Shown: positions 1-64,000 of the stretch, piece after piece | Position numbering within the stretch: position 1 is the stretch's first letter | How the letters are laid out: every line of letters starts with the position of its first letter | NCBI GenBank assembly: GCA_016125215.1 | Contig: WGMF01000012.1 | Coordinates: 1-64,000, forward strand | Direction: 5' to 3' | Origin: Phycisphaera sp. | Lineage (GTDB): Bacteria > Planctomycetota > Phycisphaerae > Phycisphaerales > Phycisphaeraceae | Length of the DNA stretch: 64,000 bases | The notes under the pieces: model-generated | Database searches by the model: none | What the model saw: only the letters and a program-made list of their open reading frames with translations | What the model was told of the DNA's origin: nothing | Translations under genes and position numbers: made by a program

Positions 1-133
1 ATGAGCCTCTCCTGACATTGAGGAAAGGCTCCATGATGGGATCGAATTGAAGTCGATGCAGGTCATGATTCGTTGCAGATCGCGCGGTTGATTGAAGTTA
101 GAATGATTCTTGCATCAAACGTTGGGACAGTAG

Positions 134-266
134 TGATGATTGATGATTGATGATCTCAGAACGATGACACACTCCCACCCATCACCAGTCACCAGTCACC
201 AGTCACCACCGATCATATTCTTGGCGCACGCTCTCCCCTCTTGGCGTTCTTGGCGTTTCAACACGA
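134..266. repeat. Composite short-period repeat block downstream of the VIT/vWA gene
   Basis: Three unrelated short-period arrays lie side by side: a 7-nt TGATGAT array (134-159), a 7-nt ACCAGTC array (about 180-207) and copies of a CTTGGCG unit (about 220-258). The block lies just beyond the stop codon of the minus-strand gene at 277. The same families recur near 3.3, 7.1, 45.0 and 55.0 kb. Bases 1-133 show no gene or recognisable element. Confidence 0.8.
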
Positions 267-276
267 ATGACCGCGA

Positions 277-2601
277 CTACCGCACCACGTACACCGTGTC
301 GTCGATGAGCAGTTGGACGTTCTGCCCGACGCTCAGCCAGGCGGCGGCGTCTTTGTGGGCGTTGGCAAGTTTGAAGTATTCGTCGCTGTTGAGTTTCACC
401 TCGACACGTTTGGCGTCGGTCTGGTTGGCCACATTGGAATCGATCCACTCGTCGCCGTTCTGGTAGAAGGCCCTGCCGCGCACGAACTTGACCTGTTGCT
501 CCTGGAGCTTCTTGACGCCGGCCCGTTCACCGAGCTGACCCTGGCCGCCTTGTGCGTAGAACTCGGCCATCGGTTGAGAAGTCGCCGGTGCGCTGGGTGT
601 CGCGGCGGACTTGAGCGCCAGGTTCGCGTTGGCCGCGTCGAGCGCCGCGGCACCGGACTTGGAGGTATTCATCTCCTCCCAGGCCCGACCGGCGTCACGT
701 CGCGCCGAGACGTCGCCTTCGAGTGACTGCAGCGTCCTGGCTGCCACCGGCACGTTGCGCCTGGATTCGTCCTCCACGATCAGGTAAGCCGTGTAGGGCG
801 TGACGATGCCGTATTGCCGGGCAAGCAGCGTTACTTCGTCCCGCAGCTCGGCGCTCTCGCCGTGCAGTCGGATCTCGTCGAGCAGGTAGCCCACGCGGCG
901 CTGCGCCCAGAGGCGCGGCACGAAGTCACGGGTTACGTCGTCCCCAGGGAGTTTCAGTTCATACACATATTGTTCTTTGACCCCGTTCATATTGCCCGCG
1001 AGCGTCACGGTCACGTCGCCGTCGCCCGTGTAGCGCCCGGTCACGATGAGCTGCTCACCCTTGAACATATCCGGCAGGTCCCCGGGGAAGACCTTGCTCA
1101 CGCGTACACCCTTGAAGTCGAGTGACAGCGCGGTCAGCACGGGCGACGAGAGCTTGGAATAGAACGACGAAACCTTGACCTCGATGTCTTCACCCGGCAC
1201 GACGTACTGGCTCACCGCCCTGGTCGCCTCGGTGACCTTGTCGAGCAGGTGGGTGTTGAGTTCGTTGCCCACGCCGAAGCAGAAGACGCGGGGCGTGCGC
1301 ACCCTTGGCTGGCGGCCGATGACGGTAGACACCGATTGCACGATCGCCTCTTCGTCTGTCTGCCCGACGGTCGGCTTGCCGTCGGTGAGGAAGATGATGT
1401 TGCAGGGTCGTTTGTCCGCATCGGTCGCGTCTTCGGACATTTTCAGGGCCGTGTGCAGGGCATCGTAGATCGCGGTGCCCCCGATGGGCTTGAGGTTGTT
1501 GATGAAATCGAACGCCTTGGTCTTATTCGAGTCATTCAGGGGTGAAAGCGAGCCGAACATCGGCTCGGCCTCGGTTGAAAAACGGACGATGTCGAACCGA
1601 TCGCCCTTGTTGAGGTTCTCGATGCAGAACTTGAGCGCGGCCTTGGCCTGTTCGAGTTTTTCGCCGGCCATCGAGCCGGAGGTGTCCATCACGAAGATGA
1701 CATCCTGCGAGACCGCCTTGTTCTTCGCTGCCTGCCACGTCGGTGAGGCCAGCAACATGAAGTAACCGCCCTCCTTATCCTGCTTGTCGTGGTAGGCCAA
1801 CAGGCTCACGCCGACCTGCTCGTCGGCCTTGTCGACAGGTGAGAAGAACAACTGGAAATCCACGGGCGTCGCCATGTTGCGTTCTTCGTAGCCGACCACC
1901 GCCTCGTCGGAGCCGTGCTGTTTCACTTCGACCTTGTGCGAGGGCGAGTAGACGTTGGCCAGGCCGCCTTGGTTTTCGAGGCTCACCTTGATGCTGACGC
2001 CGCCGACGCTCCCGGGTGCAAAACGGTCGGCCCCGAGCGGGTAGGTGTACCCCACGACTCCCGCGTCCTTGCGCAGCAATTGCGTATAACGGAGTGTCAG
2101 GGTCTTCTTGCTGTTGGGCTCGATGGGGAAAACGCGGACCTTGAACAGACGCTGGCCGGCGTATTCCATCAGGGCCGGGTCACGCATCGAACGCACGATG
2201 TTTTCGTAGATCGTCCGCGCCTTGTCGGCGTCGAGAAGCTCCGCCTCCTGCTGCTTGCCGTTGATGTCCATCGTGAACTTGTCGATCTTGGCGTCGATCG
2301 GCACGGGGAAGAGGTACGTCCCCTCGACCCGCTGGCCGGACGTGTTGTAGAAGACCTGCTCGACATCCGTGGTGGCGACCTGGCCCTTGACCGTCACCTC
2401 GATGCGGTGCGAGTCGAGCCGAAGGGGATTGGCCGTCGTCGTGGGCGGCGGCGTGGGCACCGGCACCGGACGAAGAATCACATCCGGTTGGTCCACCACA
2501 ATCAGCACCTGGCCAAACACGGCGGCCTGGCAAATCATCACCGTCAACATCGCAAGAAACATCGAATAAAAAGAGCCCTTCGTGTGCGCTCGTCGTTCCA
2601 T
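277..2601 (-). CDS. VIT domain and von Willebrand factor A domain protein, exported
   Basis: The protein has about 774 residues. An N-terminal hydrophobic segment (about residues 11-32) should send it out of the cytoplasm. A VIT (vault/inter-alpha-trypsin) domain follows at about 60-190. A von Willebrand A domain starts near residue 300 with the metal-binding DTSGSM motif (MIDAS) at about 306-311. The C-terminal third is Ala/Gln-rich without a recognised domain. The order VIT-vWA matches inter-alpha-trypsin-inhibitor heavy chain-like bacterial proteins; a ligand or partner cannot be named. ATG at 2601 is chosen because AAAGGG lies six bases ahead; an ATG at 2607 has no spacer from it. No sortase motif or C-terminal anchor is visible. 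It is divergent from nuoC. Confidence 0.9.
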   Translation of the reverse strand: MERRAHTKGSFYSMFLAMLTVMICQAAVFGQVLIVVDQPDVILRPVPVPTPPPTTTANPLRLDSHRIEVTVKGQVATTDVEQVFYNTSGQRVEGTYLFPVPIDAKIDKFTMDINGKQQEAELLDADKARTIYENIVRSMRDPALMEYAGQRLFKVRVFPIEPNSKKTLTLRYTQLLRKDAGVVGYTYPLGADRFAPGSVGGVSIKVSLENQGGLANVYSPSHKVEVKQHGSDEAVVGYEERNMATPVDFQLFFSPVDKADEQVGVSLLAYHDKQDKEGGYFMLLASPTWQAAKNKAVSQDVIFVMDTSGSMAGEKLEQAKAALKFCIENLNKGDRFDIVRFSTEAEPMFGSLSPLNDSNKTKAFDFINNLKPIGGTAIYDALHTALKMSEDATDADKRPCNIIFLTDGKPTVGQTDEEAIVQSVSTVIGRQPRVRTPRVFCFGVGNELNTHLLDKVTEATRAVSQYVVPGEDIEVKVSSFYSKLSSPVLTALSLDFKGVRVSKVFPGDLPDMFKGEQLIVTGRYTGDGDVTVTLAGNMNGVKEQYVYELKLPGDDVTRDFVPRLWAQRRVGYLLDEIRLHGESAELRDEVTLLARQYGIVTPYTAYLIVEDESRRNVPVAARTLQSLEGDVSARRDAGRAWEEMNTSKSGAAALDAANANLALKSAATPSAPATSQPMAEFYAQGGQGQLGERAGVKKLQEQQVKFVRGRAFYQNGDEWIDSNVANQTDAKRVEVKLNSDEYFKLANAHKDAAAWLSVGQNVQLLIDDTVYVVR

Positions 2602-2735
2602 GACCATCCCTTTCGTGTGGGGTTTCCAGTTTGGGTCCCAGCGGCGTTCATCCGCGTTCTTCGGCGGCTAACCCGTTCGACGCACGACCCGCCCCGAAGT
2701 TTCATCCCCGGCTCAGGCCCGATACAATCCGTGTC

Positions 2736-3302
2736 ATGACCAAGCCCAACTTCAACCACCCCGCGCTGCCCCTTGTCAAAGAAAACTTCCCCGGCGTACG
2801 CCTCGTGGCAGGCGAATTCCGCGGCCAGACGACCTTGGTCGTGCCCAAAGATTCCCTCCACGACGTGCTGACGTTCCTCAAAAACGACCCCAGGTGCGCC
2901 TACGACTTTCTCTCCACCGTCCACGGCGTGGACTACCTGAACTACCCCACCCCCGGAAGTGGAAGTGGGGGTGGACGTTTTGCGGTCATCTACAACCTCG
3001 AATCCACCAGGCACAACACACGCCTGCTCGTCAAGGTCATGCTCGAGCCGACCCTCGACACGACAGGCATCGAAGATGACCCCGCCCTGCACATCCCCTC
3101 GGCGTGCGACCTCTGGCCCGGCGCCGAGTGGCCCGAACGCGAGGTCTTCGACATGTTCGGTATCCGGTTCGACAACCACCCCGACCCGCGGCGCATCCTC
3201 CTATGGGAAAAATACCCCGCACACCCGCTGCGCAAAGACTACCCGCTGACCGGAAGGGGCGAGCGCGAGGATTACAAGGTCATCGCGCGGGACAGCGCGT
3301 AA
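2736..3302 (+). CDS. nuoC: NADH-quinone oxidoreductase subunit C (30 kDa subunit)
   Basis: The protein has 188 residues. It carries the complex I 30-kDa signature: ER-EVFDMFGIRFDNHPD at about 132-149, then RRIL and a HPLRKDYPL tail. It is a peripheral-arm subunit of proton-pumping NADH dehydrogenase on the cytoplasmic face of the membrane. ATG 2736 gives the normal family start; the frame is open further upstream, but that stretch contains a dispersed repeat unit (2644-2672). A Gly/Ser-rich insertion (about residues 70-79) interrupts the usual N-terminal domain. No other nuo gene lies within the window, so this is either an orphan copy or part of a scattered complex I gene set. The 3' end converges on the gene at 3428 with a repeat block between. 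Confidence 0.93.
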   Translation: MTKPNFNHPALPLVKENFPGVRLVAGEFRGQTTLVVPKDSLHDVLTFLKNDPRCAYDFLSTVHGVDYLNYPTPGSGSGGGRFAVIYNLESTRHNTRLLVKVMLEPTLDTTGIEDDPALHIPSACDLWPGAEWPEREVFDMFGIRFDNHPDPRRILLWEKYPAHPLRKDYPLTGRGEREDYKVIARDSA

Positions 3303-3337
3303 GGGGTAGAAGAATCTCTGATGTCAGAACCGAGCCA

Positions 3338-3430
3338 TTGATGATTGATGATTGATGATGTCAGAATTGGATATGCCCATCGGTCACAAGCGACCGGGCA
3401 AAATAAAATCCACTCACCACTCACCACTCA
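3338..3430. repeat. Composite repeat block between convergent nuoC and the cyclase-fold gene
   Basis: The block contains a TGATTGA heptamer array (3338-3361), a hairpin unit GGTCACAAGCGACC (about 3380-3395) and a CACTCACC array up to 3430. The TGA stop of the minus-strand gene (3428-3430) is formed by the CACTCACC array itself. Confidence 0.8.
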
Positions 3431-4606
3431 CCGCACCGTCTGTTGCAGCGCGAGCACGGCGTATGCCGTAACGAGGCTGGGGTCGGCTTCCATCCAGCGG
3501 TCGGCTTCGTTGGTCCATGAGCCGTCTTCTTTCTGCAGGCTCGTGAGTTTTTCGATCAGTTCCTGAGCCCAGTCGTGCCCCTTGCCGTCCGCCGTGGTGA
3601 GCGTCGGGGACTTGCTCACACCCTCCCAAGCACGCATGGCACGGGCAAAAGTCAGGTAGTAGTAATACAGGCCCTGGAGTTTTTGCGGCTCGGTCAGACC
3701 GGGGTTCTGGTCGAGTGTGTAATTGTGTTTGACCCAGTCGAGCACCGCCGCGACGCGCGGGTCGTCGGGTGGGAGCTGGGCGTAGATGTAGCTCTTGAAG
3801 CCGGCGTAGGAAACCGAACCATAGGTCCGCAGGCCGCTGACGGGTTGACCCGCCTCGCCGGCCTTAATCATGTCCGGGCTGGCCTTGGATTCGGGCACAC
3901 CGATGTGGTCCTTGCCAATACTCGTCGAATAGATGAAACCGCCGTCGTTGACGATCTTGTCACCGAACTCCTTGTTTTCCTTCACGCCCTGGCAGCGCGT
4001 AATAAAGACCATCGCACGCTGGAACGCCGGGTCGTTGCAGTCCAGACCCGAGTCGTAGAGCGCCTGGATCATCATCTGGGTGTTGGACATGTCCGGTCGG
4101 CCCTCACCGCCGTAGCCCGCGCCGCCGTAGAAGGGATGTTGTTCGTTGATCGTAGCGCCATCGGGGTCGGCCTGGTTGTGCCACTGGAGGCTGCGGAGAT
4201 AGTCCTGCGCCGCCTTGATCCTCTCCTTCATGCCCGGCTGGTCCGCGAGGCGTGAGAAAGCGCTAAGGGCAATGGACGTGTTGTAGTTTTCGAGGATGCC
4301 GTTCTGGATCGACCCGTCGGGCTTGACGGCCGAGAGCACGTAGTCGTAAGCCTTGCGTGTGGCAGGGTCATCGAGCGAGGCGTTGGGCTGGTCAAGCAGC
4401 GCGTTGAGCACCAATGCGGTGACCGCCGGCCCGGGCTTGGGCGTCCACGAGCCGTCCTCGTTCTGTTTCGTCCGCAGGTAATCCAGTCCCTTCTTGATCG
4501 CTTCCTCAGCCTGTGTGCGGTGAGCCTCGTCCACCGCCCATACGGGCACGCAAAGGGCAAGGACCGTCATCACCATCAAGGTGTACGTTTTCATCGTATG
4601 ACGCAT
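3428..4606 (-). CDS. Exported prenyltransferase/squalene-oxidase repeat (cyclase-fold) protein
   Basis: The protein has 392 residues with a signal peptide (hydrophobic core about 8-18, ending near VWA). It is built from alpha/alpha-barrel repeats of the prenyltransferase/squalene-cyclase type, for example AIKKGLDYLRTKQNEDGSW near residues 31-49 and a closing LTSLQKEDGSW near 360. Exported proteins with these repeats are common in planctomycetes and are usually assigned no enzymatic role; the DXDD motif of true squalene cyclases is not seen. ATG 4606 is preferred because AGGAG lies eight bases upstream; a TTG at 4612 is the alternative. The last codons run into the repeat block at 3338-3430, which supplies the stop. 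It may belong to the same broad fold class as the toroid part of the giant proteins at 23 and 37 kb. Confidence 0.85.
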   Translation of the reverse strand: MRHTMKTYTLMVMTVLALCVPVWAVDEAHRTQAEEAIKKGLDYLRTKQNEDGSWTPKPGPAVTALVLNALLDQPNASLDDPATRKAYDYVLSAVKPDGSIQNGILENYNTSIALSAFSRLADQPGMKERIKAAQDYLRSLQWHNQADPDGATINEQHPFYGGAGYGGEGRPDMSNTQMMIQALYDSGLDCNDPAFQRAMVFITRCQGVKENKEFGDKIVNDGGFIYSTSIGKDHIGVPESKASPDMIKAGEAGQPVSGLRTYGSVSYAGFKSYIYAQLPPDDPRVAAVLDWVKHNYTLDQNPGLTEPQKLQGLYYYYLTFARAMRAWEGVSKSPTLTTADGKGHDWAQELIEKLTSLQKEDGSWTNEADRWMEADPSLVTAYAVLALQQTVR

Positions 4607-4693
4607 GGGCAAGGCTCCTGTGTGTAGGGTCGATCACCGAACTTGGGCGATCAACAAAAGATACGTGTATTGTAGCCAATGGTTCGTGCGGGA

Positions 4694-5401
4694 CTAATCA
4701 TTGGGCGGGTTCTTCCGCTGATCGAGCCTGCGCTCAAGCTCGTCGAGCCTGCGTTGCTCCGCGACGATCCGGGCCTTGCGCCGGGCGACTTCGCGTTCGG
4801 TGGCGGAGGTTTTGGCGGCCAGCAAGTCGTCGGGCACGACACCCATCTCAGCCAGTTCCGCGTCGGTGACACTCTGTAAACCCGGCGGCGGCGGGTCGTG
4901 CAAAATCTGCACAAGCGCCGGCACGCAGAACCCCGTGAGCACCAATGACACCACCAGCACCACACCGTGCAACACCAGCCAACCCACCCCCGCCCCACCG
5001 CTCCAGAGCAGGTAGCCGCTGAAGAACATCACCACGGTCAAACCGGCGCTGACCGATAACGCCCCCCACGCCGCACGGGGTTTTTCACTCTGAAGCCCCA
5101 AGCCGAACACCGCCAGCGCAAGCCCCGCGACCGTGGATGGGATCACCAGCAGCATCACGCCGGACCTGGCCCCCTGTGCGAGCGGGCCGACCGACGCCCC
5201 GACCGCATCGCTCTGCGCCTGTTGTACGTACTGCGTGAATGTCATCGGCGAGTCGAAGAGCCAGCCCATCGAACACAGGCAGCACGAGCCCATGAACAGG
5301 ACACCCCCAACAACCTGTAAGACCAGCCCGACGCCCTGGGCAAAAGCTCGCGGCGGAGGCGACAAGGGAGGAGGATCGGCTGGTGTGGGGTGGCTGCTCA
5401 T
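4694..5401 (-). CDS. Hypothetical four-helix membrane protein with cytoplasmic coiled tail
   Basis: The protein has 235 residues. A proline-rich start (residues 1-18) is followed by four predicted membrane helices at about 24-48, 82-104, 112-133 and 140-165. The charged tail ends in an Arg/Glu-rich helix (about 200-230) that could form a coiled coil or a short C-terminal oligomerisation helix. No catalytic motif or named family is recognised. It starts 18 bases after the stop of the membrane-protein gene at 5420 on the same strand, so the two are likely cotranscribed. Confidence 0.7.
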   Translation of the reverse strand: MSSHPTPADPPPLSPPPRAFAQGVGLVLQVVGGVLFMGSCCLCSMGWLFDSPMTFTQYVQQAQSDAVGASVGPLAQGARSGVMLLVIPSTVAGLALAVFGLGLQSEKPRAAWGALSVSAGLTVVMFFSGYLLWSGGAGVGWLVLHGVVLVVSLVLTGFCVPALVQILHDPPPPGLQSVTDAELAEMGVVPDDLLAAKTSATEREVARRKARIVAEQRRLDELERRLDQRKNPPND

Positions 5402-5419
5402 GCCGTGCTTGCGACGGGG

Positions 5420-5971
5420 CTAGTACCGTGTGTCGGCCTTGCGGGAAGCAAAAAGCCGGGTCAGCGTGTAGACCATGATGGCCAGTGGCGTGCCGAACAT
5501 CACGACGCCGGCCGTGAGCATGACGGGGTTGCCGCCCATCGCGGCGCTGGCGACGGCGTTGAGCAGCAGAAACCCTGTGATGATCGCCTGGGCCAGGACG
5601 ATCACGATGGCGGTCGTCGCCGCCCAGCGCACCGGCTTACGCACGAGAAAACCCAGCACGACCAGCGCCAGCCCGGGCAGCACACCAAACACGATGTAAG
5701 CCAGACCCATCATCGGCAGCGCATCGAACATCCTCGAGACCGCTTCGGTGGAGACCTGGTATTGCTTGGCGGCTTCCTGGATGAGTTTGTCACGATCAGT
5801 CGGCGGCAGCGCCATCGTCGCAAACATCATCAGTGACATGAATCCCAGACACACCGCCTCAAGCCCGCCGAGCACCCAGAGCATCAGCCCAGCCCGACGC
5901 GGGGCGCTCGGCGACACGGGCTGTGCGTCCCACTCATCCGACACCGGCGGTGTGTAAGGGCCTTGGTTCAT
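5420..5971 (-). CDS. Hypothetical membrane protein, cotranscribed with its neighbour
   Basis: The protein has 183 residues. A hydrophilic N-terminus with PPVSDEW is followed by four predicted membrane helices (about 28-52, 83-108, 114-138 and 145-168) and a basic tail. No family is recognised; the size and topology resemble the gene at 4694, and the pair may be distant paralogues. The reading frame is open further upstream, but that stretch is simply translated repeat (the CACAGAGG family), so the first ATG outside the repeat, at 5971, is taken as the start. Confidence 0.7.
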   Translation of the reverse strand: MNQGPYTPPVSDEWDAQPVSPSAPRRAGLMLWVLGGLEAVCLGFMSLMMFATMALPPTDRDKLIQEAAKQYQVSTEAVSRMFDALPMMGLAYIVFGVLPGLALVVLGFLVRKPVRWAATTAIVIVLAQAIITGFLLLNAVASAAMGGNPVMLTAGVVMFGTPLAIMVYTLTRLFASRKADTRY

Positions 5972-6008
5972 GCAGGTACGATCATCCTTGCCGCGTGTGT
6001 GAAAGATA

Positions 6009-6200
6009 TTCACCACAGAGACACAGAGGCACAGAGAGCAAGACAACAGAGCTGATCCATAGATTACGCAGATTGCGCAGATTCAATCCAATACCCCGAA
6101 CTCTTTGAAATCCTCTCTGAATAATCTGCGTCATCTGATTAATCTGCGGATAACTCCAGGTTCGATTCTTCTCTGTGTTCTCTGTGCCCTCTGTGTTAAT
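6009..6200. repeat. Nested inverted composite repeat (CACAGAGG outer arms, ATCTGCG inner arms)
   Basis: Outer arms: CACAGAGACACAGAGG-type sequence from 6009 and its reverse complement ending at 6200. Inner arms: GATTACGCAGATTGCGC near 6061 and its complement (AATCTGCG units) near 6120-6150. The whole can fold as one long imperfect hairpin. It occupies the gap between the sugar isomerase stop (6215) and the next minus-strand gene (start 5971). Confidence 0.85.
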
Positions 6201-6214
6201 CCCGGTTTGAGTTA

Positions 6215-7048
6215 TTAAACCATCAGCGCCGAGAGCCGCTCGACGGCTTTGCGCACGTCGCCCACGCGGTCGGCGCCGGCTTCGCGTTCGATGACGAGAT
6301 TCCCACGGAAGTTGTGCTCGGCGAGGGTTTGCAGAAACGCTTTCCAATCGACCTCGCCGTCGCCGATGGCCACTTCCTTGCCCCACGTGCCGGGGGTCGT
6401 GGTGCGGACAGCGTCCTTGATGTGAACCTGCTTGACGCGGGGCATGAGTTTCTTGAGCGCGGCAATGGGGTCGCCCTTGTCGTAGAGGATCATGTTGGCC
6501 GGGTCGAAGTTGATGCCGACGTTGGCCCGGTCGAGGAGGTCGAGGAACTGCCAGAGTGCGTCGGCGGTTTCCTGGCCGGTCTCGAAGATCAGGTCGAGTT
6601 GATGTTCTCGAAAGATGTCCGCGACCTCGCGCAGGCGCTGGACCATCTTGGGAAAGAGTGCGTCGCTTGTGCTGTCGGGGATGAAGCCAGCGTGCGTGCT
6701 GACCATCGTCAGGCCCAGCGCCCGGGCGCTGGCTGCGGTTTTCCGGGTGGTTTCAAGGTTGGCCTGCCAGTGCTCGTCGGGGACGAAGCCGCCTGTCGTT
6801 CTAATGGTTTCGAGCGACTTGTAATTCTCGCCCTTGGTCCCGAACATACCCGAGACGATGGTCATGCCCTCGTCGGCGAGTTGTGACTTCACACTGCCCC
6901 ACGTCGCGGGGTCGTTGTAAACGCCGTGCAGCGCGAGTTGCACCTTTTTCAAACCAAGTTCTTTCATACGACCCGCAAGGTCCGCAGGCGACCTGGGGTG
7001 CGTCGACCAACTGCAGATACCAAACTGGGAGGGGGATTGTTGATGCAT
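6215..7048 (-). CDS. Sugar phosphate isomerase/epimerase (xylose isomerase-like TIM barrel)
   Basis: The protein has 277 residues, the usual length for the AP-endonuclease-2/xylose-isomerase-like TIM-barrel family. Metal-binding positions of the family are visible: His in STHAGF, Glu in IFETGQE, Asp in GINFDPANM, His in KQVHIKD and the late Glu in LVIERE. The FDPANM motif is typical of sugar isomerases/epimerases in this group. No signal peptide is seen, so a cytoplasmic role in sugar or inositol catabolism is likely; the substrate cannot be read from the sequence. It is flanked by repeat blocks on both sides and is probably transcribed alone. Confidence 0.88.
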   Translation of the reverse strand: MHQQSPSQFGICSWSTHPRSPADLAGRMKELGLKKVQLALHGVYNDPATWGSVKSQLADEGMTIVSGMFGTKGENYKSLETIRTTGGFVPDEHWQANLETTRKTAASARALGLTMVSTHAGFIPDSTSDALFPKMVQRLREVADIFREHQLDLIFETGQETADALWQFLDLLDRANVGINFDPANMILYDKGDPIAALKKLMPRVKQVHIKDAVRTTTPGTWGKEVAIGDGEVDWKAFLQTLAEHNFRGNLVIEREAGADRVGDVRKAVERLSALMV

Positions 7049-7080
7049 GGATGATGGATGTTGTTAAGAAGAGAAATCCA

Positions 7081-7250
7081 TTGATGATTGATGAATGATG
7101 ATTGATGATCTCAGCGATCGGCGTCACCGGTCGCAAGCGACCGGGCTAAATGTGCATGATTTCAAGTTCTAACTCCTAACTCCTGTCTCCAAACTCCTGT
7201 CTCTTGTCTCTTGTCTTTATCTGCGTTCATCTGCGTTCATCTGCGGCTAA
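7081..7250. repeat. Composite repeat block at the nagB 3' end
   Basis: Four families are joined: the TGATTGA heptamer array (7081-7107), the perfect hairpin CCGGTCGCAAGCGACCGG (about 7128-7145), a heptameric AACTCCT/GTCTCTT array (about 7168-7212) and TTCATCTGCG decamers (7216-7250). The TAG stop of the NagB fusion gene (7247-7249) lies within the last decamer unit. Confidence 0.85.
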
Positions 7251-9199
7251 ACCTGCTCCCCGTTCCACCGCACGAAGCCCTCGATGGCTTCATACTCCGG
7301 CAGACCGAGTTTGTCGTAGACCTTGGCGGTCGCGCGGTTGCGGTCCTCGGCGCGCTGCCAGAACTCGCGTTTATCGGTGCCGGGGAACAGGGCCTTATCC
7401 TTCTGTGACTGGTGCTTGAAGATCGCGGTGCGCTTACGGAGCAGTTCCACCGGCGAGATCGGCACAGCGATATCAATCGCCTCCGGCCCCCACTCCTGCC
7501 ACGCGCCGCGGTAGAGCCAGACTTCACAATCCTTGTACCACGCCTGCGACTTGACTCGGTCGATGGCCTTCAAGATAGCGGTCAGACAGGTCCGGTGCGT
7601 GCCGTGCGGGTCGGAGAGGTCGCCCGCCGCGTAGACCTGGTGGGGCTTCACCCTCTCAAGCAGGTCCACAATGATCTGGATGTCCTCTTCGCTCAACGGC
7701 TTCTTGCGGACGACGCCGGTCTCGTAGAACGGCATGTCGAGGAAGTGAAGATTCTCCATCGGGATGCCACAGTAGCGACCGGCGGCACGGGCTTCGCCAC
7801 GGCGGATCAGGCCCTTGATCTTCTGCACCGCGTCGCTGTCGACCTGGCCGGGCTTCTTGTTCTTGAGTGATTCTTCGATGTGACGTTCAAGCTCGGAAGA
7901 GGCTTTGTTGTCGATGCCGAACTCGTGGTTGAAGTCCGCGGCGAAGTCGGCAAAACGGATCGCGTCGGAGTCGAATACCGCGATGTTGCCCGAGACCTGG
8001 TACGCCACGTGGACCCCGTGTCCCTGTTCGACAAGACGGATGAGCGTGCCGCCCATCGAGATCACGTCGTCATCGGGGTGGGGCGAGAAAACGATCACGC
8101 GCTTGGGGTAGATGCGGTCGCGCTCGAGGTCGGGGTCGCCCTCCTTCTTGGCGTGTTTGGGCTTGCCGCCCGGCCAACCGGTGATCGTGCGCTGCATCTC
8201 ACGGAAGACGTTGATGTTGATCTCGTAAGCCGGCCCGTGCTGCGCGAGCAGGTCCTGGAGACCGGCTTCGTTGTAATCTTCTTCAGTGAGTTTGAGGATC
8301 GGTTTTTCCAGGTGCGTCGCCAGCCAGATGACGGCCTTGCGGATCGTGCGCTTTTCCCACTTCACCGGCCCGAGCACCCAGGGCGATTTGTAGCGTGTCA
8401 GCTCATCGGCCGCGGCCCGGTCAAGCACGATCGTGGCGTGCGGGTGTTCCTGCAAGAAGCTGGCCGCCACCGCCGAGGTGATCGGCCCCTCCACCGCGGC
8501 GCGGATCACCGCCGCTTTGTTCTCGCCAAAGGCCATGAGCACGACCCGCCGTGCGTTCATGATCGTACCTACGCCCATGGTGATCGCCCTGCGGGGGACG
8601 TTTTCCTCACCGAAAAAATCTCCCGCGGCGTCGAGGCGCGTCACCTTGTCGAGCGTGATCAATCTCGTTCGGCTCTCGCGTGAGGAGCCCGGCTCGTTGA
8701 AGCCGATGTGCCCCGTGCGACCGATGCCCAGCAGTTGCAGGTCGATGCCCCCGAGGTCCGCGATCTTCTTTTCATAAGCCACGCACTGCTCGTAAACCTT
8801 CTCGATCGGCAGCGTGCCGTCGGGGATGTGGATGTGGTCCTTGGGGATGTCGATGTGGTCGAACAGGTGCTCCCGCATGAAACGCACGTAGCTCTGCAGT
8901 TCGTGCTGCTGCATGGGGTAGTATTCGTCGAGGTTGAACGTGTAGACGTTCTTGAACGACAGCCCCTCGTGGGTGTGCAGGTGGATGAGGTGGTTGTAGA
9001 CACTCACGGGCGTCGACCCCGTGGCCAGCCCGAGCACCGCCGGCTCGCCCCGCGCGTTCTTTTCCTTGATGAGCTGTGCAATCTGGTTGCCCACCATCTG
9101 CGAAGCGGCCCTGGAATCTTCACAGACCATCGTGGGGATGCGTTCGAGCGCAGCCAGGGGCGAGAGTGTGTCGGGCTTGAGGGTCGGTGCGGCGGTCAT
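7247..9199 (-). CDS. nagB: Glucosamine-6-phosphate deaminase fused to a PIG-L/LmbE deacetylase-like domain
   Basis: The protein has 650 residues. Residues about 18-290 are a NagB deaminase domain, converting glucosamine-6-phosphate to fructose-6-phosphate and ammonia. LDEYY (Asp91) and GHIGFNEPGS (His164, Glu169) match the active site. The position equivalent to the catalytic-ring Asp141 of E. coli NagB is Thr (GRTGH), as I recall for the long NagB subclass. Residues about 365-640 form a PIG-L/LmbE-like domain with zinc-binding PHPDDD at 373-378 and a DPHGTH motif. This fusion is known in Bacteroidetes and related phyla. It should feed amino sugar from chitin, peptidoglycan or host glycans into glycolysis. 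No partner gene is adjacent. Confidence 0.95.
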   Translation of the reverse strand: MTAAPTLKPDTLSPLAALERIPTMVCEDSRAASQMVGNQIAQLIKEKNARGEPAVLGLATGSTPVSVYNHLIHLHTHEGLSFKNVYTFNLDEYYPMQQHELQSYVRFMREHLFDHIDIPKDHIHIPDGTLPIEKVYEQCVAYEKKIADLGGIDLQLLGIGRTGHIGFNEPGSSRESRTRLITLDKVTRLDAAGDFFGEENVPRRAITMGVGTIMNARRVVLMAFGENKAAVIRAAVEGPITSAVAASFLQEHPHATIVLDRAAADELTRYKSPWVLGPVKWEKRTIRKAVIWLATHLEKPILKLTEEDYNEAGLQDLLAQHGPAYEININVFREMQRTITGWPGGKPKHAKKEGDPDLERDRIYPKRVIVFSPHPDDDVISMGGTLIRLVEQGHGVHVAYQVSGNIAVFDSDAIRFADFAADFNHEFGIDNKASSELERHIEESLKNKKPGQVDSDAVQKIKGLIRRGEARAAGRYCGIPMENLHFLDMPFYETGVVRKKPLSEEDIQIIVDLLERVKPHQVYAAGDLSDPHGTHRTCLTAILKAIDRVKSQAWYKDCEVWLYRGAWQEWGPEAIDIAVPISPVELLRKRTAIFKHQSQKDKALFPGTDKREFWQRAEDRNRATAKVYDKLGLPEYEAIEGFVRWNGEQV

Positions 9200-9295
9200 G
9201 GGCTGAAATCTCCACGGATAACGCGGGCCAGTATACCGGATCGTGGTGACCGATTTTCTTTAAGCAGTGGGATGAGATCACACGCCCTTAGTGGG

Positions 9296-10081
9296 TTAAA
9301 CCGAGGCGGCCACTTCGATGTTCGCACGGAGGTGATCGGTGTTGAGCGAGCCGACCACGGCACTGCTCACGCCTTTGTGTTGAAGGACAAAACGAAGGGC
9401 GTCTTGCGGGTCGAGCGCGCCCGAGTACAACGCTTTTTTCACAAGGACACCGACACCGCGCAACGCGGCCTGCTGTATGGCATCAAGATGATCGGTTCGC
9501 ATGGTGTTGAACTCGACCATGACCACGTCGGCCCAATCGAGCGATGCGATCGCGCCCTCGGGGCTCTTGCCGGACATGCCGATGCAGCGGGTCTTGCCCT
9601 CGTCGCGCAGGCGTTTGAGCGTCGGCACCGCGTTGCTTTTGGTAAGGATGTCAAGATCGTCGCCACGCGAGTGGATCAGAAGAATGTCCACCGCGTCGGT
9701 CTTCAGGCGGGCTAGGCTGCGCTCGACGCTAGCGGTGATGCCGCGCTCGGTGAAGTCGAACGCCGATTGCCCATCGATGAACGTTTCGCCAACCTTGGTG
9801 GAGAGGATGTATTCCGACCTGCGGTGGGCAATGTGATTGCCGATGCGCTCTTCGCTCGAGCCGTAGGCCGGCGCGGTGTCGATGAGGTTGATGCCCATGT
9901 CCAGCACGGTGTTGAGTATCCGTTCGGCGGCCTTGTCGTCGGGCAGGTCATACTTCCGGGGGTATTTGACGCCGATGTTTCGGCCGATCTTGAAGGCGCC
10001 GAAGCCGACGGTCGAGACGCGCAGGCCCGTGCGACCGAGCGGGCGGATCGGGACGGGCAATGACGGGTGCGGGGCACTCAT
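9296..10081 (-). CDS. Aldo/keto reductase
   Basis: The protein has 261 residues and the full aldo/keto reductase tetrad: Asp68 and Tyr73 (NLIDTAPAYG), Lys96 (STKVGE) and His137 (LLIHSRG). It would be a soluble NAD(P)H-dependent carbonyl reductase or sugar dehydrogenase; it is shorter than the usual 310-330 residues. ATG 10081 is chosen because it overlaps the stop of the upstream FAD oxidoreductase as ATGA, a translational-coupling arrangement; a codon at 10096 is an alternative start. It is the last gene of a three-gene operon with the flippase-like gene and the FAD oxidoreductase. Confidence 0.88.
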   Translation of the reverse strand: MSAPHPSLPVPIRPLGRTGLRVSTVGFGAFKIGRNIGVKYPRKYDLPDDKAAERILNTVLDMGINLIDTAPAYGSSEERIGNHIAHRRSEYILSTKVGETFIDGQSAFDFTERGITASVERSLARLKTDAVDILLIHSRGDDLDILTKSNAVPTLKRLRDEGKTRCIGMSGKSPEGAIASLDWADVVMVEFNTMRTDHLDAIQQAALRGVGVLVKKALYSGALDPQDALRFVLQHKGVSSAVVGSLNTDHLRANIEVAASV

Positions 10082-11277
10082 GGACAAGTCATCCATTGGC
10101 TGATGGTTTCCCAGGGCGGGTCGGCAAATGCGGGGCGGGGCAATTGGGTCAATGCCCGTTCAAGTTCGGGTTGACGGTGTGCTTCGAGGCTCGACGGTTG
10201 CGGTTGATCCAACATACCCATCACACGCTCAACCATCACGGGCACGAGCGCGAGCTTCGTCGGCCATGCGGTGACGAGGTTGCCCTCGCGCAGGGCAAAC
10301 ACTCCGTCGGGCTTGAGTCCCGTGGGCGTGGCGGACTCGGCGATGTTGACGTGATACGTTGCCCACTCACAACCTGTCAGGTCCACCCCCGGCAGACAGG
10401 CCCGCACTTCACGGCTGGTGTGTTCGATCAATTTCCGGGGGGGCCAGTCGGGGCCGTCTTCGGAAGGCGCGCCGCCGATCTGCCAGACGACGCGACCCAT
10501 GGAATCCCTGTCGCTCGTGATGGTGAGCCGAGTGCGCGAAGTGTCCGTGCAGTGCCCGTTGACCCACTGAAGATTTCTTCCGGATGTGCTGTGGACGAGA
10601 ACCATCTGTCTTGGTCGGCGTTGCATGAGTGACGAGGGTTTGCCGAGTTGATTGCGCAGGGCTTCGTTCCCCTCGCCTGCACAGAGCACGACGCACGCAG
10701 GATCGAATGTGACGCCTCCGATGCGGACACTTTTCACATCCTCACCGGCAACAATCCACTTAACAGGCTCGGGGGCATGGACCGTCCTGGCAAGGTGAGG
10801 CACAGCCAACTCACGCACGAGGCTCGGCGGCGAGACGACCTGTTCATCCAGGCGGTAGACCTCACCCGCCCCGTGCTTCAACCACTCGGGCCAATCGCTT
10901 TGTTCCAGCGCGATCGGTTTGACAGCCAGCCCGACCCGCGCGCCGACCATACCCACGCGCGACGAAAGCGACCCCGTCCGCCAGAGGTGGCAATAGCCGC
11001 TGCGCATCACGACACGGGAAAGATCGGGCTTGCGCTCACCCCGCAAATGTTCCGCCCATCGAGCGGGCATCTGGCTGATTTCTTTGGCGGCGTTGTTGAA
11101 GGCGCCCTTGAGTGTGTATTTGAGCCCGCCGTGGAGGATGCCCTGCGACGCCACGGTCTGGCCGGCCCCCAGTGCGCGGGATTCGACGAGCACCGCGCTG
11201 TACCCGCTGCGCACCAGTTCATCGAGCAGCCACAGGCCCGCCACCCCCCCGCCGAAGATCAGCACGTCGATACGCAT
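10078..11277 (-). CDS. FAD-dependent oxidoreductase (DAO/GlpD-like)
   Basis: The protein has 399 residues. The N-terminus carries a dinucleotide-binding fold with GGGVAG at 9-14 and an acidic end of the second strand (VLVES), then a GQTVASQGILHGGLKY stretch typical of the DAO family's FAD-contact region. The family oxidises amino acids, glycerol-3-phosphate or 2-hydroxy acids; the substrate here is unknown. It begins nine bases after the stop of the flippase-like gene and overlaps the aldo/keto reductase start by four bases, so the three genes form one transcription unit. A lipid- or sugar-modification role is plausible but not proven. Confidence 0.87.
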   Translation of the reverse strand: MRIDVLIFGGGVAGLWLLDELVRSGYSAVLVESRALGAGQTVASQGILHGGLKYTLKGAFNNAAKEISQMPARWAEHLRGERKPDLSRVVMRSGYCHLWRTGSLSSRVGMVGARVGLAVKPIALEQSDWPEWLKHGAGEVYRLDEQVVSPPSLVRELAVPHLARTVHAPEPVKWIVAGEDVKSVRIGGVTFDPACVVLCAGEGNEALRNQLGKPSSLMQRRPRQMVLVHSTSGRNLQWVNGHCTDTSRTRLTITSDRDSMGRVVWQIGGAPSEDGPDWPPRKLIEHTSREVRACLPGVDLTGCEWATYHVNIAESATPTGLKPDGVFALREGNLVTAWPTKLALVPVMVERVMGMLDQPQPSSLEAHRQPELERALTQLPRPAFADPPWETISQWMTCP

Positions 11278-11286
11278 GGACCGACC

Positions 11287-12480
11287 TCAGCTCTCCGCTT
11301 CGACGGGTGGGTGTAAATGGACATCGCCACGCAGGAGAAAGATCACGCCGACGAGTGAGAAGAACATCTGGTAAAACCGCGCGAACATCAGCATCCCGAC
11401 CACCTGGTTGAAGGTACACATCGGCGGATCGACGAGCAGCGGACGCGCGATGACCTCCATGACACCCAGGCCCTGGTAGCTGATCGGAAGCGACCCGCCC
11501 AGAAACGCCAGCGGCACCACCGTCAGCACCAGCCCGAACGGCCGGCGCATCCCCAGCGCATAACCCGCCGCCATCGCGCTGAGCGCCAGACACGTGTGCA
11601 ACGCCATCGATAAAAGGAGGTTGAAACCCAGCAGCGTCTTGTGGTCACGGTAGCCGACCACCGCGGCGTCGAGTTTCTGGAGCATCGCCCCGCCGGGCAG
11701 ACGTGGAAGGAGTTTGTCGATACCGAGCTTGTTTCGCAGCCTGCGTGAAAAATAGATCGCGGAAAAGAGCACGACCCCCGCGATGCTCAGCCAGAGGTAG
11801 GTCGTGATCGTACGGACGACCTTGTCGTCGAGCTTGAACAGCCCCGCCACGGATGCGACGCACACCAGACCGAGCAACCCCAGCACACGGTCGATCACAA
11901 CGCTCATCACCGCGTCGGTCCGTCGGCCCGACCCGCGCGCCGCGTAGTAGGCTTTCACCACGTCGCCCCCCGTCGTGCCCGGCATGCAGTAGTTGAAGAA
12001 GCACCCGACCATCGTGAGCGAAAAGGTCTTGCCCACCGTCACGTCCATGCCTCTTGCGCGCATGAGCATCCACCAGCGGAAGGTGAGGATCGGGTAGATG
12101 AGCATCACAAGCAACAACCCGAGCAGAGCGTAACGCCAGTCCGCCCCGCGCAGCTCCGTGGTCACGGCGGGCAGGGCCTGCAGGTCGTTCGGACCCTCGC
12201 CGAGTTGACCGCGCGTGATGCGGGCTTCGATCGGGTGAAGCGACGCCCTATCCAGAGTGAGTGATAAGACCGCGGTGGGATCAACAGAGGTGATGTCCCC
12301 GTCCACCACGCGCATCGTCAGAGATTTTTCAGGCAAGCCAAGCTGCGAGAGCAATGGATGCCCCGCAGGCACCTTCACCGAATCGTGCCACGTCATCGTC
12401 AGAATGATGTACATCACCCCGCCGACCGCGACGAGCGCCCGGAAGATCAGAAACAGGTAACGCTTGGTCGTCTCGTTCAT
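11287..12480 (-). CDS. Lysylphosphatidylglycerol synthase-type flippase domain membrane protein
   Basis: The protein has 397 residues. After one N-terminal helix (about 8-27) and a periplasmic stretch of about 90 residues there are about seven membrane helices. The conserved core of the LPG_synthase_TM/UPF0104 family is visible: TVGCFFNYCMPGTTGGDVVKAYY near 152-176, DRVLGL near 193, and a PISYQGLGVME-like segment near 338. Family members move lipids or lipid-linked precursors across the membrane; the C-terminal catalytic domain of MprF is absent. It is the first gene of the operon with the FAD oxidoreductase and aldo/keto reductase. Confidence 0.85.
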   Translation of the reverse strand: MNETTKRYLFLIFRALVAVGGVMYIILTMTWHDSVKVPAGHPLLSQLGLPEKSLTMRVVDGDITSVDPTAVLSLTLDRASLHPIEARITRGQLGEGPNDLQALPAVTTELRGADWRYALLGLLLVMLIYPILTFRWWMLMRARGMDVTVGKTFSLTMVGCFFNYCMPGTTGGDVVKAYYAARGSGRRTDAVMSVVIDRVLGLLGLVCVASVAGLFKLDDKVVRTITTYLWLSIAGVVLFSAIYFSRRLRNKLGIDKLLPRLPGGAMLQKLDAAVVGYRDHKTLLGFNLLLSMALHTCLALSAMAAGYALGMRRPFGLVLTVVPLAFLGGSLPISYQGLGVMEVIARPLLVDPPMCTFNQVVGMLMFARFYQMFFSLVGVIFLLRGDVHLHPPVEAES

Positions 12481-12915
12481 GCACGCCGCGACGGGTCAAA
12501 CCAGTGGGGTAATCCGGGCAATCCCCATGATTCTACTGTGAGGGCCAATCCCCCGCCGACCCCGGTCGGAACCCGCGACCAACGGGGTATGGAGAAACTT
12601 CCTGGAGTGGTATAATGATGACCGTTGACAAGTCAAGATTGCTTCTCGTCTGCGGGGTTCGATCACGGTGACCTATTTTTGCTCAACCCTATGAAAACCC
12701 CAAGGGAGCCTTCACCCACGCGATGGTCATGCCTCCTCTGAGTGGACGGCCGGGACGTGCGGGGATCGCACCCACCTATTGATTGGGGTTTGAGCAAAAA
12801 CACCGAACGGCCCAGGTGGATGGGGAGTGATCGCTTCAACACCGGCCCGCTCTACGAGTGGGCCGTTTTCATAGAAACACTCACCACAGACCATGATGGC
12901 TATGATGTGATCCGG
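12481..12915. other. 435-base divergent intergenic region ahead of cysE
   Basis: No convincing gene lies here. It should hold the promoters of the leftward flippase operon and of rightward cysE. Its only strong feature is the inverted repeat at 12676-12800, described separately. An open frame in phase with cysE runs back to 12742, but it passes through the inverted repeat and has no initiation signal. Confidence 0.6.
12676..12800 (+). promoter_or_regulatory. Candidate structured leader RNA upstream of cysE (long inverted repeat)
   Basis: TTTTTGCTCAACCC (12676-12689) is matched by the inverse arm GGGTTTGAGCAAAAA (12786-12800), 14 of 15 positions. A small hairpin GTGCG-GGGAT-CGCAC (about 12756-12770) lies inside. 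This could close a 125-nt folded element in the cysE leader. No known riboswitch class, 6S RNA or SRP RNA could be recognised. Confidence 0.35.
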
Positions 12916-13866
12916 ATGGAAAACCACACGCCACAACCCGAACCGCTCGACCCACTCGTCGACGCCGTCGTCCAGAGCTACCACGCCGACGACCGTACGC
13001 ACCACCTCGACGCAACCTACCTCCCCAGCCGATCGCACACCGTCCGCGTCGTCGAGATGCTCCGCAAGCTCTTCTTCCCCGGCTTCTTTGACGACCAGCG
13101 CGTCACCTCCCAGAATGTCCGCTTCCACGTCGGCGAACTGCTCTCCCAGATCCGCGAAGCGCTCTACGAACAGGTCCGCCAGGCCCTGCGCTACGAAGCC
13201 AACCGCAAACAAGACGGCCACGGCGACGCCTGCGAGAACTGCGACACCAAAGCCAACCTCGTCACACGTCAATTCCTCGAACGCATCCCCGAACTGCGTC
13301 GGTTGCTCGCGCTCGACGTGCAGGCCGCCTTCGAGGGCGACCCCGCCGCCGTCAGCACCGATGAAACCATCTTCTGCTACCCCGGCGTCGATGCCATCTT
13401 CCTCCACCGCATTGCCCACGAGCTACACAAACTCGAGGTCCCCCTGCTCCCGCGCATCATCAGTGAGTACGCCCACAACGAAACAGGCATCGACATCCAC
13501 CCCGGCGCAACGATCGGCGAGTCCTTCTTCATCGACCACGGCTCGGGCGTCGTCATCGGTGAAACCACCACCATCGGCAACCGCGTCAAGATCTACCAGA
13601 ACGTCACCCTCGGCGCCCTCTCCACCAAGGGCGGCCAGCAGTGGCGCGGACGCAAACGACACCCCACCATCGAAGACGATGCCACCATCTACGGCGGAGC
13701 CGTCATCCTCGGCGGGGCCACCGTCATCGGCCAGGGCGCCACCGTCGGCGGAGCCGTCTTCCTCACCACCTCCGTCCCGCCCGGCTACACCGTCACCATG
13801 AAAGCCCCCGAACTGACCATGACCGAACAGAAAAAACGCCCCCCCAAGCCCTCGAAAACGCCATAA
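12916..13866 (+). CDS. cysE: Serine O-acetyltransferase
   Basis: The protein has 316 residues. An N-terminal helical domain (about 1-180) is followed by a left-handed beta-helix of hexapeptide repeats: [21 protein letters not shown] near 192-212, then [22 protein letters not shown] and [22 protein letters not shown]. The HPGA/DHG and the SPEAT-like loop are diagnostic of CysE. It acetylates L-serine with acetyl-CoA, the first committed step of cysteine synthesis, in the cytoplasm. ATG 12916 is the first ATG that fits the family N-terminus. It is somewhat longer than E. coli CysE (273), as in the EpsC-like branch. A possible structured leader precedes it. Confidence 0.93.
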
Positions 13867-13940
13867 AGGTTGGTGGATACAAATCCGCCGTTCCTGACAC
13901 TTTTATTTCAACCTGGCACCTTTCTTTCATCACCTTTCTT

Positions 13941-14756
13941 TCAAAACCTCTTCCAATCGGGGGGGGACACGTCTTTCTCGCTGCCCTCGACACGGTAGGT
14001 GGGCATCGACCAGCGGGTGTGCTGCTGGTTTGCCTTGGAGCCGTAGCCCGCTTCGTTCCAAAGGTAGAAGCTGTTGAAGTGGTCGGCTGAATTGTAAAGA
14101 AGCGCACGGTAGACTTCCGCACCCCCGCCGGCGGGTTTGATGGTGAAGAGCCATTCCCACATGACACGCTCAGGGACCTCGACCTTGTAACGCGCATCCG
14201 TACCGGCCGGGAGTTGCACCTGTTTGCCCCGCTGCACGGTGAGGATGTATTGCGTGTTGAGCGTCCACGGACATTTGACGGTGTTGGGCTGACCGATGCC
14301 GCATTCGATCAGTTTCAGGTCCTCCGCCCAGTTTACTTTCTGGTAATCCTTCGACCCACCCCCGCGGCTGACCAGCCCGCCCCAATTGGCCAACTGTTTC
14401 CCGGTGTTGACCTGTGGGCCACCGTGTGCCCAGGTGTGGTTTGGAAAGTTGACCTGGATCGCAAAAAAATTGAGCCCGACCGGGGCGGCCTTGTCCACGA
14501 GCAGGTGCGTGCGGACCTGGATCATCCGTGTGCCCCTGTCGATATTCGGAAATGCAATGTGGGTATGTGCGTCGGCCTCACCATCGCCGATGCCGATATC
14601 AAGAACAGCGGTGCGATTTACCACGGCATCCTGTCCCTCATCTGAATCCCCATCCGCTTGATGGTTCGTGCTGGCTTGCGGTAGACCCACCTGGCACGCG
14701 GCAAACAAGCACGCCAAAGTCACGGCCGCGATGAGATGCAGGAAGGTCTTTTTCAT
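13941..14756 (-). CDS. Hypothetical lipoprotein
   Basis: The protein has 271 residues. A classical lipoprotein signal peptide is visible: charged MKKT, hydrophobic core, and lipobox LFAAC with Cys near residue 20. The mature part is soluble and rich in Trp, Asn and Gly, with no recognised domain; the stretch DFNSF-YLWNEAGYGSKANQQ near the end and a closing DWKRF are unassigned. ATG 14756 is set by the signal peptide. An upstream open frame to 14981 lacks coding character and overlaps the sulfatase end. It is convergent with cysE. Confidence 0.7.
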   Translation of the reverse strand: MKKTFLHLIAAVTLACLFAACQVGLPQASTNHQADGDSDEGQDAVVNRTAVLDIGIGDGEADAHTHIAFPNIDRGTRMIQVRTHLLVDKAAPVGLNFFAIQVNFPNHTWAHGGPQVNTGKQLANWGGLVSRGGGSKDYQKVNWAEDLKLIECGIGQPNTVKCPWTLNTQYILTVQRGKQVQLPAGTDARYKVEVPERVMWEWLFTIKPAGGGAEVYRALLYNSADHFNSFYLWNEAGYGSKANQQHTRWSMPTYRVEGSEKDVSPPDWKRF

Positions 14757-14959
14757 CGTGAGGCCCGATCCGGTTTGCAGGGGGAGAAGCATGTAGCGTG
14801 GGCCGGGGGTATGGTGGTGCCGAGTCTTCGAGGCCCACCACTGCGGATACGTTGATCGAGCGTGTAAATAGCACGTTGATGGTGGGCCGCGAAGAACTGG
14901 CCACACCTTACCCGGGGCCCGACTCACATGCTTGAGTTGTCGTCCCCGACCAGAGCGCT

Positions 14960-16351
14960 TCACACCCTGATTTTCCGCCACGGGTCGCGTGTCTTTTTCA
15001 ACCAGGATTCCAACTCCAGACGTAACGTGTTTACCCGCTCGGGTTGCTCTTTCGCAACATTCCGTAACTGGTAAGGGTCCGACACATTGTCGTGCAGCAC
15101 GGTGTGTTCCCGGCCTTCCCCGTAGCGCCCGAGGATGTATGTGTGCGTGTGGGTCCGCAGGCCCCGTGCCTCGATAAAACCCCGGGGTCCGGGAACGTTC
15201 GAAGCGTCAGGCAAGAGATAGAAGGCGCTCGTCGGGCGTTGACCGCCGTGGCCCAGGAAGATTGAGGAACGGTCGTCGCCCTCGAGCGTCGATGGGCAGG
15301 CCCCGCCTAACCCCAGCAGCCCCAGCAGGGTCGGGTAGATGTCGGTTGCGCCAAAGAGCAGGTCATCGTGTCCAGCCTTGATGTGGCCGGGCCAACGGAT
15401 CAGCCACGGCACGAGCAGCGACTCGTCGTACCAGACACTCTTGCCCATGCGTTCGTGGCTGTGCATCATCTCGCCGTGGTCGGAGGTGAAGACGACAATG
15501 GTGTTGTCAACCAACCCCCGCTCGTCGAGGGCGTCGAGGATGCGCTGGAACTGCGTGTCGATACCGAGGATCGCGCCGAAGTAATTGGCGGCGTCGCGCT
15601 GGGCCTTGCGACCGTCACGGTACCGCACATTGGGGCGGTTGAGCAGTTCACCCACGCCCATGTCACGGAACGGCGCGGCATACTCTTGGGGTAACTGGTC
15701 AAAGGGCATGTGCGGCGGGTTGTGTGAGACCATCAGTACGAACGGCTTGCCCGGGTCACGGTACCGTCCTCCCGTGTTACGGAGATACTCCACCGCGACA
15801 TCCGTCTCGTGCTTGACGGACCACTCACCGGGTTTGACGGGTTGGTCGACGGGCGCGTCGCCGGTCCAGTAGTGGGGATCGAAATGGCGGTCGCAGCAGC
15901 CGTAGCTGTACCAGAAGTCGAAGCCGTGGCGGGCGGGTCCCGGCGGGGTGTAGGCGTCCCAGACCTTGCCGTCGCTGCGCGGCCCCTCGCCGTATCTCGC
16001 ACAGGCCTCGGTCGGCTTGTGCAGGTGGAGCTTGCCGAGGTATCCCAGGGCGTATCCCTGCTCGGAGAGCACGTCACCCAGGCAACGCTCCGAGTCACGC
16101 AAGGCCACGGGCGATAGGCTGTTGCAGTTGGCATACAGGCCCGTGGCATACGGGTAACGGCCGGTAAAAAGCATCCCACGGTAAGGGGTGCAGACCGGCT
16201 GGTTGCTCACGCAATGGGTCAGCACGAGCGACTGTTGCGCAAATCGGTCGAGGTTCGGGGTGGTCACGGGGTCCTGTCCGTAGCACCCCAGCGCAGCCTG
16301 ACGCAGTTCATCACAGAAGACGAAGACAAGATTGGGACGCTCAATGGACAT
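14960..16351 (-). CDS. Sulfatase (type I, Cys-type formylglycine)
   Basis: The protein has 463 residues of the alkaline-phosphatase-like type I sulfatase family. The formylglycine motif C-X-P-X-R is present as CTPYR with Cys54, to be oxidised by a maturase. N-terminal metal ligands (FCDE, residues 12-15), GKLHLHKP and FTSDHGEMMHSH supply the other calcium/active-site residues. No signal peptide is evident. It would remove sulfate esters from a carbohydrate or small substrate. ATG 16351 is chosen because the family starts with a short run before the first beta strand (ERPNLVFVFCDE). It is divergent from the Lon-N gene with 88 bases between starts. Confidence 0.93.
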   Translation of the reverse strand: MSIERPNLVFVFCDELRQAALGCYGQDPVTTPNLDRFAQQSLVLTHCVSNQPVCTPYRGMLFTGRYPYATGLYANCNSLSPVALRDSERCLGDVLSEQGYALGYLGKLHLHKPTEACARYGEGPRSDGKVWDAYTPPGPARHGFDFWYSYGCCDRHFDPHYWTGDAPVDQPVKPGEWSVKHETDVAVEYLRNTGGRYRDPGKPFVLMVSHNPPHMPFDQLPQEYAAPFRDMGVGELLNRPNVRYRDGRKAQRDAANYFGAILGIDTQFQRILDALDERGLVDNTIVVFTSDHGEMMHSHERMGKSVWYDESLLVPWLIRWPGHIKAGHDDLLFGATDIYPTLLGLLGLGGACPSTLEGDDRSSIFLGHGGQRPTSAFYLLPDASNVPGPRGFIEARGLRTHTHTYILGRYGEGREHTVLHDNVSDPYQLRNVAKEQPERVNTLRLELESWLKKTRDPWRKIRV

Positions 16352-16439
16352 GGAAGCCGATTGTAGTTGATTCACCCGGGCTGATCTCTTTTTGCACATC
16401 ACGCGACGCCCACGCTCAAACCCTCCTACAATTGCGTGT

Positions 16440-17129
16440 ATGAGCGACGAGGTCACGATTGATTTCGACCAGCCGATCTCGCTCTTCCCCTTGCCGGGTT
16501 GCGTGCTGCTGCCCCACGCGATTGCACCGCTGCACATCTTCGAGCCCCGCTACCGTGCGATGGTCGGTGATGCGCTCGACGCGGCCGGGCTGATCGCGAT
16601 GGCGACGTTCGAGGGCAACGCCTGGCGGCGCGACTACGAGGGCACGCCGCCGATCCGACCGTATCTCTGCGTGGGGTACATCGCCAGGCACGACAAGCTC
16701 CCGGACGGACGATATAACATTTTGTTACAGGGGCTTTGCCGTGCAAGGCTGGTCGAGGAGGTCGCCTCGACCCCCTACCGCCAGGCGTACCTCGAACCGA
16801 TCGAGCACGCCGGCACGATGGAGATCGACCTCACCGACCACCGCAGACGCCTCGAAGAACTCCTCAACGACCCGCTGCTGGCCGAGCTGACCTCCGTCAG
16901 TTCCATCCAGCGTTTTGTCACGCAGGAAACACCGACGATCGCGCTCGTCGACCTGGGACTCATGGCGATGTGTGAAAACGTCGAGCAGCGTTACGAGATG
17001 CTCGCCGACTCTCAGGCCGAGTCCCGCAGCAACTACCTGGAAAACAAACTCCGCCAGACAAGAAACACGCTGAGCCTAGCCAAGAAACTCACCCCCAACG
17101 ACCTGCCCGACCACATGTCGATGAACTAA
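16440..17129 (+). CDS. Lon N-terminal (LON substrate-binding) domain protein
   Basis: The protein has 229 residues. Residues about 10-200 match the PUA-like LON substrate-binding domain: LFPLPGCVLLPHAIAPLHIFEPRYRAM near 15-41 is the family hallmark. No ATPase or protease domain follows, so it is a stand-alone Lon-N protein of the type found in many bacteria, with a likely substrate-binding role. ATG 16440 is the first in-frame ATG giving the family start. It is followed by a 113-base spacer with a duplicated CACTTGACCACTCGGC-like unit and then tRNA-Arg. Confidence 0.88.
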   Translation: MSDEVTIDFDQPISLFPLPGCVLLPHAIAPLHIFEPRYRAMVGDALDAAGLIAMATFEGNAWRRDYEGTPPIRPYLCVGYIARHDKLPDGRYNILLQGLCRARLVEEVASTPYRQAYLEPIEHAGTMEIDLTDHRRRLEELLNDPLLAELTSVSSIQRFVTQETPTIALVDLGLMAMCENVEQRYEMLADSQAESRSNYLENKLRQTRNTLSLAKKLTPNDLPDHMSMN

Positions 17130-17242
17130 GCCGTCCCGTGGATCATCTCCGGTCACGCATCGTGCAAGACACCGGCCACGGACCGCAATACCACTGGGCC
17201 ACTTGACCACTCGGCCACTTGACCACTACCCTAATTCAAGTC

Positions 17243-17316
17243 GCACCCGTAGCTCAGCTGGATAGAGCGTCTGCCTCCGGAGCAGAAGGTCAGAGGTTCG
17301 AATCCTCTCGGGTGTA
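17243..17316 (+). tRNA. tRNA-Arg (anticodon CCG)
   Basis: A 74-nt cloverleaf. The acceptor stem GCACCCG pairs with CGGGTGT (first pair G-U), with discriminator A. The anticodon stem TCTGC/GCAGA holds loop CTCCGGA, so the anticodon is CCG. The T-loop GGTTCGAATC is canonical. CCA is not encoded. Its 3' 27 bases overlap the antisense end of an integrase remnant, marking a likely attachment site. Confidence 0.95.
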
Positions 17317-17649
17317 CTTGACGATTCTTTTTACGAGCCATGTCCTTGTCCTTTCCAGACAAAGAGTTGTGACGAGCCTCCGGCAACGTGACGGAGAGCC
17401 TTTCCTAGTTTTTGCCCAAGCGGTCTTCTTCTGGCCGCTTTCGGTCATATGCTTGGAATCCACATGGACCATTGTCCGACTGAGGTCGGTGACAAGAGTG
17501 TGCACATAGCCCATCGTGATTTTTATGTCGCGGTGCCCCGCGAATTGCTGCACCTGGACCAGCGGCATCGCACCCCTGTTGGCCAGAAAACTCAGACAGG
17601 TGTGACGTAGTGTGTGCAGCGTGGCCATCCCACGCCGCGTTGCCGACAC
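17290..17649 (-). pseudogene. Tyrosine recombinase (integrase) C-terminal remnant at tRNA-Arg
   Basis: Only about 119 residues remain. They keep the second half of the catalytic domain: HTLRHT (box II His/Arg), AGHRDI (His) and MGYVHT (Tyr nucleophile). The N-terminal core-binding domain and box I Arg are missing. The tail ends in KYTREDSNL, which is the antisense reading of the tRNA-Arg 3' end, the usual sign of an integrase gene lying over its own attachment core. The upstream edge meets a truncated sulfatase at about 17649. It is the scar of an integrated element that has been largely lost. Confidence 0.85.
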
Positions 17650-18062
17650 CAGGCTGCGTAAGTCCGCTGCGGGTCCGTGGCCTGGTACATGTCCTCGGGC
17701 AGGGTCGGGATGAACTCGTCAAAGCCCAGGCGATCGCCGTAGGGATTGCAGTGGAACTTGCCGACGTGGAACGTGTGATACCCATGCGCTTGCAGCGACC
17801 GTGGCAGGCTGGGCGTGTGCTCATCGAACAAGCCGGTGAACCCGTACTGACGATGTGTGCGGACATACTGACCCGACAGGATGCATGCCCGGCTGGGCAG
17901 GCGGAAAGTGTTCTGGGTATAGGCGTGCGTGAAATCGATGGCCTGCGACCGCAGGCGATCCAGGTTGGGCGTTATCACATCGGGTTGACCGCGGAAGCCA
18001 AAGTTCATGTGATGCCACTGGTCGGCCATGATTAAAAGTATGTTCGGACGCTTGTGGCCCAT
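17650..18062 (-). pseudogene. Truncated sulfatase relic with mutated catalytic cysteine
   Basis: About 138 residues of a type I sulfatase N-terminus are readable: RPNILLIMADQWHH (metal Asp) through ATDPQRTYAAW, then homology stops at the integrase remnant. The formylglycine motif reads R-L-P-S-R at about residue 54; the codon is CGC where TGC (Cys) would be expected, a single transition that would inactivate the enzyme. Full-length sulfatases have about 450-500 residues, so three quarters are missing. It lies downstream of the XylR-type gene on the same strand and may once have been its target. Confidence 0.85.
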
Positions 18063-18216
18063 GCCGATCGGTTCTTGTTTGATTGCGTGATGATGTATGC
18101 CCGGACGCGATTGCCTGGACATCGCGCGGGCAAACATCCACACTTTCAAAACGGATGTCGAGTCACGGTCGACCATTGTCAGGGTAAACGTGCATACGCG
18201 CCGCGGCCTTGCCGGG

Positions 18217-19380
18217 TCATTTGCCGAGGATTTTTTTGCGGTATTGATTGGGGCTCATGCCCAGCTCGCGTTGAAAGACCTGCGCCAGGTTGGCGGACGT
18301 GTTGAACCCGGTGGCCTGTGCAACCTGACGGACGAGGAACTGTTCGTCGCTGAGCATGCGCTTGGCCAACTCGATGCGGAGTCTTCGTACTTCATCCCCG
18401 ACCGGCCGACCCAACGCCTGCTTGAACCGGCGTTGGAGTGTGCGGGGTGAAACCGCCAGGGCATAGGCAATCTGTTCCACGACAAGATGCTCGGCCGGGT
18501 GGCTTGAGATGTATTTCAACGCCTCGGCCACGACATCGTCTTCTACCGCGAAGAAGTCGGTCGACTCGCGCGTGATGATGCCCTTGGGCGGGACGATCAC
18601 ACGCCTGTCGCCCAGTTGTCGGCCGGTCATGATCCGGTCCAGCAGCGACGCCGCTTCGTATCCAACCCGCTCGTAATTGCAGTCCACGCACGTGATCTGC
18701 GGTGGGAACTCCAGCACCGTGCGGGTGTCGTCGATGCACATCACAGCCACCTGCTGCGGCACCCGCCAGTCTCGGTTCTCGCAGAGCGTGATCAGCATCC
18801 TCGCCGCCCACGGCAGGATGGTCAGGATCGCCACCGGCGGCGTGAGACGATCGAGAAACGGCTCGAACTGCTCGCGTGCCAGCAGCCAGTAATCCGGGAT
18901 GTTGTGCGTGCCCGAATCGACATGCTGCTTGTCGCACACTCGGCCCCACTCTTGGACCGTCTGGGAAAAGGACTCGCCCATCGCTCGGTAATGGGGCAGG
19001 TCATCCATGCCTAAAAACGCCAGCCTTTGGAACCCGCGTTCCATCAGGTGCTCAGCCGCCATCTCACCGGTGCGTCGAGTGTCAATGTAGGCCCCGAACA
19101 CATCGGGATCGTCCACCATACCGCCCATGGTGTTGACGAAGGGCAAGCCGAGTTCTTCATACTGTCTGACACGCTCGAGATTCCCGCGTCCGATGACGCC
19201 GTCGTAACGCCCGTAGGACCCGACCGGATTGACAAAGGATTTATCCGGCCGTTCGTCGATGATGCATTTCCAGCGCGGATGCTCGCGCGAAAAAGCATGC
19301 ACCCCCGCAAACACACCCTGGTTCTGCGGGTAAGGCAGGTCGATCCGAAGGGCGACGGCAACTCTGAAGCTATCCTGCAT
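18217..19380 (-). CDS. XylR-family regulator: sugar-binding domain plus AraC-type HTH
   Basis: The protein has 387 residues. Residues about 5-270 resemble the LacI/periplasmic-binding-like sensor domain of XylR (DGVIGRGN, FLGMDDLPHYRAMG, VAVMCIDDTR, GYEAASLLDRIMTG). Residues about 285-385 are an AraC-type double helix-turn-helix (YALAVSPRTLQRRFKQALGRPVGDEVRRLR and GFNTSANLAQVFQRELGMSPNQYRKK). Such proteins activate sugar-utilisation genes on binding a sugar. It is divergent from the PEP-CTERM cluster (372 bases to the first ATG) and reads towards the sulfatase relic, so it could govern both sides. Confidence 0.92.
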   Translation of the reverse strand: MQDSFRVAVALRIDLPYPQNQGVFAGVHAFSREHPRWKCIIDERPDKSFVNPVGSYGRYDGVIGRGNLERVRQYEELGLPFVNTMGGMVDDPDVFGAYIDTRRTGEMAAEHLMERGFQRLAFLGMDDLPHYRAMGESFSQTVQEWGRVCDKQHVDSGTHNIPDYWLLAREQFEPFLDRLTPPVAILTILPWAARMLITLCENRDWRVPQQVAVMCIDDTRTVLEFPPQITCVDCNYERVGYEAASLLDRIMTGRQLGDRRVIVPPKGIITRESTDFFAVEDDVVAEALKYISSHPAEHLVVEQIAYALAVSPRTLQRRFKQALGRPVGDEVRRLRIELAKRMLSDEQFLVRQVAQATGFNTSANLAQVFQRELGMSPNQYRKKILGK

Positions 19381-19751
19381 TTTTATGCCGCCAAACCCAA
19401 AATTGTCATCATTCCATAATACTTTGGCATGAAAACTAAATCAAGGTGGGTTATCCTGTCAACGTGCAATAATTGCGTCCCCTCTGGAGAGCGCCTATAT
19501 CACTTGAAGAAAAGCACCTGAAACCTGAGGCCCCGCCCATATCGGTAAACGGGTCCAGCCACAACCTACTCACCTTTCAGGACCGTGCTTTTTTCCCATT
19601 TCCATGAACAGGAGGACCATGATGAATCGCACGACACAGCACAGGTAGCCTGCAATACTCCGACGGCCCCCGTGGCCAGACACGACCCAATGAGATGGAC
19701 TTCCACAAGCCTTTTTTATCCGCCATCATTCATTCATGCAGGAGAACAAAG
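19381..19751. other. Divergent regulatory region between the XylR gene and the PEP-CTERM cluster
   Basis: This 371-base gap contains no gene. AT-rich sequence lies near 19405-19480 and could hold the divergent promoters. A terminator-like hairpin (19510-19594) and the first copy of a duplicated leader (from 19678) follow before the first PEP-CTERM gene. No XylR operator could be pinned down by eye. Confidence 0.6.
19510..19594 (+). terminator. Terminator-like hairpin with T-run in the PEP-CTERM leader
   Basis: The left arm AAAAGCAC-CTGAAA (about 19510-19523) pairs with TTTCAG-gac-c-GTGCTTTT (about 19575-19592), leaving a three-base bulge and a loop of about 50 bases. A run of six T follows directly (19589-19594). 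No plus-strand gene lies upstream, so it may attenuate transcription entering the PEP-CTERM cluster. The long loop makes it atypical for a plain intrinsic terminator. Confidence 0.4.
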
Positions 19752-19757
19752 ATGACA
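19678..19757 (+). repeat. Duplicated leader, copy 1 (ahead of PEP-CTERM gene 1)
   Basis: AGACACGACCCAATGAGATG and the following bases to CCACAAG (19678-19709) are identical to 20482-20513. Similarity then continues through a TCCGCCA-CATTCATGCAGGAGAACA stretch into the start codon. The Shine-Dalgarno CAGGAGAAC is part of the repeat. Confidence 0.9.
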
Positions 19758-20483
19758 CTCACCGCGAAAACTTTTCTCGCTCTCGCCACCGCCGTCGCCT
19801 TCGTCGGATCGGCACACGCCGCGACGATCAACGTGAAGTTCAACGGCGCTGGCGCTGCGGCTTCGACAACGACCAATCCCGGATACGGCCTCTGGGACCA
19901 GGGAACGCAGACTTGGAATGTGATTAACGCTTACTCTGCAACGAACATGGTCGATTCAACCGGCACCACCACAACCGTTGGTTTCACCTTTACGGTCAGC
20001 GCAGGTGCTAGTGTTGGCAAAGGGACTCAAAGTTATGGCGACGATCAGATCCAGACTGGCGGCATTTATGGTGCAAGAGACACGGGGCAAACTTCGAATT
20101 TCACCCTCACAGGATTGAGCCTGAATACACCGTACGAAATCCTCGTATACATGGATGGCGCAAATACAGGCTTCGCAGCTTTCGCATGGGGCCCAACCTC
20201 TTTCCAAGGCGTCAACCCCAGCGACTACACCGGCTCGTTGAACTCAACCGGCACCGATGTCTATGTCGATGCGTATGACAGCCCCACCAATGCAAACAAA
20301 GCAGACTTCTGGTACTGGACCGGTGTCGTTGCCGACGGCAGCGGCAAGGCCGCGCTCGTCATCAATGACCCTAGTTGGGATGTCATCACGGCGCTGCAGA
20401 TCCGTGAAGTCCCCGAACCGGCCTCGCTGGCGCTGCTGGGCGTGGGCGGCCTGTTGATCGGCGCACGCCGTCGCCGTGCCTAG
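19752..20483 (+). CDS. PEP-CTERM sorting domain protein 1
   Basis: The protein has 243 residues. The signal peptide (about 1-23, ends AHA) is MTLTAKTFLALATAVAFVGS. The C-terminus is a complete PEP-CTERM tag: VPEPASLALLGVGGLLIG followed by ARRRRA. Exosortase systems recognise this tag and process the protein for export to the surface or matrix. The ectodomain (about 24-215) is Thr/Gly-rich, probably a beta sandwich, and unlike those of the two neighbours. CAGGAGAAC lies six bases ahead of ATG 19752. It is the first of three tandem PEP-CTERM genes; no exosortase is encoded in the window. Confidence 0.93.
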   Translation: MTLTAKTFLALATAVAFVGSAHAATINVKFNGAGAAASTTTNPGYGLWDQGTQTWNVINAYSATNMVDSTGTTTTVGFTFTVSAGASVGKGTQSYGDDQIQTGGIYGARDTGQTSNFTLTGLSLNTPYEILVYMDGANTGFAAFAWGPTSFQGVNPSDYTGSLNSTGTDVYVDAYDSPTNANKADFWYWTGVVADGSGKAALVINDPSWDVITALQIREVPEPASLALLGVGGLLIGARRRRA

Positions 20484-20556
20484 ACACGACCCAATGAGAT
20501 GGACTTCCACAAGACTTCTTAATCCGCCAGCATTCATGCAGGAGAACATAGATGAA
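20482..20556 (+). repeat. Duplicated leader, copy 2 (ahead of PEP-CTERM gene 2)
   Basis: This is the second copy of the 19678 leader, starting within the stop codon region of PEP-CTERM gene 1 and ending at the ATG of gene 2. The first 32 bases are identical; the rest differs by a few substitutions and a short deletion. Confidence 0.9.
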
Positions 20557-21340
20557 ACTGACCGTGAAAACCCTTTTCGCTCTCGTCGTCGCTGTCGCCT
20601 TCGTCGCCTCGGCCAACGCCGCCACGATCACCCAGATCGTGCCGTTCAACCCGACCACCTACTTCAGCGGCGGGATCACGGCGGGCATAGATTTTGATGT
20701 GGATTCCAGCGGTGACCCGGGAGCGCAATACGTCACCCAGGCCGGCTTCCTCAGCGTGCCAGCGACGACTGCTAAATCCTACAACGTGACACACAATGGG
20801 ATCACGTTCGACATCACGACGACCAACGCCAATCAGTTTAATGCGAATCGCTGGCGTGCCAATGCCACCGCGGGAGACCTGATGAACGACTTCGTGCAGT
20901 TCTACGGTGACGGTTATACCACGACGGGCAATGCCGTCACGGCTACAGTAAGCCTCACCGGGCTTCTTCCCAATACCGACTATGACGTGAGCTTCTTTAC
21001 GTACAACGTTGGCTCCGGCCAAGTGACCCACACGTTTTACGAAGGAACTTCCGCATCAGGCACTCCACTCACGACGTTCACCACTGCAGGCAGTCAGACG
21101 AATTTCACCACATGGAAGCCCGGCATCAAATTCGGCCTCAAGTCCAACGCCAATGGCAGGATTGACGTCACGGTACAGGCGAACGAGTTTTTGAACACCA
21201 GCGGGCCTAACAACGGGAAATACGGCTCCCGGCTCACCCTTGACGGGATCGCGGTGAACGTCGTCCCCGAACCGGCCTCGCTGGCGCTGCTGGGCGTGGG
21301 CGGCCTGTTGATCGCCGGCCGTCGTCGTAACTCATCATGA
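20552..21340 (+). CDS. PEP-CTERM sorting domain protein 2
   Basis: The protein has 262 residues. The signal peptide MKLTVKTLFALVVAVAFVAS ends near ANA (residue 23). The tag VPEPASLALLGVGGLLIAG plus RRRNSS closes the protein. The ectodomain has Asn/Thr-rich beta-type sequence (TVSLTGLLPNTDYDVSFFTY near 130-150) suggestive of a fibronectin/jelly-roll-like fold and unrelated to that of gene 1. Leader, signal peptide and C-terminal tag are nearly identical to those of gene 1 at the DNA level while the middle is different. CAGGAGAAC precedes the ATG. Confidence 0.93.
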   Translation: MKLTVKTLFALVVAVAFVASANAATITQIVPFNPTTYFSGGITAGIDFDVDSSGDPGAQYVTQAGFLSVPATTAKSYNVTHNGITFDITTTNANQFNANRWRANATAGDLMNDFVQFYGDGYTTTGNAVTATVSLTGLLPNTDYDVSFFTYNVGSGQVTHTFYEGTSASGTPLTTFTTAGSQTNFTTWKPGIKFGLKSNANGRIDVTVQANEFLNTSGPNNGKYGSRLTLDGIAVNVVPEPASLALLGVGGLLIAGRRRNSS

Positions 21341-21393
21341 TTGACTTGGTTGTTAATTTTTATTTTTCTTCAATTTGAATCAGGAGAAGATCC

Positions 21394-22104
21394 ATGAATC
21401 TAACCACAAAAACCCTACTGGCTTGCACCTTCATAGCCATCTTCGTCGGCTCGGTAAACGCTGAGATTATTGCGTTGTACAACTTTGAAGATGTCACGCC
21501 ATACGCTTCGAAAGATACATCGAGCGTGACTGCTACCGACCTGAGCGTTGGCGCGGATATGAACGTCGGCGTCACCGCGATCTGGCTTCCCGGGATCGCC
21601 ACTGCTGCAGAAACAAACAACACGACTGAGTATTTCCGTTACAGCTACCAATCGCTGGTCGATGACGTTCTATTCGATAGCGACACGTTGACTTTTACGG
21701 TCACGCCGGGCGGTGGTGAATCTCTGGATTTTATCTCGCTGACTTTCGATGGCATCAATTACACGGGTGGCGCAGGTGTCTCGCACTACATCTACTCGAC
21801 ACTTGTGGACGGCACGATCGATAATTCCACGACCGATAGGATCGGTACCTTCCTGGTTCCCGGTGGTAGCAATAGTACTTGGTCGTCGTTCAACCTCGAT
21901 CTGAGTGCTTACACGGATATTTCTGTTGCCACAACATTTCGTATTGAGCTTTTCACCACAGGTAACTCCGGTGGGAACTGGAACGGTATCGACAACATCA
22001 CACTGAACGCCAATGTGAACTCTGTTCCCGAACCCGCTTCGCTGGCGCTGCTGGGCGTGGGCGGCCTGTTGATCGCCGGCCGCCGTCGTCGCGCCTTGGT
22101 TTGA
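21394..22104 (+). CDS. PEP-CTERM sorting domain protein 3
   Basis: The protein has 236 residues. The signal peptide MNLTTKTLLACTFIAIFVGS ends near VNA (residue 24). The ectodomain starts EIIALYNFED and is Ser/Thr/Asp-rich, resembling concanavalin/laminin-G-like secreted domains of this class but not assigned with certainty. The tag VPEPASLALLGVGGLLIAG then RRRRALV ends it. The Shine-Dalgarno CAGGAGAAG is well placed. The 50 bases coding the tag core (22026-22075) match genes 1 and 2 even at silent positions. Confidence 0.93.
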   Translation: MNLTTKTLLACTFIAIFVGSVNAEIIALYNFEDVTPYASKDTSSVTATDLSVGADMNVGVTAIWLPGIATAAETNNTTEYFRYSYQSLVDDVLFDSDTLTFTVTPGGGESLDFISLTFDGINYTGGAGVSHYIYSTLVDGTIDNSTTDRIGTFLVPGGSNSTWSSFNLDLSAYTDISVATTFRIELFTTGNSGGNWNGIDNITLNANVNSVPEPASLALLGVGGLLIAGRRRRALV

Positions 22105-22185
22105 ACCTCCTCCTCACGGTACTGCATGCTGAATAGGATGCGGTGCCTTTTAGTTCGGTTTCACCCAACTTTCGGGACCACGAAC

Positions 22186-23115
22186 ATGCGTAAAGCCACA
22201 CGCCTTGCCGAGCGACTCGCCGCGGGTAAGCGAGCTTTTACGCTTCTCGAACTTCTTGTGGTCGTCACCATCATCGTGCTGCTCGTGGCGATCCTGATGC
22301 CGGCGATCGGCGAGGCTCGCTACAAGGCCAAGGTGCTCAAGTGCAAGATGGTCCTGCGCGGCATCGCGGTCGCCATGACCACTTATACCCAGGACTACGC
22401 GGGATATTACCCCACCGCTGCTCGACCCAATACGGACCTGATCGACTGGTCGGCTGGCGCCGACTGGCCAAGGTCCTGGCAGTGGCTGAAAAACACCCCC
22501 ACGACGCGCGACCTGCGTGATTCGTACCGTGAATACCTCGGGGGCACACTCGATCGCACCATGAAGTGCCCGCTGGCCACCCGTTTTTTCGCAGAGGGCG
22601 ATCTCGATAACCACACCGGCCCGGACAACCCCGACAAAGTCCAGTTGTCTAACTACATGCTCTATGTGACCAACAATGCCAACCAGAAGATTTTCAGGTT
22701 CTCGACCAGTGACCCCAATGTGGTGTCCTCGCGAGTGAACACTCTCTGGTCGCCCCACAATCCCGTGGGGTTGAAGTTCGGCTACCTGGCGTCCGATGTG
22801 GCGTTCGGCAATCTTAACTACGGCGGTACAAATTACTTCAGCGCCGGGACTGTCGCAGGCCACCCCTCACCCCAGGGCGACTATGGCGAGGGCGGCGGAC
22901 CCATCAATTCCCATCCCGGGCACCGACTGGGTATCCCCCCACTGTTCTACCCACCGGACCCCACACTGGCCCCCGCGCCGATTAACTTCGTCGATGGCGA
23001 CGGCAGTGTTCACACGTTCAATGTCACCAATCGGTCTATCAATGACTCGGCCACATGGGCCATCAATAGCAATAAAAACGACAGGTACCTGATGCCCAAA
23101 GCCCTGGCGAAGTAG
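22186..23115 (+). CDS. Type II secretion-like pseudopilin (prepilin N-terminal methylation domain)
   Basis: The protein has 309 residues. The prepilin peptidase site and hydrophobic helix are clear: KRAFTLLELLVVVTIIVLLV at about 16-35, with Glu at the fifth position after the cleavage point. The long C-terminal domain ends with PINFVDGDGSVHTFNV, the H-X9-DG-type tail found in many planctomycete pseudopilins. These proteins are abundant in the phylum and are thought to form pseudopili or surface fibres. ATG 22186 gives the short basic leader. It follows PEP-CTERM gene 3 by 81 bases on the same strand and may share its transcript. Confidence 0.92.
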   Translation: MRKATRLAERLAAGKRAFTLLELLVVVTIIVLLVAILMPAIGEARYKAKVLKCKMVLRGIAVAMTTYTQDYAGYYPTAARPNTDLIDWSAGADWPRSWQWLKNTPTTRDLRDSYREYLGGTLDRTMKCPLATRFFAEGDLDNHTGPDNPDKVQLSNYMLYVTNNANQKIFRFSTSDPNVVSSRVNTLWSPHNPVGLKFGYLASDVAFGNLNYGGTNYFSAGTVAGHPSPQGDYGEGGGPINSHPGHRLGIPPLFYPPDPTLAPAPINFVDGDGSVHTFNVTNRSINDSATWAINSNKNDRYLMPKALAK

Positions 23116-23383
23116 TCCTCAAATGTGTGCGATAACTCTGTCGCTGACCCGCGAAACAAAATGGCCCCGACGAACAGTCCTGCCCGAACGCCGGCGCATC
23201 GGGCGGGCCGGTGATCCATAAACAGATCATAGCGGGCATCGCGCAGGGAGGGGTGCCGATCATGCTTGCCCAGCTCTGCGCGGATCGGATCATGCACATC
23301 ACCTCAAAAAATGAAGCGTGATGATCGAGCGTTTCCTGTGAAATCAATGGCCAGATCGATGCGGACAATAAAGGAGCATGTGG

Positions 23384-26300
23384 ATGCGGACATTCTGTTA
23401 TGAACACCGGATGGGGCTTGTGGTTGCCGCGATCATGGCCGGCCTCGCCGGTGCAGGGGTACGGGCAGCCGACCCCGGGCAAGACGGGAGCGCGGGCTAC
23501 GCGGTGACGTATTCCCCGCACATGCAAATCCGGGACTGTGCCATGAACATGGGCCCGACCGGCGCACGCGCGTGGATGCGAGGCTACCAGTTCGTGGTCA
23601 CGCAGATTCAGGAAGACTCACCCGCCTGGCAGAAACTTGAGTTGGGCGACGTCATCGTCGGCGCGAATGGCAAGATGTTCAATGCAGAGACGAACCACCG
23701 CAAGCTGCTGGGCGATACGATCGGCCAAGCCGAGGTGTCGGGCGATCCGTTACGGCTGGATATGCTGCGCAAGATGAAGCCGATGGTTGTCGTACTTGAC
23801 CTGCCCAAGCTGGGCGGCTTTTCACCGACATGGCCCGACCGCTGCGACAAGTCCAGAATCCTACTCGAGCACGCGTGTCAAGCGTTGCTCGACGTGCAGA
23901 CCTCAGCCGGCCTGGTGGGATCGGACTCCAACTTCGGCAGCTACAACGCGGGCCTGCTCTGGCTTGCATCGGATGACCCGAAGTACCTCGATGCCGCGAG
24001 ACGCTGTGCCTACAACGCCATGACGCACGACTACACGAAAGACATGAACAGTTGGAAGCTGGGCTACGGCCTGATCCTGATGTCGGAGTATTACCTGGCA
24101 ACGGGAGACGACACGGTGCTCCCGACGATCCAGCAGTGCGTCAAGATCACCGAGTCGGGGCAGATGGTCTGCGGGTCATGGGGGCACGGCGCACCGGCGG
24201 GCGGTTACGGCGCGCTGAACCAGGCGGGCCTGGCGTGTACGCTGGGTTTGGTGCTGGCCAAAGAAGCCGGGGCTCAGGTCGATGAATCGGTCTTAAACAA
24301 GGCGCTGGGTTTTTTCAGGCGGTTCGCGGGTCTGGGGTGCGTGCCCTACGGCGACCATCAGCCCTGGCCGGGACTGGGCAGCAACGGCAAAGACGCGCTG
24401 GCGGCTGTGCTCTTTCACGTTGAGGGAGAAGACGAAGTCGCGCGGTTATTCGGCCAATCCGCGGGCGACAGTTATTTCGCACGGGAGCAGGGCCACACCG
24501 GCGGGTATCTCTCGATCATGTGGGGGCCGTTGGGCGTCGCCGCCGCCGCGCCCGAAAAGCTGCGGACGTTTCTTGATTATCAATCGTGGTATTACAACCT
24601 GATCCACGAATGGTACGGCGGGATGGTCCTGCTGCCCTACTTTGAGGCGCTCAAGCGATTCGATGGCAGTGCCTACATCGATGGGGGCAATGCGTTCTGC
24701 ACCGGCGGCCTGGCCCTGGTCTACACCTTGCCGATGAAAAAGCTCCGTATTACCGGGGCACCGCACAGCGTCTTCGGCATCGACGCCGACCTGACAGGCC
24801 AATTGAAGGAAGCCCGCGATCATTATGTCGCTCGCCGGTGGAGCCAGTGCGATCAGACGCTGGCCTCGATCGATCCCGCCACACTCAAGGACGAGAAGCA
24901 GTTGCGCTGGTTCGTGCAGCTCAAGTCGGCGCGTGCGTTTACCCACAAGGCCACGGCCTACCTGGCGGGTGAGATCATCTCGAACATGGATAACGGCGCG
25001 CCCTACCACGCCAAGTGCCAGCTCGAAGCGCTCCAGACCGCGATAGGCGCAAGCGACGACCCCGACATCGCCCGCGCCGCGGAGCGTGTCGGCCGTGAGA
25101 GCGATCAGTGGCTGATGAAGGGCGGTGAAAAGGTCGCTGATGTCGTGAACAATCTCGAGTCTCTCACCCCGCAAACCTGGTATCCGGAAGTCGTCACGCT
25201 TCGAAACAAACTCAACGGCACGCCCTCCATGAGGCCGACGTATTGGGTGCCGCTGGTGCCGACGTTACAGAAGACACCACCCACGTGGAAGAGCAAGCTC
25301 TACGAACCCGCGGCACCGCTGGACGAAGGCTGGTACCGGCCCGGCTTCGACGATAACTCGTGGAATAGTTCAGACCAGGGCATCTACACGCGCTACCAGG
25401 CCAAACGGGGCGAGCCGAATACTAACGGCCCGCTCGCTGCGCGGTGTGTTTTCGTGATTGATAATCTCGACGACCTCAAAGGCGCACACTTCCGCGCACT
25501 CGTGCAATCCGTCCGGACCACCACGACACGGGTCTATCTCAACGGTCAATTGATTGTCGACATCGAGCGGGGTCAGCGCGGCGGCTACGCAAAGGTCCCT
25601 CTGAGGGACAACGTGTTCGAGCTGCTCAAACAAGGCCCCAACGTGCTGGCGGTCACCACACAGAGCCAGGGCACCGGCAACAACCGGATCGACGCAGGCC
25701 TCGACTACACCCACCGCTGGCTCTTGCCGGCCCCCCGTCCCGTTCACCATGCCCAGACGATCGACCCGCGGTACCTGCCGCAGGATGTCGACACGTCCAT
25801 GATGGTGCAGAATGCGGAGGAGGACTATCGTGAGGCCATCACGAAGTCGTACACGGATCAACCCATCGACACACTGCTGGGCGAGATGGGTAACGACCTG
25901 GTGTTCTACAGGATCATGGTTGCCCAAGGCATAGCCGGCAAAGGTCGTGAGGCGATCGTGACGGCGCTATCTAAGCTCGATGACCCGGATTGGCGCGTCC
26001 GCGCCACCGCTGTACGAACGATGATCGAAGCACAGAAGGTCTATGAGAATCAGAAGGACGGAGCGGGCATAGCGTTCCTGAAGGAGCAGTTCCCGCTGAT
26101 CGAAAGACGACTTGAGGATGAAGACCCGTGGATCAGGAACCTGGCGTGTCAGGTGTTCACGCCTTACGGGTCGAGCGCCAAGCAGGTCGGGCCACAGTTG
26201 GCCAAGGTTGCCGTGGACCCGGACCCCTGGGTGCGTGAATCCGCGGTCGAGGCCATGAACAAAGTCGGCGTTGCAAGTGAAGTCATGCTCGATGCTTTGA

Positions 26301-26737
26301 TCAAAGCCACCCAAGAGCGGAACACCAGTGGCCAGATTCAACGACGGGCTTTGAACACGGTGAAAGAGGCAAACCAGTCAGACCCGCAAAAGCGATTGGC
26401 GCTGCTGGTCGAGATGGTCAACAACCCCCCTGAGTTGAGTGGCTCAGAGGTTTCCGCGGCGATCAAGTTGGGCTACGAGCTTGACCCACAAGGCAAGACG
26501 CTGATCCCGCTGCTGATCAAAGCGGTAGAGGACCCCGATGCCTTCGGCAATTCCGGGGGCAACCCCCGGCTCACCGCCATCGAAACGCTGGGGAAATACG
26601 GCAAACTCGCGGCGGCAGCCGTTGGTCCGCTCAACAAACTCCTGGCTGACGATACCGACCCGAACGCCAAGCTCCACGAACCCGCCAGAGCGGCACTGAC
26701 CGAGATCCAAGGCAACGCGAAGACCTCAGCGAATTGA
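23384..26737 (+). CDS. Giant exported PDZ / alpha-toroid / HEAT protein (DUF6288-type), copy 1
   Basis: The protein has about 1117 residues. A signal peptide (about 10-28, ending VRAAD) is followed by a PDZ-like domain (about 60-135; VTQIQEDSPAWQKLELGDVIVG), an alpha/alpha-toroid region (about 150-450; repeated WxxGYGLILMSEYYLATGD-like helices, HGAPAGGYGALNQ, PYGDHQPWPG), a jelly-roll-like insert (about 640-780; WYRPGFDDNSWNSS, TTTRVYLNGQLI) and HEAT-like repeats (about 850-1110; DPDWRVRATAVRTM, DPWIRNLACQVF). The architecture resembles proteins carrying DUF6288; enzymatic function is unknown. ATG 23384 is preferred because AGGAG lies seven bases upstream; ATG 23378 is too close. The paralogue at 37009 lacks the jelly-roll insert. 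The 268-base gap ahead of it contains no supported gene. Confidence 0.88.
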   Translation: MRTFCYEHRMGLVVAAIMAGLAGAGVRAADPGQDGSAGYAVTYSPHMQIRDCAMNMGPTGARAWMRGYQFVVTQIQEDSPAWQKLELGDVIVGANGKMFNAETNHRKLLGDTIGQAEVSGDPLRLDMLRKMKPMVVVLDLPKLGGFSPTWPDRCDKSRILLEHACQALLDVQTSAGLVGSDSNFGSYNAGLLWLASDDPKYLDAARRCAYNAMTHDYTKDMNSWKLGYGLILMSEYYLATGDDTVLPTIQQCVKITESGQMVCGSWGHGAPAGGYGALNQAGLACTLGLVLAKEAGAQVDESVLNKALGFFRRFAGLGCVPYGDHQPWPGLGSNGKDALAAVLFHVEGEDEVARLFGQSAGDSYFAREQGHTGGYLSIMWGPLGVAAAAPEKLRTFLDYQSWYYNLIHEWYGGMVLLPYFEALKRFDGSAYIDGGNAFCTGGLALVYTLPMKKLRITGAPHSVFGIDADLTGQLKEARDHYVARRWSQCDQTLASIDPATLKDEKQLRWFVQLKSARAFTHKATAYLAGEIISNMDNGAPYHAKCQLEALQTAIGASDDPDIARAAERVGRESDQWLMKGGEKVADVVNNLESLTPQTWYPEVVTLRNKLNGTPSMRPTYWVPLVPTLQKTPPTWKSKLYEPAAPLDEGWYRPGFDDNSWNSSDQGIYTRYQAKRGEPNTNGPLAARCVFVIDNLDDLKGAHFRALVQSVRTTTTRVYLNGQLIVDIERGQRGGYAKVPLRDNVFELLKQGPNVLAVTTQSQGTGNNRIDAGLDYTHRWLLPAPRPVHHAQTIDPRYLPQDVDTSMMVQNAEEDYREAITKSYTDQPIDTLLGEMGNDLVFYRIMVAQGIAGKGREAIVTALSKLDDPDWRVRATAVRTMIEAQKVYENQKDGAGIAFLKEQFPLIERRLEDEDPWIRNLACQVFTPYGSSAKQVGPQLAKVAVDPDPWVRESAVEAMNKVGVASEVMLDALIKATQERNTSGQIQRRALNTVKEANQSDPQKRLALLVEMVNNPPELSGSEVSAAIKLGYELDPQGKTLIPLLIKAVEDPDAFGNSGGNPRLTAIETLGKYGKLAAAAVGPLNKLLADDTDPNAKLHEPARAALTEIQGNAKTSAN

Positions 26738-26812
26738 GTCACCCGTCTCTGAATCGACATGGGATGGATGCTCATACCCAGCACACCCAACCGCTCGCCG
26801 GTCGCTCGTAGT

Positions 26813-29470
26813 TTAATCCGCACCCGCTCGCCACAGCTCGATGAAACGCTGCCACTCGTGTTGACTTTCGATAGGCTCGTCCATCGCGCGGTGCACCATC
26901 GACTTGTGGAACGCCTCTCCCGCCTGCGCCAGGAGACGATTCGCCCGCGTCCGATTGGCCAGCACCGGGTCTGTCTCGACCGGACTCAACGCGAAGATTT
27001 TATCGATCATGTCCGTGAGCTTCGGCCCGACGAACCAGATCACACGCTGTCTGGCGTTTTGCCGGAATGTGCGGGGCGTCTGGTATTCGATCAGCGGGTT
27101 ATCATCGGTGTTGATCGGGTATCTCTCGAAGAGTTTCTCGGCCGCAGTGAGGTTGCCCGCATAGAAAAACGTGATGCTTGGCGACTCGGGCACCGGCATC
27201 TCGGGCGTGGTGGTGCTCCATTGCAATACCTCGACCACATTGAGCATGTCGTCGCGCAACGATCGCGGCGAGGCGGGGATGGGGGCCGGCTCGTTCTGGC
27301 CGATCAGCGCGACGATCTCGTGGCCCGGCGTGAAATTGTTGCGCCACATCGTGACCCGGTCGAACGCCTGGAGCATCGTGTGAGCGATGATGCCGAACTC
27401 GGACTGCGTGAGTTGGAACATCGGCAGCCACTGCACATACACCCCGCCGGGGTTGAGCCGTTGCCCCGCGGCCCGATAGTGTTCAAGGCTGTAAAGGCTG
27501 CCCGCCCCACGACGGTAAGGCAGAAACAAGTCGGCGTTGACCATGTCGAACCGCTCCCGCGTCACACGAAGATACTGCCTCCCGTCCACCGCAAGCACGG
27601 TCGCGCGCGGGTCTTTGAAAATCCCACCCGTCAGGTCCTCGCCATCGACATCGGTGAAGTATTTCTTCGCCGCGGTGATAACCTCCGGCACAAGCTCCGC
27701 CGCAACGACACGCTCGATGTTTGGGAATTGCGATGGGTCCAGCGACGCCCCCGCCGAGACCGCGGTCCCCAAGCCGAGGTAGAAGATGCTGCGGGTTTGG
27801 GGATAGATGTCCAGTGGGATGGCCGACTGGTTGAACTGATCCACATAGGCACCCGATGAGCCGAGCGCGTAGGCGGAGTTGATCGTGATGGCGATCGTGC
27901 CGCTGTCGTTTTTGACAACGGCGACCGTGCAGTCGCTGCCCTCCCATGTCTGCAGCACCTCATGGCTTCCGCCTCTCACCGGCCCGCTGGTCGTCGGCAG
28001 ATGTGACGGGTCAAGAACCATCAACGCCATCGCCAGCATCACCCCCGCCACGAACCGACACGCGTTGATCCCCGGACGCCAACCCCGCAACACCACCAGC
28101 GACACGACCAGATACATCACCGCGATCCATCGCATCGTCCCCCACATCCCCAGCCACGGCAGAAACACAAACCCGCACAGCATCGCCCCGAGTATCGACC
28201 CCAGCGTGTTGGCCGCCAGCAAACCGCCCAGCGCCCGCCCAGGCTGATCCGCGTAACGCTCCTCGACTTTCATGATGTAAGGAAACACCGTCCCCAGCAC
28301 CACCACCACGCCCCCTATCCCGCCGACGCCCATGCCGAAGATGCGCAGCATGTAAGAAGGCCAAGACTCGAGCGAGGTCAAAGGCTTCATGCCATCGGTC
28401 GCCCCCATGAACATCGTCGGCCCGATCACCAGCACCGCGCCGCTTGCCGTGACCAACACCCCCATCAACGTGCCCGGCGAAACCTTCAGCCGCGACAAAA
28501 TCGAACTCACCCCCGCGCCAATCGCCAAACCGATCAGCACCACCACCAGCACCACCGCAAACGTGTACACCGAGTTGGCGTGGACCTGTGCGAACATCCG
28601 GGTCCACAAGACCTCCAACGCCAGCACGCCGAACCCCGACATGAAACACAAGCCCACGATGGCCCACCGCCCAAGCCCGTGCGGCGTTACTTGTTCGACA
28701 GCCTGATCGCGCGGTGGGGCTTTGTCTTTGTTTGAGTCATGCCTGGCTACTTTGACGTTGATACCACGACGCGACAGCCACCACGACGCCACCCCGACAA
28801 GAACCGACAGCGCCATGGCTGTGAGATACGTCAACCGATATCCGAACTTTGGCACCAGAACAAACACCGAGGCGAGCACGCCCAGAGCGGCACCGAAGGT
28901 GTTGATGCTGTAGATCAGTGAAGAGGTTCTCCCGAATGTCTCGCGCGATCGGATCAGGTACTGACCCATCGTTGGCAATGTCCCGCCCATGCAGAACGAC
29001 GATGGGAAAATCAACAGCAAAGCCATCGCAAACTTAAGGACCAGCAGGCCCGTCCCCCCCGGAACCCCCGGAAGCCCAGGAAGCCCCGGAAGCCCCGGTA
29101 CGGCGGGATACACCCGCGCGTATACGGCATAGAAAAGCCCGATCACCGCAAAGTAAACCAGGGCTGTGACCGCGACACCCCACTCAAGAAGCGCGTATCC
29201 CCGCAGCGGGTTGGCCATCGAGCTCGCCCGCCTGCCGAAGTACTTGCTGCCTGTAGCCAGCCCGGTGAAAAACGCGGCCAGTGTCGTCGCCGCGGCCTCG
29301 GCGGTGTTGCCGAACAGCAGACCGAGCTGCCTCATCCACAACACCTGATACACCAGCGCCGCCATGCCTGATGCCAGGACCAACAACATGAACGTCGCGC
29401 TGTGAACAGCCGTGGAACCTTCGCGGGGTTCGCCAACGGGTTGTTGTAATGCCGCTACTTTCAAGTTCAA
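26813..29470 (-). CDS. Fused MFS-type membrane / spermidine synthase-like protein
   Basis: The protein has 885 residues. The N-terminal part (about 1-500) has around 12-14 membrane helices of the kind found fused to spermidine synthase domains. The C-terminal part (about 560-760) is Rossmann-like: YLGLGTAVSAGA, then AAELVPEV and VDGRQYLRVTRERFDMV, matching the aminopropyltransferase/methyltransferase fold. Typical polyamine-site residues are not obvious, so polyamine synthesis is uncertain. An external loop at about 122-140 is a collagen-like run PGLPGLPGLPGVPGG. The TTG start at 29470 overlaps the upstream stop as TTGA. It is the last gene of the glycosidase/sulfatase operon. Confidence 0.85.
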   Translation of the reverse strand: MNLKVAALQQPVGEPREGSTAVHSATFMLLVLASGMAALVYQVLWMRQLGLLFGNTAEAAATTLAAFFTGLATGSKYFGRRASSMANPLRGYALLEWGVAVTALVYFAVIGLFYAVYARVYPAVPGLPGLPGLPGVPGGTGLLVLKFAMALLLIFPSSFCMGGTLPTMGQYLIRSRETFGRTSSLIYSINTFGAALGVLASVFVLVPKFGYRLTYLTAMALSVLVGVASWWLSRRGINVKVARHDSNKDKAPPRDQAVEQVTPHGLGRWAIVGLCFMSGFGVLALEVLWTRMFAQVHANSVYTFAVVLVVVLIGLAIGAGVSSILSRLKVSPGTLMGVLVTASGAVLVIGPTMFMGATDGMKPLTSLESWPSYMLRIFGMGVGGIGGVVVVLGTVFPYIMKVEERYADQPGRALGGLLAANTLGSILGAMLCGFVFLPWLGMWGTMRWIAVMYLVVSLVVLRGWRPGINACRFVAGVMLAMALMVLDPSHLPTTSGPVRGGSHEVLQTWEGSDCTVAVVKNDSGTIAITINSAYALGSSGAYVDQFNQSAIPLDIYPQTRSIFYLGLGTAVSAGASLDPSQFPNIERVVAAELVPEVITAAKKYFTDVDGEDLTGGIFKDPRATVLAVDGRQYLRVTRERFDMVNADLFLPYRRGAGSLYSLEHYRAAGQRLNPGGVYVQWLPMFQLTQSEFGIIAHTMLQAFDRVTMWRNNFTPGHEIVALIGQNEPAPIPASPRSLRDDMLNVVEVLQWSTTTPEMPVPESPSITFFYAGNLTAAEKLFERYPINTDDNPLIEYQTPRTFRQNARQRVIWFVGPKLTDMIDKIFALSPVETDPVLANRTRANRLLAQAGEAFHKSMVHRAMDEPIESQHEWQRFIELWRAGAD

Positions 29471-30768
29471 TAGTGTAACGGGCCCGACTGGTAACCCGGC
29501 AAGCGTGCGTAGCCAATCACGAGTTTGCCCGCGTGGGTCTTGCCCAGGAGTTTCCCGGCAAATTCACTTTCATTGATCCCGTGACCACCGCCGGTGAAAG
29601 TCAGGATCAGGTCTTCGCCATCGCGCTGGGTTCGCGTGGCTGTGCCGCCTCGGCCGAAGTCGACCTCGTGTGAACTTCCAAAGCGAAGCGAATCGATGTC
29701 AAAGTCGTCAGGCCTGTAGTCTTTCTCCGAGGCCACTTTCACTCGGACCTCCCGTGTGTCGGGGGTGATCTTCTCCGTGTTGAGCACCCACATCCGCCGT
29801 TCCACCACAAGTGGATGAGCGATGTTTTTCGAGCTGTGGTTGTCGTTGCACTTGTCCTGGTCCTTGGGCACGTCGATCACCGCGAGGTAAAGATGCGTGG
29901 CCCGGCCGAACGCATCCTGCAGGACTTTTGGCCGTTCGTACTTGTACCAGTCCACGCTGGTGCCGTCTTCGTAACGGTCGATACCGACGGTGTAGGCCAC
30001 GCCCGGGTCCGTGATCCAATGCAGGCCATTGGGCGAGCGCATGTGGTAAGCGATTCGGCCCAACCAATCGTTGATGAGCATGTGGTACTGCACCTCACTG
30101 CGCCAGATGAACGGGTCTTCGTAGTACCCGGGCATGTGCGTGGGCAGGTGGCGCTGCTCGGAGGTGCGGACATACCGGTCCGAGCCGTTCTCCTTGATCC
30201 AGATGCGTGAGACACGGTCGACCATGAGCAGGCTGCCGTCTTCGCGCACGACGACCGATCCCATCTGCGTGTCGCCGTAGCCACCGAGTTGGTGTGAGAC
30301 ATAACGCCATGGCCCGTCCAGACTCGCCGACTCGTAATACCCGCGCAACTCGAACACGATCCAGCTGCCGTCCGCCAGTCGGGTGATCTCGGGGAAGTGG
30401 CCCGGGCCGATCTCATTTTCAAAAACAAAGGGTCCAGTCGGTCTGTCCGAGATCGCCCGAACGATCACCGAGTTCAGCCAGCCTCCGTGACCTTTGGGGT
30501 GCTTTTCCGACCATCGACAGCAGAAAAAGTGGTACCGCCCGTCCGGTCCAACCACGGGTTTGCCGCCCCAGTACGACCAGTCGGGGTGCTCGATACCGTT
30601 CTCGATATCGCGCGGCCGAACACCGTCAGCCCCCCAGGTATCAGTGGTCAGTTGACGGTAGATCGGCGCGGGCAGGATGCGGTCCATGAACCGCCCACCG
30701 AGCGCGAGCTGCGCCCATTCCGCGGGTTTCTCACGCTCGATGATGTCGGGTTCGGGATTATTGGGCAT
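29467..30768 (-). CDS. GH43-like five-bladed beta-propeller protein
   Basis: The protein has 433 residues and no signal peptide. Sequence features fit a GH43/GH32-type beta-propeller: WSYWGGKPVVGPDGRYHFFCCRW near 58-80, GHFPEITRLADGSWIVFE near 111-128, and PGYYEDPFIWRSEVQYHMLIND near 181-202. Repeated DGxYH and EDPFxW motifs are typical blade elements; the acid/base pair cannot be fixed by eye. It probably acts on an arabinoside, xyloside or related uronic sugar. ATG 30768 is the first ATG with the family start. It lies 70 bases after the sulfatase stop and overlaps the next gene. Confidence 0.75.
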   Translation of the reverse strand: MPNNPEPDIIEREKPAEWAQLALGGRFMDRILPAPIYRQLTTDTWGADGVRPRDIENGIEHPDWSYWGGKPVVGPDGRYHFFCCRWSEKHPKGHGGWLNSVIVRAISDRPTGPFVFENEIGPGHFPEITRLADGSWIVFELRGYYESASLDGPWRYVSHQLGGYGDTQMGSVVVREDGSLLMVDRVSRIWIKENGSDRYVRTSEQRHLPTHMPGYYEDPFIWRSEVQYHMLINDWLGRIAYHMRSPNGLHWITDPGVAYTVGIDRYEDGTSVDWYKYERPKVLQDAFGRATHLYLAVIDVPKDQDKCNDNHSSKNIAHPLVVERRMWVLNTEKITPDTREVRVKVASEKDYRPDDFDIDSLRFGSSHEVDFGRGGTATRTQRDGEDLILTFTGGGHGINESEFAGKLLGKTHAGKLVIGYARLPGYQSGPLHY

Positions 30769-30838
30769 AGGCTTCTCGTTATCTTCCCGGGTTATCGATT
30801 CGTGCGTTTGTGAGTCGGCCTCTGCGAATTGTCGTGGA

Positions 30839-32305
30839 CTACGACGGGTAGTTGGCCTGACGGGTCGGAGGCGGGAAGTGAACACCCCGCTGAAGGTGGT
30901 AGTAGGGATTGGCGTTGTCCTCCCACTTGGTCACGGTTACGCCAATCAGTTTGCCGTCTGACACCCATGCGTGTTCCTGTTCGAGTTGGAAACTGTCGAT
31001 CATCGCTTGCGTGAGTCGGTCAAGGGTCGCGGCGTGAGCGGGATCGTGACTCAGGTCGTGGCACTCTTGCCGATCGTTTTTCATATCAAACAGCAACCGT
31101 TGATTGCCCGCGGGGAAATAGACCAGTTTGTGATCGGCGTCGCGGATCATTCGGCAGGCGCCCGCGTCGTTCATCTTCACCGTCACCACCGTTTGGCGTC
31201 TGGCGACGCCAGTCATGTCCAGCCCATCGACGCGCGCGGGGACCGGCAGGCCGGCCAGGGACAGGAGCGTCGGGTAGATGTCTTCGATCGAGACCAGCCG
31301 ATCATCCACCGTGCCCGGCGACAGGCCCGGAGCCGAGATCAGCATCGGGATGCTGGCCTCACCCTCGAAACAGTTTCGCTTGGACCACAAGCCGTGATCC
31401 CCAAGCATATCACCGTGGTCGGAGGTGAACATGATGATCGTGTCCCGAAGTAAGCCATGCTCAATAAGTGTGCCGATGACGGTTCGGACCTGGTGGTCGA
31501 TGTGCGTACACGCCGCGTAGAACGCCCTGCGGACTCGCTGCGCTTCGGCCCCGTCACGTTTGGCATTGGCCGCCTGAGCGCCGGCCAGAACCGCTGAACG
31601 ATTCGGGTCTTTCGACCACTCGCCGTGAACGGGTGCCGGTGGAACAAGGTCACGATACAAGTCGAGATAGTCTCGCAGCGGACACAGCGGCGGGTGGGGT
31701 TCGGCAAAGCTCAGGAACCAGAAGCCCGGCTTGTCGGGGTCACGGCGAGCGATCTGCCGACACATCTGCCGGGCGGTCCAGTTCGTCGGGTGGAGATACT
31801 CATCAAGATGCCAGGGGCGGTACATGTAATCGTTGTTGCACATGCCCCCGGCGTACCGCTGGCCAACGTGCCCCTCGTCGGCAAGGAACAGTTCGTAGTC
31901 ATCGATATCGCCGCCACGAAAACCCCGCCCCTCGAAGTTCACGATCGTCTCGTCAAAGCCCGCGCGTGATCGTGGGGGGAAGACCTCGATCTTGCCGACG
32001 CCCACGGCGTGATAGCCGTGATCCCGGAAGACCTGCGCAAGTGCGGGGGTGTCGCTGGGCAGCCTACGCATGTCGTTGCCGAACATACCGTGACGGTAAG
32101 GTGTCTGGCCGGTCCAGAGCGATCGTCGCGCAGGCATGCAGGCTGTGACCGTGGTGTAGGCGTTGGTGAATCGGCAGCCGTTGGACGCGAGTTGATCGAG
32201 CGTGGGCGTCAGGACGGTGGGATGTCCCGCGGCCCCGAGCAGGTTGCCCGGCCAATGGTCGGTGCAGATCAACAGAACGTTCTTAGGTATATCCGTCATC
32301 GTCAT
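30839..32305 (-). CDS. Sulfatase (type I, Cys-type formylglycine)
   Basis: The protein has 488 residues. The formylglycine motif is ACMPARRSLWTG with Cys56, and the N-terminal metal site is ICTDHW (Asp16). FTSDHGDMLGDHGLWSK gives the second metal cluster and GLDMTGVARR a C-terminal family element. No signal peptide is seen. GGAAAGGA lies just ahead of ATG 32305. It starts 36 bases after the glycosidase stop, in the operon of 34663-26813. Desulfation of an oligosaccharide already imported or processed by the neighbouring glycosidases is the likely role. Its active-site Cys would need the maturase encoded at 51517. Confidence 0.94.
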   Translation of the reverse strand: MTMTDIPKNVLLICTDHWPGNLLGAAGHPTVLTPTLDQLASNGCRFTNAYTTVTACMPARRSLWTGQTPYRHGMFGNDMRRLPSDTPALAQVFRDHGYHAVGVGKIEVFPPRSRAGFDETIVNFEGRGFRGGDIDDYELFLADEGHVGQRYAGGMCNNDYMYRPWHLDEYLHPTNWTARQMCRQIARRDPDKPGFWFLSFAEPHPPLCPLRDYLDLYRDLVPPAPVHGEWSKDPNRSAVLAGAQAANAKRDGAEAQRVRRAFYAACTHIDHQVRTVIGTLIEHGLLRDTIIMFTSDHGDMLGDHGLWSKRNCFEGEASIPMLISAPGLSPGTVDDRLVSIEDIYPTLLSLAGLPVPARVDGLDMTGVARRQTVVTVKMNDAGACRMIRDADHKLVYFPAGNQRLLFDMKNDRQECHDLSHDPAHAATLDRLTQAMIDSFQLEQEHAWVSDGKLIGVTVTKWEDNANPYYHLQRGVHFPPPTRQANYPS

Positions 32306-32341
32306 CGCGTCCTTTCCACCGTGTCGCGTAGGCATTCTTCA

Positions 32342-34663
32342 CTACCGGGCAAGACTAACGCACCGAGACACAAGCGGCAACGGGTATGCGGTGATCCACA
32401 CCGCGCTTTGAAGTTGGTCGGCTGCACATTCTTTGAGGCCAAGCAGCACCACCTCGATCGGCTTGCCCGCCACATGTTTATCGAGCGGGATGAAATATGT
32501 GTAGTTGCTTCCCCGGTTGACATGGCATTGCCAGAAATTGCACGGGTAGGCCGCCGCCCGCCGCGCAGCGCCGAGATATCGATTGCCACAACGTGCCGCT
32601 GCGTAAACCGCCTCGGGGACATGCGGCCCGAGCACGGGCACCGCAAGGAAGCTGCCCGCATGGATTTCGTCAATGGTCACCGCCGACGACCACGCCACGG
32701 TCGCGGGGAAGTTGTGGGCAAAGAGGTTGCTCGCACGCCAGTGCGTCCGATCGAGCTTACGGCCTTTGTAAGAGCCCCATGCTTCGTTGATCCGTTCCGG
32801 GCCTTTTCGCAGTCGTACATAACGCACGGGATGTCCGACGTTGATCTGAAAATGGATATCGCCCTCAGCGAATCCTTGTATGGGGGTCCACGACTTGAGG
32901 TCCGCCGAGACCGCCGCCCGCACCGCTTCGTGGTTGTTGAGGGGTTGGAGGTTGTAGTCGCCATCGGTCTGCAGGGTCAGGTGGTCGATCTCGACCGCCC
33001 GACCAAAGTCGATGCGAAGCGACCCGCCACGGATGCGCATCTCCCCTCGACTCCGGCTGACCGAGAAGAAGGTTTCGGGATCGCCATCGAACATGTAGCG
33101 GTCCCACACGCCGCGCTTGCGGAACGCGTCCTGCCGGAAGAACGCGTCACGGGCGTCCTGCACCGCCGCGATCTTCGTCGGGCCACTGCGCATCATCTCA
33201 CGCACTTCCAACGCGTTGTTGCCCGCGGCAAAGCAAGTCGCTTCGTACAACGCATCGGCGTCGGCGGGCACGTTGGTTTTTTCAAGCGTCGCCAATCTGC
33301 GATGCCACGATTGCGAGATCGGCTCACCCTCGAACTCTATTTCGATGCCTTGCGGTGTCAGTAAACCATCAGCCGGTTCGCCTTCGAGTGTGGCTGAAGA
33401 ATAACCATCCGCCTCGATCCGTACGCACGCCTGCGTGCCGGGCAATCCCCAAAGACGCAGTTCCGCCGACTCGCCCGGCTTGTCGCGGATAATCTGGCCA
33501 TCACAACCGTGGAAACCGATCTCCGAACTCCCCTGAGTCGTGACCATCACCAGACACGCACGAAACGGATCAACCGTCACCTCCATCGTTTGGCCCCAGG
33601 CATATTCACCCAGCACACGCTCCAAAGGGAACATCCGTCGAACCCGGGCATGATCAGCTTTTGTCAGACCAATCGTTTCATCCAGCTTCACCGGAATCGT
33701 GATCGGCTCCCATGTGAGATTGCGCAGCGACACAAACCGGGTATGCCCATCGCCCCGACTCACCGCGTCCCGGCCATAGATCGCTTCGGGCAGCAGCATG
33801 CCATCGACAAGGATGTCGCGGTATCGGCGGTGCAGGTTGAAGATGCGCGCGAGGCGGGGGAACTCGTCGTCGCGCAGCAGCCACGGGTTGCCGTAGATTT
33901 GTGGCGCGAGGATCAGACTGCGGTTGAACGCCTGCTGGATCAGCGAGTCGTCCCAGTGGTCTAAAGAGCTGGACAGACACACGCCGTGGTCTTCGGTCAG
34001 GCGTTGCAGGTTCGGCGGCAGTCCGCGACTGATTTCCCACACACGGTTGTGCGTGCCCGGCACGTGATTGGGGCCGTAGACGTCGGTATACATCTCCATG
34101 CCCTCCCACAAGAACGTCGTGGCGTGGGGCAGGCCCTCGCCAAGTTCCAGTCGGTGGTTGAGCAGGATCAGGTCCGGGCAGTGCTGGCGACACCGGGACA
34201 TCATCTCGATGAAATACTTGACCTTCTCCGGCCGCATCGTGCCGCAGACCGAGTCGAACTTGAAGAGCATGAAGTTGTGGTCACGGCAGAGGCTGACCAT
34301 CTGCTCGATGCGCTCGCGGGCCTGTTCCTCGGTGTCGCCGAACCCGTCGGGCCCGCCCCAGATGCCCAAGCGACACCCGAACTGCGCCGCGGCCACGACC
34401 ATCGGCCCAAAGCCTCGTGGGAACTGGCGATTGAACCGTTCGCTCTTCACCGAACCAAAAAAACCCGCGCCGTCGATCGCGCCGGCATCGAATGCGTAGA
34501 TATCCAGCTTCATCCCAAACGTGTCGTACATCCACTTGAAGAACGCAAGATTGATGAGCGTCTGCCGCTCGGTCGCCCCTTCATTGTTGTTGTTGACCCA
34601 ACTGAAGTACTGCGCCAGAGAGGGCGTGCCTTCGTCGGCACCGGGATAGAGGGTGTTGCTCAT
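32342..34663 (-). CDS. Putative glycosidase with clan GH-D-like barrel and C-terminal carbohydrate domain
   Basis: The protein has 773 residues. Residues about 30-300 look like a (beta/alpha)8 barrel: LDIYAFDAGAIDG, FGCRLGIWGGPDGFGD, and FMLFKFDSVCG, where Asp137 in KFD sits where the nucleophile of GH36/GH27-type enzymes is found. The middle part is beta-rich. A discoidin-like domain lies at about 530-640 (SLRIDFGRAVEIDHLTLQTDGD, RYVRLRKG). Assignment to one GH family is not possible by eye. No signal peptide is seen. It is the first gene of the four-gene operon and probably defines the substrate, a galactoside-like sugar being one option. Confidence 0.75.
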   Translation of the reverse strand: MSNTLYPGADEGTPSLAQYFSWVNNNNEGATERQTLINLAFFKWMYDTFGMKLDIYAFDAGAIDGAGFFGSVKSERFNRQFPRGFGPMVVAAAQFGCRLGIWGGPDGFGDTEEQARERIEQMVSLCRDHNFMLFKFDSVCGTMRPEKVKYFIEMMSRCRQHCPDLILLNHRLELGEGLPHATTFLWEGMEMYTDVYGPNHVPGTHNRVWEISRGLPPNLQRLTEDHGVCLSSSLDHWDDSLIQQAFNRSLILAPQIYGNPWLLRDDEFPRLARIFNLHRRYRDILVDGMLLPEAIYGRDAVSRGDGHTRFVSLRNLTWEPITIPVKLDETIGLTKADHARVRRMFPLERVLGEYAWGQTMEVTVDPFRACLVMVTTQGSSEIGFHGCDGQIIRDKPGESAELRLWGLPGTQACVRIEADGYSSATLEGEPADGLLTPQGIEIEFEGEPISQSWHRRLATLEKTNVPADADALYEATCFAAGNNALEVREMMRSGPTKIAAVQDARDAFFRQDAFRKRGVWDRYMFDGDPETFFSVSRSRGEMRIRGGSLRIDFGRAVEIDHLTLQTDGDYNLQPLNNHEAVRAAVSADLKSWTPIQGFAEGDIHFQINVGHPVRYVRLRKGPERINEAWGSYKGRKLDRTHWRASNLFAHNFPATVAWSSAVTIDEIHAGSFLAVPVLGPHVPEAVYAAARCGNRYLGAARRAAAYPCNFWQCHVNRGSNYTYFIPLDKHVAGKPIEVVLLGLKECAADQLQSAVWITAYPLPLVSRCVSLAR

Positions 34664-34739
34664 ACGGCCAGCACTTCTTTTCTATTTTCATAACGCCACG
34701 CGGACCCGACCTCGGCGAGCACATCGGTTCCCGGCTATG

Positions 34740-35015
34740 GCAGTACACCAACAAACAGTTGAGGGGGGCACCTTGATTGTTGTCACCGCCGCTAAGCATC
34801 GCCCAGCCGACTTCGACATCGGTATCCCAGTCGCTGCCGGTCGGAGTCGGTGGGTTACTGCCCAGCTCTTCGGGCGTAACGATGACATACATCGTGCCGG
34901 TCATCGAGCCGGACGTGATGTGGCTATTGATCAGGACAACCGCGGCGTTGGCTGAGGCCACCAACGCGGCGGCGGCAACCGTGGCCGCGATCAGGGTTTT
35001 CGCAGTTAATTTTAT
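34740..35015 (-). pseudogene. Dead PEP-CTERM-type exported protein gene
   Basis: Reading the minus strand, IKLTAKTLIAATVAAAALVA then SANAA is a signal peptide almost identical to those of the PEP-CTERM genes at 19.7-21.4 kb. The start codon is ATA (35013-35015) where the others have ATG. A CAGGA motif remains just upstream. The following ectodomain (VVLINSHITSGSMTGTMYV to about DNNQGAPLN) loses its character after some 80 residues and no PEP-CTERM tag follows; the frame then runs into the glycosidase gene. It is start-less and truncated, and therefore not functional as it stands. Confidence 0.75.
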
Positions 35016-35361
35016 TTTCCTGTTGCTTGAGAATGGTTAAAAAGCTGTCCGTTACGTGATAAGTGATCCACCAAACTTAACGCTCGATAGACTACACCAC
35101 GAACAGCCTCAACGCTAGATAATATTTGAAATGATTTGTATAATTTTAACTATTCAAAAATTTGGTGTTGGAGGGGAAGAGTATCCCACATGACCCGAGC
35201 GATCCGGCAGGACGATCTACTGTGCTCACTTATCGTCTCTGCGTGAGCGTTTACGAAAGCCGATCAATATTTCGCCTGTCATCTGCTTGAAAAACAGGGA
35301 CTGGAAGGTTCGTTCGTTGAACCCACAAGCGACCGCGATGCGTACGGTGCCCATGGTGGTA

Positions 35362-36511
35362 GTGGTCCCCGTCATAAATAATGCAACAAAACGATCAGTG
35401 GTACGTTGATCGGGTATGAGAAGAGCGACCCCGATCGTGCTCGATGACCGGCAACGCCAGGAACTCGAGCGCCTCAAGCGCGGCAAACGGGTGTCCGTGC
35501 GTCTGGCTCAACGCTCGGCGATCGTGCTGCACGCGGCCGATGGGCTGGATAACCAGCAGATCGCCGCGGCGATGGACATCTCACGGTTCAAGGCCGGTCG
35601 CTGGCGGGAGCGCTACGCGGCACACGGGTTGGCGGGAATCGAGAAGGACGCGCCACGACCCGGCCGGCACCGTCGCATCGATGACCAGCAACGCGCCACG
35701 GTGGTCCGCAAGACATTGAAGCAGACGCCCGAAGGCCAGACGCACTGGAGCCGATCGACGATGGCTAAGGCGACGGGGCTGAGTGACTCGACTATCGGGC
35801 GTATCTGGCGTGAGCACGGGCTCAAGCCGCACCTCGTCCAGACATTCAAGCTCTCCACCGACCCGCAGTTTGTGGAGAAACTCACGGACATCGTGGGGCT
35901 GTACCTCAATCCCCCGGAACACGCGATCGTGTTCTCATGCGATGAGAAGAGCCAGATCCAGGCGTTGGATCGCACGCAGCCCTCGCTGCCGATGAAGCGT
36001 GGGCGTGCCGGGACGATGACGCACGACTACAAACGTGGGGGCACCACGTCGCTGTTCGCGGCGTTGAACACCCTTGACGGCTCGATCATCAGCCAGTGCC
36101 ACAAGCGTCACCGACACCAAGAGTGGCTCAAGTTCCTGAACCTGCTCAAACGGCAGACGCCCGAGGGTGTCGAGGTACATGTGATCTGCGACAACTACGC
36201 GACGCACAAGCACCCGAAGGTCCAGGCGTGGGCCGCGAAGAATCCTAGGGTCCACTTCCACTTCACGCCGACGGGCGCGTCGTGGCTGAACATGGTGGAA
36301 CGGTTCTTCCGCGACCTGACGGATAAGGCGTTGCGGAGGGGCAGCTTCTACAACGTCTCCGACCTGGTGGGGGCGATCGACGAATACATCAACGCCCACA
36401 ACGCCGACCCCAAGCCGTTCATCTGGACCGCCTCGGCCAACGACATCCTCGCCAAGGTCAAACGGGCACGGAGGGCACTGGATAAGTTGTAGACTGTTGG
36501 GCGGGGACCAG
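35362..36511 (+). mobile_element. IS630-family insertion sequence, 1150 bp, TA target duplication
   Basis: The ends are short inverted repeats: GTGGTCCCCGTC at 35362-35373 and CTGGTCCCCGCC read inward from 36511. TA dinucleotides at 35360-35361 and 36512-36513 are the target duplication expected for IS630/Tc1-like transposition. It contains one intact transposase gene. It lies inside a XylR-type regulator reading frame. Confidence 0.9.
35416..36492 (+). CDS. IS630-family transposase
   Basis: The protein has 358 residues. An N-terminal HTH (about 28-75; QQIAAAMDISRFKAGRWRERY) and a winged second HTH (about 100-140) precede the DDE nuclease domain. The catalytic triad is visible as Asp176 (SCDEKSQIQALDR), Asp259 (VICDNYATHKH) and Glu295 (SWLNMVERFF). 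The frame is full length and uninterrupted, so the element may still be active. ATG 35416 lies 54 bases inside the left end. Confidence 0.96.
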   Translation: MRRATPIVLDDRQRQELERLKRGKRVSVRLAQRSAIVLHAADGLDNQQIAAAMDISRFKAGRWRERYAAHGLAGIEKDAPRPGRHRRIDDQQRATVVRKTLKQTPEGQTHWSRSTMAKATGLSDSTIGRIWREHGLKPHLVQTFKLSTDPQFVEKLTDIVGLYLNPPEHAIVFSCDEKSQIQALDRTQPSLPMKRGRAGTMTHDYKRGGTTSLFAALNTLDGSIISQCHKRHRHQEWLKFLNLLKRQTPEGVEVHVICDNYATHKHPKVQAWAAKNPRVHFHFTPTGASWLNMVERFFRDLTDKALRRGSFYNVSDLVGAIDEYINAHNADPKPFIWTASANDILAKVKRARRALDKL

Positions 36512-37008
36512 TAGTTATCAGGAGGTCATTGACGGCTCCCAGTCGAGTCTCTTGAATCTTTTGATGGGGAGTCGTTCCCAGTACCGCCTTGAACCGTCGG
36601 CCCAGGGTGCAGCGGTTAGCTGATCTTCGAAGTGGAGGATCACCCCGTCGAGTTGCCGTGGTGGATTCGCCGGGTCGAGGATATCCTCGGTCATAACCGT
36701 CAATCGGGACGATGCCGACGAGCAAACTCGCAGAGCCCGACGAAGCCTTCACGCAGGCCCCGTCTGCCGTAATGCGCCAACATGATCAATTTCACCAGGA
36801 TCGCCCATACGCCTGCTTACTATTAACACAGAATAATACAAAATATTTAAATAAACATACACGGTTTCTGATTAGAAGTGCTAATCTCAGACGTTGTTCC
36901 GGTGCGGCCGGGTCTGTCACCTGGGTTGTTGCACCAGCGGTGACAGCCCGTGTGCCTCGTTACGGACGCCGATCCGTACCCAGACGATCGCTTGAGAGAG
37001 AACTAATC

Positions 37009-39618
37009 ATGTGTTATCCGTGCAAGATCGCGCTGTATTGGGTCATCCTTCTGACATGTCTGTCGGCCCTCTATCCAGTGAATGCGGATGAAGCCGCTTT
37101 GCCAACCCCGACGGACTGGCAGGAGCCCATTATTTCGAATCGACCTGTCGAGTGGACATTGGGTCCGACCGGCGCGTCGATCACATTGATCTCCAAGCCA
37201 GCCGAGGATCCCAACAACGAGCAATACGCGCTTCGTGTGAAAACCATTGAGAAGGGAACGCCGGCGGACGGCGTGCTCAAGACTGGCGACATCATTCTTG
37301 GAGTGGTCTCACCCAAGCCGGGTGCCAATATCAAGGTCTATCCCGTGGACCCGCCCCAAACCGTCATGCGTAAGCAATACGCCGCGGCTTTCACCCAAGC
37401 CCAGACCGAAGAAGGGCGCGGCGAACTGGTGTTGAACGTTTCGCGTGATGGCAAGACGATGCCTGTGACGCTGAAGTTAAAGGTTTGGGGCGGTTTCAGC
37501 GACACCTCGCCTTACGACTGTCCCAAGACGCAGGCCCTCATCGACGCGGCGTGTGCGGACATTCTTCAACGTGGTTTTTTCAACGAAAAAGGCGATGAAA
37601 ATGGGGGCATCCCATCGCTGCTCGACGCCCTGGGCTTACTGGCCACCGGCCAAGCCAAATACCTGCCTGCGGTTCGAGAGTACGCCCACGCGATCGGCGA
37701 TCCGAACGTGAAACTGGATATCGAGAACTCTTCGACCTGGTTCTGGTCGTACAAACTGCTGTTTTTAACCGAGTACTTCCTGGCGACCAGCGATGAGTAT
37801 GTTTTACCTGCCATCGACGAGTACGCGACGAAGATCGCCTTGGGCCAGAGCGGGGTGGGCACGTGGAGCCACGGCATGGCCAAACCGTCGGAGAACGGCG
37901 GCAGGTTCTACGGCCACCCATCGAGCTACGGGGCAATGAATCAATGCAGCCTGACCTGTGCGATCGGGCTGGTCCTGGCTCAAAAGTGCGGGATCACGAA
38001 CGACACCGTCAACGCGGCCGTCAAACGGTCCATCGACTTCTATCGCTGGTACATTCACCACGGGGGCATCCCATACGGCGACCATGAGCCCACGATGGAT
38101 TACAACAACAATGGCAAGGATGGCCAGACCGCGGTTTTCTTCAACCTCATCGGTGACAAAGAAGGCACCCGATTTTTCAGCAAGATGGCGCTATCGGGTT
38201 ACCCCAAGATGGAATCCGGGCACACCGGCCATTTCTTCAACTCACTATGGAGCACGCTGGGCGCTTCTCAAGGGGGACCCAAGGCTATACAGTCCTTTGC
38301 CGAAAATACCCGGTGGCTCACCGAGTTCGAGCGAGGTGCCAACGGCGGCTCGCAATACCAGCAAAGCCCCTATAAGAACGGCGAACACCTGAAATACATC
38401 CGCGGGCTGGACTCGGGCAACCGTGTCGGCTGGAGCACGACCGGCGTACGCCTGCTGCATAATTGCCTGCCCCGCCAAAAACTTTTTATCACCGGACGGG
38501 GTGGCTCTTGCATCGAACAGTTCGACGATGAAGCGATTGCCTCGACCCAACTGGCGGCCAACTTCGATCCCAAGCAATACCGTGTGCCCCAGCTTTTGGC
38601 GCTGTTGAGTCATTGGTCGCCGGTGTTGCGGATGCAAGTGGCCCAGGAACTGAGTGAGCGTGACCAGAACGTCGTCGAAGAACTGCTAGCCATGTTGGAC
38701 AGCCCGGACCCCACCACGCGCTACGGGGCGTGCGTCGGGCTTCAATTTGCGGGCAGACAATCGCCCGAAGCCGTCGATAAATTGCTGAAGGTCGTTCGCG
38801 ACAGTGATGACTTTACGATGCGCTACTTCGCTGCGATGGCATTCCGCATATCCCGTGTGCATGTGCCCGGACGATGGGAACAGGTCAAAAACGGTCTGGT
38901 CACGCTGGAGAGCAAGAACGAAAAGATTACCCATGCTCTGCTCAAACTCGCCTCGCAATACGAGCCGGATAAAGACCCGCAGCAGAGATTACAAAACCTC
39001 ATCGCGGCAACCCTGTTCTATAAAGGCTCGGTGCAGCCATATACCGGTTACTTACCCAATGGGGAAGGCCTAGAGAAAGTAGATCGTGATGTGCTCATCC
39101 CAGCGGTCAAACAATTGCTCAAAAACCCCAATGCCTATGCCCGTGGTTCCACCTCACGCATCTACGACAACCTGACCGAGGACGACCTCAAAAAACTCTG
39201 GGGTGATATCTACTATGCCACCAAGTACGAAGCGCCCAGCGGCACTATGGCAGGCGGTGTCCCGCGAGAGTACGGCGTCAAGCTTATGGCCAAGCGCCGA
39301 GTCAAAGAGGGCATCGATGTCACGATCGAATGGGCCTTCGGGCAACCCGGCTGGGGCCTGGAACAACGGTTGAAACCCGGCGTCGAGGCGCTGCTGCTCT
39401 ACGGCCAACATGTGTCACCCCTCCTGCCTCAAATCCATGACATCGTCGAAGCCCACGCCACGGGTGTGAACCTTGTGGCCCGAAGGAATGTCGACACTTA
39501 CAGGCAGTATTTCGAGGACCTCAAGGCCAGGCTGACCAACGTCAACCCGGAGCTGGTCAGCATCCAGCCGTACATCGACGCGACACCCGATCCGCTCAAG
39601 AACCAGGACAAGCCATAA
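37009..39618 (+). CDS. Giant exported PDZ / alpha-toroid / HEAT protein (DUF6288-type), copy 2
   Basis: The protein has 869 residues. The signal peptide spans about 1-25 (MCYPCKIALYWVILLTCLSA, ending VNA). Next come a PDZ-like domain (about 50-145; LRVKTIEKGTPADGVLKTGD), an alpha/alpha-toroid part (about 165-480; WSHGMAKPSENGGRFYGHPS, GGIPYGDHEPTMDYNNNGKD) and HEAT-like repeats (about 520-640; DPTTRYGACVGLQFAG). It is clearly paralogous to the protein at 23384 in domain order and in motifs such as PYGDH and SGHTGHFF, but has no jelly-roll insert. ATG 37009 is set by the signal peptide; the frame is open back to 36712 through the pseudogene. AT-rich sequence near 36815-36880 may hold its promoter. 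Confidence 0.87.
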   Translation: MCYPCKIALYWVILLTCLSALYPVNADEAALPTPTDWQEPIISNRPVEWTLGPTGASITLISKPAEDPNNEQYALRVKTIEKGTPADGVLKTGDIILGVVSPKPGANIKVYPVDPPQTVMRKQYAAAFTQAQTEEGRGELVLNVSRDGKTMPVTLKLKVWGGFSDTSPYDCPKTQALIDAACADILQRGFFNEKGDENGGIPSLLDALGLLATGQAKYLPAVREYAHAIGDPNVKLDIENSSTWFWSYKLLFLTEYFLATSDEYVLPAIDEYATKIALGQSGVGTWSHGMAKPSENGGRFYGHPSSYGAMNQCSLTCAIGLVLAQKCGITNDTVNAAVKRSIDFYRWYIHHGGIPYGDHEPTMDYNNNGKDGQTAVFFNLIGDKEGTRFFSKMALSGYPKMESGHTGHFFNSLWSTLGASQGGPKAIQSFAENTRWLTEFERGANGGSQYQQSPYKNGEHLKYIRGLDSGNRVGWSTTGVRLLHNCLPRQKLFITGRGGSCIEQFDDEAIASTQLAANFDPKQYRVPQLLALLSHWSPVLRMQVAQELSERDQNVVEELLAMLDSPDPTTRYGACVGLQFAGRQSPEAVDKLLKVVRDSDDFTMRYFAAMAFRISRVHVPGRWEQVKNGLVTLESKNEKITHALLKLASQYEPDKDPQQRLQNLIAATLFYKGSVQPYTGYLPNGEGLEKVDRDVLIPAVKQLLKNPNAYARGSTSRIYDNLTEDDLKKLWGDIYYATKYEAPSGTMAGGVPREYGVKLMAKRRVKEGIDVTIEWAFGQPGWGLEQRLKPGVEALLLYGQHVSPLLPQIHDIVEAHATGVNLVARRNVDTYRQYFEDLKARLTNVNPELVSIQPYIDATPDPLKNQDKP

Positions 39619-40147
39619 ACGGGTCGTATCTTCATGGATGTTTTACCCGGCGCTCACTAATATCGTGCGGTCCTTCGGGAGGTTCAAGAGCGAAACATGC
39701 AACGCCTTGAAAAAGAAGCCTAGATGGCCGCTAAGAAACCCACGATGACACTGCAGACTGCCATCATAGGCTCTGATTTTGTTTGCCAAAACACCGTTTA
39801 CTGTGTTCTATCGAGGCTTGACAAGTGATTTTCAGATGATCTGATATGACCCTTTTGAGTTTTTTAGTGGCCTGCTAGGCGTGCTTGATGTCGTCTCGTG
39901 AACCATGTGGGTAATCGGCTAATTCGCATATGGTTTCACCAGAGCCTCCTTGCTCGATGGCCAGCAGACAACTAAAACCCACAGGTCGCTAGAGCCCGGG
40001 TTGATGTGCAATAAATCACCATAGGAACACAGAGATGAAAAACCCATGAAGCCTGGGAAGGGTAGGTATTGAACGTTGGCCCTCGGGTCGCAAGCGAGCG
40101 GGCTCAATGTAGAGGCCACACCACTGCTGACTCCTGACTCTCATCTC
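39619..40147. other. 529-base intergenic region between copy 2 of the giant protein and rodA
   Basis: No gene is supported. The genes on both sides end here, so no promoter is required. The last 65 bases (40083-40150) are a composite repeat, listed separately. The remainder shows no hairpin with a T-run or other recognisable element. Confidence 0.6.
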
Positions 40148-40150
40148 CTA
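40083..40150. repeat. Composite repeat block at the rodA 3' end
   Basis: A degenerate hairpin unit GGGTCGCAAGCGAGCGGG (about 40085-40102) is followed by a heptamer array (GACTCCT/AACTC) to 40150. The TAG stop of rodA (40148-40150) falls inside the array. Confidence 0.75.
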
Positions 40151-41332
40151 ACTCAACACCTCTCCGGTGTCGAACTCGAAGGTGGGTCGGTTGATGATGG
40201 CGGGTCTTGCGGTGCCGAAGTTCAGGACAAGGCCGATCATCGCGTAGGTTGCCATGAGGCTCGACCCGCCGTAGGAGACCAGGGGCAGCGTGATGCCGGT
40301 GATCGGGAGCAGGCCGACGGTCATGCCGACGTTGACGACCATCTGTGTGAAGATGATCGCGGCAAAGCCGACACACGCGAGCCTGGCGACGGGGTCCTTG
40401 GAGCGTGAGGCGACTGTCATGAAGCTCAGCACGAGCAGGGCAAACAACCCGACGACCGCCGCGCCGCCGAGCAGTCCCCAGCGGTTGACGATGACGACGA
40501 AGATCATATCGTTGTGGTCTTCGGGCAGGCCGTTGAGGTGGATGAGCAGGCCGCTGCGTTGCGGGCCGTACCCGTGCAGTCCGCCCGCGCCGATGAGCGT
40601 CATGGCACGGTCCTGTTGGAAGCCGATGTCGTTGACGAAGCGACGGTCGCCCTGGGCCTGGCTGACCATGGCGCGGATGCGGTCGCGCTGGTGCGGGCGG
40701 AGGACCTGCATGGAGTCGGGGGCGTAGAGGATGACCAGCACGTTGACGACGACGAGCGTCACACCGATGGCGATGAGCGTGCCTAGGTGTCTGAGCTTCG
40801 CGCCGGCGGCGACGAGCACCGCAAAGAGCGCGGGTGGGAAGAGGATCGCCATGCCCAGGTCGGGCTGTTTGAGGATCAGCAGCATCGGTACGAACATGAG
40901 CACGAAGGGCACAAGCAGGCCGCGGATGGTGCGGTAGCTGTCACGGAAACGCAGGTAGCGTGCCAGGGCCAGGATGAAGACGACCTTGGCCAACTCCGAG
41001 GGCTGGAACATCATGAAGCCGAGGTTGATCCAGCAGCGAGCACCGTTGCGGACGGGCACGAGGGCGCGGGGCATGAAGGGGAGGATGATGACAAACAGCA
41101 GCAACACGAAAAAGAGCATGAGCGGGTAGCTGACCAGCCCGATGCGTCGCGGGTGGGGCAGCGCGCAGAGCACCGCGACAATGAGCGAGATGACGAGCCA
41201 CTGCACCTGCTTGGTGGCCTGGTCGGGTTCGACGGTGGCAATGGCGAGGATGCCGATGAAGGTCAGCGCCGCGGCCGCGATCAGCGCGACGACGCTGGGG
41301 CTGATCGAGTTGGAGGAGGTGCCCGCTTTCAC
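40148..41332 (-). CDS. rodA: Rod-shape SEDS glycosyltransferase RodA
   Basis: The protein has 394 residues and about ten membrane helices of the SEDS (FtsW/RodA/SpoVE) family. Hallmarks include WINLGFMMFQPSELAKVVFI near 96-115, ILKQPDLGMAIL near 150 and the closing GITLPLVSYGGSSLMATYA. It polymerises lipid II into glycan strands during side-wall growth, partnered with PBP2. GTG 41332 is chosen because it overlaps the mrdA stop as GTGA. The distinctive KVxxxxYxxRxxxF of FtsW is absent and the pairing with PBP2 supports RodA. The stop codon is provided by a repeat block. Confidence 0.93.
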   Translation of the reverse strand: MKAGTSSNSISPSVVALIAAAALTFIGILAIATVEPDQATKQVQWLVISLIVAVLCALPHPRRIGLVSYPLMLFFVLLLFVIILPFMPRALVPVRNGARCWINLGFMMFQPSELAKVVFILALARYLRFRDSYRTIRGLLVPFVLMFVPMLLILKQPDLGMAILFPPALFAVLVAAGAKLRHLGTLIAIGVTLVVVNVLVILYAPDSMQVLRPHQRDRIRAMVSQAQGDRRFVNDIGFQQDRAMTLIGAGGLHGYGPQRSGLLIHLNGLPEDHNDMIFVVIVNRWGLLGGAAVVGLFALLVLSFMTVASRSKDPVARLACVGFAAIIFTQMVVNVGMTVGLLPITGITLPLVSYGGSSLMATYAMIGLVLNFGTARPAIINRPTFEFDTGEVLS

Positions 41333-43635
41333 AGGTAGCCCTCCGAGCGCATCGCGTAGAGGATTTGATTGGCGATCGGCCCCGAGACCGCCCCACCGCT
41401 GCCGGCGTATTCCACAACCACGACGACGACATAATCCGGCCGCGACGAGCCGGCCCGCTGCACCAACCCGACGAACCACGCGTGGTCGCCGTCACGCACG
41501 ACCGTGTCGCGCGTCGTAATCACCCCGTCGCCATCGGAATCGACACGCAGCGCCACCGCGTCGGCTGTGCCCGTTTTGGCGTAGACCTTGACGCCCTCGA
41601 TATTGATGGTGTTCTCACGCTTGCGCTGGCCGTCGACCTCGGTGTAGATGTGGTTGGCGGTGCCGGTGGGATCATTGACACAGAGGTCCAAGCCCTGGAT
41701 CGCCGCTTCGACGCCCCGGCTGTCCATGCGGAGGTCTTCGCTGCGCTGGCTGGCGTTGTTCATCAAAAAGGTCGGCGTGATGAGGTACCCGCCCCGCACC
41801 AGCGCCGCGTAGGCACAGGCCGCCTGGATCGGGGTCCAGCGGATCGGGCCTTGGCCGATGCCCATGTTGATCGCGTCGTGCACACCGAAGCCCGGCGTGT
41901 TGGGATCGTCGGCCCTGGCGAGGTCGGGCAGGTCGCCGGCGACTTCTTCGTTGAGGCCGCACCCGAGCGTGGAGCCGAGGCCAAAACGTGCGAACCACTG
42001 CGTCAAGCCGCGTGCGCCGAGTCTGCGCCCGAGCGTGTAGAAAAAGATATTGCAACTGGCGGCAATCGCGTGCGGTCCGTCGAGTGGGCCGTGCGTCGAG
42101 TTGAACTGCTTGTAGATCCAGCAGCGGTAGCGGTTGCTCGTCGAGGTGTCGGGGAAGCCGAGGTACCCGTGACACTCAATCTCCTCGTGCAGGCCGAGCT
42201 TGCCCTGCGTGATGGCGGAAGACAGGACAAGGGGCTTGACCGTCGAGCCGGGCTGGTAAGGCATGGCGACCGGGCGGTTGATGTAGGGCTGGTTGATGTG
42301 ATCGTCGAGGTAGGCCTTGGGGTTGTTGGCAATCTCCTCGCGTCCCATCGTGGGCAGGCTGACGGCGGCGAGGATTTGACTGCTTGCGATGTCGAGCACT
42401 ACCGCGGCGCCGTTGAGCGGCCGACCGATCTCCGATTCGGGGATGTTGCGCTGGTGCCAGGGTTGGCGTTTGGTCAATCCAAGCGATGGGTCCATCAGTG
42501 CCTGGATGCGCGCCTGGAGGTGGGCGTCGATGGTGAGGGAAACATCCCTGCCGGGGGTTGGTTCGAGGCGGTATTGCTTGAGCGTTTCGAGGTCTTCGGT
42601 GATTCGGCCGCGGGTGCCACGGAGACGGTCTTCCTGTGCCGACTCGATACCGGTGGACCCGGTGCGGTCGCCGGAGATGTAGCCTTTGAGGTCGATCTTA
42701 CCGGCTGCACGGAAGGGCTTTTGATCGAAGTCTTCCTTCCAGGTGTCACGCATGTTGCCCACGATCAGGGACGCGATGCCGTTCACCTGCACGACGGCGG
42801 GCTTGTCGCTGCGCAACGGGCCGGGGAAGTGGCTGCGGTCGACCTCGACCGTCATGGTGTCGCTGGGGTACTCGCGCTGGCGTGAGGGCATGACCGAAAC
42901 CTGCTGCCAGACAGCGTAGCGGTCGTCTGTCTCGCCCAGGTCGATCATCCTGCGTGCAAAGGCGAGCGTATCCGCCGACGCGCCGAGGATCAGGGGGTGG
43001 TCTGCGCGCTGCTCGCTGATGGGCTGTGCCACGTCGGCCAGTTCCACGTCCTGGCCCTGTTCGGTGCGCTGTTCTAGTCGTTTGAGCCAGATGTGGCTGG
43101 CGACCTGTTGCACGCGTTCGATCACACGTGCTTTCTGGGCCTCGATCTCGGATAGATCGACCTGCGAGACACTGGCCAAATCCTGCCAGAGCCTCTCGAC
43201 CTGCTGGCTGTAGTGATCGGTGTATCGAGCCACGAGCGCTTCGCGGTCGATGGGGTCAAGCTCGCCCCAGGTGGCCTTGTTGTCCCGGAAGGCGTCGCGT
43301 CGGGCTTTCTTGTAAGACCACTTGCCGGTGATGACTTCGTAGGCCACGCAGATGTCGTAAGCCGGCCGATCTTGCGCGAGGACGCGCTGCTTGCGGTCGA
43401 GGATACGTCCGCGCGAGGTAGGGATGAGGCGGACCCGCGTGAGGACCGACTCGGCCCGTGCCTGCAGGTCGGCGTGGTCGGTCACGGTCAGCCTGGCCAT
43501 CTGCACACACAAGAGCGCACAGACGGCAATCACCCCCAGCGCAAGCAAACGCAGACGGCGCTGGAACATGCTGGGCATGAGCCTACGCAGCCAGGAGCGC
43601 GGCTGGGCCTGACCAAGACGGGAGAACGTGGGCAT
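41329..43635 (-). CDS. mrdA: Penicillin-binding protein 2 (peptidoglycan DD-transpeptidase)
   Basis: The protein has 768 residues. One N-terminal membrane anchor (about 28-48) is followed by the class B dimerisation domain and the transpeptidase domain. The catalytic motifs are present: STVK (Ser464, Lys467), SCN at 527-529 and KTG at 687-689. It crosslinks the elongating side wall in the periplasm with RodA. It is longer than E. coli PBP2 (633), with an extra helical stretch at about 130-230 containing repeated Gln/Glu-rich helices. ATG 43635 is the first in-frame ATG. Peptidoglycan genes are of interest because planctomycetes were once thought to lack a wall. Confidence 0.94.
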   Translation of the reverse strand: MPTFSRLGQAQPRSWLRRLMPSMFQRRLRLLALGVIAVCALLCVQMARLTVTDHADLQARAESVLTRVRLIPTSRGRILDRKQRVLAQDRPAYDICVAYEVITGKWSYKKARRDAFRDNKATWGELDPIDREALVARYTDHYSQQVERLWQDLASVSQVDLSEIEAQKARVIERVQQVASHIWLKRLEQRTEQGQDVELADVAQPISEQRADHPLILGASADTLAFARRMIDLGETDDRYAVWQQVSVMPSRQREYPSDTMTVEVDRSHFPGPLRSDKPAVVQVNGIASLIVGNMRDTWKEDFDQKPFRAAGKIDLKGYISGDRTGSTGIESAQEDRLRGTRGRITEDLETLKQYRLEPTPGRDVSLTIDAHLQARIQALMDPSLGLTKRQPWHQRNIPESEIGRPLNGAAVVLDIASSQILAAVSLPTMGREEIANNPKAYLDDHINQPYINRPVAMPYQPGSTVKPLVLSSAITQGKLGLHEEIECHGYLGFPDTSTSNRYRCWIYKQFNSTHGPLDGPHAIAASCNIFFYTLGRRLGARGLTQWFARFGLGSTLGCGLNEEVAGDLPDLARADDPNTPGFGVHDAINMGIGQGPIRWTPIQAACAYAALVRGGYLITPTFLMNNASQRSEDLRMDSRGVEAAIQGLDLCVNDPTGTANHIYTEVDGQRKRENTINIEGVKVYAKTGTADAVALRVDSDGDGVITTRDTVVRDGDHAWFVGLVQRAGSSRPDYVVVVVVEYAGSGGAVSGPIANQILYAMRSEGYL

Positions 43636-43698
43636 GGACAGGATTATAGGTCGGCTCAACAGCCGATCCGCCATGAAACGGCACGGGTCGGGGCGGGG

Positions 43699-44196
43699 TT
43701 ACGCCCTGCGTCGGGCGGGCTTGCGTCGCAGGGCCTGTCTTCGGAAGAGCTGCTTGCTCACAGAGAGGTACTCGATCGCGTTGTCCAGGTGTTGGCAGGT
43801 CTCATCGCATTCGACCCAATCGAGTCGGCCCTCCTGCAACGCCCGGCGCTGATCGATGAGCACCTGCGAAAGACTGTCCAGCGCCAGGAGAGAGAGGTCC
43901 AACGCTTCCCGCGTGCCGGTCCCCACATCGGGAAGCGATTCGGGGTCCAGTTGTTTCTCGTCCGTCATCCATGTCACGATGACGGGCAGGTCGCTCGTGA
44001 AAAATCTCAGCAGGGATTTCCGGGCGTCCGTGTGGCTGAGTCGGCGAACCAGCAAGCGAATATCCTCGAACTCCGGCTTGCTCTCATCATTGACCCAGCG
44101 GTAGACCGTGGATTGGGCCCTGCCCGTCACTTGTGCGATTTCCGTGACGGTGACAAGCCCTTTGTTGATCAGCGACTTGAGCAGTTTTGCAAGCAT
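43699..44196 (-). CDS. Helix-turn-helix regulator-like protein, unknown role
   Basis: The protein has 165 residues. Residues about 13-42 form an HTH (VTVTEIAQVTGRAQSTVYRW) like those of Cro/CI or phage CII-type proteins. The remainder is a Leu-rich helical domain (about 60-160) without a known family, ending in an Arg/Lys-rich tail (QALRRKPARRR). ATG 44196 is chosen over an in-frame codon at 44301 because the HTH then lies near the N-terminus as usual. It lies upstream of mrdA-rodA on the same strand with 63 bases between, so it could be cotranscribed. Confidence 0.65.
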   Translation of the reverse strand: MLAKLLKSLINKGLVTVTEIAQVTGRAQSTVYRWVNDESKPEFEDIRLLVRRLSHTDARKSLLRFFTSDLPVIVTWMTDEKQLDPESLPDVGTGTREALDLSLLALDSLSQVLIDQRRALQEGRLDWVECDETCQHLDNAIEYLSVSKQLFRRQALRRKPARRRA

Positions 44197-44509
44197 GACA
44201 AGCTCGAAAAAGCTTATCGTCTCATGGCTGCCAAAAACGGGAAAGCCCAACAGCCGATTCCCGCCATTGCAAACGATTTTTGGCTGATAATACCTCTGCA
44301 CAAGACAAGCCCATCGCCCGCATCCCCCCCGGCTGACCGATGAATCTCCCCCCGTGTTCAGAGGTCAGCCATTCTGCCCCGGCGTCATCCATGACGATGG
44401 CGTCGGGTTATTATATACGCATATCTCGGGATCAATCGTCGCGGGAACCAACCCGACCGGAACGATCCGGTTGAGTACATAGCGCTTATCGCGAATCGCC
44501 CTGCCTCAC
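44197..44509. other. 313-base intergenic region between atpC and the HTH gene
   Basis: No gene is supported. An AT-rich stretch (about 44408-44425) may be the promoter of the HTH gene on the minus strand. No repeat block is present at the end of atpC, unlike several neighbouring minus-strand genes. Confidence 0.55.
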
Positions 44510-44914
44510 TCACCGGGCGGCGTCGAGAGTGGCGGCCATGGCGCGGGCGCGGTCCTGCTCGTGCTGGCGGGCTTCGATCTGGTCATCGCCCACCGCCCTG
44601 CGGGCCTCGGCGGCCTTGAGCATCGCGACCGCTTCGTCTCGCTTGAGGTCCGTCGCGGCGGTGGCCTCGTTGGCGACGAGCGTGAGCTTGTCGTCCTTCA
44701 TCTGGGCAAAGCCGCCGGCGATAAAAAAGTAACTCTTCTCCCCCTTGGGCAAATCCAGACGCAACGGCCCGTCGCCGAGTTTGACCAGCATGGCCGACCG
44801 CAGGTGCGCCAGACCGACCTGCCCGTCCCACGCGGGGATCGAGGCGTACACCACCTCCCCGTCAAAAACCTGGGCTTCGGGGGTCACGATGGTGCAGTGA
44901 AACGCCTGGGGCAT
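44510..44914 (-). CDS. atpC: ATP synthase F1 epsilon subunit
   Basis: The protein has 134 residues, the usual epsilon length. The N-terminal beta barrel is visible (FHCTIVTPEAQVFDGEVVYAS, PAWDGQVGLAHLRSAMLVKL), then a helical hairpin (about 90-132). It belongs to the central stalk of F1Fo ATP synthase and regulates ATP hydrolysis. No other atp gene is present in the window; epsilon is normally next to the beta-subunit gene. It may be a dislocated member of the operon or a second copy. Confidence 0.92.
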   Translation of the reverse strand: MPQAFHCTIVTPEAQVFDGEVVYASIPAWDGQVGLAHLRSAMLVKLGDGPLRLDLPKGEKSYFFIAGGFAQMKDDKLTLVANEATAATDLKRDEAVAMLKAAEARRAVGDDQIEARQHEQDRARAMAATLDAAR

Positions 44915-44988
44915 GGGGAGGTCCTAAAGGTGGATTGCGGGGGCAGTGATTCTAAGGGGCACGGGCGGGGTGTCAAAAATGGGTCATT

Positions 44989-45200
44989 GACCGCCAAGAC
45001 GCCAAGTACGCCAAGTCGGACGCAATGATGATGCGATTTTAAGATCGGCCGAGAAGACATGAGTTGATAGAAACACAAGCCAAGCCGTTCCGATCTAATC
45101 ATTCCTAACCATCCTTTTAGCCCGTCATACTCATCAGCACCAATTGTATTGATTCTCTTGGCGATGATTTCTTGGCGTTCTTGGCGTCTTGGCGGTTCAT
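44989..45200. repeat. Long inverted repeat of the GCCAAG family at the uvrA 3' end
   Basis: The left arm GACCGCCAAGACGCCAAG with one more unit (44989-45015) is inverted relative to the right arm (45157-45200; CTTGGCGTTCTTGGCGTC-type units). The arms bracket about 140 bases without a gene. The block starts three bases downstream of the uvrA stop (45204-45206). Confidence 0.85.
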
Positions 45201-45203
45201 GTT

Positions 45204-48119
45204 TCACACCGCCACACCTTCGCGGTCGAGGATTCTGGCCAGGTAGTGGCCGGTGTACGACGCCTCGACTTTGGCCACGTCCTCCGGTGTGCCGGTGGCC
45301 ACGATCGTGCCGCCTCGGTCGCCGCCTTCGGGGCCCAGGTCGATGATCCAGTCGGCGCACTTGATGACGTCGAGGTTGTGCTCGATGACGACGATGGTGT
45401 GGCCCTGGTCGGCGAGCTTGTGCAGGACGGTGAGGAGTTTTTCGATGTCCGCAAAGTGCAGGCCGGTCGTCGGTTCGTCGAGCACGTAGAGCGTGTGGCC
45501 GTTGGGTCGCTTGCCCAGTTCGGTGGCCAGCTTGACGCGCTGGGCCTCGCCCCCGGAGAGCGTCGTCGAAGCCTGGCCTAGTTGCATGTAGCTCAGACCC
45601 ACGTCGTTGAGCGCGCCGAGCAGTTGCGTGATCGGGCTGAAACTGTCGAAGAAGGCCAGCGCCTCTTCGATGGTCATGTTCAGCACGTCCGCGATGGTCT
45701 TGCCCTTGTAATGCACTTCGAGTGTCTGGCGGTTGTAGCGCGTGCCCCGGCATTCTTCGCACTCGACATACACGTCGGGCAGGAAGTGCATCTCGACCTT
45801 CTTAGTCCCCTGCCCCTGGCACGCCTCGCACCTGCCCCCTTTGACGTTGAACGAAAACCTCCCGGGGGTGTAGCCTCGGATCTTGGCTTCCTTGGTTTTG
45901 CTGAACAGGTCGCGGATCAGGTCGAAGCAGCCGGTGTACGTCGCGGGGTTGGAGCGGGGCGTTCGTCCGATGGGCGACTGGTCGACCTCGATGATGCGGT
46001 CGATCCCCCGGAAGTTTTCCAATTTGTCGTGTTCGCCGGGTTTCTCGCGTGAGCCGGTGAGTTGTCTTCGGAGGGCGCAGAGCATGACCTGGTTGACGAG
46101 CGTGCTCTTGCCCGAGCCGGAGACGCCGGTGACGCAGACGATGCCGCCGAGCGGGAAGGTGGCGTCGATGTTTTTAAGGTTGTTTTCCCGTGCCCCGCGG
46201 ACGACGAGGCCTTTGCGTGAGTCCACGTCACGCCGATGCTGGGGGACGGCGATCTCGCGTGAGCCGCTCAGAAACGCGGCGGTCAGACTGGTGGGGTGTT
46301 GGAGCACGTCATCGACCGTGCCCTGCGCGACGATGGTCCCGCCGTGGACGCCCGGGCCCGGGCCGACGTCGATGAGCCAGTCCGCGGCGCGGATGGTGTC
46401 TTCATCGTGTTCGACGACGAGGACGGTGTTGCCGATGTTCGTGAGGTGACGGAGCGTGGCAATCAGCCGATCGTTGTCGCGCTGGTGCAGGCCGATGGTG
46501 GGTTCGTCTAACACATAGCAACACCCGACGAGTCCGGAGCCGACCTGCGTGGCCAAACGGATGCGCTGCCCCTCGCCCCCGGAAAGGGACCCCGTGGAAC
46601 GGTCGAGTGAGAGGTAGCCTAACCCGACGCTGAGCATGAACCCCAGCCGGGCACGGACTTCCTTGAGGATCGGTTCGGCAATCGTCGCCTGCTCGGGTGT
46701 GAGGCGGAGTTGCTCGAAGAGCGCGTGGGCACGTTCGATGGTGAGCCGGGTCACGTCGCGGATGTTGAATATCTCGCCCTTGTCCGTCTCGACAAAGACA
46801 TGCAGAGCTTCGGTCTTGAGCCTCGCGCCACCGCACGCCTCGCACGGGGCCTCGGAGAGGAAGCTGTGCAGGCGCTGCTTGACGTATTCGCTCTCGGTGT
46901 TGTCCCATCGGCGTTGGAGGTTGGGGATGACGCCCTCGAAGTAGGAGCCGAGCTTCTTCTCGTCGGCCTGGGTCGTGCCGTGGATGAGCACGCGCTGGAT
47001 GGTCTTGTTCAACTTATTAAAGGGCGTTTCGTAACCGACGCCGAACGTCTTGCAGAAGCGTTTGAGTGTGCGTGCGTAGAAGATGTTGAAGCGGGCCCCC
47101 TGGTGACGCCAGGCGTCGATCGCGCCGTTGGAGAGCGAGCGTGTCGGGTCGGGCACGATCAGCGCCGGGTCGAACTCGAGGATGTTGCCCAGGCCGTGAC
47201 ACTTGGGGCAGGCGCCGTGCGGTGAGTTGAAGCTGAACAGGCGTGGCTCAAGCTCCGCGAGGCTGCACTCGGGATGCAAGGGGCAGGCGTAATTTTCACT
47301 CAAAACCGTGTCGGTCCACTTGTCGCTATCGGATTGCTGACTGATGACCACAAGACCCTGCCCGAGTTTGAGGGCGAGTTCGACCGACTCGGTGATGCGC
47401 GAGCGCACCGCGTCGTCGCCGGTCTTGACGACGATGCGGTCGATCACCGCCTCGATGTCGTGGGCCTGGTAGCGCTGGGTCTTGGTCGTGAAAGGGGTTC
47501 CGCCTTTAATATCGCGCAGGTCCATCACCTTCCCGTCCACGCGTGCCCGGACGAAGCCTTGTTTGACGAACGAATCGAAGACTTCCTTGTGGTGGCCCTT
47601 CTTCCCGCGCACGACGGGGGCCAGGATCATGAGCTTCACGCCGTCGGGGTAGGTGAGCACCTTGTCGACGATCTGCGTGGCCGACTGGCCGGTGATCGGC
47701 TCGTGGCAATACTCTTCCACCACACCGGTCTTGCTCACCTTCCGGGGGTGCCAGCACTTGGGTTGACCCACACGCGCAAAGAGCAAGCGAAGGTAGTCGT
47801 AGATCTCCGTCGTCGTGGCCACGGTCGAGCGCGGGTTGTGCGAAGCCGACCGCTGCTCGATGGCGATGGTAGGCGGCAGGCCCTCGATCGACTCGACGTT
47901 GGGCTTCTGGAGTTGTTCGAGGAACTGCCGGGCGTAGGCCGAGAGCGACTCGACATATTTGCGCTGCCCCTCAGCGTAGATCGTGTCGAACGCCAGCGAA
48001 CTTTTCCCGCTGCCCGACAGGCCGGTGATGACGACGAACTTATCGCGTGGGATGTCGATATCGACGCTGCGCAGGTTGTGCTCACGGGCACCGCGGATGG
48101 AGATGTGTGAGATGGGCAT
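45204..48119 (-). CDS. uvrA: Excinuclease ABC subunit UvrA
   Basis: The protein has 971 residues. Both ABC ATPase modules are present: Walker A GLSGSGKSS at about 34-42 and GVSGSGKST near 653, with two signature LSGGE motifs. Zinc modules are seen at CPLHPEC/CPKC (about 270-310) and CEACQGQGTKK/CEEC (about 750-780). It is the damage-recognition subunit of nucleotide excision repair and loads UvrB on DNA. The length is slightly above E. coli UvrA (940). ATG 48119 is the family start (PISHISIRGAREHNLR). It is followed directly by a long palindromic repeat. Confidence 0.98.
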   Translation of the reverse strand: MPISHISIRGAREHNLRSVDIDIPRDKFVVITGLSGSGKSSLAFDTIYAEGQRKYVESLSAYARQFLEQLQKPNVESIEGLPPTIAIEQRSASHNPRSTVATTTEIYDYLRLLFARVGQPKCWHPRKVSKTGVVEEYCHEPITGQSATQIVDKVLTYPDGVKLMILAPVVRGKKGHHKEVFDSFVKQGFVRARVDGKVMDLRDIKGGTPFTTKTQRYQAHDIEAVIDRIVVKTGDDAVRSRITESVELALKLGQGLVVISQQSDSDKWTDTVLSENYACPLHPECSLAELEPRLFSFNSPHGACPKCHGLGNILEFDPALIVPDPTRSLSNGAIDAWRHQGARFNIFYARTLKRFCKTFGVGYETPFNKLNKTIQRVLIHGTTQADEKKLGSYFEGVIPNLQRRWDNTESEYVKQRLHSFLSEAPCEACGGARLKTEALHVFVETDKGEIFNIRDVTRLTIERAHALFEQLRLTPEQATIAEPILKEVRARLGFMLSVGLGYLSLDRSTGSLSGGEGQRIRLATQVGSGLVGCCYVLDEPTIGLHQRDNDRLIATLRHLTNIGNTVLVVEHDEDTIRAADWLIDVGPGPGVHGGTIVAQGTVDDVLQHPTSLTAAFLSGSREIAVPQHRRDVDSRKGLVVRGARENNLKNIDATFPLGGIVCVTGVSGSGKSTLVNQVMLCALRRQLTGSREKPGEHDKLENFRGIDRIIEVDQSPIGRTPRSNPATYTGCFDLIRDLFSKTKEAKIRGYTPGRFSFNVKGGRCEACQGQGTKKVEMHFLPDVYVECEECRGTRYNRQTLEVHYKGKTIADVLNMTIEEALAFFDSFSPITQLLGALNDVGLSYMQLGQASTTLSGGEAQRVKLATELGKRPNGHTLYVLDEPTTGLHFADIEKLLTVLHKLADQGHTIVVIEHNLDVIKCADWIIDLGPEGGDRGGTIVATGTPEDVAKVEASYTGHYLARILDREGVAV

Positions 48120-48195
48120 GGCGGGGGTGACTGGCTATTGGCGGGTGGTGACGGGTGAGTTACCCGCAATGATAGCCCGGATAGATCGCCACACG

Positions 48196-48948
48196 TCAAG
48201 GCCGACGCAGGTAACGGTTGGGGATGTTTTTCCAAACGGGAACGCGTCGCCCCGCTGCGTGCAGGAGCGTGGCCACGTTTTCGTAGATCGCCCGCTCGTC
48301 GCGGTGGAACTGCGGCAGCAGTCCCATCAGCGAATAGGACACCGGTGTCAGGTCGAAGAGCACGGTCTCCCACTCTAAACCCTTTCCCCAGACCAGCCCG
48401 TCTACCCGGGCATCGACCCCGGCCCCCGCATCGAGCAGCAAACGCATCACCGGCTCACAGTGGTTGCGGTTCGAGTTGACCGTGTGGAACAACGGCGTCT
48501 GACCGCCGAGGCCCTGCGCATTCAAACCGGCTCGGGCGTCCACCTCCGCTCCCAGTTCCAAAAGTTTTGCCGCCGACCGAGTCAGGCCGAACTCCGCCGC
48601 GACATGCAAGAGGGTGGCGTCGTCAAGCGGTGTGTAGGCACACACACGGGTAAGACGGTTGTGCAAGACCTGGGGATTTGACCGCACACAGGATTCGATC
48701 CAGGCAGGGTCGTCGAGCAAGACCGCTTCCAGCGCGGGATGACCCACTTCACCGCCCTCTTCGATCATCACAGCCAGGCACTGGCTGAACCTGGGCGAGC
48801 GGGTGTACATCTCGGTCAACCAGTCGATGGGTGTTCTGCCATCGATGGGTTGACGGGCGTCCAACCCGCTTTGCAGCGCCACGCGTATCTTGTTCGGGTC
48901 GTGCAGCTCGACCGCCACCAACAAGGCTTGTTCCGGTTCGCTGCGCAT
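48196..48948 (-). CDS. Ankyrin-repeat protein
   Basis: The protein has 250 residues. Ankyrin-type repeats are visible: DGRTPIDWL near 36, DDATLLHVAAEFGLTRSAAKLLELGAEVDAR near 98-130 and GGQTPLFHTVNSNRNHCEPVMRLLLDAGA near 137-167. It would be a protein-binding scaffold in the cytoplasm with no signal peptide; the partner is unknown. An earlier TTG at 48981 is open but the ATG at 48948 is preferred. It lies between uvrA and rpsR on the same strand with short gaps, so all may be cotranscribed. Confidence 0.8.
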   Translation of the reverse strand: MRSEPEQALLVAVELHDPNKIRVALQSGLDARQPIDGRTPIDWLTEMYTRSPRFSQCLAVMIEEGGEVGHPALEAVLLDDPAWIESCVRSNPQVLHNRLTRVCAYTPLDDATLLHVAAEFGLTRSAAKLLELGAEVDARAGLNAQGLGGQTPLFHTVNSNRNHCEPVMRLLLDAGAGVDARVDGLVWGKGLEWETVLFDLTPVSYSLMGLLPQFHRDERAIYENVATLLHAAGRRVPVWKNIPNRYLRRP

Positions 48949-49007
48949 GGCAAAGTGCCCTAGACAGGCCGGGGCGGACAAGGGACAAGAGCGCCCGGTT
49001 GATCGGT

Positions 49008-49250
49008 TTACAGCGTCGCGCTGGTGTAGGGCAAGAGGCCCATGTGGCGGGCGCGCTTGATCGCGGCCGAGGCCAGGCGCTGCTCGTAGGCGTTGAGCCC
49101 GGTGCGCTTTCGGCTCTGGATCTTGCCGTTGGGCGTCAGCATCCTACGAAGGTTCTCGCTGTCACGGTAATCGACATAGAACTCGCCGGTGCTCGACTTC
49201 TGAACGACCTTGACGCGGGGAGAGGAACCGAACCGTTGAAACTCAGCCAT
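49008..49250 (-). CDS. rpsR: 30S ribosomal protein S18
   Basis: The protein has 80 residues. The core of S18 is intact: VDYRDSENLRRMLTPNGKIQSRKRTGLNAYEQRLASAAIKRARHMGLLPYT. It sits on the platform of the small subunit with S6. The usual neighbours rpsF and rplI are not adjacent. It lacks the Cys-rich zinc motif seen in some S18 proteins. Confidence 0.95.
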   Translation of the reverse strand: MAEFQRFGSSPRVKVVQKSSTGEFYVDYRDSENLRRMLTPNGKIQSRKRTGLNAYEQRLASAAIKRARHMGLLPYTSATL

Positions 49251-49358
49251 GGTGCATAAGCTCCGTCATGGGTTAATCAGCCCGAGGTCACAGCCCCGGG
49301 CGACGGGGAACAAAATAGTGTAACACGGGCGGGGGAGTGTGCAAATGAGGCCAGGAGT

Positions 49359-49470
49359 AGCCGCGAATGAACGCGAATAAACGCAAATGGGAAAGAAAAC
49401 CCCGATGACTGTGGGGATGAACAATGAATCTATTTTTCTTATTCGCGTTTATTCGTGTTCATTAGCGGCC
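49359..49470. repeat. Inverted repeat of the GAACGCGAAT family overlapping the Nif3-like gene end
   Basis: The left arm (49359-49390, AGCCGCGAATGAACGCGAAT and following) is inverted relative to the right arm (49438-49470, ending TTCATTAGCGGCC). The loop is about 47 bases. The right arm encodes the final residues LAANEHE and the TAA stop (49449-49451) of the Nif3-like protein. Confidence 0.88.
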
Positions 49471-50567
49471 AACTCCCAACGCACCTTGCCCCGCGTGAGT
49501 TTGGCCAGTCGGTCGCGGTAGGTCGGCAGATAGGGCCTCTCAGTCTCGGTGTGGCCGGCGAGGATCACGGACAGGCCGCGCTGCTGCGCGTCAAGCGTGT
49601 CGTGGTGACGCATCTCACCGGTGAAGAAGACCTCAGCCCCCATCGCCGCTGACTTGTCGAGCAGCGCACCCCCTGCCCCCGCACACAGACCGATGCGCGT
49701 GATGCGTTTCGATTTGCCCGTCACGGCACGGTGGATTGCGAGCGGTTGCTTCGTCGTCAGTCGCAGGTGCCTGCGGATACGCTGGGCCAGCGCATCCACC
49801 GTCACCGCCTTGTCGAGTGTGACCAGCCGCCCCTGCCCGACCCCCGGAAGATTTCCTGAATGTTTCTCAAGCGGGTACACATCAAACGCAGGCTCCTCGT
49901 ACGGGTGCGTCTCCCGTAACGCCTCAACGACATGCCGCACACACTTCCGGGGGCAGACCATCTCCAACCGAACCTCCGGCACACGTTCGAGCCTGCCACG
50001 CCTGCCCACCTTGGGGCTGGTCGTCGCACCCCCGACAAACGTGCCCTCCCCTTTCAACATGTAAGAGCACCGCGTGTAGTCCCCGATCACCCCCGCGCCG
50101 GCGGTAGCCATCGCTTCACGCACCGCGTCCACACTCGCCCCCGGCACGAACGTCACGATCTTGAACTCCTGCTCACCCCGATAGGGTGACAAAACTTCGA
50201 CCACCCCCGATCCCAGGCCCGACGCAAGCCAGTCGTTCACCCCGCCCGGGGCCGCGTCCAGTGCCGTGTGCGGTGAATAGATTGCCACGCCGTTGCGGAT
50301 CGCATCGAAAATCAAGCCCTCTTTCCAGTGCCCCGCCGCGGTGACGCTCTGCATCGGCTTGAAAATCGGCGGGTGATACGCCACCACCAGCCCACATCGC
50401 CGGTGAATGGCCTGCCCCAGAAACCCGGGGGTCAGGTCGATGCACAAGAGCGCACGCCTGACATCCCGTGCCTCATCGCCCACCTGCAACCCGACCTTGT
50501 CCCAAGGCTCAGCCCACCGTTCGTCCGCGACCGACCGCAGAACGTCCAATAACGTGCTCAAAATCAT
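49449..50567 (-). CDS. Nif3-like dinuclear metal centre protein (GTP cyclohydrolase I type 2 homologue)
   Basis: The protein has 372 residues. Metal-binding motifs match the family: WDKVGLQVGD near 21-30, GLVVAYHPPIFKPM near 58-71, and GHTETERPYLP near 342-352. The middle domain (about 130-240) is the PII-like insert of the long Nif3 form. The proteins form toroidal hexamers; their role is unclear, possibly metal delivery or a hydrolase function. The last seven residues are encoded by a dispersed repeat. It starts divergently from the coiled-coil gene at 50660 with 92 bases between. Confidence 0.92.
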   Translation of the reverse strand: MILSTLLDVLRSVADERWAEPWDKVGLQVGDEARDVRRALLCIDLTPGFLGQAIHRRCGLVVAYHPPIFKPMQSVTAAGHWKEGLIFDAIRNGVAIYSPHTALDAAPGGVNDWLASGLGSGVVEVLSPYRGEQEFKIVTFVPGASVDAVREAMATAGAGVIGDYTRCSYMLKGEGTFVGGATTSPKVGRRGRLERVPEVRLEMVCPRKCVRHVVEALRETHPYEEPAFDVYPLEKHSGNLPGVGQGRLVTLDKAVTVDALAQRIRRHLRLTTKQPLAIHRAVTGKSKRITRIGLCAGAGGALLDKSAAMGAEVFFTGEMRHHDTLDAQQRGLSVILAGHTETERPYLPTYRDRLAKLTRGKVRWELAANEHE

Positions 50568-50659
50568 GAAACGATGTTACCGCATTTGTGCCGACACAGT
50601 GCAGATCCCCCTCCGGTTGTACCGATGAGATGTTCTATAACACCCTGATCCCGTTTACG

Positions 50660-51400
50660 ATGAGCCAACCCCACACCCCATCACGCGAGCAAGACCTCCC
50701 CGGACTCCCCCGCGGACCGCTCTCGCCCGCGCAGCAACTCGACGCGCTAAAGCGTGTGAAAGACCAGGCGGAGCAGCGCGTCAAGGTCGGCATGCAACTC
50801 TTCCGCGCAGCCGAGGCGCACACCACGCAATACCAGCACGCCATCAACGAGATCAAGGTCGAACAGCAGGCCCTGCGCGAAGAAATCCAACGTGACATGA
50901 CGCAGACGCTGCGGTCCTACGACCAGTGGGTCCACCAGATCGAGGGCCGGGTCAACGACCGCGTGCAACAACTCGACGAGCGACTCGAACAGGTCGAACA
51001 ACGCTGGGCCGAGATGGAAGAGCGGATCATGCTATTGGTCCGCCGGGCCGAGACGCTGTTTGACCAGAGCCGGATCATGCTCAGCGGGTTCCAGCCCATG
51101 TGGAAACGGGCCGCGGCCGTGGGAGCGAACATCAAGCCGACCACACAACAACCTGTTAGGGCTGAGCCAGGTCCAACCGATGCAGCCACCGCCCCGCCAC
51201 AACCTCAAGCGGACCTTGCCCAGTGGGTCGCGGACAAAGCGACATCATCGCCTCAAACTCCGCAGGAATCCCCCGCCTACGACGCGGACAAACGGACCGA
51301 GATGTTCTACGAAAACCTCGTCCGCAAGCTCCGACCGACCGGCTTCGATGATGACGACGAAGGCGATTCGACGCCACAGGTCACCGACGAAGCCGCCTGA
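50660..51400 (+). CDS. Coiled-coil protein of unknown function
   Basis: The protein has 246 residues. A long Gln/Glu/Arg-rich helix (about 35-150) with heptad-like spacing (QQLDERLEQVEQRWAEMEE near 105-123) predicts a coiled coil. The C-terminal third is Pro/Gln-rich and acidic (FDDDDEGDS). There is no signal peptide or membrane segment. It resembles DivIVA/SMC-stalk-like architectural proteins only in general character. ATG 50660 is chosen; earlier in-frame codons lack a clear ribosome site. The maturase follows after 116 bases. Confidence 0.65.
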   Translation: MSQPHTPSREQDLPGLPRGPLSPAQQLDALKRVKDQAEQRVKVGMQLFRAAEAHTTQYQHAINEIKVEQQALREEIQRDMTQTLRSYDQWVHQIEGRVNDRVQQLDERLEQVEQRWAEMEERIMLLVRRAETLFDQSRIMLSGFQPMWKRAAAVGANIKPTTQQPVRAEPGPTDAATAPPQPQADLAQWVADKATSSPQTPQESPAYDADKRTEMFYENLVRKLRPTGFDDDDEGDSTPQVTDEAA

Positions 51401-51516
51401 CCCCGTTCAAACCCAGCCCTTACACCGCCCCCGAACGCCCACACCCTCCGGGTGTGGGTCCGCTGGCTCTCCATCCCCCCCGCGTGCCCCCCAACCATCT
51501 CGTCTACAATGCCCCC

Positions 51517-52872
51517 ATGACCGCACTGCCCGTCCTCTCGCCAAGCCAGGTCACCTTGATGATCAAGCCCGTCGGGGCCTTGTGCAATCTCGACTGCACC
51601 TATTGCTATTACCTGCCCACCAAAACCGTCTACGACGGCCACGAACACAAGATGTCCCTGGCCACACTCGAATCCGTCTTTGCCGGCTTCCTCCCCGGGG
51701 CGGCCGATGAAGTCACCTTTGCCTGGCAGGGCGGCGAACCGACCCTCGCGGGGCTCGACTTCTTCAAGAAAGCCATCGAGTTCCAGGAAAAATACAAACG
51801 CCCCTCACAGAAAATCTCCAACGCACTCCAGACCAACGGCACGCTCCTCGACGACGACTGGTGTGCCTTCCTCCACAAGCACGAGTTCCTCATCGGCCTC
51901 TCCATGGACGGCGGGAAAGCCTTCCACAACTACTATCGAAAAACAAATTCCGGCGGCGGCAGCTACGACCAGGTCATGCGCGGCCTGAAATACCTCCGCA
52001 AGCACAAGGTCGAACACAACGTCCTCTGCGTCCTGAACAACCACAACGTCAAACACCCACGCCAACTCTGGGACTTCATGCTCAACGTCGGCGTCAAGTG
52101 GCTCCAGTTCATCCCCTGCATCGAATGGGAAAAAGACCCCGAAACAGGCCAAAACAAACTTGCCCCCTACTCTCCCGACCCGCACGACTACGGCAAGTTC
52201 CTCTGTGAGGTTTTTGACATCTGGTTTGCTCGCTACCGCGGCGATATCTCCGTCCGCATCTTCGACGCGGTGCTCAACAAGCTCGTGCTCAACATGATGC
52301 CCTTCTGCATCCTCAACGGCTCGTGCCACGGGCAGATGACCATCGAACACAACGGCGACGTCTACGGCTGCGACCACTTCGTCGAACGACGGTGGCAACT
52401 CTCGAAGATCGGCGACGAAACCTTCCGCAACCCGATCCACCTCGACGGCAGCCAGGAAGCCGGCCTGACCATCCACGGCTCGGGTTACCGCAAAAACGCC
52501 GAGCTCGAAGGCCGTGATATCCAGGCCGCCCAAGACCTCGATGAACGCTACAAACCCAAGTCTCGCAGCACCACGCTCGACCCCGACTGGCTCAAACGCT
52601 CAGAGGGCCAGCGCCTGGGCGCCTTTGCCAAACGCAAGCAGGACCTGCCTCAGAAATGCTTCGATTGCCAGTGGAAACCCTTCTGCCACGGCGGCTGCCC
52701 CAAACACCGCGCCCACGGTGGCGACGTGCCCGAGCCGACCGTCCTCTGCGAGTCTTACATCATGTTCTACAACCATGCCATGCTGCGCATGCAGTGGCTG
52801 GCCGAGTACCTTCGCATGGGCGTCCAACCCCCACCCCCCGGCGAAGAACCCGTGCCGATGCAACGCAGGTAA
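51517..52872 (+). CDS. Anaerobic-type sulfatase maturase (radical SAM, SPASM)
   Basis: The protein has 451 residues. The radical SAM cluster motif is CNLDCTYC (Cys23, 27, 30). C-terminal SPASM/twitch cysteines are arranged as CILNGSCHG, YGCDHF, then CFDCQWKPFCHGGCPKHR (about 365-400), which bind auxiliary Fe-S clusters. The enzyme converts the active-site Cys of type I sulfatases to formylglycine. Both intact sulfatases in the window (14960 and 30839) are Cys-type substrates. The gene is distant from them and appears to serve the whole genome. It precedes tRNA-Ser. ATG 51517 is the first ATG before the conserved PVTLMIKPVGALCN-like start. Confidence 0.95.
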   Translation: MTALPVLSPSQVTLMIKPVGALCNLDCTYCYYLPTKTVYDGHEHKMSLATLESVFAGFLPGAADEVTFAWQGGEPTLAGLDFFKKAIEFQEKYKRPSQKISNALQTNGTLLDDDWCAFLHKHEFLIGLSMDGGKAFHNYYRKTNSGGGSYDQVMRGLKYLRKHKVEHNVLCVLNNHNVKHPRQLWDFMLNVGVKWLQFIPCIEWEKDPETGQNKLAPYSPDPHDYGKFLCEVFDIWFARYRGDISVRIFDAVLNKLVLNMMPFCILNGSCHGQMTIEHNGDVYGCDHFVERRWQLSKIGDETFRNPIHLDGSQEAGLTIHGSGYRKNAELEGRDIQAAQDLDERYKPKSRSTTLDPDWLKRSEGQRLGAFAKRKQDLPQKCFDCQWKPFCHGGCPKHRAHGGDVPEPTVLCESYIMFYNHAMLRMQWLAEYLRMGVQPPPPGEEPVPMQRR

Positions 52873-52999
52873 CGTCGCAGCCGACTCACTCTCACGGATC
52901 AGACAAGCCGCTCTCCCCAATACCCGCGATGACATCGCTAGCCGTCGGGAAAGATATAGTGTGAAATAAAAATACTTCGTAGATCAATGTATCATCCAA

Positions 53000-53086
53000 C
53001 GGAGAGGGAGGGATTCGAACCCTCGAAGGGGTTGCCCCCTTACGCGATTTCCAGTCGCGTTCCTTCGGCCACTCGGACACCTCTCC
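53000..53086 (-). tRNA. tRNA-Ser (anticodon GGA)
   Basis: An 87-nt class II tRNA. The acceptor stem is GGAGAGG with 3' CCTCTCC and discriminator G. The anticodon stem GCGAC/GTCGC-type arm holds loop CTGGAAA, so the anticodon is GGA. The long variable arm AAGGGGGCAACCCCTT is characteristic of tRNA-Ser. The T-loop is GGTTCGAATC. CCA is not encoded. Confidence 0.95.
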
Positions 53087-53145
53087 TAGCCTGATTTTCC
53101 CGGGCGTTCGGCCCAAGACGGACCATCGTATACCATGCAAGCCTT

Positions 53146-53877
53146 ATGGGAAAGTCGGCGGGTCAACCCGAGGTCCAAACCGAATCGCTCTGCGGCCTGA
53201 TCGTGGTGGACAAGCCCGTCGGGTGCAGTTCGATGGATGTGGTTCGGCGGGTTCGCCGGGCTGCGAAAGGCGCGAAGACCGGCCACGCGGGGACGCTTGA
53301 TCCGCTGGCCAGTGGCGTGGTCATCTGTGCCCTTGGTAAGGCGACGCGCTCAATCGAACATCTCATGGGGCTGACCAAAATCTATGAAGCCCGGGTCGAT
53401 CTCTCGGCTTTGACCACGACGGATGACCTCGAGGGTGAGCGTGAAGAGGTCGCGGTGGCATCACCGCCCGATCCTCAAAGGATATCCAAGACACTGCAAG
53501 ACTTCGTCGGCAACATCAGGCAAAAACCGCCGAGGTACAGCGCCATTCACATCGACGGCCAGCGGGCCTACAAGCTCGCGCGCAAGGGCAAGGCCTTCGA
53601 GGTGCCCGAGCGTCAGGTGGTGGTCCACGCCATCGACGTGCTGGGTTATGACTGGCCCATGCTGGACATCCGTGTGACCTGCGGCAAGGGGACGTACATC
53701 CGCAGTCTTGCGCGGGATATCGGCTTGTCGCTGGGGACGGGGGGCCACCTTGCGTCGCTGCGGCGCACGGCGGTGGGGGCTTACACGTTGTCAGGGTCGT
53801 ACCCGATGGACCGCTTGCCGGAGCCGATCACTCGGGACCACCTGCGTCCGATGCCGGTGCTTCTTCCGGACGCGTAA
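53146..53877 (+). CDS. truB: tRNA pseudouridine(55) synthase TruB
   Basis: The protein has 243 residues. The catalytic motif GHAGTLDPLASGVV places Asp52 as the nucleophile; KPVGCSSMDVV and the later CGKGTYIRSLARDIG are also TruB hallmarks. It modifies U55 in the T-loop of tRNAs. The C-terminal PUA-like part of longer TruBs is reduced. Its end overlaps the tatC end by 50 bases in convergent orientation. It starts 59 bases beyond the tRNA-Ser gene, on the opposite strand. Confidence 0.96.
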   Translation: MGKSAGQPEVQTESLCGLIVVDKPVGCSSMDVVRRVRRAAKGAKTGHAGTLDPLASGVVICALGKATRSIEHLMGLTKIYEARVDLSALTTTDDLEGEREEVAVASPPDPQRISKTLQDFVGNIRQKPPRYSAIHIDGQRAYKLARKGKAFEVPERQVVVHAIDVLGYDWPMLDIRVTCGKGTYIRSLARDIGLSLGTGGHLASLRRTAVGAYTLSGSYPMDRLPEPITRDHLRPMPVLLPDA

Positions 53878-54898
53878 ATCGGCCGCGGTAGGCCAGCCGC
53901 ATCAGGAGCAGGCCGAACTCGAAGAGGGCCCACATCGGCAAAGCCAGGACGAGCTGACTCACGGGGTCGGGGGGCGTGAGCACCGCGCCGATGACAAAGA
54001 AAGAAAAAACACAGTGGCCGCGGTATTTTGCGACCGCGGCCGGTGAGATGAATCCCGTCATGCCCAACAGCAGCAACACCAACGGCACCTGAAATGTGAC
54101 GACGCAGCCCAGCGCCAGGATCGAGACGAAGGAGACGTATTCCTTGATCTCGATGAGCGGGCTGACGAGGGAGACGGCTGCGAGCGGGACGCTGCGCACG
54201 TGGTCGCCCAGGCGCATGCGCAGCTCGCCCTCGGGGACTTTGATCCAGACCTGACCCTGCACGGGGTTGGCAGGGTCTTCGCTGAGTAATGGAAATGTAA
54301 AAGGCGCCTGGGTGAGTTGACTGATGTCCGCGTCGGGGGTGAGGTCTTTTTCCTGTTTCTTCCCGATGAAGGGGTTGACGCTGCCCGCGATGAGGCGGAA
54401 GACGATGTTCGGTTTGCTCGACTGGTTCGGGGCTGGGTAGCGCGTGGCAAAGCCCAATAGAAACAGCAGGCAGACCGGGAGCATGATGTAGTACATGAAC
54501 GCAATGCCCAGCGCGCTCATCACGCTACTCAGCGGCGCAAGCAACAGCACGATCTTTTTTTCCGACTGGTATAGCCCGACCGCGATGAACCTCCACGCCT
54601 GGTAGAAGACCCACGGCAGGGCCAGGATCAGGCCGCCGACGAGGCTGACCTGCATGTAGACGCCAAAGCCCGAGGCGGGCGAGGTGTTGTAGACCTGCGG
54701 GGAGAGGCCCAGGTAGTGCTGCACCTCGACGAGCGGTGTGCAGAGCCAGAGGACGATGAACCTGCCGAAGTAGAGCGCCACGCACGCGCCCACCGCGACG
54801 CCCAGCAGCGCATGGATCAACCGGGCGCGCAGCTCTTCGATGTGGTCGCCCAGACTCATCTGGTGCTGGTCGAGATCGTCCGGTCGGGTGTCGGGCAT
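53828..54898 (-). CDS. tatC: Sec-independent protein translocase TatC with large periplasmic insertion
   Basis: The protein has 356 residues, about 100 more than E. coli TatC (258). The six membrane helices and the family motifs are present: HIEELRARLIHALLG near 19-33, EYVSFVSILALGCVVTFQVP and LTPPDPVSQLVLALPM. It forms the Tat receptor for twin-arginine signal peptides. The extra sequence (about 152-248), between helices 3 and 4, is soluble and contains KKQEKDLTPDADISQLTQ. A loop of this size is unusual. ATG 54898 is the family start. No tatA/B gene is adjacent. Confidence 0.93.
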   Translation of the reverse strand: MPDTRPDDLDQHQMSLGDHIEELRARLIHALLGVAVGACVALYFGRFIVLWLCTPLVEVQHYLGLSPQVYNTSPASGFGVYMQVSLVGGLILALPWVFYQAWRFIAVGLYQSEKKIVLLLAPLSSVMSALGIAFMYYIMLPVCLLFLLGFATRYPAPNQSSKPNIVFRLIAGSVNPFIGKKQEKDLTPDADISQLTQAPFTFPLLSEDPANPVQGQVWIKVPEGELRMRLGDHVRSVPLAAVSLVSPLIEIKEYVSFVSILALGCVVTFQVPLVLLLLGMTGFISPAAVAKYRGHCVFSFFVIGAVLTPPDPVSQLVLALPMWALFEFGLLLMRLAYRGRFTRPEEAPASDAGGPE

Positions 54899-54952
54899 GG
54901 CGCTATTGTCCCCTCCTCCCCCGGAAGGTCAAAGCCCGCCATGATTCAGGAA

Positions 54953-55193
54953 TTCACCACAGAGGACACAGAGGGCACAGAGAGGGGAGAGAGAATGGAT
55001 GATGGATGATGGATGATGTCAGAGTGGGACCCATTGATGATTGATGAATGATGATTGATGATCTCAGAGGGGGGTTCGTTCTCCGGTCGCCGCAGGAGAG
55101 TGACCGGTCTAAATGTGTTCATCTTCGTATCTCCGTCATACCAACACTCTCTGTTGACTCTTTCTCTGTGTTCTCTGTGTCCTCTGTGTTGAA
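54953..55193. repeat. Nested composite repeat at the queA 3' end (CACAGAGG outer arms)
   Basis: Outer arms: CACCACAGAGGACACAGAGG (54955 onward) and the inverse ending at 55193 (TTCTCTGTGTTCTCTGTGTC and following). Between them lie TGGATGA/TGATTGA heptamer arrays (about 54995-55065) and a degenerate hairpin unit (about 55082-55110). It fills almost the whole gap between tatC and queA; no gene is present in 54899-55226. Confidence 0.87.
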
Positions 55194-55226
55194 ATCGGAT
55201 TGTGTGTTCCGTCCGTGATGCCATGG

Positions 55227-56333
55227 CTACACGATCAGCATCGCGTCGCCGTAGGAGTAGAAGCGGTAGCGCTCGGTGATCGCGGTCTGGTACCAGGCCT
55301 TGAGGTTGTCCAGTCCGACCCCCGGGAGTGAACCGACCATAGCCAGGAGAGTCGAGCGCGGGAGGTGGAAGTTGGTCAAGAGCATGTCGGTGAAGCGGAA
55401 GCGAAAACCCTTGGCTACCGCTTCGGGGTGGATGAACAGGTCGGTTCGGCCCTCGATGGCGTGACCGTCCCAACTCCCCTCCGGGGGCAGGGATTCGAGC
55501 GTGCGGACGGTGGTCGTACCGACGCAGAGGATTCGGCCCTTTTCCCTTCGCACACGCTTGATCCCCGCACATACTTCCGGGGGCACACGGTAACGCTCGA
55601 AGTGCATGGTGTGGTCTTCGAGCGTGTCGGTGCGGACGGGTGCAAATGTGCCTGTCCCGACGTGGAGTGTGACCGAGGCACGGTGGACCCCGCATGATTC
55701 CAACGACGCAAGCAGTCCGGGGGTGAAGTGCAGCCCCGCGGTCGGTGCGGCGACGGAGCCGGGCTCGTGGGCATACACCGTGTTATATCGCTGGGTGTCG
55801 CTGGGCTGGACTTCGGCGGTGTGGCGCAGCCGGCGTTGTTGACGGAGGTAAGGCGGCAGCGGTGTGCGACCGACGCGGTCGAGTAATTCAAAACTTGGCA
55901 GCGTGGAATGCACCAGGGCCTCCCATCGGCCCGCGTTGTGTTTCTCAACAAGCTGCATCACCGTGCCGTCACACAGCGTCAGCCCCTCGCCCACCCGCAG
56001 CGTCCCGCGCGATTCGAGCATGACACGCCACCTCTTAACACCCGACACCTCGTTCACCTCACCGGGAACCTCTTCGAGGTAAAGCCCCCCTACCCGCCCG
56101 CCGGTCTGGGTGCGTGTCGCTTCAAACAGAGCCTGCACGACCCGCGTCTGGTTCGTGACCATCAGGTCGCCGGTCTTCAAAACCCCCAGCCCAGGCAGGT
56201 CGCGGACATGGCGGTGTTCGATGCGTCCTGAATCCCGATGCACCACCATCAGTCTCGCCGAGTCGCGCGGCTCGGCCGGTGTGGTGGCAATCAGGCTTTC
56301 GGGCAGGTTGTAATCGAGTTCGTCGGTTCTCAT
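55227..56333 (-). CDS. queA: tRNA preQ1(34) S-adenosylmethionine ribosyltransferase-isomerase
   Basis: The protein has 368 residues. QueA signatures are present: DYNLPESLIATTPAEPRDSARL near 7-28, HEPGSVAAPTAGLHFTPGLL near 200-219 and a closing HLPRSTLLAMVGSL. It transfers the ribose of SAM to preQ1 in tRNA to make epoxyqueuosine. ATG 56333 gives the family N-terminus; the frame continues upstream without homology. No other queuosine gene is close. The stop is about 30 bases from a long nested repeat. Confidence 0.95.
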   Translation of the reverse strand: MRTDELDYNLPESLIATTPAEPRDSARLMVVHRDSGRIEHRHVRDLPGLGVLKTGDLMVTNQTRVVQALFEATRTQTGGRVGGLYLEEVPGEVNEVSGVKRWRVMLESRGTLRVGEGLTLCDGTVMQLVEKHNAGRWEALVHSTLPSFELLDRVGRTPLPPYLRQQRRLRHTAEVQPSDTQRYNTVYAHEPGSVAAPTAGLHFTPGLLASLESCGVHRASVTLHVGTGTFAPVRTDTLEDHTMHFERYRVPPEVCAGIKRVRREKGRILCVGTTTVRTLESLPPEGSWDGHAIEGRTDLFIHPEAVAKGFRFRFTDMLLTNFHLPRSTLLAMVGSLPGVGLDNLKAWYQTAITERYRFYSYGDAMLIV

Positions 56334-56488
56334 GCGATGCAAATCGTAGGGTGCCCAAACTTCAACACCGTGTTGCGTGGGCACGACATCCCACACGCCC
56401 CGCAATCGGGTGTAAAAAATCCCCGTCCGCCCAAGTCGAGCGAAGGCAGCACATTATCACAACGATCGCGCGCTCGGCCCGCCGGGGT

Positions 56489-56893
56489 TTGGTTTTCGCA
56501 CGACCGCACCCCGTGCTTGGATTCCACCCCAACCTGACGATCCTCCAAATCCGCCAGACGCAGTTCGGCCCGCAGCGATACGCCTATCCTTCTTCTTCGC
56601 CCGGTTCTTCACCCGTCTGCAAAATCCAACCCCCTTTCCACACCCCCGCACCCGTCAATCCCGGTGCCCCCGGTGCCCCCGGCCTGTGCGAGCACCCCGA
56701 TGCCTTCCCCTACGACCGCCCCGCCGCGGTGAACAGCCACTCGGTCGTCTACGACACCCGTGCCCCCCGGACCGGCACCGCAAGGCGTGATAACTCTTTC
56801 CTCCTGCCCCCGGTCCGTGAAGATGCAAGCGTTTATATAAGACCGGCCGATCAATGGCGTATGCTCGGCAGGTTGATCGACCTGACCGTGTGA
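56489..56893 (+). CDS. Hypothetical proline-rich protein
   Basis: There is an open frame with strong GC3 bias typical of coding sequence in this genome, ending 17 bases ahead of the next gene. Start uncertain: TTG 56489 or GTG 56513; the N-terminal part is therefore tentative. The middle is Pro/Gly/Ala-rich (NPGAPGAPGL) and the C-terminus reads AVNSHSVVYDTRAPRTGTAR and ends RMLGRLIDLTV. No domain is recognised. A competing minus-strand frame at 56609-56932 has poorer codon character. The gap 56334-56488 is divergent promoter space for queA. Confidence 0.45.
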   Translation: MVFARPHPVLGFHPNLTILQIRQTQFGPQRYAYPSSSPGSSPVCKIQPPFHTPAPVNPGAPGAPGLCEHPDAFPYDRPAAVNSHSVVYDTRAPRTGTARRDNSFLLPPVREDASVYIRPADQWRMLGRLIDLTV

Positions 56894-56910
56894 ATCACGA
56901 GGGCCGACCC

Positions 56911-57135
56911 ATGTCCAGTGCGTCCAACACACAGGCCTCCATCGAACAGGTCATGCAGAGCGTCGCGTCGTACGACAGGCCGACCTGCATGGAAGAGCTC
57001 CGCAAGCTGCCCGATGTGCGCCTGGACTTCACCGACGACTTTCTCAACGCCATGAGCCTCGAACGCCTGCGCCACGTCGTGATGGCCGCGATGTGGCAGA
57101 AGCTCAAACGCGGCGTGCGATCACGGGCACGCTAA
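56911..57135 (+). CDS. Small hypothetical protein (74 residues)
   Basis: The predicted protein is helical and charged: MEELRKLPDVRLDFTDDFL near 27-45 and LERLRHVVMAAMWQKLKRGV at the end. No family is recognised. GAGGG lies eight bases ahead of ATG 56911. It follows the proline-rich gene by 17 bases, so the two are likely one transcript, and it converges with the HAD phosphatase. Confidence 0.6.
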   Translation: MSSASNTQASIEQVMQSVASYDRPTCMEELRKLPDVRLDFTDDFLNAMSLERLRHVVMAAMWQKLKRGVRSRAR

Positions 57136-57165
57136 GACACAGCCGACCCTCTTCTCGACTACACG

Positions 57166-57834
57166 TCAATCCGCAAGATACCTGAGCACTTCCATCGGCT
57201 CGCGCACGATCGCTTTCGCGCCGGCCTCGCGCAGCTCTGCCTCTTCACGGAAACCCCACAGCACACCGATGCCGAACATCCCGGCGTAAGCGGCTGTCTG
57301 CATGTCCACCGCGGTGTCGCCCACGTAGAGCCAGCGCTCGGGCGGGATCGACATCTCGATGCAGATCTCCACCGCCGCGGTGGGGTCGGGCTTGAGCGGT
57401 GCGACCTCCGGTCGATGGCCGACGACCGCATCGAACGCCCAGCGAGAAAGTTTGGACCGCACGGCGACCTGTGTCGCGGCGTGGGGTTTGTTGCTCAGCA
57501 CCGCCATGCGCAGGTTTCGCTTCGCCAGTTCATCGAGCAACTCGGGGATGCCCGGGTAAGGCTCCGTCTGGTCCAGGCCGTGCTTGAGTTGGTAGGCCTT
57601 GAACAAATCAAGCCCCTCACCGACGCGAGGTTGCAGACCATCGCCCAGCGCGTGCTCCACGAGATAGGGTGCCCCCTGACCAGCCAGGTAACGGTAACGC
57701 TCGACCGGAATGGGCAATCGGCCAAAGTGCGATAACACGTGGTTGCCCGCCGCGGCGATATCCGCCAGCGTGTCCAGCAGCGTCCCGTCGAGATCGAACA
57801 TCACCGCGTCAAATAGCCTCTCCATCCCGGCCAT
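57166..57834 (-). CDS. HAD-family hydrolase, phosphoglycolate phosphatase-like
   Basis: The protein has 222 residues. The HAD motifs are complete: MFDLDGTLLDT (nucleophile Asp14), MAVLSNKP (motif II Ser), KPDP (motif III Lys) and YVGDTAVDM (motif IV Asp). The cap is of the four-helix C1 type as in Gph. It probably dephosphorylates 2-phosphoglycolate or a similar small metabolite. ATG 57834 or 57825 can serve as the start. An open frame back to 58296 is antisense to the flavin reductase and is rejected. Confidence 0.9.
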   Translation of the reverse strand: MAGMERLFDAVMFDLDGTLLDTLADIAAAGNHVLSHFGRLPIPVERYRYLAGQGAPYLVEHALGDGLQPRVGEGLDLFKAYQLKHGLDQTEPYPGIPELLDELAKRNLRMAVLSNKPHAATQVAVRSKLSRWAFDAVVGHRPEVAPLKPDPTAAVEICIEMSIPPERWLYVGDTAVDMQTAAYAGMFGIGVLWGFREEAELREAGAKAIVREPMEVLRYLAD

Positions 57835-57856
57835 GATAACGGCTTGAGGCTCAACT

Positions 57857-58462
57857 GTGACGCGAACAACAGGACTTTGCATCCGTCGCAAAGCCGGGTT
57901 AATCTTAAACGTCTTGAGTAACCCACGAAGCAAATCCGGTTCGTCCACGCAGAGCCCGCCGACGGTCATCACGCCCGGCCTTGTGTCGGCGTTGGGAAAG
58001 ATCCCCTCGGGTTTGTTCATCCTCACCGCGCGCCACGAAGACCGGCGGGGCGGCATCCTTGTGAGCTGGGTGCAGCAGACCTGCTTTAGCCCTCCGATGG
58101 TCAGCCTCGCGGTGGCGAAGGGTCGGCCGATCATGCCGCTCATCAGCGAGTCGCGCCGTTTCGGCCTGTGCCAACTGGCTGAGAACGACAAGATCATCCT
58201 GCGCAAGTTTGCCTCGGGCGGCGGTGTTTCAGCCGGCAGCGGCGAAGCGGGCGAAGACCCGTTCCTGGGCTTCGAGCTGGTCAACGACACCGTCATGGGC
58301 CTGCCGATCCTCGCAAAAGCGCTGGGTTATCTCGAGTGTGAACTCACCTGCCACATCGATGTCGAGGGCGACCACGACCTGTTCGTCGGCACCATCCGGG
58401 CAGGCAACTTCCACGAGGGCAAACCCCACGTCCACATCCGAGAGAACGGCCTGAAATACTGA
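57857..58462 (+). CDS. Flavin reductase-like (FMN-binding split-barrel) protein
   Basis: The protein has up to 201 residues. ALGKIPSGLFILTARHED near the family start, then SWVQQTCFSPPMVSLAVAKG and a closing GLKY match flavin-reductase-like domain proteins that bind FMN and reduce flavins or serve as electron donors. The start is uncertain: GTG 57857 has a GAGG eight bases ahead but adds about 42 residues not seen in the family; GTG 57983 is the family-like choice. It is divergent from the HAD gene and 23 bases ahead of the Lrp-like gene. Confidence 0.8.
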   Translation: MTRTTGLCIRRKAGLILNVLSNPRSKSGSSTQSPPTVITPGLVSALGKIPSGLFILTARHEDRRGGILVSWVQQTCFSPPMVSLAVAKGRPIMPLISESRRFGLCQLAENDKIILRKFASGGGVSAGSGEAGEDPFLGFELVNDTVMGLPILAKALGYLECELTCHIDVEGDHDLFVGTIRAGNFHEGKPHVHIRENGLKY

Positions 58463-58485
58463 GCCCCCAAGGTCTACAATCCTCA

Positions 58486-59637
58486 ATGGACCCCTCTGAC
58501 ATCATCCATTCCCCTTCTTCCCTCCCCACCGACATCGCCGACCCCGTCAACGCACGCATCCTCACCGTCTCCGAAGACAAGGTGCAGGGCTTCCACGACG
58601 ACCCGCTGACCGAGATTGCCCGGCTTAGCGGCCTGCCCGTGCAAACCGTTTACCAGCGCATCGCCGCGATGCTCGAAGCCGGCACGATCAGGCGGGTGCG
58701 ACAGACCCTGCTGGCCACCAACCTGGCGCCCGGGGCGCTGGTCGCCTGGAAAGTCCCGCCCGAAAAGCTCGACGCTGCCTTTGACTTCATGTTTCAGAAA
58801 GACCCCTTCTCGGGACACGTCGTCATCCGCTCCACCGACCGCGATACGCCCGGCTCTGAGTACCGCTTGTGGACCACGCTCAAGGTCCCCGTGGGGTACT
58901 CGATGAGCAAGCACTGTGACAAATTGTCAGAGTGGACCGGCGCGGAGCGTTATCTCCTGTTGCCAGCCAAAAAACTTTTTGCCCTCGGTGTCGGCCACGT
59001 CCGCAGGCGGACCCTCGAGCCCGGCGCACGCACCGACGAACCCGGCGCGGTGCTCGACGTGAGCCTGACCGATCTTTCCGAAGACGACTGGCGTGTCCTC
59101 ATGGCGGTCAAGCGCGAACTCGACCCGGGCGAAGTCGCCCCCGACCTCTGGGCACGGCGGGCAAAAGAAGCGGGCATCGAACTCGACACCTTCCTCCGCA
59201 CCGCGCACGACCTCGACCGCCGACGGGTCATCGGCCGCTTCTCCACGTTCCTCGAACACGTCAAGAAACTCAAGGACGGCTCTCAGGTCACTCGCTACAA
59301 CGCGCTGTTTCACTGGGCGGTGCCCAAGGGACGCGAGATGGACGCCGGCCGGGAGGTCGGGCGCCACCACGTCATGACCCATGCCTACTGGCGCGAGGCC
59401 GGCCCGGGGTTCAACAACGTCAACATCATGGGCGTCGCCCACGGGCAGGACAAAGACTTCGTCCTCGCGCACAAGGCGGCCATCGACGATCATCTCAAAG
59501 AAGCCGGCATCGACGTGAGCTACACCAACGTCTTCTGGGGCGGTCGCAGCGAGATCAAGCCCTCCGAGGTCTCACCCATTGCGTATCGCCAGTGGTGCGA
59601 ATCGATGGGCCTCGACGCTGCCACCATGAAGGGGTGA
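58486..59637 (+). CDS. Tandem Lrp/AsnC-type protein
   Basis: The protein has 383 residues. A winged-helix segment at about 40-75 (PLTEIARLSGLPVQTVYQRI then MLEAGTIRRVRQTLLATNL) is followed by an AsnC ligand-type domain (about 80-160) and a second HTH-like plus ligand-like half (about 190-370; LFHWAVPKGREMDAGREVG, NNVNIMGVAHG). The arrangement of two Lrp-like units in one chain resembles siroheme decarboxylase (AhbA/B, NirDLGH) proteins; enzyme or regulator cannot be decided here. The gene follows the flavin reductase closely. Confidence 0.7.
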   Translation: MDPSDIIHSPSSLPTDIADPVNARILTVSEDKVQGFHDDPLTEIARLSGLPVQTVYQRIAAMLEAGTIRRVRQTLLATNLAPGALVAWKVPPEKLDAAFDFMFQKDPFSGHVVIRSTDRDTPGSEYRLWTTLKVPVGYSMSKHCDKLSEWTGAERYLLLPAKKLFALGVGHVRRRTLEPGARTDEPGAVLDVSLTDLSEDDWRVLMAVKRELDPGEVAPDLWARRAKEAGIELDTFLRTAHDLDRRRVIGRFSTFLEHVKKLKDGSQVTRYNALFHWAVPKGREMDAGREVGRHHVMTHAYWREAGPGFNNVNIMGVAHGQDKDFVLAHKAAIDDHLKEAGIDVSYTNVFWGGRSEIKPSEVSPIAYRQWCESMGLDAATMKG

Positions 59638-59646
59638 CATGCGTAA

Positions 59647-59786
59647 CCCCCCTCCTCTTTCAAGGGGAGGGGCTGGGGGAGGGGATCAGACCGCAACCCA
59701 CATTCAATCATCAAACGAGTTCCTCACGCCGAAACATTCAACCGAACACCCTCCCCCAACCCCTCCCTCTGGAGAGGGAGGGGAGA
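59647..59786. repeat. G/C-rich inverted repeat ahead of truA
   Basis: The left arm (59647-59683; GGGGAGGGGCTGGGGGAGGG core) is inverted relative to the right arm (about 59748-59786; CCCTCCCCCAACCCCTCCCT core). The arms enclose about 65 bases. An open frame translating the repeat would add about 55 residues to TruA and is treated as spurious. Confidence 0.85.
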
Positions 59787-59803
59787 TAAGATTCCAATCA
59801 ATA

Positions 59804-60580
59804 GTGGACGATTCAACCCCCATCACCCAGCGATACAAACTCACCCTCGCTTACGACGGGTCGGCGTACCACGGTTGGCAGAAACAAGAGCCCCCGGATG
59901 GCGAACCCCTGCCGACGGTCGCGGGGGTCGTGGAACAGGCGATCATCCACACACTGGCCCAACCGATCAATCTTGTCGGCGCCTCGCGCACCGACACCGG
60001 CGTCCACGCGCTGGGGCAGTCAGCCCACTTCGACGCCGTCAGCCGTGTGCCGGTCGAACGACTGGCCCACGCCATCAACAGCCGACTACCGGACGACATC
60101 GAGGTCCGCAGCGCCGAGATCGCCGACCCCGGTTTCGACGCCATCCGGGGCGCGATCGAAAAACAGTACCGCTACCGCATCTTCAATTCATCACGGCGCC
60201 CGCTGGATCGGCGGAACTACGTCTACCACTGCTGGCACAACCTCGACATCGACCGCATGAACGAGGCTGCACAAAAGCTCGTCGGCACCCACGACTTCGA
60301 GGGCCTCTCGGCCGCGGGGCACGGGCGGACCTCCACCGTCCGCACGGTCTTTGCCTGCCACGCCGAAAAACACACCCAACTCGATGAAATCCATATCGTC
60401 GTGCGCGGCGACGGGTTTCTCTACAACATGGTCCGTATCCTCTCGGGCACACTGCTCGACGTCGGCAGGGGGCGCTTCGGGCCGGACGTGGCCGACCGCA
60501 TCCTCGCCACCGCCGACCGCCGCGAGGCCGGCCCGACGCTCCCCCCCACCGGCCTGTGGCTGGAGTGGATACGTTACTAA
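59804..60580 (+). CDS. truA: tRNA pseudouridine(38-40) synthase TruA
   Basis: The protein has 258 residues. YKLTLAYDGSAYHGWQ near 11-26 and the catalytic ASRTDTGVHALGQ with Asp64 are TruA hallmarks; FLYNMVRILSGTLLDVGRG near the end completes the fold. It modifies uridines 38-40 in tRNA anticodon stems. GTG 59804 gives a normal N-terminus; the frame is open upstream through a repeat (59647-59786). It is followed by a glycosyltransferase after 33 bases. Confidence 0.94.
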   Translation: MDDSTPITQRYKLTLAYDGSAYHGWQKQEPPDGEPLPTVAGVVEQAIIHTLAQPINLVGASRTDTGVHALGQSAHFDAVSRVPVERLAHAINSRLPDDIEVRSAEIADPGFDAIRGAIEKQYRYRIFNSSRRPLDRRNYVYHCWHNLDIDRMNEAAQKLVGTHDFEGLSAAGHGRTSTVRTVFACHAEKHTQLDEIHIVVRGDGFLYNMVRILSGTLLDVGRGRFGPDVADRILATADRREAGPTLPPTGLWLEWIRY

Positions 60581-60613
60581 CACTTTGTTATAGACGGCAA
60601 CACACCCATCCCC

Positions 60614-61789
60614 ATGCGCATCCTCCATGTCATCACGAGACTGATCCTCGGCGGGGCGCAGCAGAACACCGTCGACAGTTGTGCCGCGCAGGTCAAGCCC
60701 GGCCACGATGTCACGCTGGTCCACGGCCCGGTGTACGGCCCGGAGGGTTCGCTGCTCGTAGAAGCCCACGCCACCGGCGCAAAGGTCATCGAAATCAATG
60801 CCATGAGAAGGGCCTTGCTCCCGTGGCACGACATCGCCTGCTTTTACGCCCTGTGCAGGGTCATCCGCGATTTTCAACCCGACATCGTCCACACCCACTC
60901 GAGCAAGGCGGGCATTATCGGACGCTTCGCCGCTTGGAGCGAGCGACGCGACAACATGCCCCGCATCATCCACACCGTACACGGCCTGCCCTTCCACGAC
61001 CGCCAGCCGCGCGTTGTCCACGACCTTTACGTCGGCCTCGAACGAGCCGCGGCCCGGCGCTGCGACGTGCTCGTGGGCGTCAGTGATTCGATGCGAAAAG
61101 CCTTCGATCAGGCAAATATCACGCAAGGCAAGCGCTTCGTCACCATCCCCAGCGGCGTGGACACAACAATGTTTCAACCGGTTGACGTGGCCCAACGCAA
61201 AACCATTCGGCTGGAACTCGGCGTCGGTCTGCACACCCCGCTCGTGGGGCTTGTCGCCCGACTCGACCCGCTCAAGGGACAAGACGACGTGCTCGACATC
61301 CTCCCACGACTTATTGAAAAGCACCCACAGCTCCACGTGCTCTTTGCCGGCAGCGGCTGGCAGGAATCGGCACTGAAAGACCGCGTCCACAAGATGCACA
61401 TGACCGACCGTGTCATCTTCACGGGACTCGTTACACCGCATCGCGTGTCTGAATTGATAGGCGCACTCGACGTGAATCTTTTACCTTCTTACCAGGAGGG
61501 TCAGCCGCGCACGCTGATCCAGGCCCTGCTCTGTGGCGTGCCGATCGTGGGTTACGATGCGGGCGGCATCACCGACATCTGCATCAACGGGCAGACCGGC
61601 CGGTGCGTGCCCACGGGTGACCGAGACGCCCTGCTCGACGCGGTGCTCTGGACACTCGCACACCCCGACGAAGCGAGGGCTATGGCAGAGCAAGGCGGCC
61701 AGATCGCACGCGAACGTTACAGCGTCACCGCCATGACCACGCAACTCGAAAAACTCTACCGCGAAACACTCGACACCCCAGCGGCCTGA
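60614..61789 (+). CDS. Glycosyltransferase family 4
   Basis: The protein has 391 residues. The GT4 GT-B fold is visible: MRILHVITRLILGGAQ at the start, VHTHSSKAGIIGR near 93-105, LVGVSDSM near 153, IPSGVDTTMF near 178, VARLDPLKGQDDVLD near 214-228 and the donor-site GQPRTLIQALLCGVPIVGYD near 296-315. It transfers a sugar from a nucleotide or lipid donor, probably for a surface glycan. It does not show the Bacillus BshA N-terminus although a PIG-L deacetylase follows. It likely shares a transcript with truA. Confidence 0.9.
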   Translation: MRILHVITRLILGGAQQNTVDSCAAQVKPGHDVTLVHGPVYGPEGSLLVEAHATGAKVIEINAMRRALLPWHDIACFYALCRVIRDFQPDIVHTHSSKAGIIGRFAAWSERRDNMPRIIHTVHGLPFHDRQPRVVHDLYVGLERAAARRCDVLVGVSDSMRKAFDQANITQGKRFVTIPSGVDTTMFQPVDVAQRKTIRLELGVGLHTPLVGLVARLDPLKGQDDVLDILPRLIEKHPQLHVLFAGSGWQESALKDRVHKMHMTDRVIFTGLVTPHRVSELIGALDVNLLPSYQEGQPRTLIQALLCGVPIVGYDAGGITDICINGQTGRCVPTGDRDALLDAVLWTLAHPDEARAMAEQGGQIARERYSVTAMTTQLEKLYRETLDTPAA

Positions 61790-61826
61790 TTCAATGATCC
61801 CACTGACCGTAACGCCGACCCGCGGG

Positions 61827-61900
61827 GTGCCACTGGCGGCTCGTCCGCCAGTGAAAAGACCGTACGTTTTGAGCACTGGCGGACAAGCCGCCAGTGGCAC
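61827..61900. repeat. Double palindrome CACTGGCGG element
   Basis: Two copies, GTGCCACTGGCGGCTCGTCC (61827 onward, to GCCAGTG at 61853) and its inverse 61873-61900. Each copy is itself a near-palindrome; together they form a long inverted repeat with about 19 bases between. It resembles REP-type elements. A further hairpin (GTGACCC/GGGTCAC) follows at about 61934-61967. Confidence 0.87.
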
Positions 61901-61993
61901 ACCTTGGCTTCACACACGCTTTCTTACTGGACGTGACCCCCACTCGCTTCTACGCTTGCGGGTCACGAGACACTCACGCAAAGGATTCACGCC

Positions 61994-62677
61994 ATGGCCA
62001 ACATCCTCGTCGTCGGCCCCCACCCGGATGACCAGGAACTGGGCATGGGCGGCACGGTCATCAAGCTCGCGCGCCAGGGTCACAACATCCTGTTACTCGA
62101 CATGACCAACGGCGAACCCACACCGCACGGCTCACCCGAGCTGCGCGAGAAGGAATGGACAAAAGCCGCCCAAATCCTCGGTGTCCGCAGGCGATTGCTC
62201 GGCCTGACCAACCGCGAGGTCCAGCACACGCTCGATGCGCGTCACGCCGTGGCGGGGGTGATCCGCGAGCACCAAGCCTCGATCGTCTTCCTGCCCTTCC
62301 CCGAAGACGCCCACCCCGACCACCGCGCGACGACGCGCATCGTCGAAGACGCCCGCTTCGACGCCAAGCTGACCAGGATCAACCTCCCCGGCGAGCCGAT
62401 CTACCCCAAGTGGCTTATTTACTACTACTGCACCCACCTGCGTCACGTGGCGGCCCCGAGCTTCTGTGTCGACATCAGCGCTCAGATGGATGACAAAGAA
62501 CGGGCGATCCTGGCCTACGAAACGCAGTTTGTGATCCCGGACAAGAACCGCCGTGTCGTCGAGTGGCTCCGCCAGATGAACGGGTACATGGGATCGCGCA
62601 TCGGCACACAATACGCTGAGCCGTTCTATCTCAAGGAGCCGATGGGTTTGGCGTCGCTGGATTCACTGGTGATGTGA
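61994..62677 (+). CDS. PIG-L family deacetylase, BshB1-like
   Basis: The protein has 227 residues. The zinc site GPHPDDQELGMGG is at 8-20 (His10, Asp12, Asp13); TNGEPTPHGSPELREKEW near 38-55 and AHPDHRAT near 108-115 match the BshB1 group of N-acetylglucosaminyl deacetylases. BshB1 proteins deacetylate GlcNAc-malate in bacillithiol synthesis; related enzymes act on other GlcNAc conjugates, so bacillithiol is only one option. No bshA or bshC is identified in the window. It is preceded by a double palindrome and followed 24 bases later by an epimerase. Confidence 0.88.
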   Translation: MANILVVGPHPDDQELGMGGTVIKLARQGHNILLLDMTNGEPTPHGSPELREKEWTKAAQILGVRRRLLGLTNREVQHTLDARHAVAGVIREHQASIVFLPFPEDAHPDHRATTRIVEDARFDAKLTRINLPGEPIYPKWLIYYYCTHLRHVAAPSFCVDISAQMDDKERAILAYETQFVIPDKNRRVVEWLRQMNGYMGSRIGTQYAEPFYLKEPMGLASLDSLVM

Positions 62678-62700
62678 CTTCACTGACACTTGATTAGACT

Positions 62701-63594
62701 ATGGCCAAAGGCCAAAACATCCTTGTCCTCGGCGGCACGCGATTCTTCGGCAGGATGCTCGTGGAACGGCTCCTTGGCGTGGGGCACAGGGTCACGGTGG
62801 CAACACGCGGGAACAACACGGTCCCCCACCACGGGAACATGACGCACATCACCCTCGACCGCGCCGACGCCACATCGATGCAGCGGGCCACCGCGGGCAG
62901 ACACTATGAAGTGGTCTACGACCAGCTTGCGTTTTGCGCCGACGACGTGCGAGACGCGATCGAGGTGTTCAACGGCCGCGTGGGGCACTACGTGCTCACG
63001 TCGAGCAGCGCGGTCTACGCTGACTCCCCCGGTTTGGGACTGGATGAAAACACGTTCGATCCCCGGAAGCACCCCGTGGTACGGGGTCGGTACCCCAAAG
63101 ACGTGGACTACGCCGGGGGAAAACGCGGTGCGGAGGCGGCGCTCTTCCAGCGGGCCCCCTTCCCCGTCGCGGCGGTGCGTTTCCCGATGGTCGTGGGCGT
63201 GGGCGACCCGACCGGGCGGTTACAACATTTGATTAGACGCCTGCAGGCCGGCCTGCCTTTTACGCTCCCCCCGGTGATGGGCAAACTCAACTTCATCTCC
63301 AGCCAAGACGCGGGTGATTTCCTGGCGCATGTCGGTGGGCACCGCCTGGTCGGCCCCTTCAACGCGGCGTCACCCGATGCGTACGCGGGCAAGCAAGTCA
63401 TCGACATGGCCGCGGCGGCGCTGGGCGTCCAACCCCGATACGCCCCCACGGACGACCCCGACGCAAGGACGGGCTACGCCCGGGACTTCGACATGGTGCT
63501 CGACACGGATCGCGCTAAAGCGACCGGTTATGTGTTCAAGCCGATGTCGGACTGGTTGAGTGATTGCGTGCTTGACGTGGCACAAGCGTTGTGA
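62701..63594 (+). CDS. NAD-dependent epimerase/dehydratase (extended SDR)
   Basis: The protein has 297 residues. The nucleotide-binding motif GGTRFFG is at 11-17, TSSSAVYA near 100 carries the active-site Ser/Thr, and YAGGK gives the Tyr-Lys pair. It fits the extended short-chain dehydrogenase group that epimerises or dehydrates nucleotide sugars; the substrate is unknown. It may act with the GT4 and deacetylase in making a surface sugar. It converges with the partial gene at 63605. Confidence 0.88.
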   Translation: MAKGQNILVLGGTRFFGRMLVERLLGVGHRVTVATRGNNTVPHHGNMTHITLDRADATSMQRATAGRHYEVVYDQLAFCADDVRDAIEVFNGRVGHYVLTSSSAVYADSPGLGLDENTFDPRKHPVVRGRYPKDVDYAGGKRGAEAALFQRAPFPVAAVRFPMVVGVGDPTGRLQHLIRRLQAGLPFTLPPVMGKLNFISSQDAGDFLAHVGGHRLVGPFNAASPDAYAGKQVIDMAAAALGVQPRYAPTDDPDARTGYARDFDMVLDTDRAKATGYVFKPMSDWLSDCVLDVAQAL

Positions 63595-63604
63595 GGCCTA
63601 TCTC

Positions 63605-64000
63605 TCAGACATACCGACGGGCCGCGGCGTCGTGCAGCCATTCGTTTGCGACCCACAGGGCGTCGCGTTCGTTGATCCACCCGTCACGCACGTGCCCGTG
63701 CAGGAAATCCGCCAGCAGCCATTTGACCAGCAGGGTCTTGGCAAAGCACCACTCGATGCACCGGCCGTCGCTGGCAAGCAGGACGCTCTTGCACGCGGGC
63801 ACCGCCTCCAAACGGGCCTGCATCGCCTGGCGGTACGTGCTGCTGCGGAAGTTGTACCACCACAGCCCGCCGCAGTAGACATTCGGATAGATGCGCGCCG
63901 CCTGGGCAATGTCCATGTTCATCTGCGGGGCGCCGGCCACGAGTTCAAAGCCGCACGGGTACCGCTCAAAGAGGGCGTAGAGGTTCACAATCCTCCGGGG
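63605..64000 (-). CDS. Partial gene, amidohydrolase/uronate isomerase-like C-terminus
   Basis: Only the last 131 residues are inside the window, and the frame continues past base 64000. The tail IYPNVYCGGLWWYNFRSSTY then LLASDGRCIEW and WINERDALWVANEWLHDAA resembles the C-terminal part of amidohydrolase-superfamily or glucuronate isomerase-like proteins. The Asp in LLASDGRC may be the final metal ligand. A GTG at 63988 is an internal codon and not a likely start. Assignment is tentative because the N-terminal metal site is not visible. Confidence 0.55.
   Translation of the reverse strand, partial: PRRIVNLYALFERYPCGFELVAGAPQMNMDIAQAARIYPNVYCGGLWWYNFRSSTYRQAMQARLEAVPACKSVLLASDGRCIEWCFAKTLLVKWLLADFLHGHVRDGWINERDALWVANEWLHDAAARRYV

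Follow-up and report, generated by a model that had tools for sequence, protein, structure and literature searches.

The repeat blocks in the window, by which we mean the whole 64,000-nucleotide stretch of Phycisphaera sp. contig WGMF01000012.1, probably derive from two families of very small selfish elements, as MITE-like copies that carry no gene and as single ends, decayed and stacked on one another. The complete element of the first family (family A) would consist of one GxxExxY gene, for a RecB/Cas4-like PD-(D/E)XK protein, between inverted arms of 9- or 10-bp units. In the second (family B), inverted arms with units of 7 (or 8) bp would enclose an IVP gene, for the four-helix-bundle protein of 23S rRNA intervening sequences. 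We see an even chance that the wider picture is one of unnamed, phylum-crossing minimal mobile elements, with a GxxExxY gene between inverted three-unit arms read by its own protein. The unit would diversify so that each nuclease lineage has its own arms and gene-less followers, and the widespread bacterial heptamers would be the ends of parallel IVP elements.

Repeat blocks of the window and their place in the genome

Repeats were present at all eight places where the first-pass annotation had claimed blocks. Eleven of the 13 arrays with periods of 7 to 10 detected in the window fall in four of them (134, 3338, 7081 and 54953). The weaker blocks at 6009, 44989 and 49359 were picked up by TRF and also, in whole or in part, in the inverted-repeat search, and the block at 40083 was recognised by eye only. 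An 848-kb sample drawn from the 4.04-Mb genome of this organism, with genes called by a codon-usage model and gene starts approximate, contained 70 such arrays in 139 kb of non-genic DNA versus 14 in 709 kb of coding DNA, a 25-fold difference in density per base, and a Markov-shuffled copy of the sample contained one. Genome-wide, the unit pair TTCTCTGTGTTCTCTGTG with at most three mismatches gave 201 matches versus one for the reversed pattern. The families are not equally frequent inside or upstream of genes, in keeping with the first-pass annotation: the arrays are concentrated outside coding DNA and the elements lie on the stop side.

Block 7081–7250 combines the left end of an IVP-type element with a small hairpin, runs of 7-mers and a single 10-mer arm, and no complete inverted element of family A or B was found in it. 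The left end, (TGATTGA)n followed by TGATGATCTCAG (7080–7116, plus strand), matches that of the gene-bearing IVP element L037 at 36 of 37 bases. Internal to the block are the hairpin CCGGTCGCAAGCGACCGG and then GCTAAATG (7123–7150), found at the same position in many TGATTGA copies and with 18 hairpin-like matches in the 848-kb sample. Runs of AACTCCT and CTCTTGT (7169–7216, plus strand) form another 7-mer end, and the lone 10-mer arm TAGCC-GCAGATGAAC-GCAGATGAAC-GCAGAT (7217–7250, minus strand) is of the kind carried by the GxxExxY element L031. The neighbours of the block are a NagB/PIG-L gene (7247–9199), whose TAG stop codon sits within the arm TTTAGCCGCAGATG, and a sugar-isomerase-like gene.

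A gene-less 9-mer inverted-repeat element of the CACAGAG family occupies 54950–55196 (arms 54950–54983 and 55163–55196). Nested within it is 7-mer sequence, a GGATGAT run and a TGATTGA left end (54995–55072, plus strand) that matches the L037 end at 40 of 41 bases. CACAGAG arms also delimit the 9-mer element at 6009–6197 (arms about 6009–6040 and 6165–6197, placed by eye), inside which a CGCAGAT element is nested (arms 6061–6083 and 6116–6148, of which the inverted-repeat search returned 6061–6081 and 6116–6136). The 9-mer element at 44985–45201 has CGCCAAG arms (44985–45015 and 45171–45201), the arm unit of the GxxExxY element L032. At 49360–49469 the arms of a 10-mer element consist of CGCGAATAAA (49360–49394 and 49435–49469), and the reading frame of the gene at 49449–50567 (Pfam DUF34/NIF3) terminates within the right one. 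Two further blocks lie on the plus strand. The block at 134–257 comprises a TGATTGA end (134–157), an ACCAGTC run (182–208) and a lone CGCCAAG-type arm (about 219–257), and that at 3334–3432 comprises a TGATTGA end, the hairpin GGTCACAAGCGACC and a run of CCACTCA that overlaps the stop of the gene at 3428–4594. The weakest of the eight, at 40083–40150, is a remnant with a single hairpin, GGTCGCAAGCGAGC, and a degenerate 7-mer run (TGACTCC, CTCCTAA; 40083–40156, plus strand). The blocks had been described as composites of unrelated short-period repeats. They are better taken as the ends of small insertion elements, some of them nested, in which the 9/10-mers form inverted-repeat arms; the families are also not all unrelated, since the 9/10-mers have the common plan C[AG]CxxA[GT].

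We identified 69 tandem-armed inverted repeats of family A in the 848-kb sample, nearly all gene-less and mostly 80–380 bp long. An arm usually comprises about three units of this plan, spaced by two or three less constrained bases, and has a fixed outer end (TTCAAC, AACC, ATCC or TAGCC); within this one genome most arms have 2–3 copies. Among 66 scored elements, 11 are placed in the loop between an older element's arms, and no arm is interrupted by another element. On contig C44 three are nested concentrically, with CGCCAAG arms (75744–76082) outside CGCAGAT arms (75790–76041) and these outside CGCAGAG arms (75828–75996). A grid of offsets and lengths of 2–9 gave no clear target-site duplication. 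The idea that outer elements inserted into pre-existing hairpins such as terminators was rejected, since true pairs of flanks showed no greater complementarity than mispaired ones. At C27:121760–122054 an additional unit family, CAGGATG, forms long inverted arms that lie between CGCCAAG arms and enclose a CGCAGAG element.

The 7-mer blocks of family B have a fixed left end, CCATTGATGATTGATGAATGATGATTGATGATCTCAG or near to it (17 copies in the 848-kb sample), and a right end that is a variable 7-mer; many copies carry a hairpin like CCGGTCGCAAGCGACCGGGCTAAATG.

The blocks had been placed immediately downstream of the stop codons of minus-strand genes. The stop side held and the strand did not, being an accident of the window: in the genome sample 23 of 167 plus-plus gaps and 21 of 190 minus-minus gaps carried an element. 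The frequency in divergent gaps was 4%, against 12%. The shared niche at gene 3' ends was borne out, as the element was closer to the stop than to the next start in 37 of 44 same-strand gaps (p = 5e-6), and of the distances to the stop 16 of 60 were zero or negative, the element touching or overlapping it, versus 1 of 52 distances to the start. Because arm ends that carry stops would do little harm behind a stop codon and much harm in a promoter, we read this bias as tolerance and not targeting, the remainder that selection would leave, but a real target preference may lie behind it.

GxxExxY and IVP genes between inverted arms

Repeats of this sort were suspected beside GxxExxY and four-helix-bundle genes, a lead that we went on to test; the names of both genes were confirmed with NCBIfam and Pfam. 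The genome contains five PF13366 genes (GxxExxY, PD-(D/E)XK nuclease; L031–L035), none of them in the window. All five lie between family A arms, with five different units (GCAGATGAAC, GCCAAG, GCAGAG, GCGAAG and GCAGAT), and these are mostly the units of families of gene-less copies (matched for L031–L033 and L035). Only a few of the approximately 70 armed elements in the 848-kb sample bear a gene, and the gene-less copies could be old and dead. One of the five genes, L034, has an in-frame stop.

The association extends well beyond this genome. With an inverted-repeat score threshold of 28 (99% of shuffles scored at most 27), flanking inverted repeats were found at 27 of 28 GxxExxY loci in this genome and its phylum. 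In other phyla, including a Methanothrix archaeon, they were found at 67 of 79 loci, and in 1 of 64 displaced control windows. The CRCAGAG doublet occurred at least five times in 31 of 70 genomes with PF13366 versus 4 of 79 without (p = 1e-8); of these four, three are assemblies 76–89% complete and the fourth is 92% complete. Unit and protein also vary together. In 25 of 86 cases, against 9.7 expected, the nearest protein from another phylum had the identical unit hexamer, and a Mantel test that permuted labels inside phyla gave a modest correlation between protein and unit similarity (r 0.29, p 0.007). All six nearest relatives of L032, from four phyla, have the GCCAAG arms of L032 itself.

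In GxxExxY proteins D62 and E72 are invariant and K74 is nearly so. The AlphaFold (AF2) model has a pLDDT of 96, and its nearest Foldseek matches were Cas4-like SSO0001, lambda exonuclease and AddAB, all with E values above 0.001 (best 0.0015). Based on the D...ExK site, Pfam PF13366 and the modelled fold, the protein is assigned to the PD-(D/E)XK nuclease superfamily, at superfamily level only, and it might bind DNA rather than cut it.

Three PF05635 genes (23S IVP, four-helix-bundle) were identified in the genome. L037 is enclosed by TGATTGA arms and the other two are without clear inverted arms; a gene-bearing copy of the 7-mer right ends ACTCCT and ACCAGT was not found in this genome. In the phylum, 24 of 27 IVP loci are flanked by inverted arms, whose units are mostly 7-mers or 8-mers. 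Inverted arms also flank seven of eight plasmid loci (seven from cyanobacteria and one from Azospirillum), the eighth having a one-sided 7-mer run. The likeness to cyanobacterial heptamer repeats that had been noted in style was borne out, as heptamer arms bracket IVP genes on plasmids of Nostoc, Calothrix, Anabaena and Pseudanabaena. On three cyanobacterial plasmids (L286, L288 and L290) IVP genes with heptamer or octamer arms were observed within CRISPR operons, in the order cas6-IVP-cas4 twice and cas10-IVP-cmr3 once.

Evidence for insertion and a candidate mechanism

Presence and absence between relatives at two sites support insertion. At the gene pair around block 7081–7250, four relatives (L118, L119, L122 and L126) have a gap of about 50–110 bp free of repeats. 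In the groEL-dnaJ gap (genes named by eye), two species of a single genus (L255 and L258) carry a GxxExxY element that is absent from L257, L260 and L261. Two families of the order have a GxxExxY element in this gap, the one in our genome (L033) being a different element, and in L256 some other gene-like sequence takes its place. When close cyanobacterial loci were compared for insertion differences, one extra copy (L197) and no clean empty site were found.

In the Nostocales, a single orthologous site is occupied by GxxExxY genes with differing units. Between L161 and L200 at this site the flanks are 89% and 86% identical and the gene 73%, and since the flanks are more alike than the gene, replacement of the element is suggested. 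L172 and L214 have similar genes (86%) with different arms. In many Nostocales the gene can remain at one site, as a resident would rather than a jumper. The Mojavia element (L182) has GCAAAG in its left arm and GCGAAG in its right, as if the unit had been caught changing.

We infer that the elements move. The nuclease would recognise its own units and cut at a target, in many cases an older element's loop, after which repair would copy the element in, in a homing-like manner without target duplication. PD-(D/E)XK homing endonucleases are single small nuclease genes in short selfish elements and likewise produce no target duplication. The elements described here differ in lying outside any intron or intein and at many dispersed sites, and in having a candidate nuclease assigned by fold. 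A homing-like mechanism fits best because the nuclease is the sole gene, target duplication is lacking, units covary with proteins, insertions lie in loops and an element has apparently been replaced at a fixed site. Taken alone, it is a tentative candidate, at clearly less than even confidence.

If this reading is right, it would give a role to two very common "hypothetical" genes, GxxExxY and the four helix bundle protein. It would provide one explanation, as the ends of tiny selfish elements, for the intergenic heptamers and similar repeats of cyanobacteria, Xanthomonas and Beggiatoaceae, and would account for their occurrence across many unrelated bacteria. It would also offer a testable system for following how a nuclease changes along with its short DNA units.

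Alternative explanations and related systems

Four other explanations were weighed. Ordinary short tandem repeats (SSR/STRR), unrelated families growing by slippage in tolerated intergenic places, would fit the short tandem units and the length of some 7-mer runs (about 15 copies upstream of the L286 plasmid gene). This explanation is very improbable, given arms of about three copies with fixed ends, inverted pairing and freer bases between cores, identical units beside the same two genes across phyla, and concentric nesting. We also consider it unlikely that the blocks serve the host gene from its 3' UTR, as terminators or as RNase III/stability hairpins retained for that purpose, with the gene-bearing copies secondary. 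The strong stop-side bias speaks for such a function, as do the TGATTGA ends, which have antisense orientation relative to the host gene at 10 of 11 same-strand gaps, the co-orientation of GxxExxY genes with the upstream gene (58:14) and the good RNA folding of complete inverted-repeat blocks (z −5.1 for 54950–55196 and −5.8 for 6009–6197). Against it, no T run was seen by eye after the stems of complete blocks, relatives lack block 7081 at the same gene pair, units vary freely between sites and the majority of 3' ends have none. The terminator role implied by the first-pass annotation is unsupported for block 7081–7250 itself: 7080–7250 folds no better than shuffles (z +0.70), which makes such a role for the whole block unlikely.

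The main mechanistic rival is an RNA-level route, because the anatomy of family B is also that of the 23S rRNA intervening sequence (IVS) of Coxiella burnetii, in which GACAGAT heptamers stand in tandem ahead of the S23p gene and the terminal inverted repeat is 28 bp long (PMC4990558). Elements akin to such IVSs would insert via RNA into transcript hairpin loops, with a reverse transcriptase acting in trans. The position of IVSs in rRNA helices and of nested elements here in loops agrees with this, as does the orientation bias relative to the host transcript, but the family A partner has the fold of a DNA-cutting nuclease and the outermost elements lie outside any flanking hairpins; we judge the route unlikely. 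It is improbable, too, that GxxExxY and IVP are passengers, defence or toxin cargo of arms recognised by some other transposase. Neither protein is a known transposase and plasmid IVP genes occur within cas operons, but the copies in this genome have no other gene between their arms, it is the same gene that is enclosed, and arm units covary with the nuclease. Membership of the two genes in a defence system was rejected, as neither matched any PADLOC model. A Y1/RAYT transposase was likewise rejected as the partner, the flanks of the Y1 genes in this genome (L039–L045) being without the tandem units; two of them, L041 and L045, have ordinary inverted repeats on both sides.

The reading of the blocks as remnants of two selfish element families can be set against known systems. 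Like family B, the 23S rRNA IVSs have a four-helix-bundle gene, terminal inverted repeats and heptamers in tandem at the end, show a sporadic spread and are inserted at hairpin positions; loci at which inverted repeats with tandem heptamers enclose an IVP/S23p gene include L037, L226, L234, L285 and L288. The window blocks differ from IVSs in lying between protein genes and not in 23S rRNA, in being mostly gene-less and in having many different heptamers. Bacterial MITEs, such as those of Coxiella (PMC5896051), are similarly short, gene-less, intergenic and nested, with inverted ends and gene-bearing relatives in the same genome; here, ends are shared with gene-bearing elements through the units of L031–L033 and L035 and the L037 end. 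In contrast to MITEs, however, each end is built from several copies of a short unit that differs between families, target-site duplications were not found, and the partner is a PD-(D/E)XK nuclease or helical-bundle protein and not a known transposase. REP/REPIN sequences with their RAYT (Y1) genes also form hairpins in intergenic DNA, and the GGTCGCAAGCGACC hairpin is REP-like, but the units do not flank the Y1 genes in this genome.

The cyanobacterial STRR, Beggiatoaceae and Xanthomonas heptamers share with family B their seven-base units, intergenic location and presence across distant phyla. The excerpted text on the Beggiatoaceae (TAACTGA) and cyanobacterial repeats states that "no mechanism is evident" (PMC4679880), and that on Xanthomonas (GGGAATC) places the repeats at a mean distance of 28 nt from the gene upstream, often in inverted pairs (PMC4692102). 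Unlike for the repeats described here, neither excerpt reports a link to IVP genes or a mobile element. Our literature search found nothing linking GxxExxY/PF13366 to repeats, nothing naming IVP with heptamers outside rRNA and no unit sequences as text; subscription papers lay outside it, so a prior description is possible.

No Rfam RNA was identified at the window blocks. The Rfam matches in the window are tRNA and 6S RNA elsewhere, with no rRNA; the 6S RNA (RF00013) lies at 12644–12826 on the plus strand, between the genes at 11287–12480 (minus strand) and 12820–13866 (plus strand).

Follow-up and report, generated by a model that had tools for sequence, protein, structure and literature searches.

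A recurrent XylR, PEP-CTERM and prepilin gene cassette and two putative polysaccharide loci of Phycisphaera sp.

Introduction

Planctomycetes degrade many polysaccharides. In Bacteroidota, the SusC/SusD loci bring a regulator, surface capture proteins and enzymes together in one locus. The DNA described here, a window of 64,000 nucleotides from Phycisphaera sp., resembles these polysaccharide utilization loci in its make-up of regulator, putative surface capture proteins and enzymes, but no SusC or SusD was found among the scanned genes of the window, and a PEP-CTERM protein and a prepilin are present instead.

A second parallel is provided by the YSIRK-type surface antigens, which are anchored to the Gram-positive cell wall. 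Their regulators (TIGR04094) are also of AraC type and adjoin the gene of a sorted surface protein. The HTH part of the XylR in the window matches TIGR04094 at 2.9e-14, far below the cut-off, and the sugar-binding domain is unmatched. The regulator shares its two-domain layout with the xylose operon regulator XylR of E. coli (PDB 4fe4/4fe7; E 2.4e-33 to 4fe7 over residues 33-381). The difference lies in the setting, here one of dozens of diverged paralogues beside PEP-CTERM and prepilin genes.

The C-terminal motif and the exosortases are those of the PEP-CTERM/exosortase (EpsH) sorting system (Haft et al., 2006; PMC1569441). Compared with the system as set out in the available part of that paper, the substrate genes here pair singly with sugar-sensing regulators. 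Dextran-binding pili-like fibres have been reported for Planctopirus and Gemmata (PMC5394234), which belong to another class; as here, a pilus-like appendage is proposed as the polysaccharide binder, and the accessible text of that report does not name the genes underlying the fibres. Planctomycete CAZyme clusters are stated to be functionally uncharacterised, in the accessible text of a further report (PMC11131199). In the literature that we searched, no system of the present makeup is described.

Genes of the two loci

The features of the window fall into two groups, locus A and locus B (Table 1).

Table 1 Features of loci A and B, with the family or sequence evidence for each.
Feature	Position	Strand	Evidence
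XylR-A, AraC-type regulator with periplasmic-binding-protein-like sugar-sensing domain	18217-19380	-	Peripla_BP_3 1.6e-25, HTH_18 5.6e-20
Divergent intergenic region between XylR-A and PEP-CTERM gene 1; candidate operator/promoter	19381-19751	.	Sequence and position
PEP-CTERM protein 1	19752-20483	+	PF07589 9.3e-6, TIGR02595 1.4e-5
PEP-CTERM protein 2	20552-21340	+	PF07589 2.6e-5
PEP-CTERM protein 3	21394-22104	+	PF07589 2.9e-6
Prepilin-like protein (type IV pilin / pseudopilin N-terminus)	22126-23115	+	TIGR02532 21.4 bits, cut-off 16.3
Giant A: signal-peptide-like start (by sequence), PDZ-like part, DUF6288, HEAT repeats	23378-26737	+	PF19805 1.6e-91
Sulfatase	30839-32335	-	PF00884 7.1e-47
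Large protein, weak F5/8 type C match	32342-34663	-	C13-locus gene, 70% identity over 132 aa
Possible PEP-CTERM gene relic	34656-35018	-	Signal-peptide-like start
XylR-B relic, 3' piece	35247-35363	-	80% DNA identity, nt 1006-1122 of C13 xylR
XylR-B relic, 5' piece	36816-36621	-	79%, nt 2-176 of C13 xylR
XylR-B relic, internal piece	36617-36511	-	76%, nt 904-1010 of C13 xylR
IS630-type insertion element	about 35362-36511	+	DDE_3 2.8e-21; transposase ORF 35416-36492 intact
Giant B: signal-peptide-like start (by sequence), PDZ-like part, DUF6288 barrel, HEAT repeats	37009-39618	+	PF19805 1.4e-107

Much of the initial annotation is borne out by the profiles. XylR-A has the domain order that defines its class, a sugar-binding Peripla_BP_3 domain followed by an AraC HTH. 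The three genes named as PEP-CTERM genes score 26.0, 24.5 and 27.6 bits against a PF07589 cut-off of 20.7, and have the C-terminal PEP motif, hydrophobic stretch and basic end. Both giants are DUF6288 proteins with HEAT repeats, matching PF19805 over its full length (307.9 bits for giant A and 360.8 for giant B; cut-off 26.3), and a sulfatase does lie between them, along with the gene that has a weak F5/8 type C match.

The first two PEP-CTERM genes have leader DNA in common, and duplicated DNA is visible around both. Exosortase is represented in the genome by four PF09721 matches above cut-off. A search of PDB sequences with PEP-CTERM protein 1 gave no match, and among ten PEP-CTERM proteins scanned one had a weak F5/8 type C match, with no carbohydrate-binding domain established. 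We make no claim about the PEP-CTERM fold because the predicted model is poor (pLDDT 35.5).

The prepilin gene had been overlooked in the initial annotation. Its N-terminal cleavage/methylation motif is recognised by TIGR02532 above cut-off, and by N_methyl at 21.0, just below the cut-off of 21.2; matches to named families, such as GspG (3.8e-9) and ComGC, are all below their own cut-offs. It falls into one similarity group with 18 further prepilins encoded in the genome. A Verru_Chthon cassette identity (TIGR02596) was considered for these prepilins and rejected, the match being confined to the N-terminal motif and below cut-off.

Locus B is a decayed remnant of another such locus, and is closest to the C13 locus, which holds the sister gene of giant B. 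The dead xylR had been correctly recognised: its pieces are 71–76% identical to the XylR beside that sister gene (DNA identities in Table 1), and 727 nt are deleted, corresponding to nt 177-903 of C13 xylR. Part of the damage was caused by the IS630-type element, whose inverted ends (TAGTGGTCCCCG / CGGGGACCAGTA) are flanked by TA; its role is an addition to the earlier description. The supposed dead PEP-CTERM gene (34740) is less secure. The signal-peptide-like start is present, but no C-terminal sorting motif and no PEP-CTERM profile match were found in it, the frame enters other sequence, and no more than 12 nt could be matched to the region of the PEP-CTERM gene at C13.

Kinship and predicted fold of the DUF6288 proteins

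The genome contains 17 DUF6288 genes, rather than the two first noticed. In a tree of 16 aligned domains (one short gene, C39, was left out), giants A and B are distant paralogues in different clades, and the nearest relative of each is on another contig. Giant A is sister to the C51 protein (support 100/100), and giant B to the C13 protein (support 100/99; 46% identity over 804 aa). Identity between XylR-A and the C13 XylR, with which the relic groups, is only 23%. Since the giants fall in different clades and the relic is akin to the C13 XylR, loci A and B are independent of each other. The earlier suggestion that they are two copies of one module, which unrelated phylogenies of the two giants were to refute, is rejected on the DUF6288 and XylR trees together with the relic's match to C13 XylR.

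The structure predicted for giant B (pLDDT 88.7, pTM 0.92) has the DUF6288 part as an (alpha/alpha)6 barrel, at about residues 137-473. A Foldseek search with the whole of giant B returned HEAT/ARM proteins (TM 0.14–0.27, query-normalised, with large rmsd), which we read as helical-repeat noise; a second comparison gave the barrel. The best alignment was to GH76 (6shm; Z 21.2, 3.8 A, 283 residues); UGL (2fv0) gave Z 19.9, and terpene cyclases scored nearly as high as the sugar enzymes (8paj; Z 19.4). Compared with GH76, GH88/GH105 and AGE-type barrels, sequence identity is 8–10%, and the DUF6288 giants add PDZ-like and HEAT parts. The DUF6288 toroid is predicted to resemble the (alpha/alpha)6 barrels of enzymes that act on sugars. 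The scaffold function first assigned to the giants is doubtful, because this carbohydrate-enzyme-like barrel is predicted for their conserved domain. An acetylesterase domain, guessed from the letters in two DUF6288 proteins of this genome, was unsupported by Pfam. A viral library gave no match under E 0.001. No paper on the DUF6288 family was found in a literature search.

A three-gene cassette within the genome

The recurring part of the genome is a three-gene cassette, consisting of a sugar sensor, a membrane-anchored surface protein and a pilus-like protein. A PEP-CTERM gene lies within 3 kb of 25 of the 34 XylR-length regulators (random mean 2.21), and a prepilin gene within the same distance of 18 (random mean 2.1); neither count was reached in 10000 random placements, for which the lengths of 31 contigs were estimated. 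The same census gave 0/9 for shorter AraC regulators. The association of XylR with PEP-CTERM in the initial annotation is therefore upheld by these counts, but it is the prepilin, rather than the giant, that is constant as their third member.

The genes usually come in the order XylR, PEP-CTERM, prepilin, in a divergent or tandem arrangement. Among 33 XylR loci that were read, the nearest PEP-CTERM gene is divergent in 16, tandem in eight and convergent in three; in 19 a prepilin gene follows downstream in the same orientation. Neighbours of the cassettes (one scan covered 66 of 71 that were listed) include glycoside hydrolases, esterases and sulfatases, but recA, secY and other housekeeping genes occur there as well.

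DUF6288 is only loosely tied to XylR and PEP-CTERM. With relic B counted, a XylR lies within 5 kb of six of the 17 DUF6288 genes (random mean 1.25; 9/10000 placements), and an intact XylR together with a PEP-CTERM gene is found at this distance from only three. On the XylR tree, where the long branches C14, C23 and C6 may be misplaced, the six XylRs adjacent to DUF6288 require six changes, and so show no clustering.

The cassette in other genomes

A weaker form of the cassette recurs across the class, in other genera. The survey covered 60 XylR loci, hand-picked from the listed matches so that each genome contributed one or two and enough sequence lay between the locus and the start of its contig. 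Matches were present in 71 other genomes, 40 of which are represented; the 20 control stretches were round-number positions in 13 of those 40. A prepilin was found at 22 XylR loci (and was absent from 38) and a PEP-CTERM gene at 20, against one and four of the controls. The density of PEP-CTERM genes near XylR is only 1.4 times that of the controls (27 genes over 673 kb; controls, 7 over 244 kb). Of the PEP-CTERM and prepilin genes within 2 kb of a XylR, 30 of 32 are divergent and upstream or co-directional and downstream. In two relatives, PEP-CTERM genes lie within 3 kb of 3/12 (G003) and 1/13 (G005) HTH_18 regulators.

For other PVC genomes, 79 DUF6288 loci were surveyed; of 557 confirmed stretches, the 80 best had been kept. 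A sulfatase was found at 34, a XylR at two, a PEP-CTERM gene at four, and both of the latter at one. XylR was sought here with a model made from six proteins of the present genome, and PEP-CTERM by a pattern for the C-terminal motif. The pattern recovers 33/34 profile matches in our own stretches, and that for prepilins 19/20; Verrucomicrobiota have a different background, in which the sensitivity of either may differ. Among 26 DUF6288 stretches in ten other genomes of the class, four have a XylR, and one has XylR, PEP-CTERM and prepilin together. In these surveys DUF6288 thus occurs mostly apart from the other two components of the triple unit proposed in the initial annotation.

Discussion

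On the basis of these observations we favour, with moderate confidence, the explanation that the window contains two polysaccharide loci that lie close together but arose separately, and that locus A is headed by a recurrent XylR/PEP-CTERM/prepilin cassette for sugar-switched capture. Such a cassette probably serves in the sensing and capture of specific polysaccharides. It comprises XylR, one to a few exosortase-anchored PEP-CTERM proteins and a prepilin, and in locus A it is followed by an enzyme-like DUF6288 protein. A sugar set free from a particular polysaccharide would be the ligand of XylR, and the sugar-bound regulator would induce those PEP-CTERM and prepilin genes that lie divergently or downstream, along with enzymes encoded nearby. 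The surface protein, as a putative glycan binder, and the pilin, as a putative fibre subunit, could then hold or pull in that polysaccharide, with exported sulfatases, glycosidases and DUF6288 barrels as the candidate catalysts that process it. We read the cassettes in general as serving sugar-switched surface capture, with exchangeable enzymes that include DUF6288.

A bolder form of this idea can be offered only tentatively. The cassette would be the standard head of Phycisphaerae polysaccharide loci and a counterpart of SusC/SusD. Its sensor would switch on a glycan binder, specific to one substrate and anchored by exosortase, together with a pilus subunit for hauling in the polysaccharide. 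With dozens of such heads in a genome, each substrate would have a 'fishing rod' of its own; the enzymes would be exchangeable, and the DUF6288 barrels among them would form a new carbohydrate-active family.

The sugar might alternatively be a signal rather than food, XylR switching matrix or adhesion PEP-CTERM proteins and pili for biofilm formation or attachment. Bacteria that form a matrix are known to have PEP-CTERM sorting (PMC1569441, in the part available), and partial NCBIfam matches to the flocculation protein PepA were obtained. This alternative seems unlikely, given the glycosidases, esterases and sulfatases near cassettes, and the presence of one cassette per many XylRs, which suggests many different inputs. 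We consider it quite improbable that the arrangement is the by-product of one recent expansion, in which the block multiplied and its order was inherited without selection. XylR is indeed far more numerous here than in G003 and G005, and the duplicated DNA at the first two PEP-CTERM genes is of the kind expected, but the XylRs have diverged, with 0.62 changes per column on the median end branch, and the PEP-CTERM proteins even further, yet the geometry is kept, and it recurs in other genera. The original proposal, in which XylR, the PEP-CTERM protein and the giant, acting as an exported scaffold, make up a single system of three parts, is very improbable: XylR lies near DUF6288 genes more often than at random, and two loci in other genomes (L096 and L231) do have the XylR and PEP-CTERM neighbours, but both partners are rare at DUF6288 loci here and in the PVC survey, the XylRs concerned are scattered on their tree, giants A and B are not sisters, and the predicted barrel points to an enzyme.

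If the capture explanation is correct, the cassette of sensor, anchored protein and pilin would be a genomic marker of polysaccharide loci, and would supply direct candidates for capture proteins. The DUF6288 family, through its predicted barrel, gains a testable hypothesis of enzymatic function.

Gene content of the region

Between 17.6 and 39.6 kb, a first block contains a XylR-type regulator (XylR-A), three PEP-CTERM genes, a prepilin-like gene and a DUF6288 protein (giant A). It is followed by genes on the opposite strand (an MFS/spermidine-synthase-like fusion, a gene lacking Pfam matches, a sulfatase and a gene matching F5/8 type C weakly), and then by relics and a second DUF6288 protein (giant B). 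The initial annotation listed these genes correctly in substance, having overlooked the prepilin and an insertion element. The window covers positions 1-64000 of contig C12; the genome is 4.04 Mb in 58 contigs.

Features of the window and of the related locus on contig C13
Feature	Position	Strand	Remark
6S RNA gene	12644-12826		above Rfam gathering score
tRNA-Arg	17243-17317
Recombinase-like fragment	17398-17631	-	Pfam Phage_integrase 0.0051, on overlapping stretch
Truncated sulfatase	17592-18176
Possible integration scar	17243-17631		suggested by the three preceding features
XylR-A	18217-19380	-
PEP-CTERM genes 1 and 2, leaders and starts	19670-20540
Giant A	23378-26737	+
MFS/spermidine-synthase-like fused gene	26813-29470	opposite to giant A	between the two loci
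Gene matching C13	32342-34663
Giant B	37009-39618	+
Palindromic repeat	61825-61927
C13 regulator	12593-13735		in L029, the fetched stretch holding the C13 locus

The tRNA-Arg adjoins the small fragment, which resembles a tyrosine recombinase C-terminus. The upstream leaders (67 nt) of PEP-CTERM genes 1 and 2 are 90% identical and their start regions 84% identical over 100 nt, while the protein middles differ; this likeness points to a recent tandem duplication that included the leader. The palindrome, of about 100 nt, has two nested inverted arms and a fold z-score of -8.4. More copies lie in seven fetched loci of the genome, with six alignments in the C13 locus alone, and the element is REP- or MITE-like.

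Origin of the two loci

The region had been described as two copies of one module, the second decayed. They are not copies: XylR-A is 23% identical to the XylR of the C13 locus, and in the tree giant A is the sister of a protein on contig C51 (support 100/100) and giant B that of the C13 DUF6288 protein (100/99). Neither a XylR nor a PEP-CTERM gene was found within 10 kb of the C51 sister.

Locus B is related to the locus on C13 but broken: its XylR relic and giant B, as well as two further genes of the window, have matches there. The relic pieces match the C13 regulator with 71-76% protein identity (in DNA, 79% over nt 2-176, 76% over 904-1010 and 80% over 1006-1122), and nt 177-903 of the C13 xylR are missing. 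The last two pieces are separated by an IS630-type insertion, roughly 1.15 kb long, whose transposase frame is intact and whose limits are marked by inverted ends and TA. Over 804 residues, giant B shares 46% identity with its C13 counterpart; the truncated sulfatase matches a C13 gene at 82% over 147 aa, and the gene at 32342-34663 another at 70% over 132 aa. In the C13 locus, one strand carries prepilin, XylR, PEP-CTERM and two sulfatases, and DUF6288 is divergent from them.

DUF6288 and its neighbours

The genome contains 17 DUF6288 genes (19 profile matches, two being second pieces). A XylR lies within 5 kb of six of them, counting the relic in locus B (random mean 1.25, reached in 9/10000 placements); an intact XylR together with a PEP-CTERM gene within 5 kb of three (mean 0.80, 408/10000); and a sulfatase within 10 kb of nine (mean 3.0, 5/4000). 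DUF6288 was absent above cut-off from all 12 relatives searched. In a wider draw on the class it was present at E 1e-30 in 11 of 148 genomes, including this one, with one in the same family. Around 26 DUF6288 stretches in 10 other genomes of the class we found XylR in 4, PEP-CTERM in 3, prepilin in 2 and sulfatase in 4, with XylR, PEP-CTERM and prepilin together in one (L231). Among 79 loci from named records (a best-match subset, mostly Planctomycetota and Verrucomicrobiota), XylR occurs in 2, PEP-CTERM in 4, both in 1 and sulfatase in 34. The XylRs adjoining DUF6288 do not group together on the XylR tree, with six changes for six rows.

These neighbour counts and the scatter on the tree identify DUF6288 as a frequent tenant of polysaccharide loci rather than a fixed partner. 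The proposal that XylR, PEP-CTERM and giant work as one unit is thus not upheld, given both partners at 1 of 79 named-record loci and 3 of 17 genes here.

Two places outside this genome, L231 (G101:C145:18000-37900) and L096, have XylR and PEP-CTERM genes close to DUF6288; the genome of the former has at least 11 DUF6288 matches. DUF6288 was not found in a literature search that had most subscription journals outside its scope.

A recurring cassette

A PEP-CTERM gene lies within 3 kb of 25 of the 34 XylR-length regulators (random mean 2.2) and a prepilin gene within 3 kb of 18 (mean 2.1), neither figure being reached in 10000 placements. None of the nine shorter AraC regulators has either gene within 5 kb. 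Among 33 XylRs whose proteins were read in their stretches, 27 have a PEP-CTERM gene within 2.5 kb, the closest being divergent for 16, tandem for 8 and convergent for 3; the other 6 have none. Divergent gaps range from -58 to 315 bp, mostly 100-220, and tandem gaps from 145 to 402, with one of 2460. The prepilin lies downstream on the PEP-CTERM strand for 19 of the 33. In the first set of stretches from this genome, all 19 prepilins fall into one similarity group; of the 36 PEP-CTERM proteins, 16 form a single group, two groups have 2 members each and 16 stand alone, a diversity that would be expected if the anchored protein varied with substrate. The same literature search, by title and abstract and with the same restriction on journals, found no description of this cassette.

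A prepilin occurs at 22 of 60 XylR loci drawn from 40 further genomes of the class, a PEP-CTERM gene at 20 and the two together at 9, as against a prepilin in 1 and a PEP-CTERM gene in 4 of 20 control stretches. Class-wide, the link of XylR to prepilin is stronger than that to PEP-CTERM, since the densities per 100 kb are 3.56 against 0.41 in controls for the former and 4.01 against 2.87 for the latter. Both genes are most frequent less than 2 kb from XylR; of the 32 at that distance, 30 are divergent-upstream or co-directional-downstream. Two relatives with nearly closed genomes, G003 and G005, have a PEP-CTERM gene within 3 kb of 3 of 12 and 1 of 13 HTH_18 regulators, respectively. From these counts, the cassette is present across the class, yet expanded in this genome.

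Predicted structure and function

Sequence profiles of solved structures match the giants in their HEAT and PDZ parts only. The structure model of giant B is of good quality (pLDDT 88.7, pTM 0.92, 55 sequences). Its residues 137-473 align with barrels of the (alpha/alpha)6 type, Z being 21.2 at best for GH76 mannanases, 19.9 for 2fv0, an unsaturated glucuronyl hydrolase, at best 19.9 for cellobiose 2-epimerases, and 19.4 for a squalene-hopene cyclase. As these scores tie or nearly tie, the prediction supports the barrel fold rather than any activity. A GHTG motif and conserved columns of acidic, histidine and asparagine residues, together with the neighbouring sulfatases, suggest that DUF6288 is a carbohydrate enzyme. 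The PDZ-like and HEAT parts may serve contacts.

The cassettes adjoin at least eight glycoside hydrolase families, with housekeeping genes also among their neighbours, and the genome has four exosortase matches. On the basis of the hydrolases and exosortases, we favour as the best-supported reading that a sugar would bind XylR, which would then induce the adjoining surface and putative fibre genes, so that polysaccharide would be captured, presumably through glycan binding, and then degraded.
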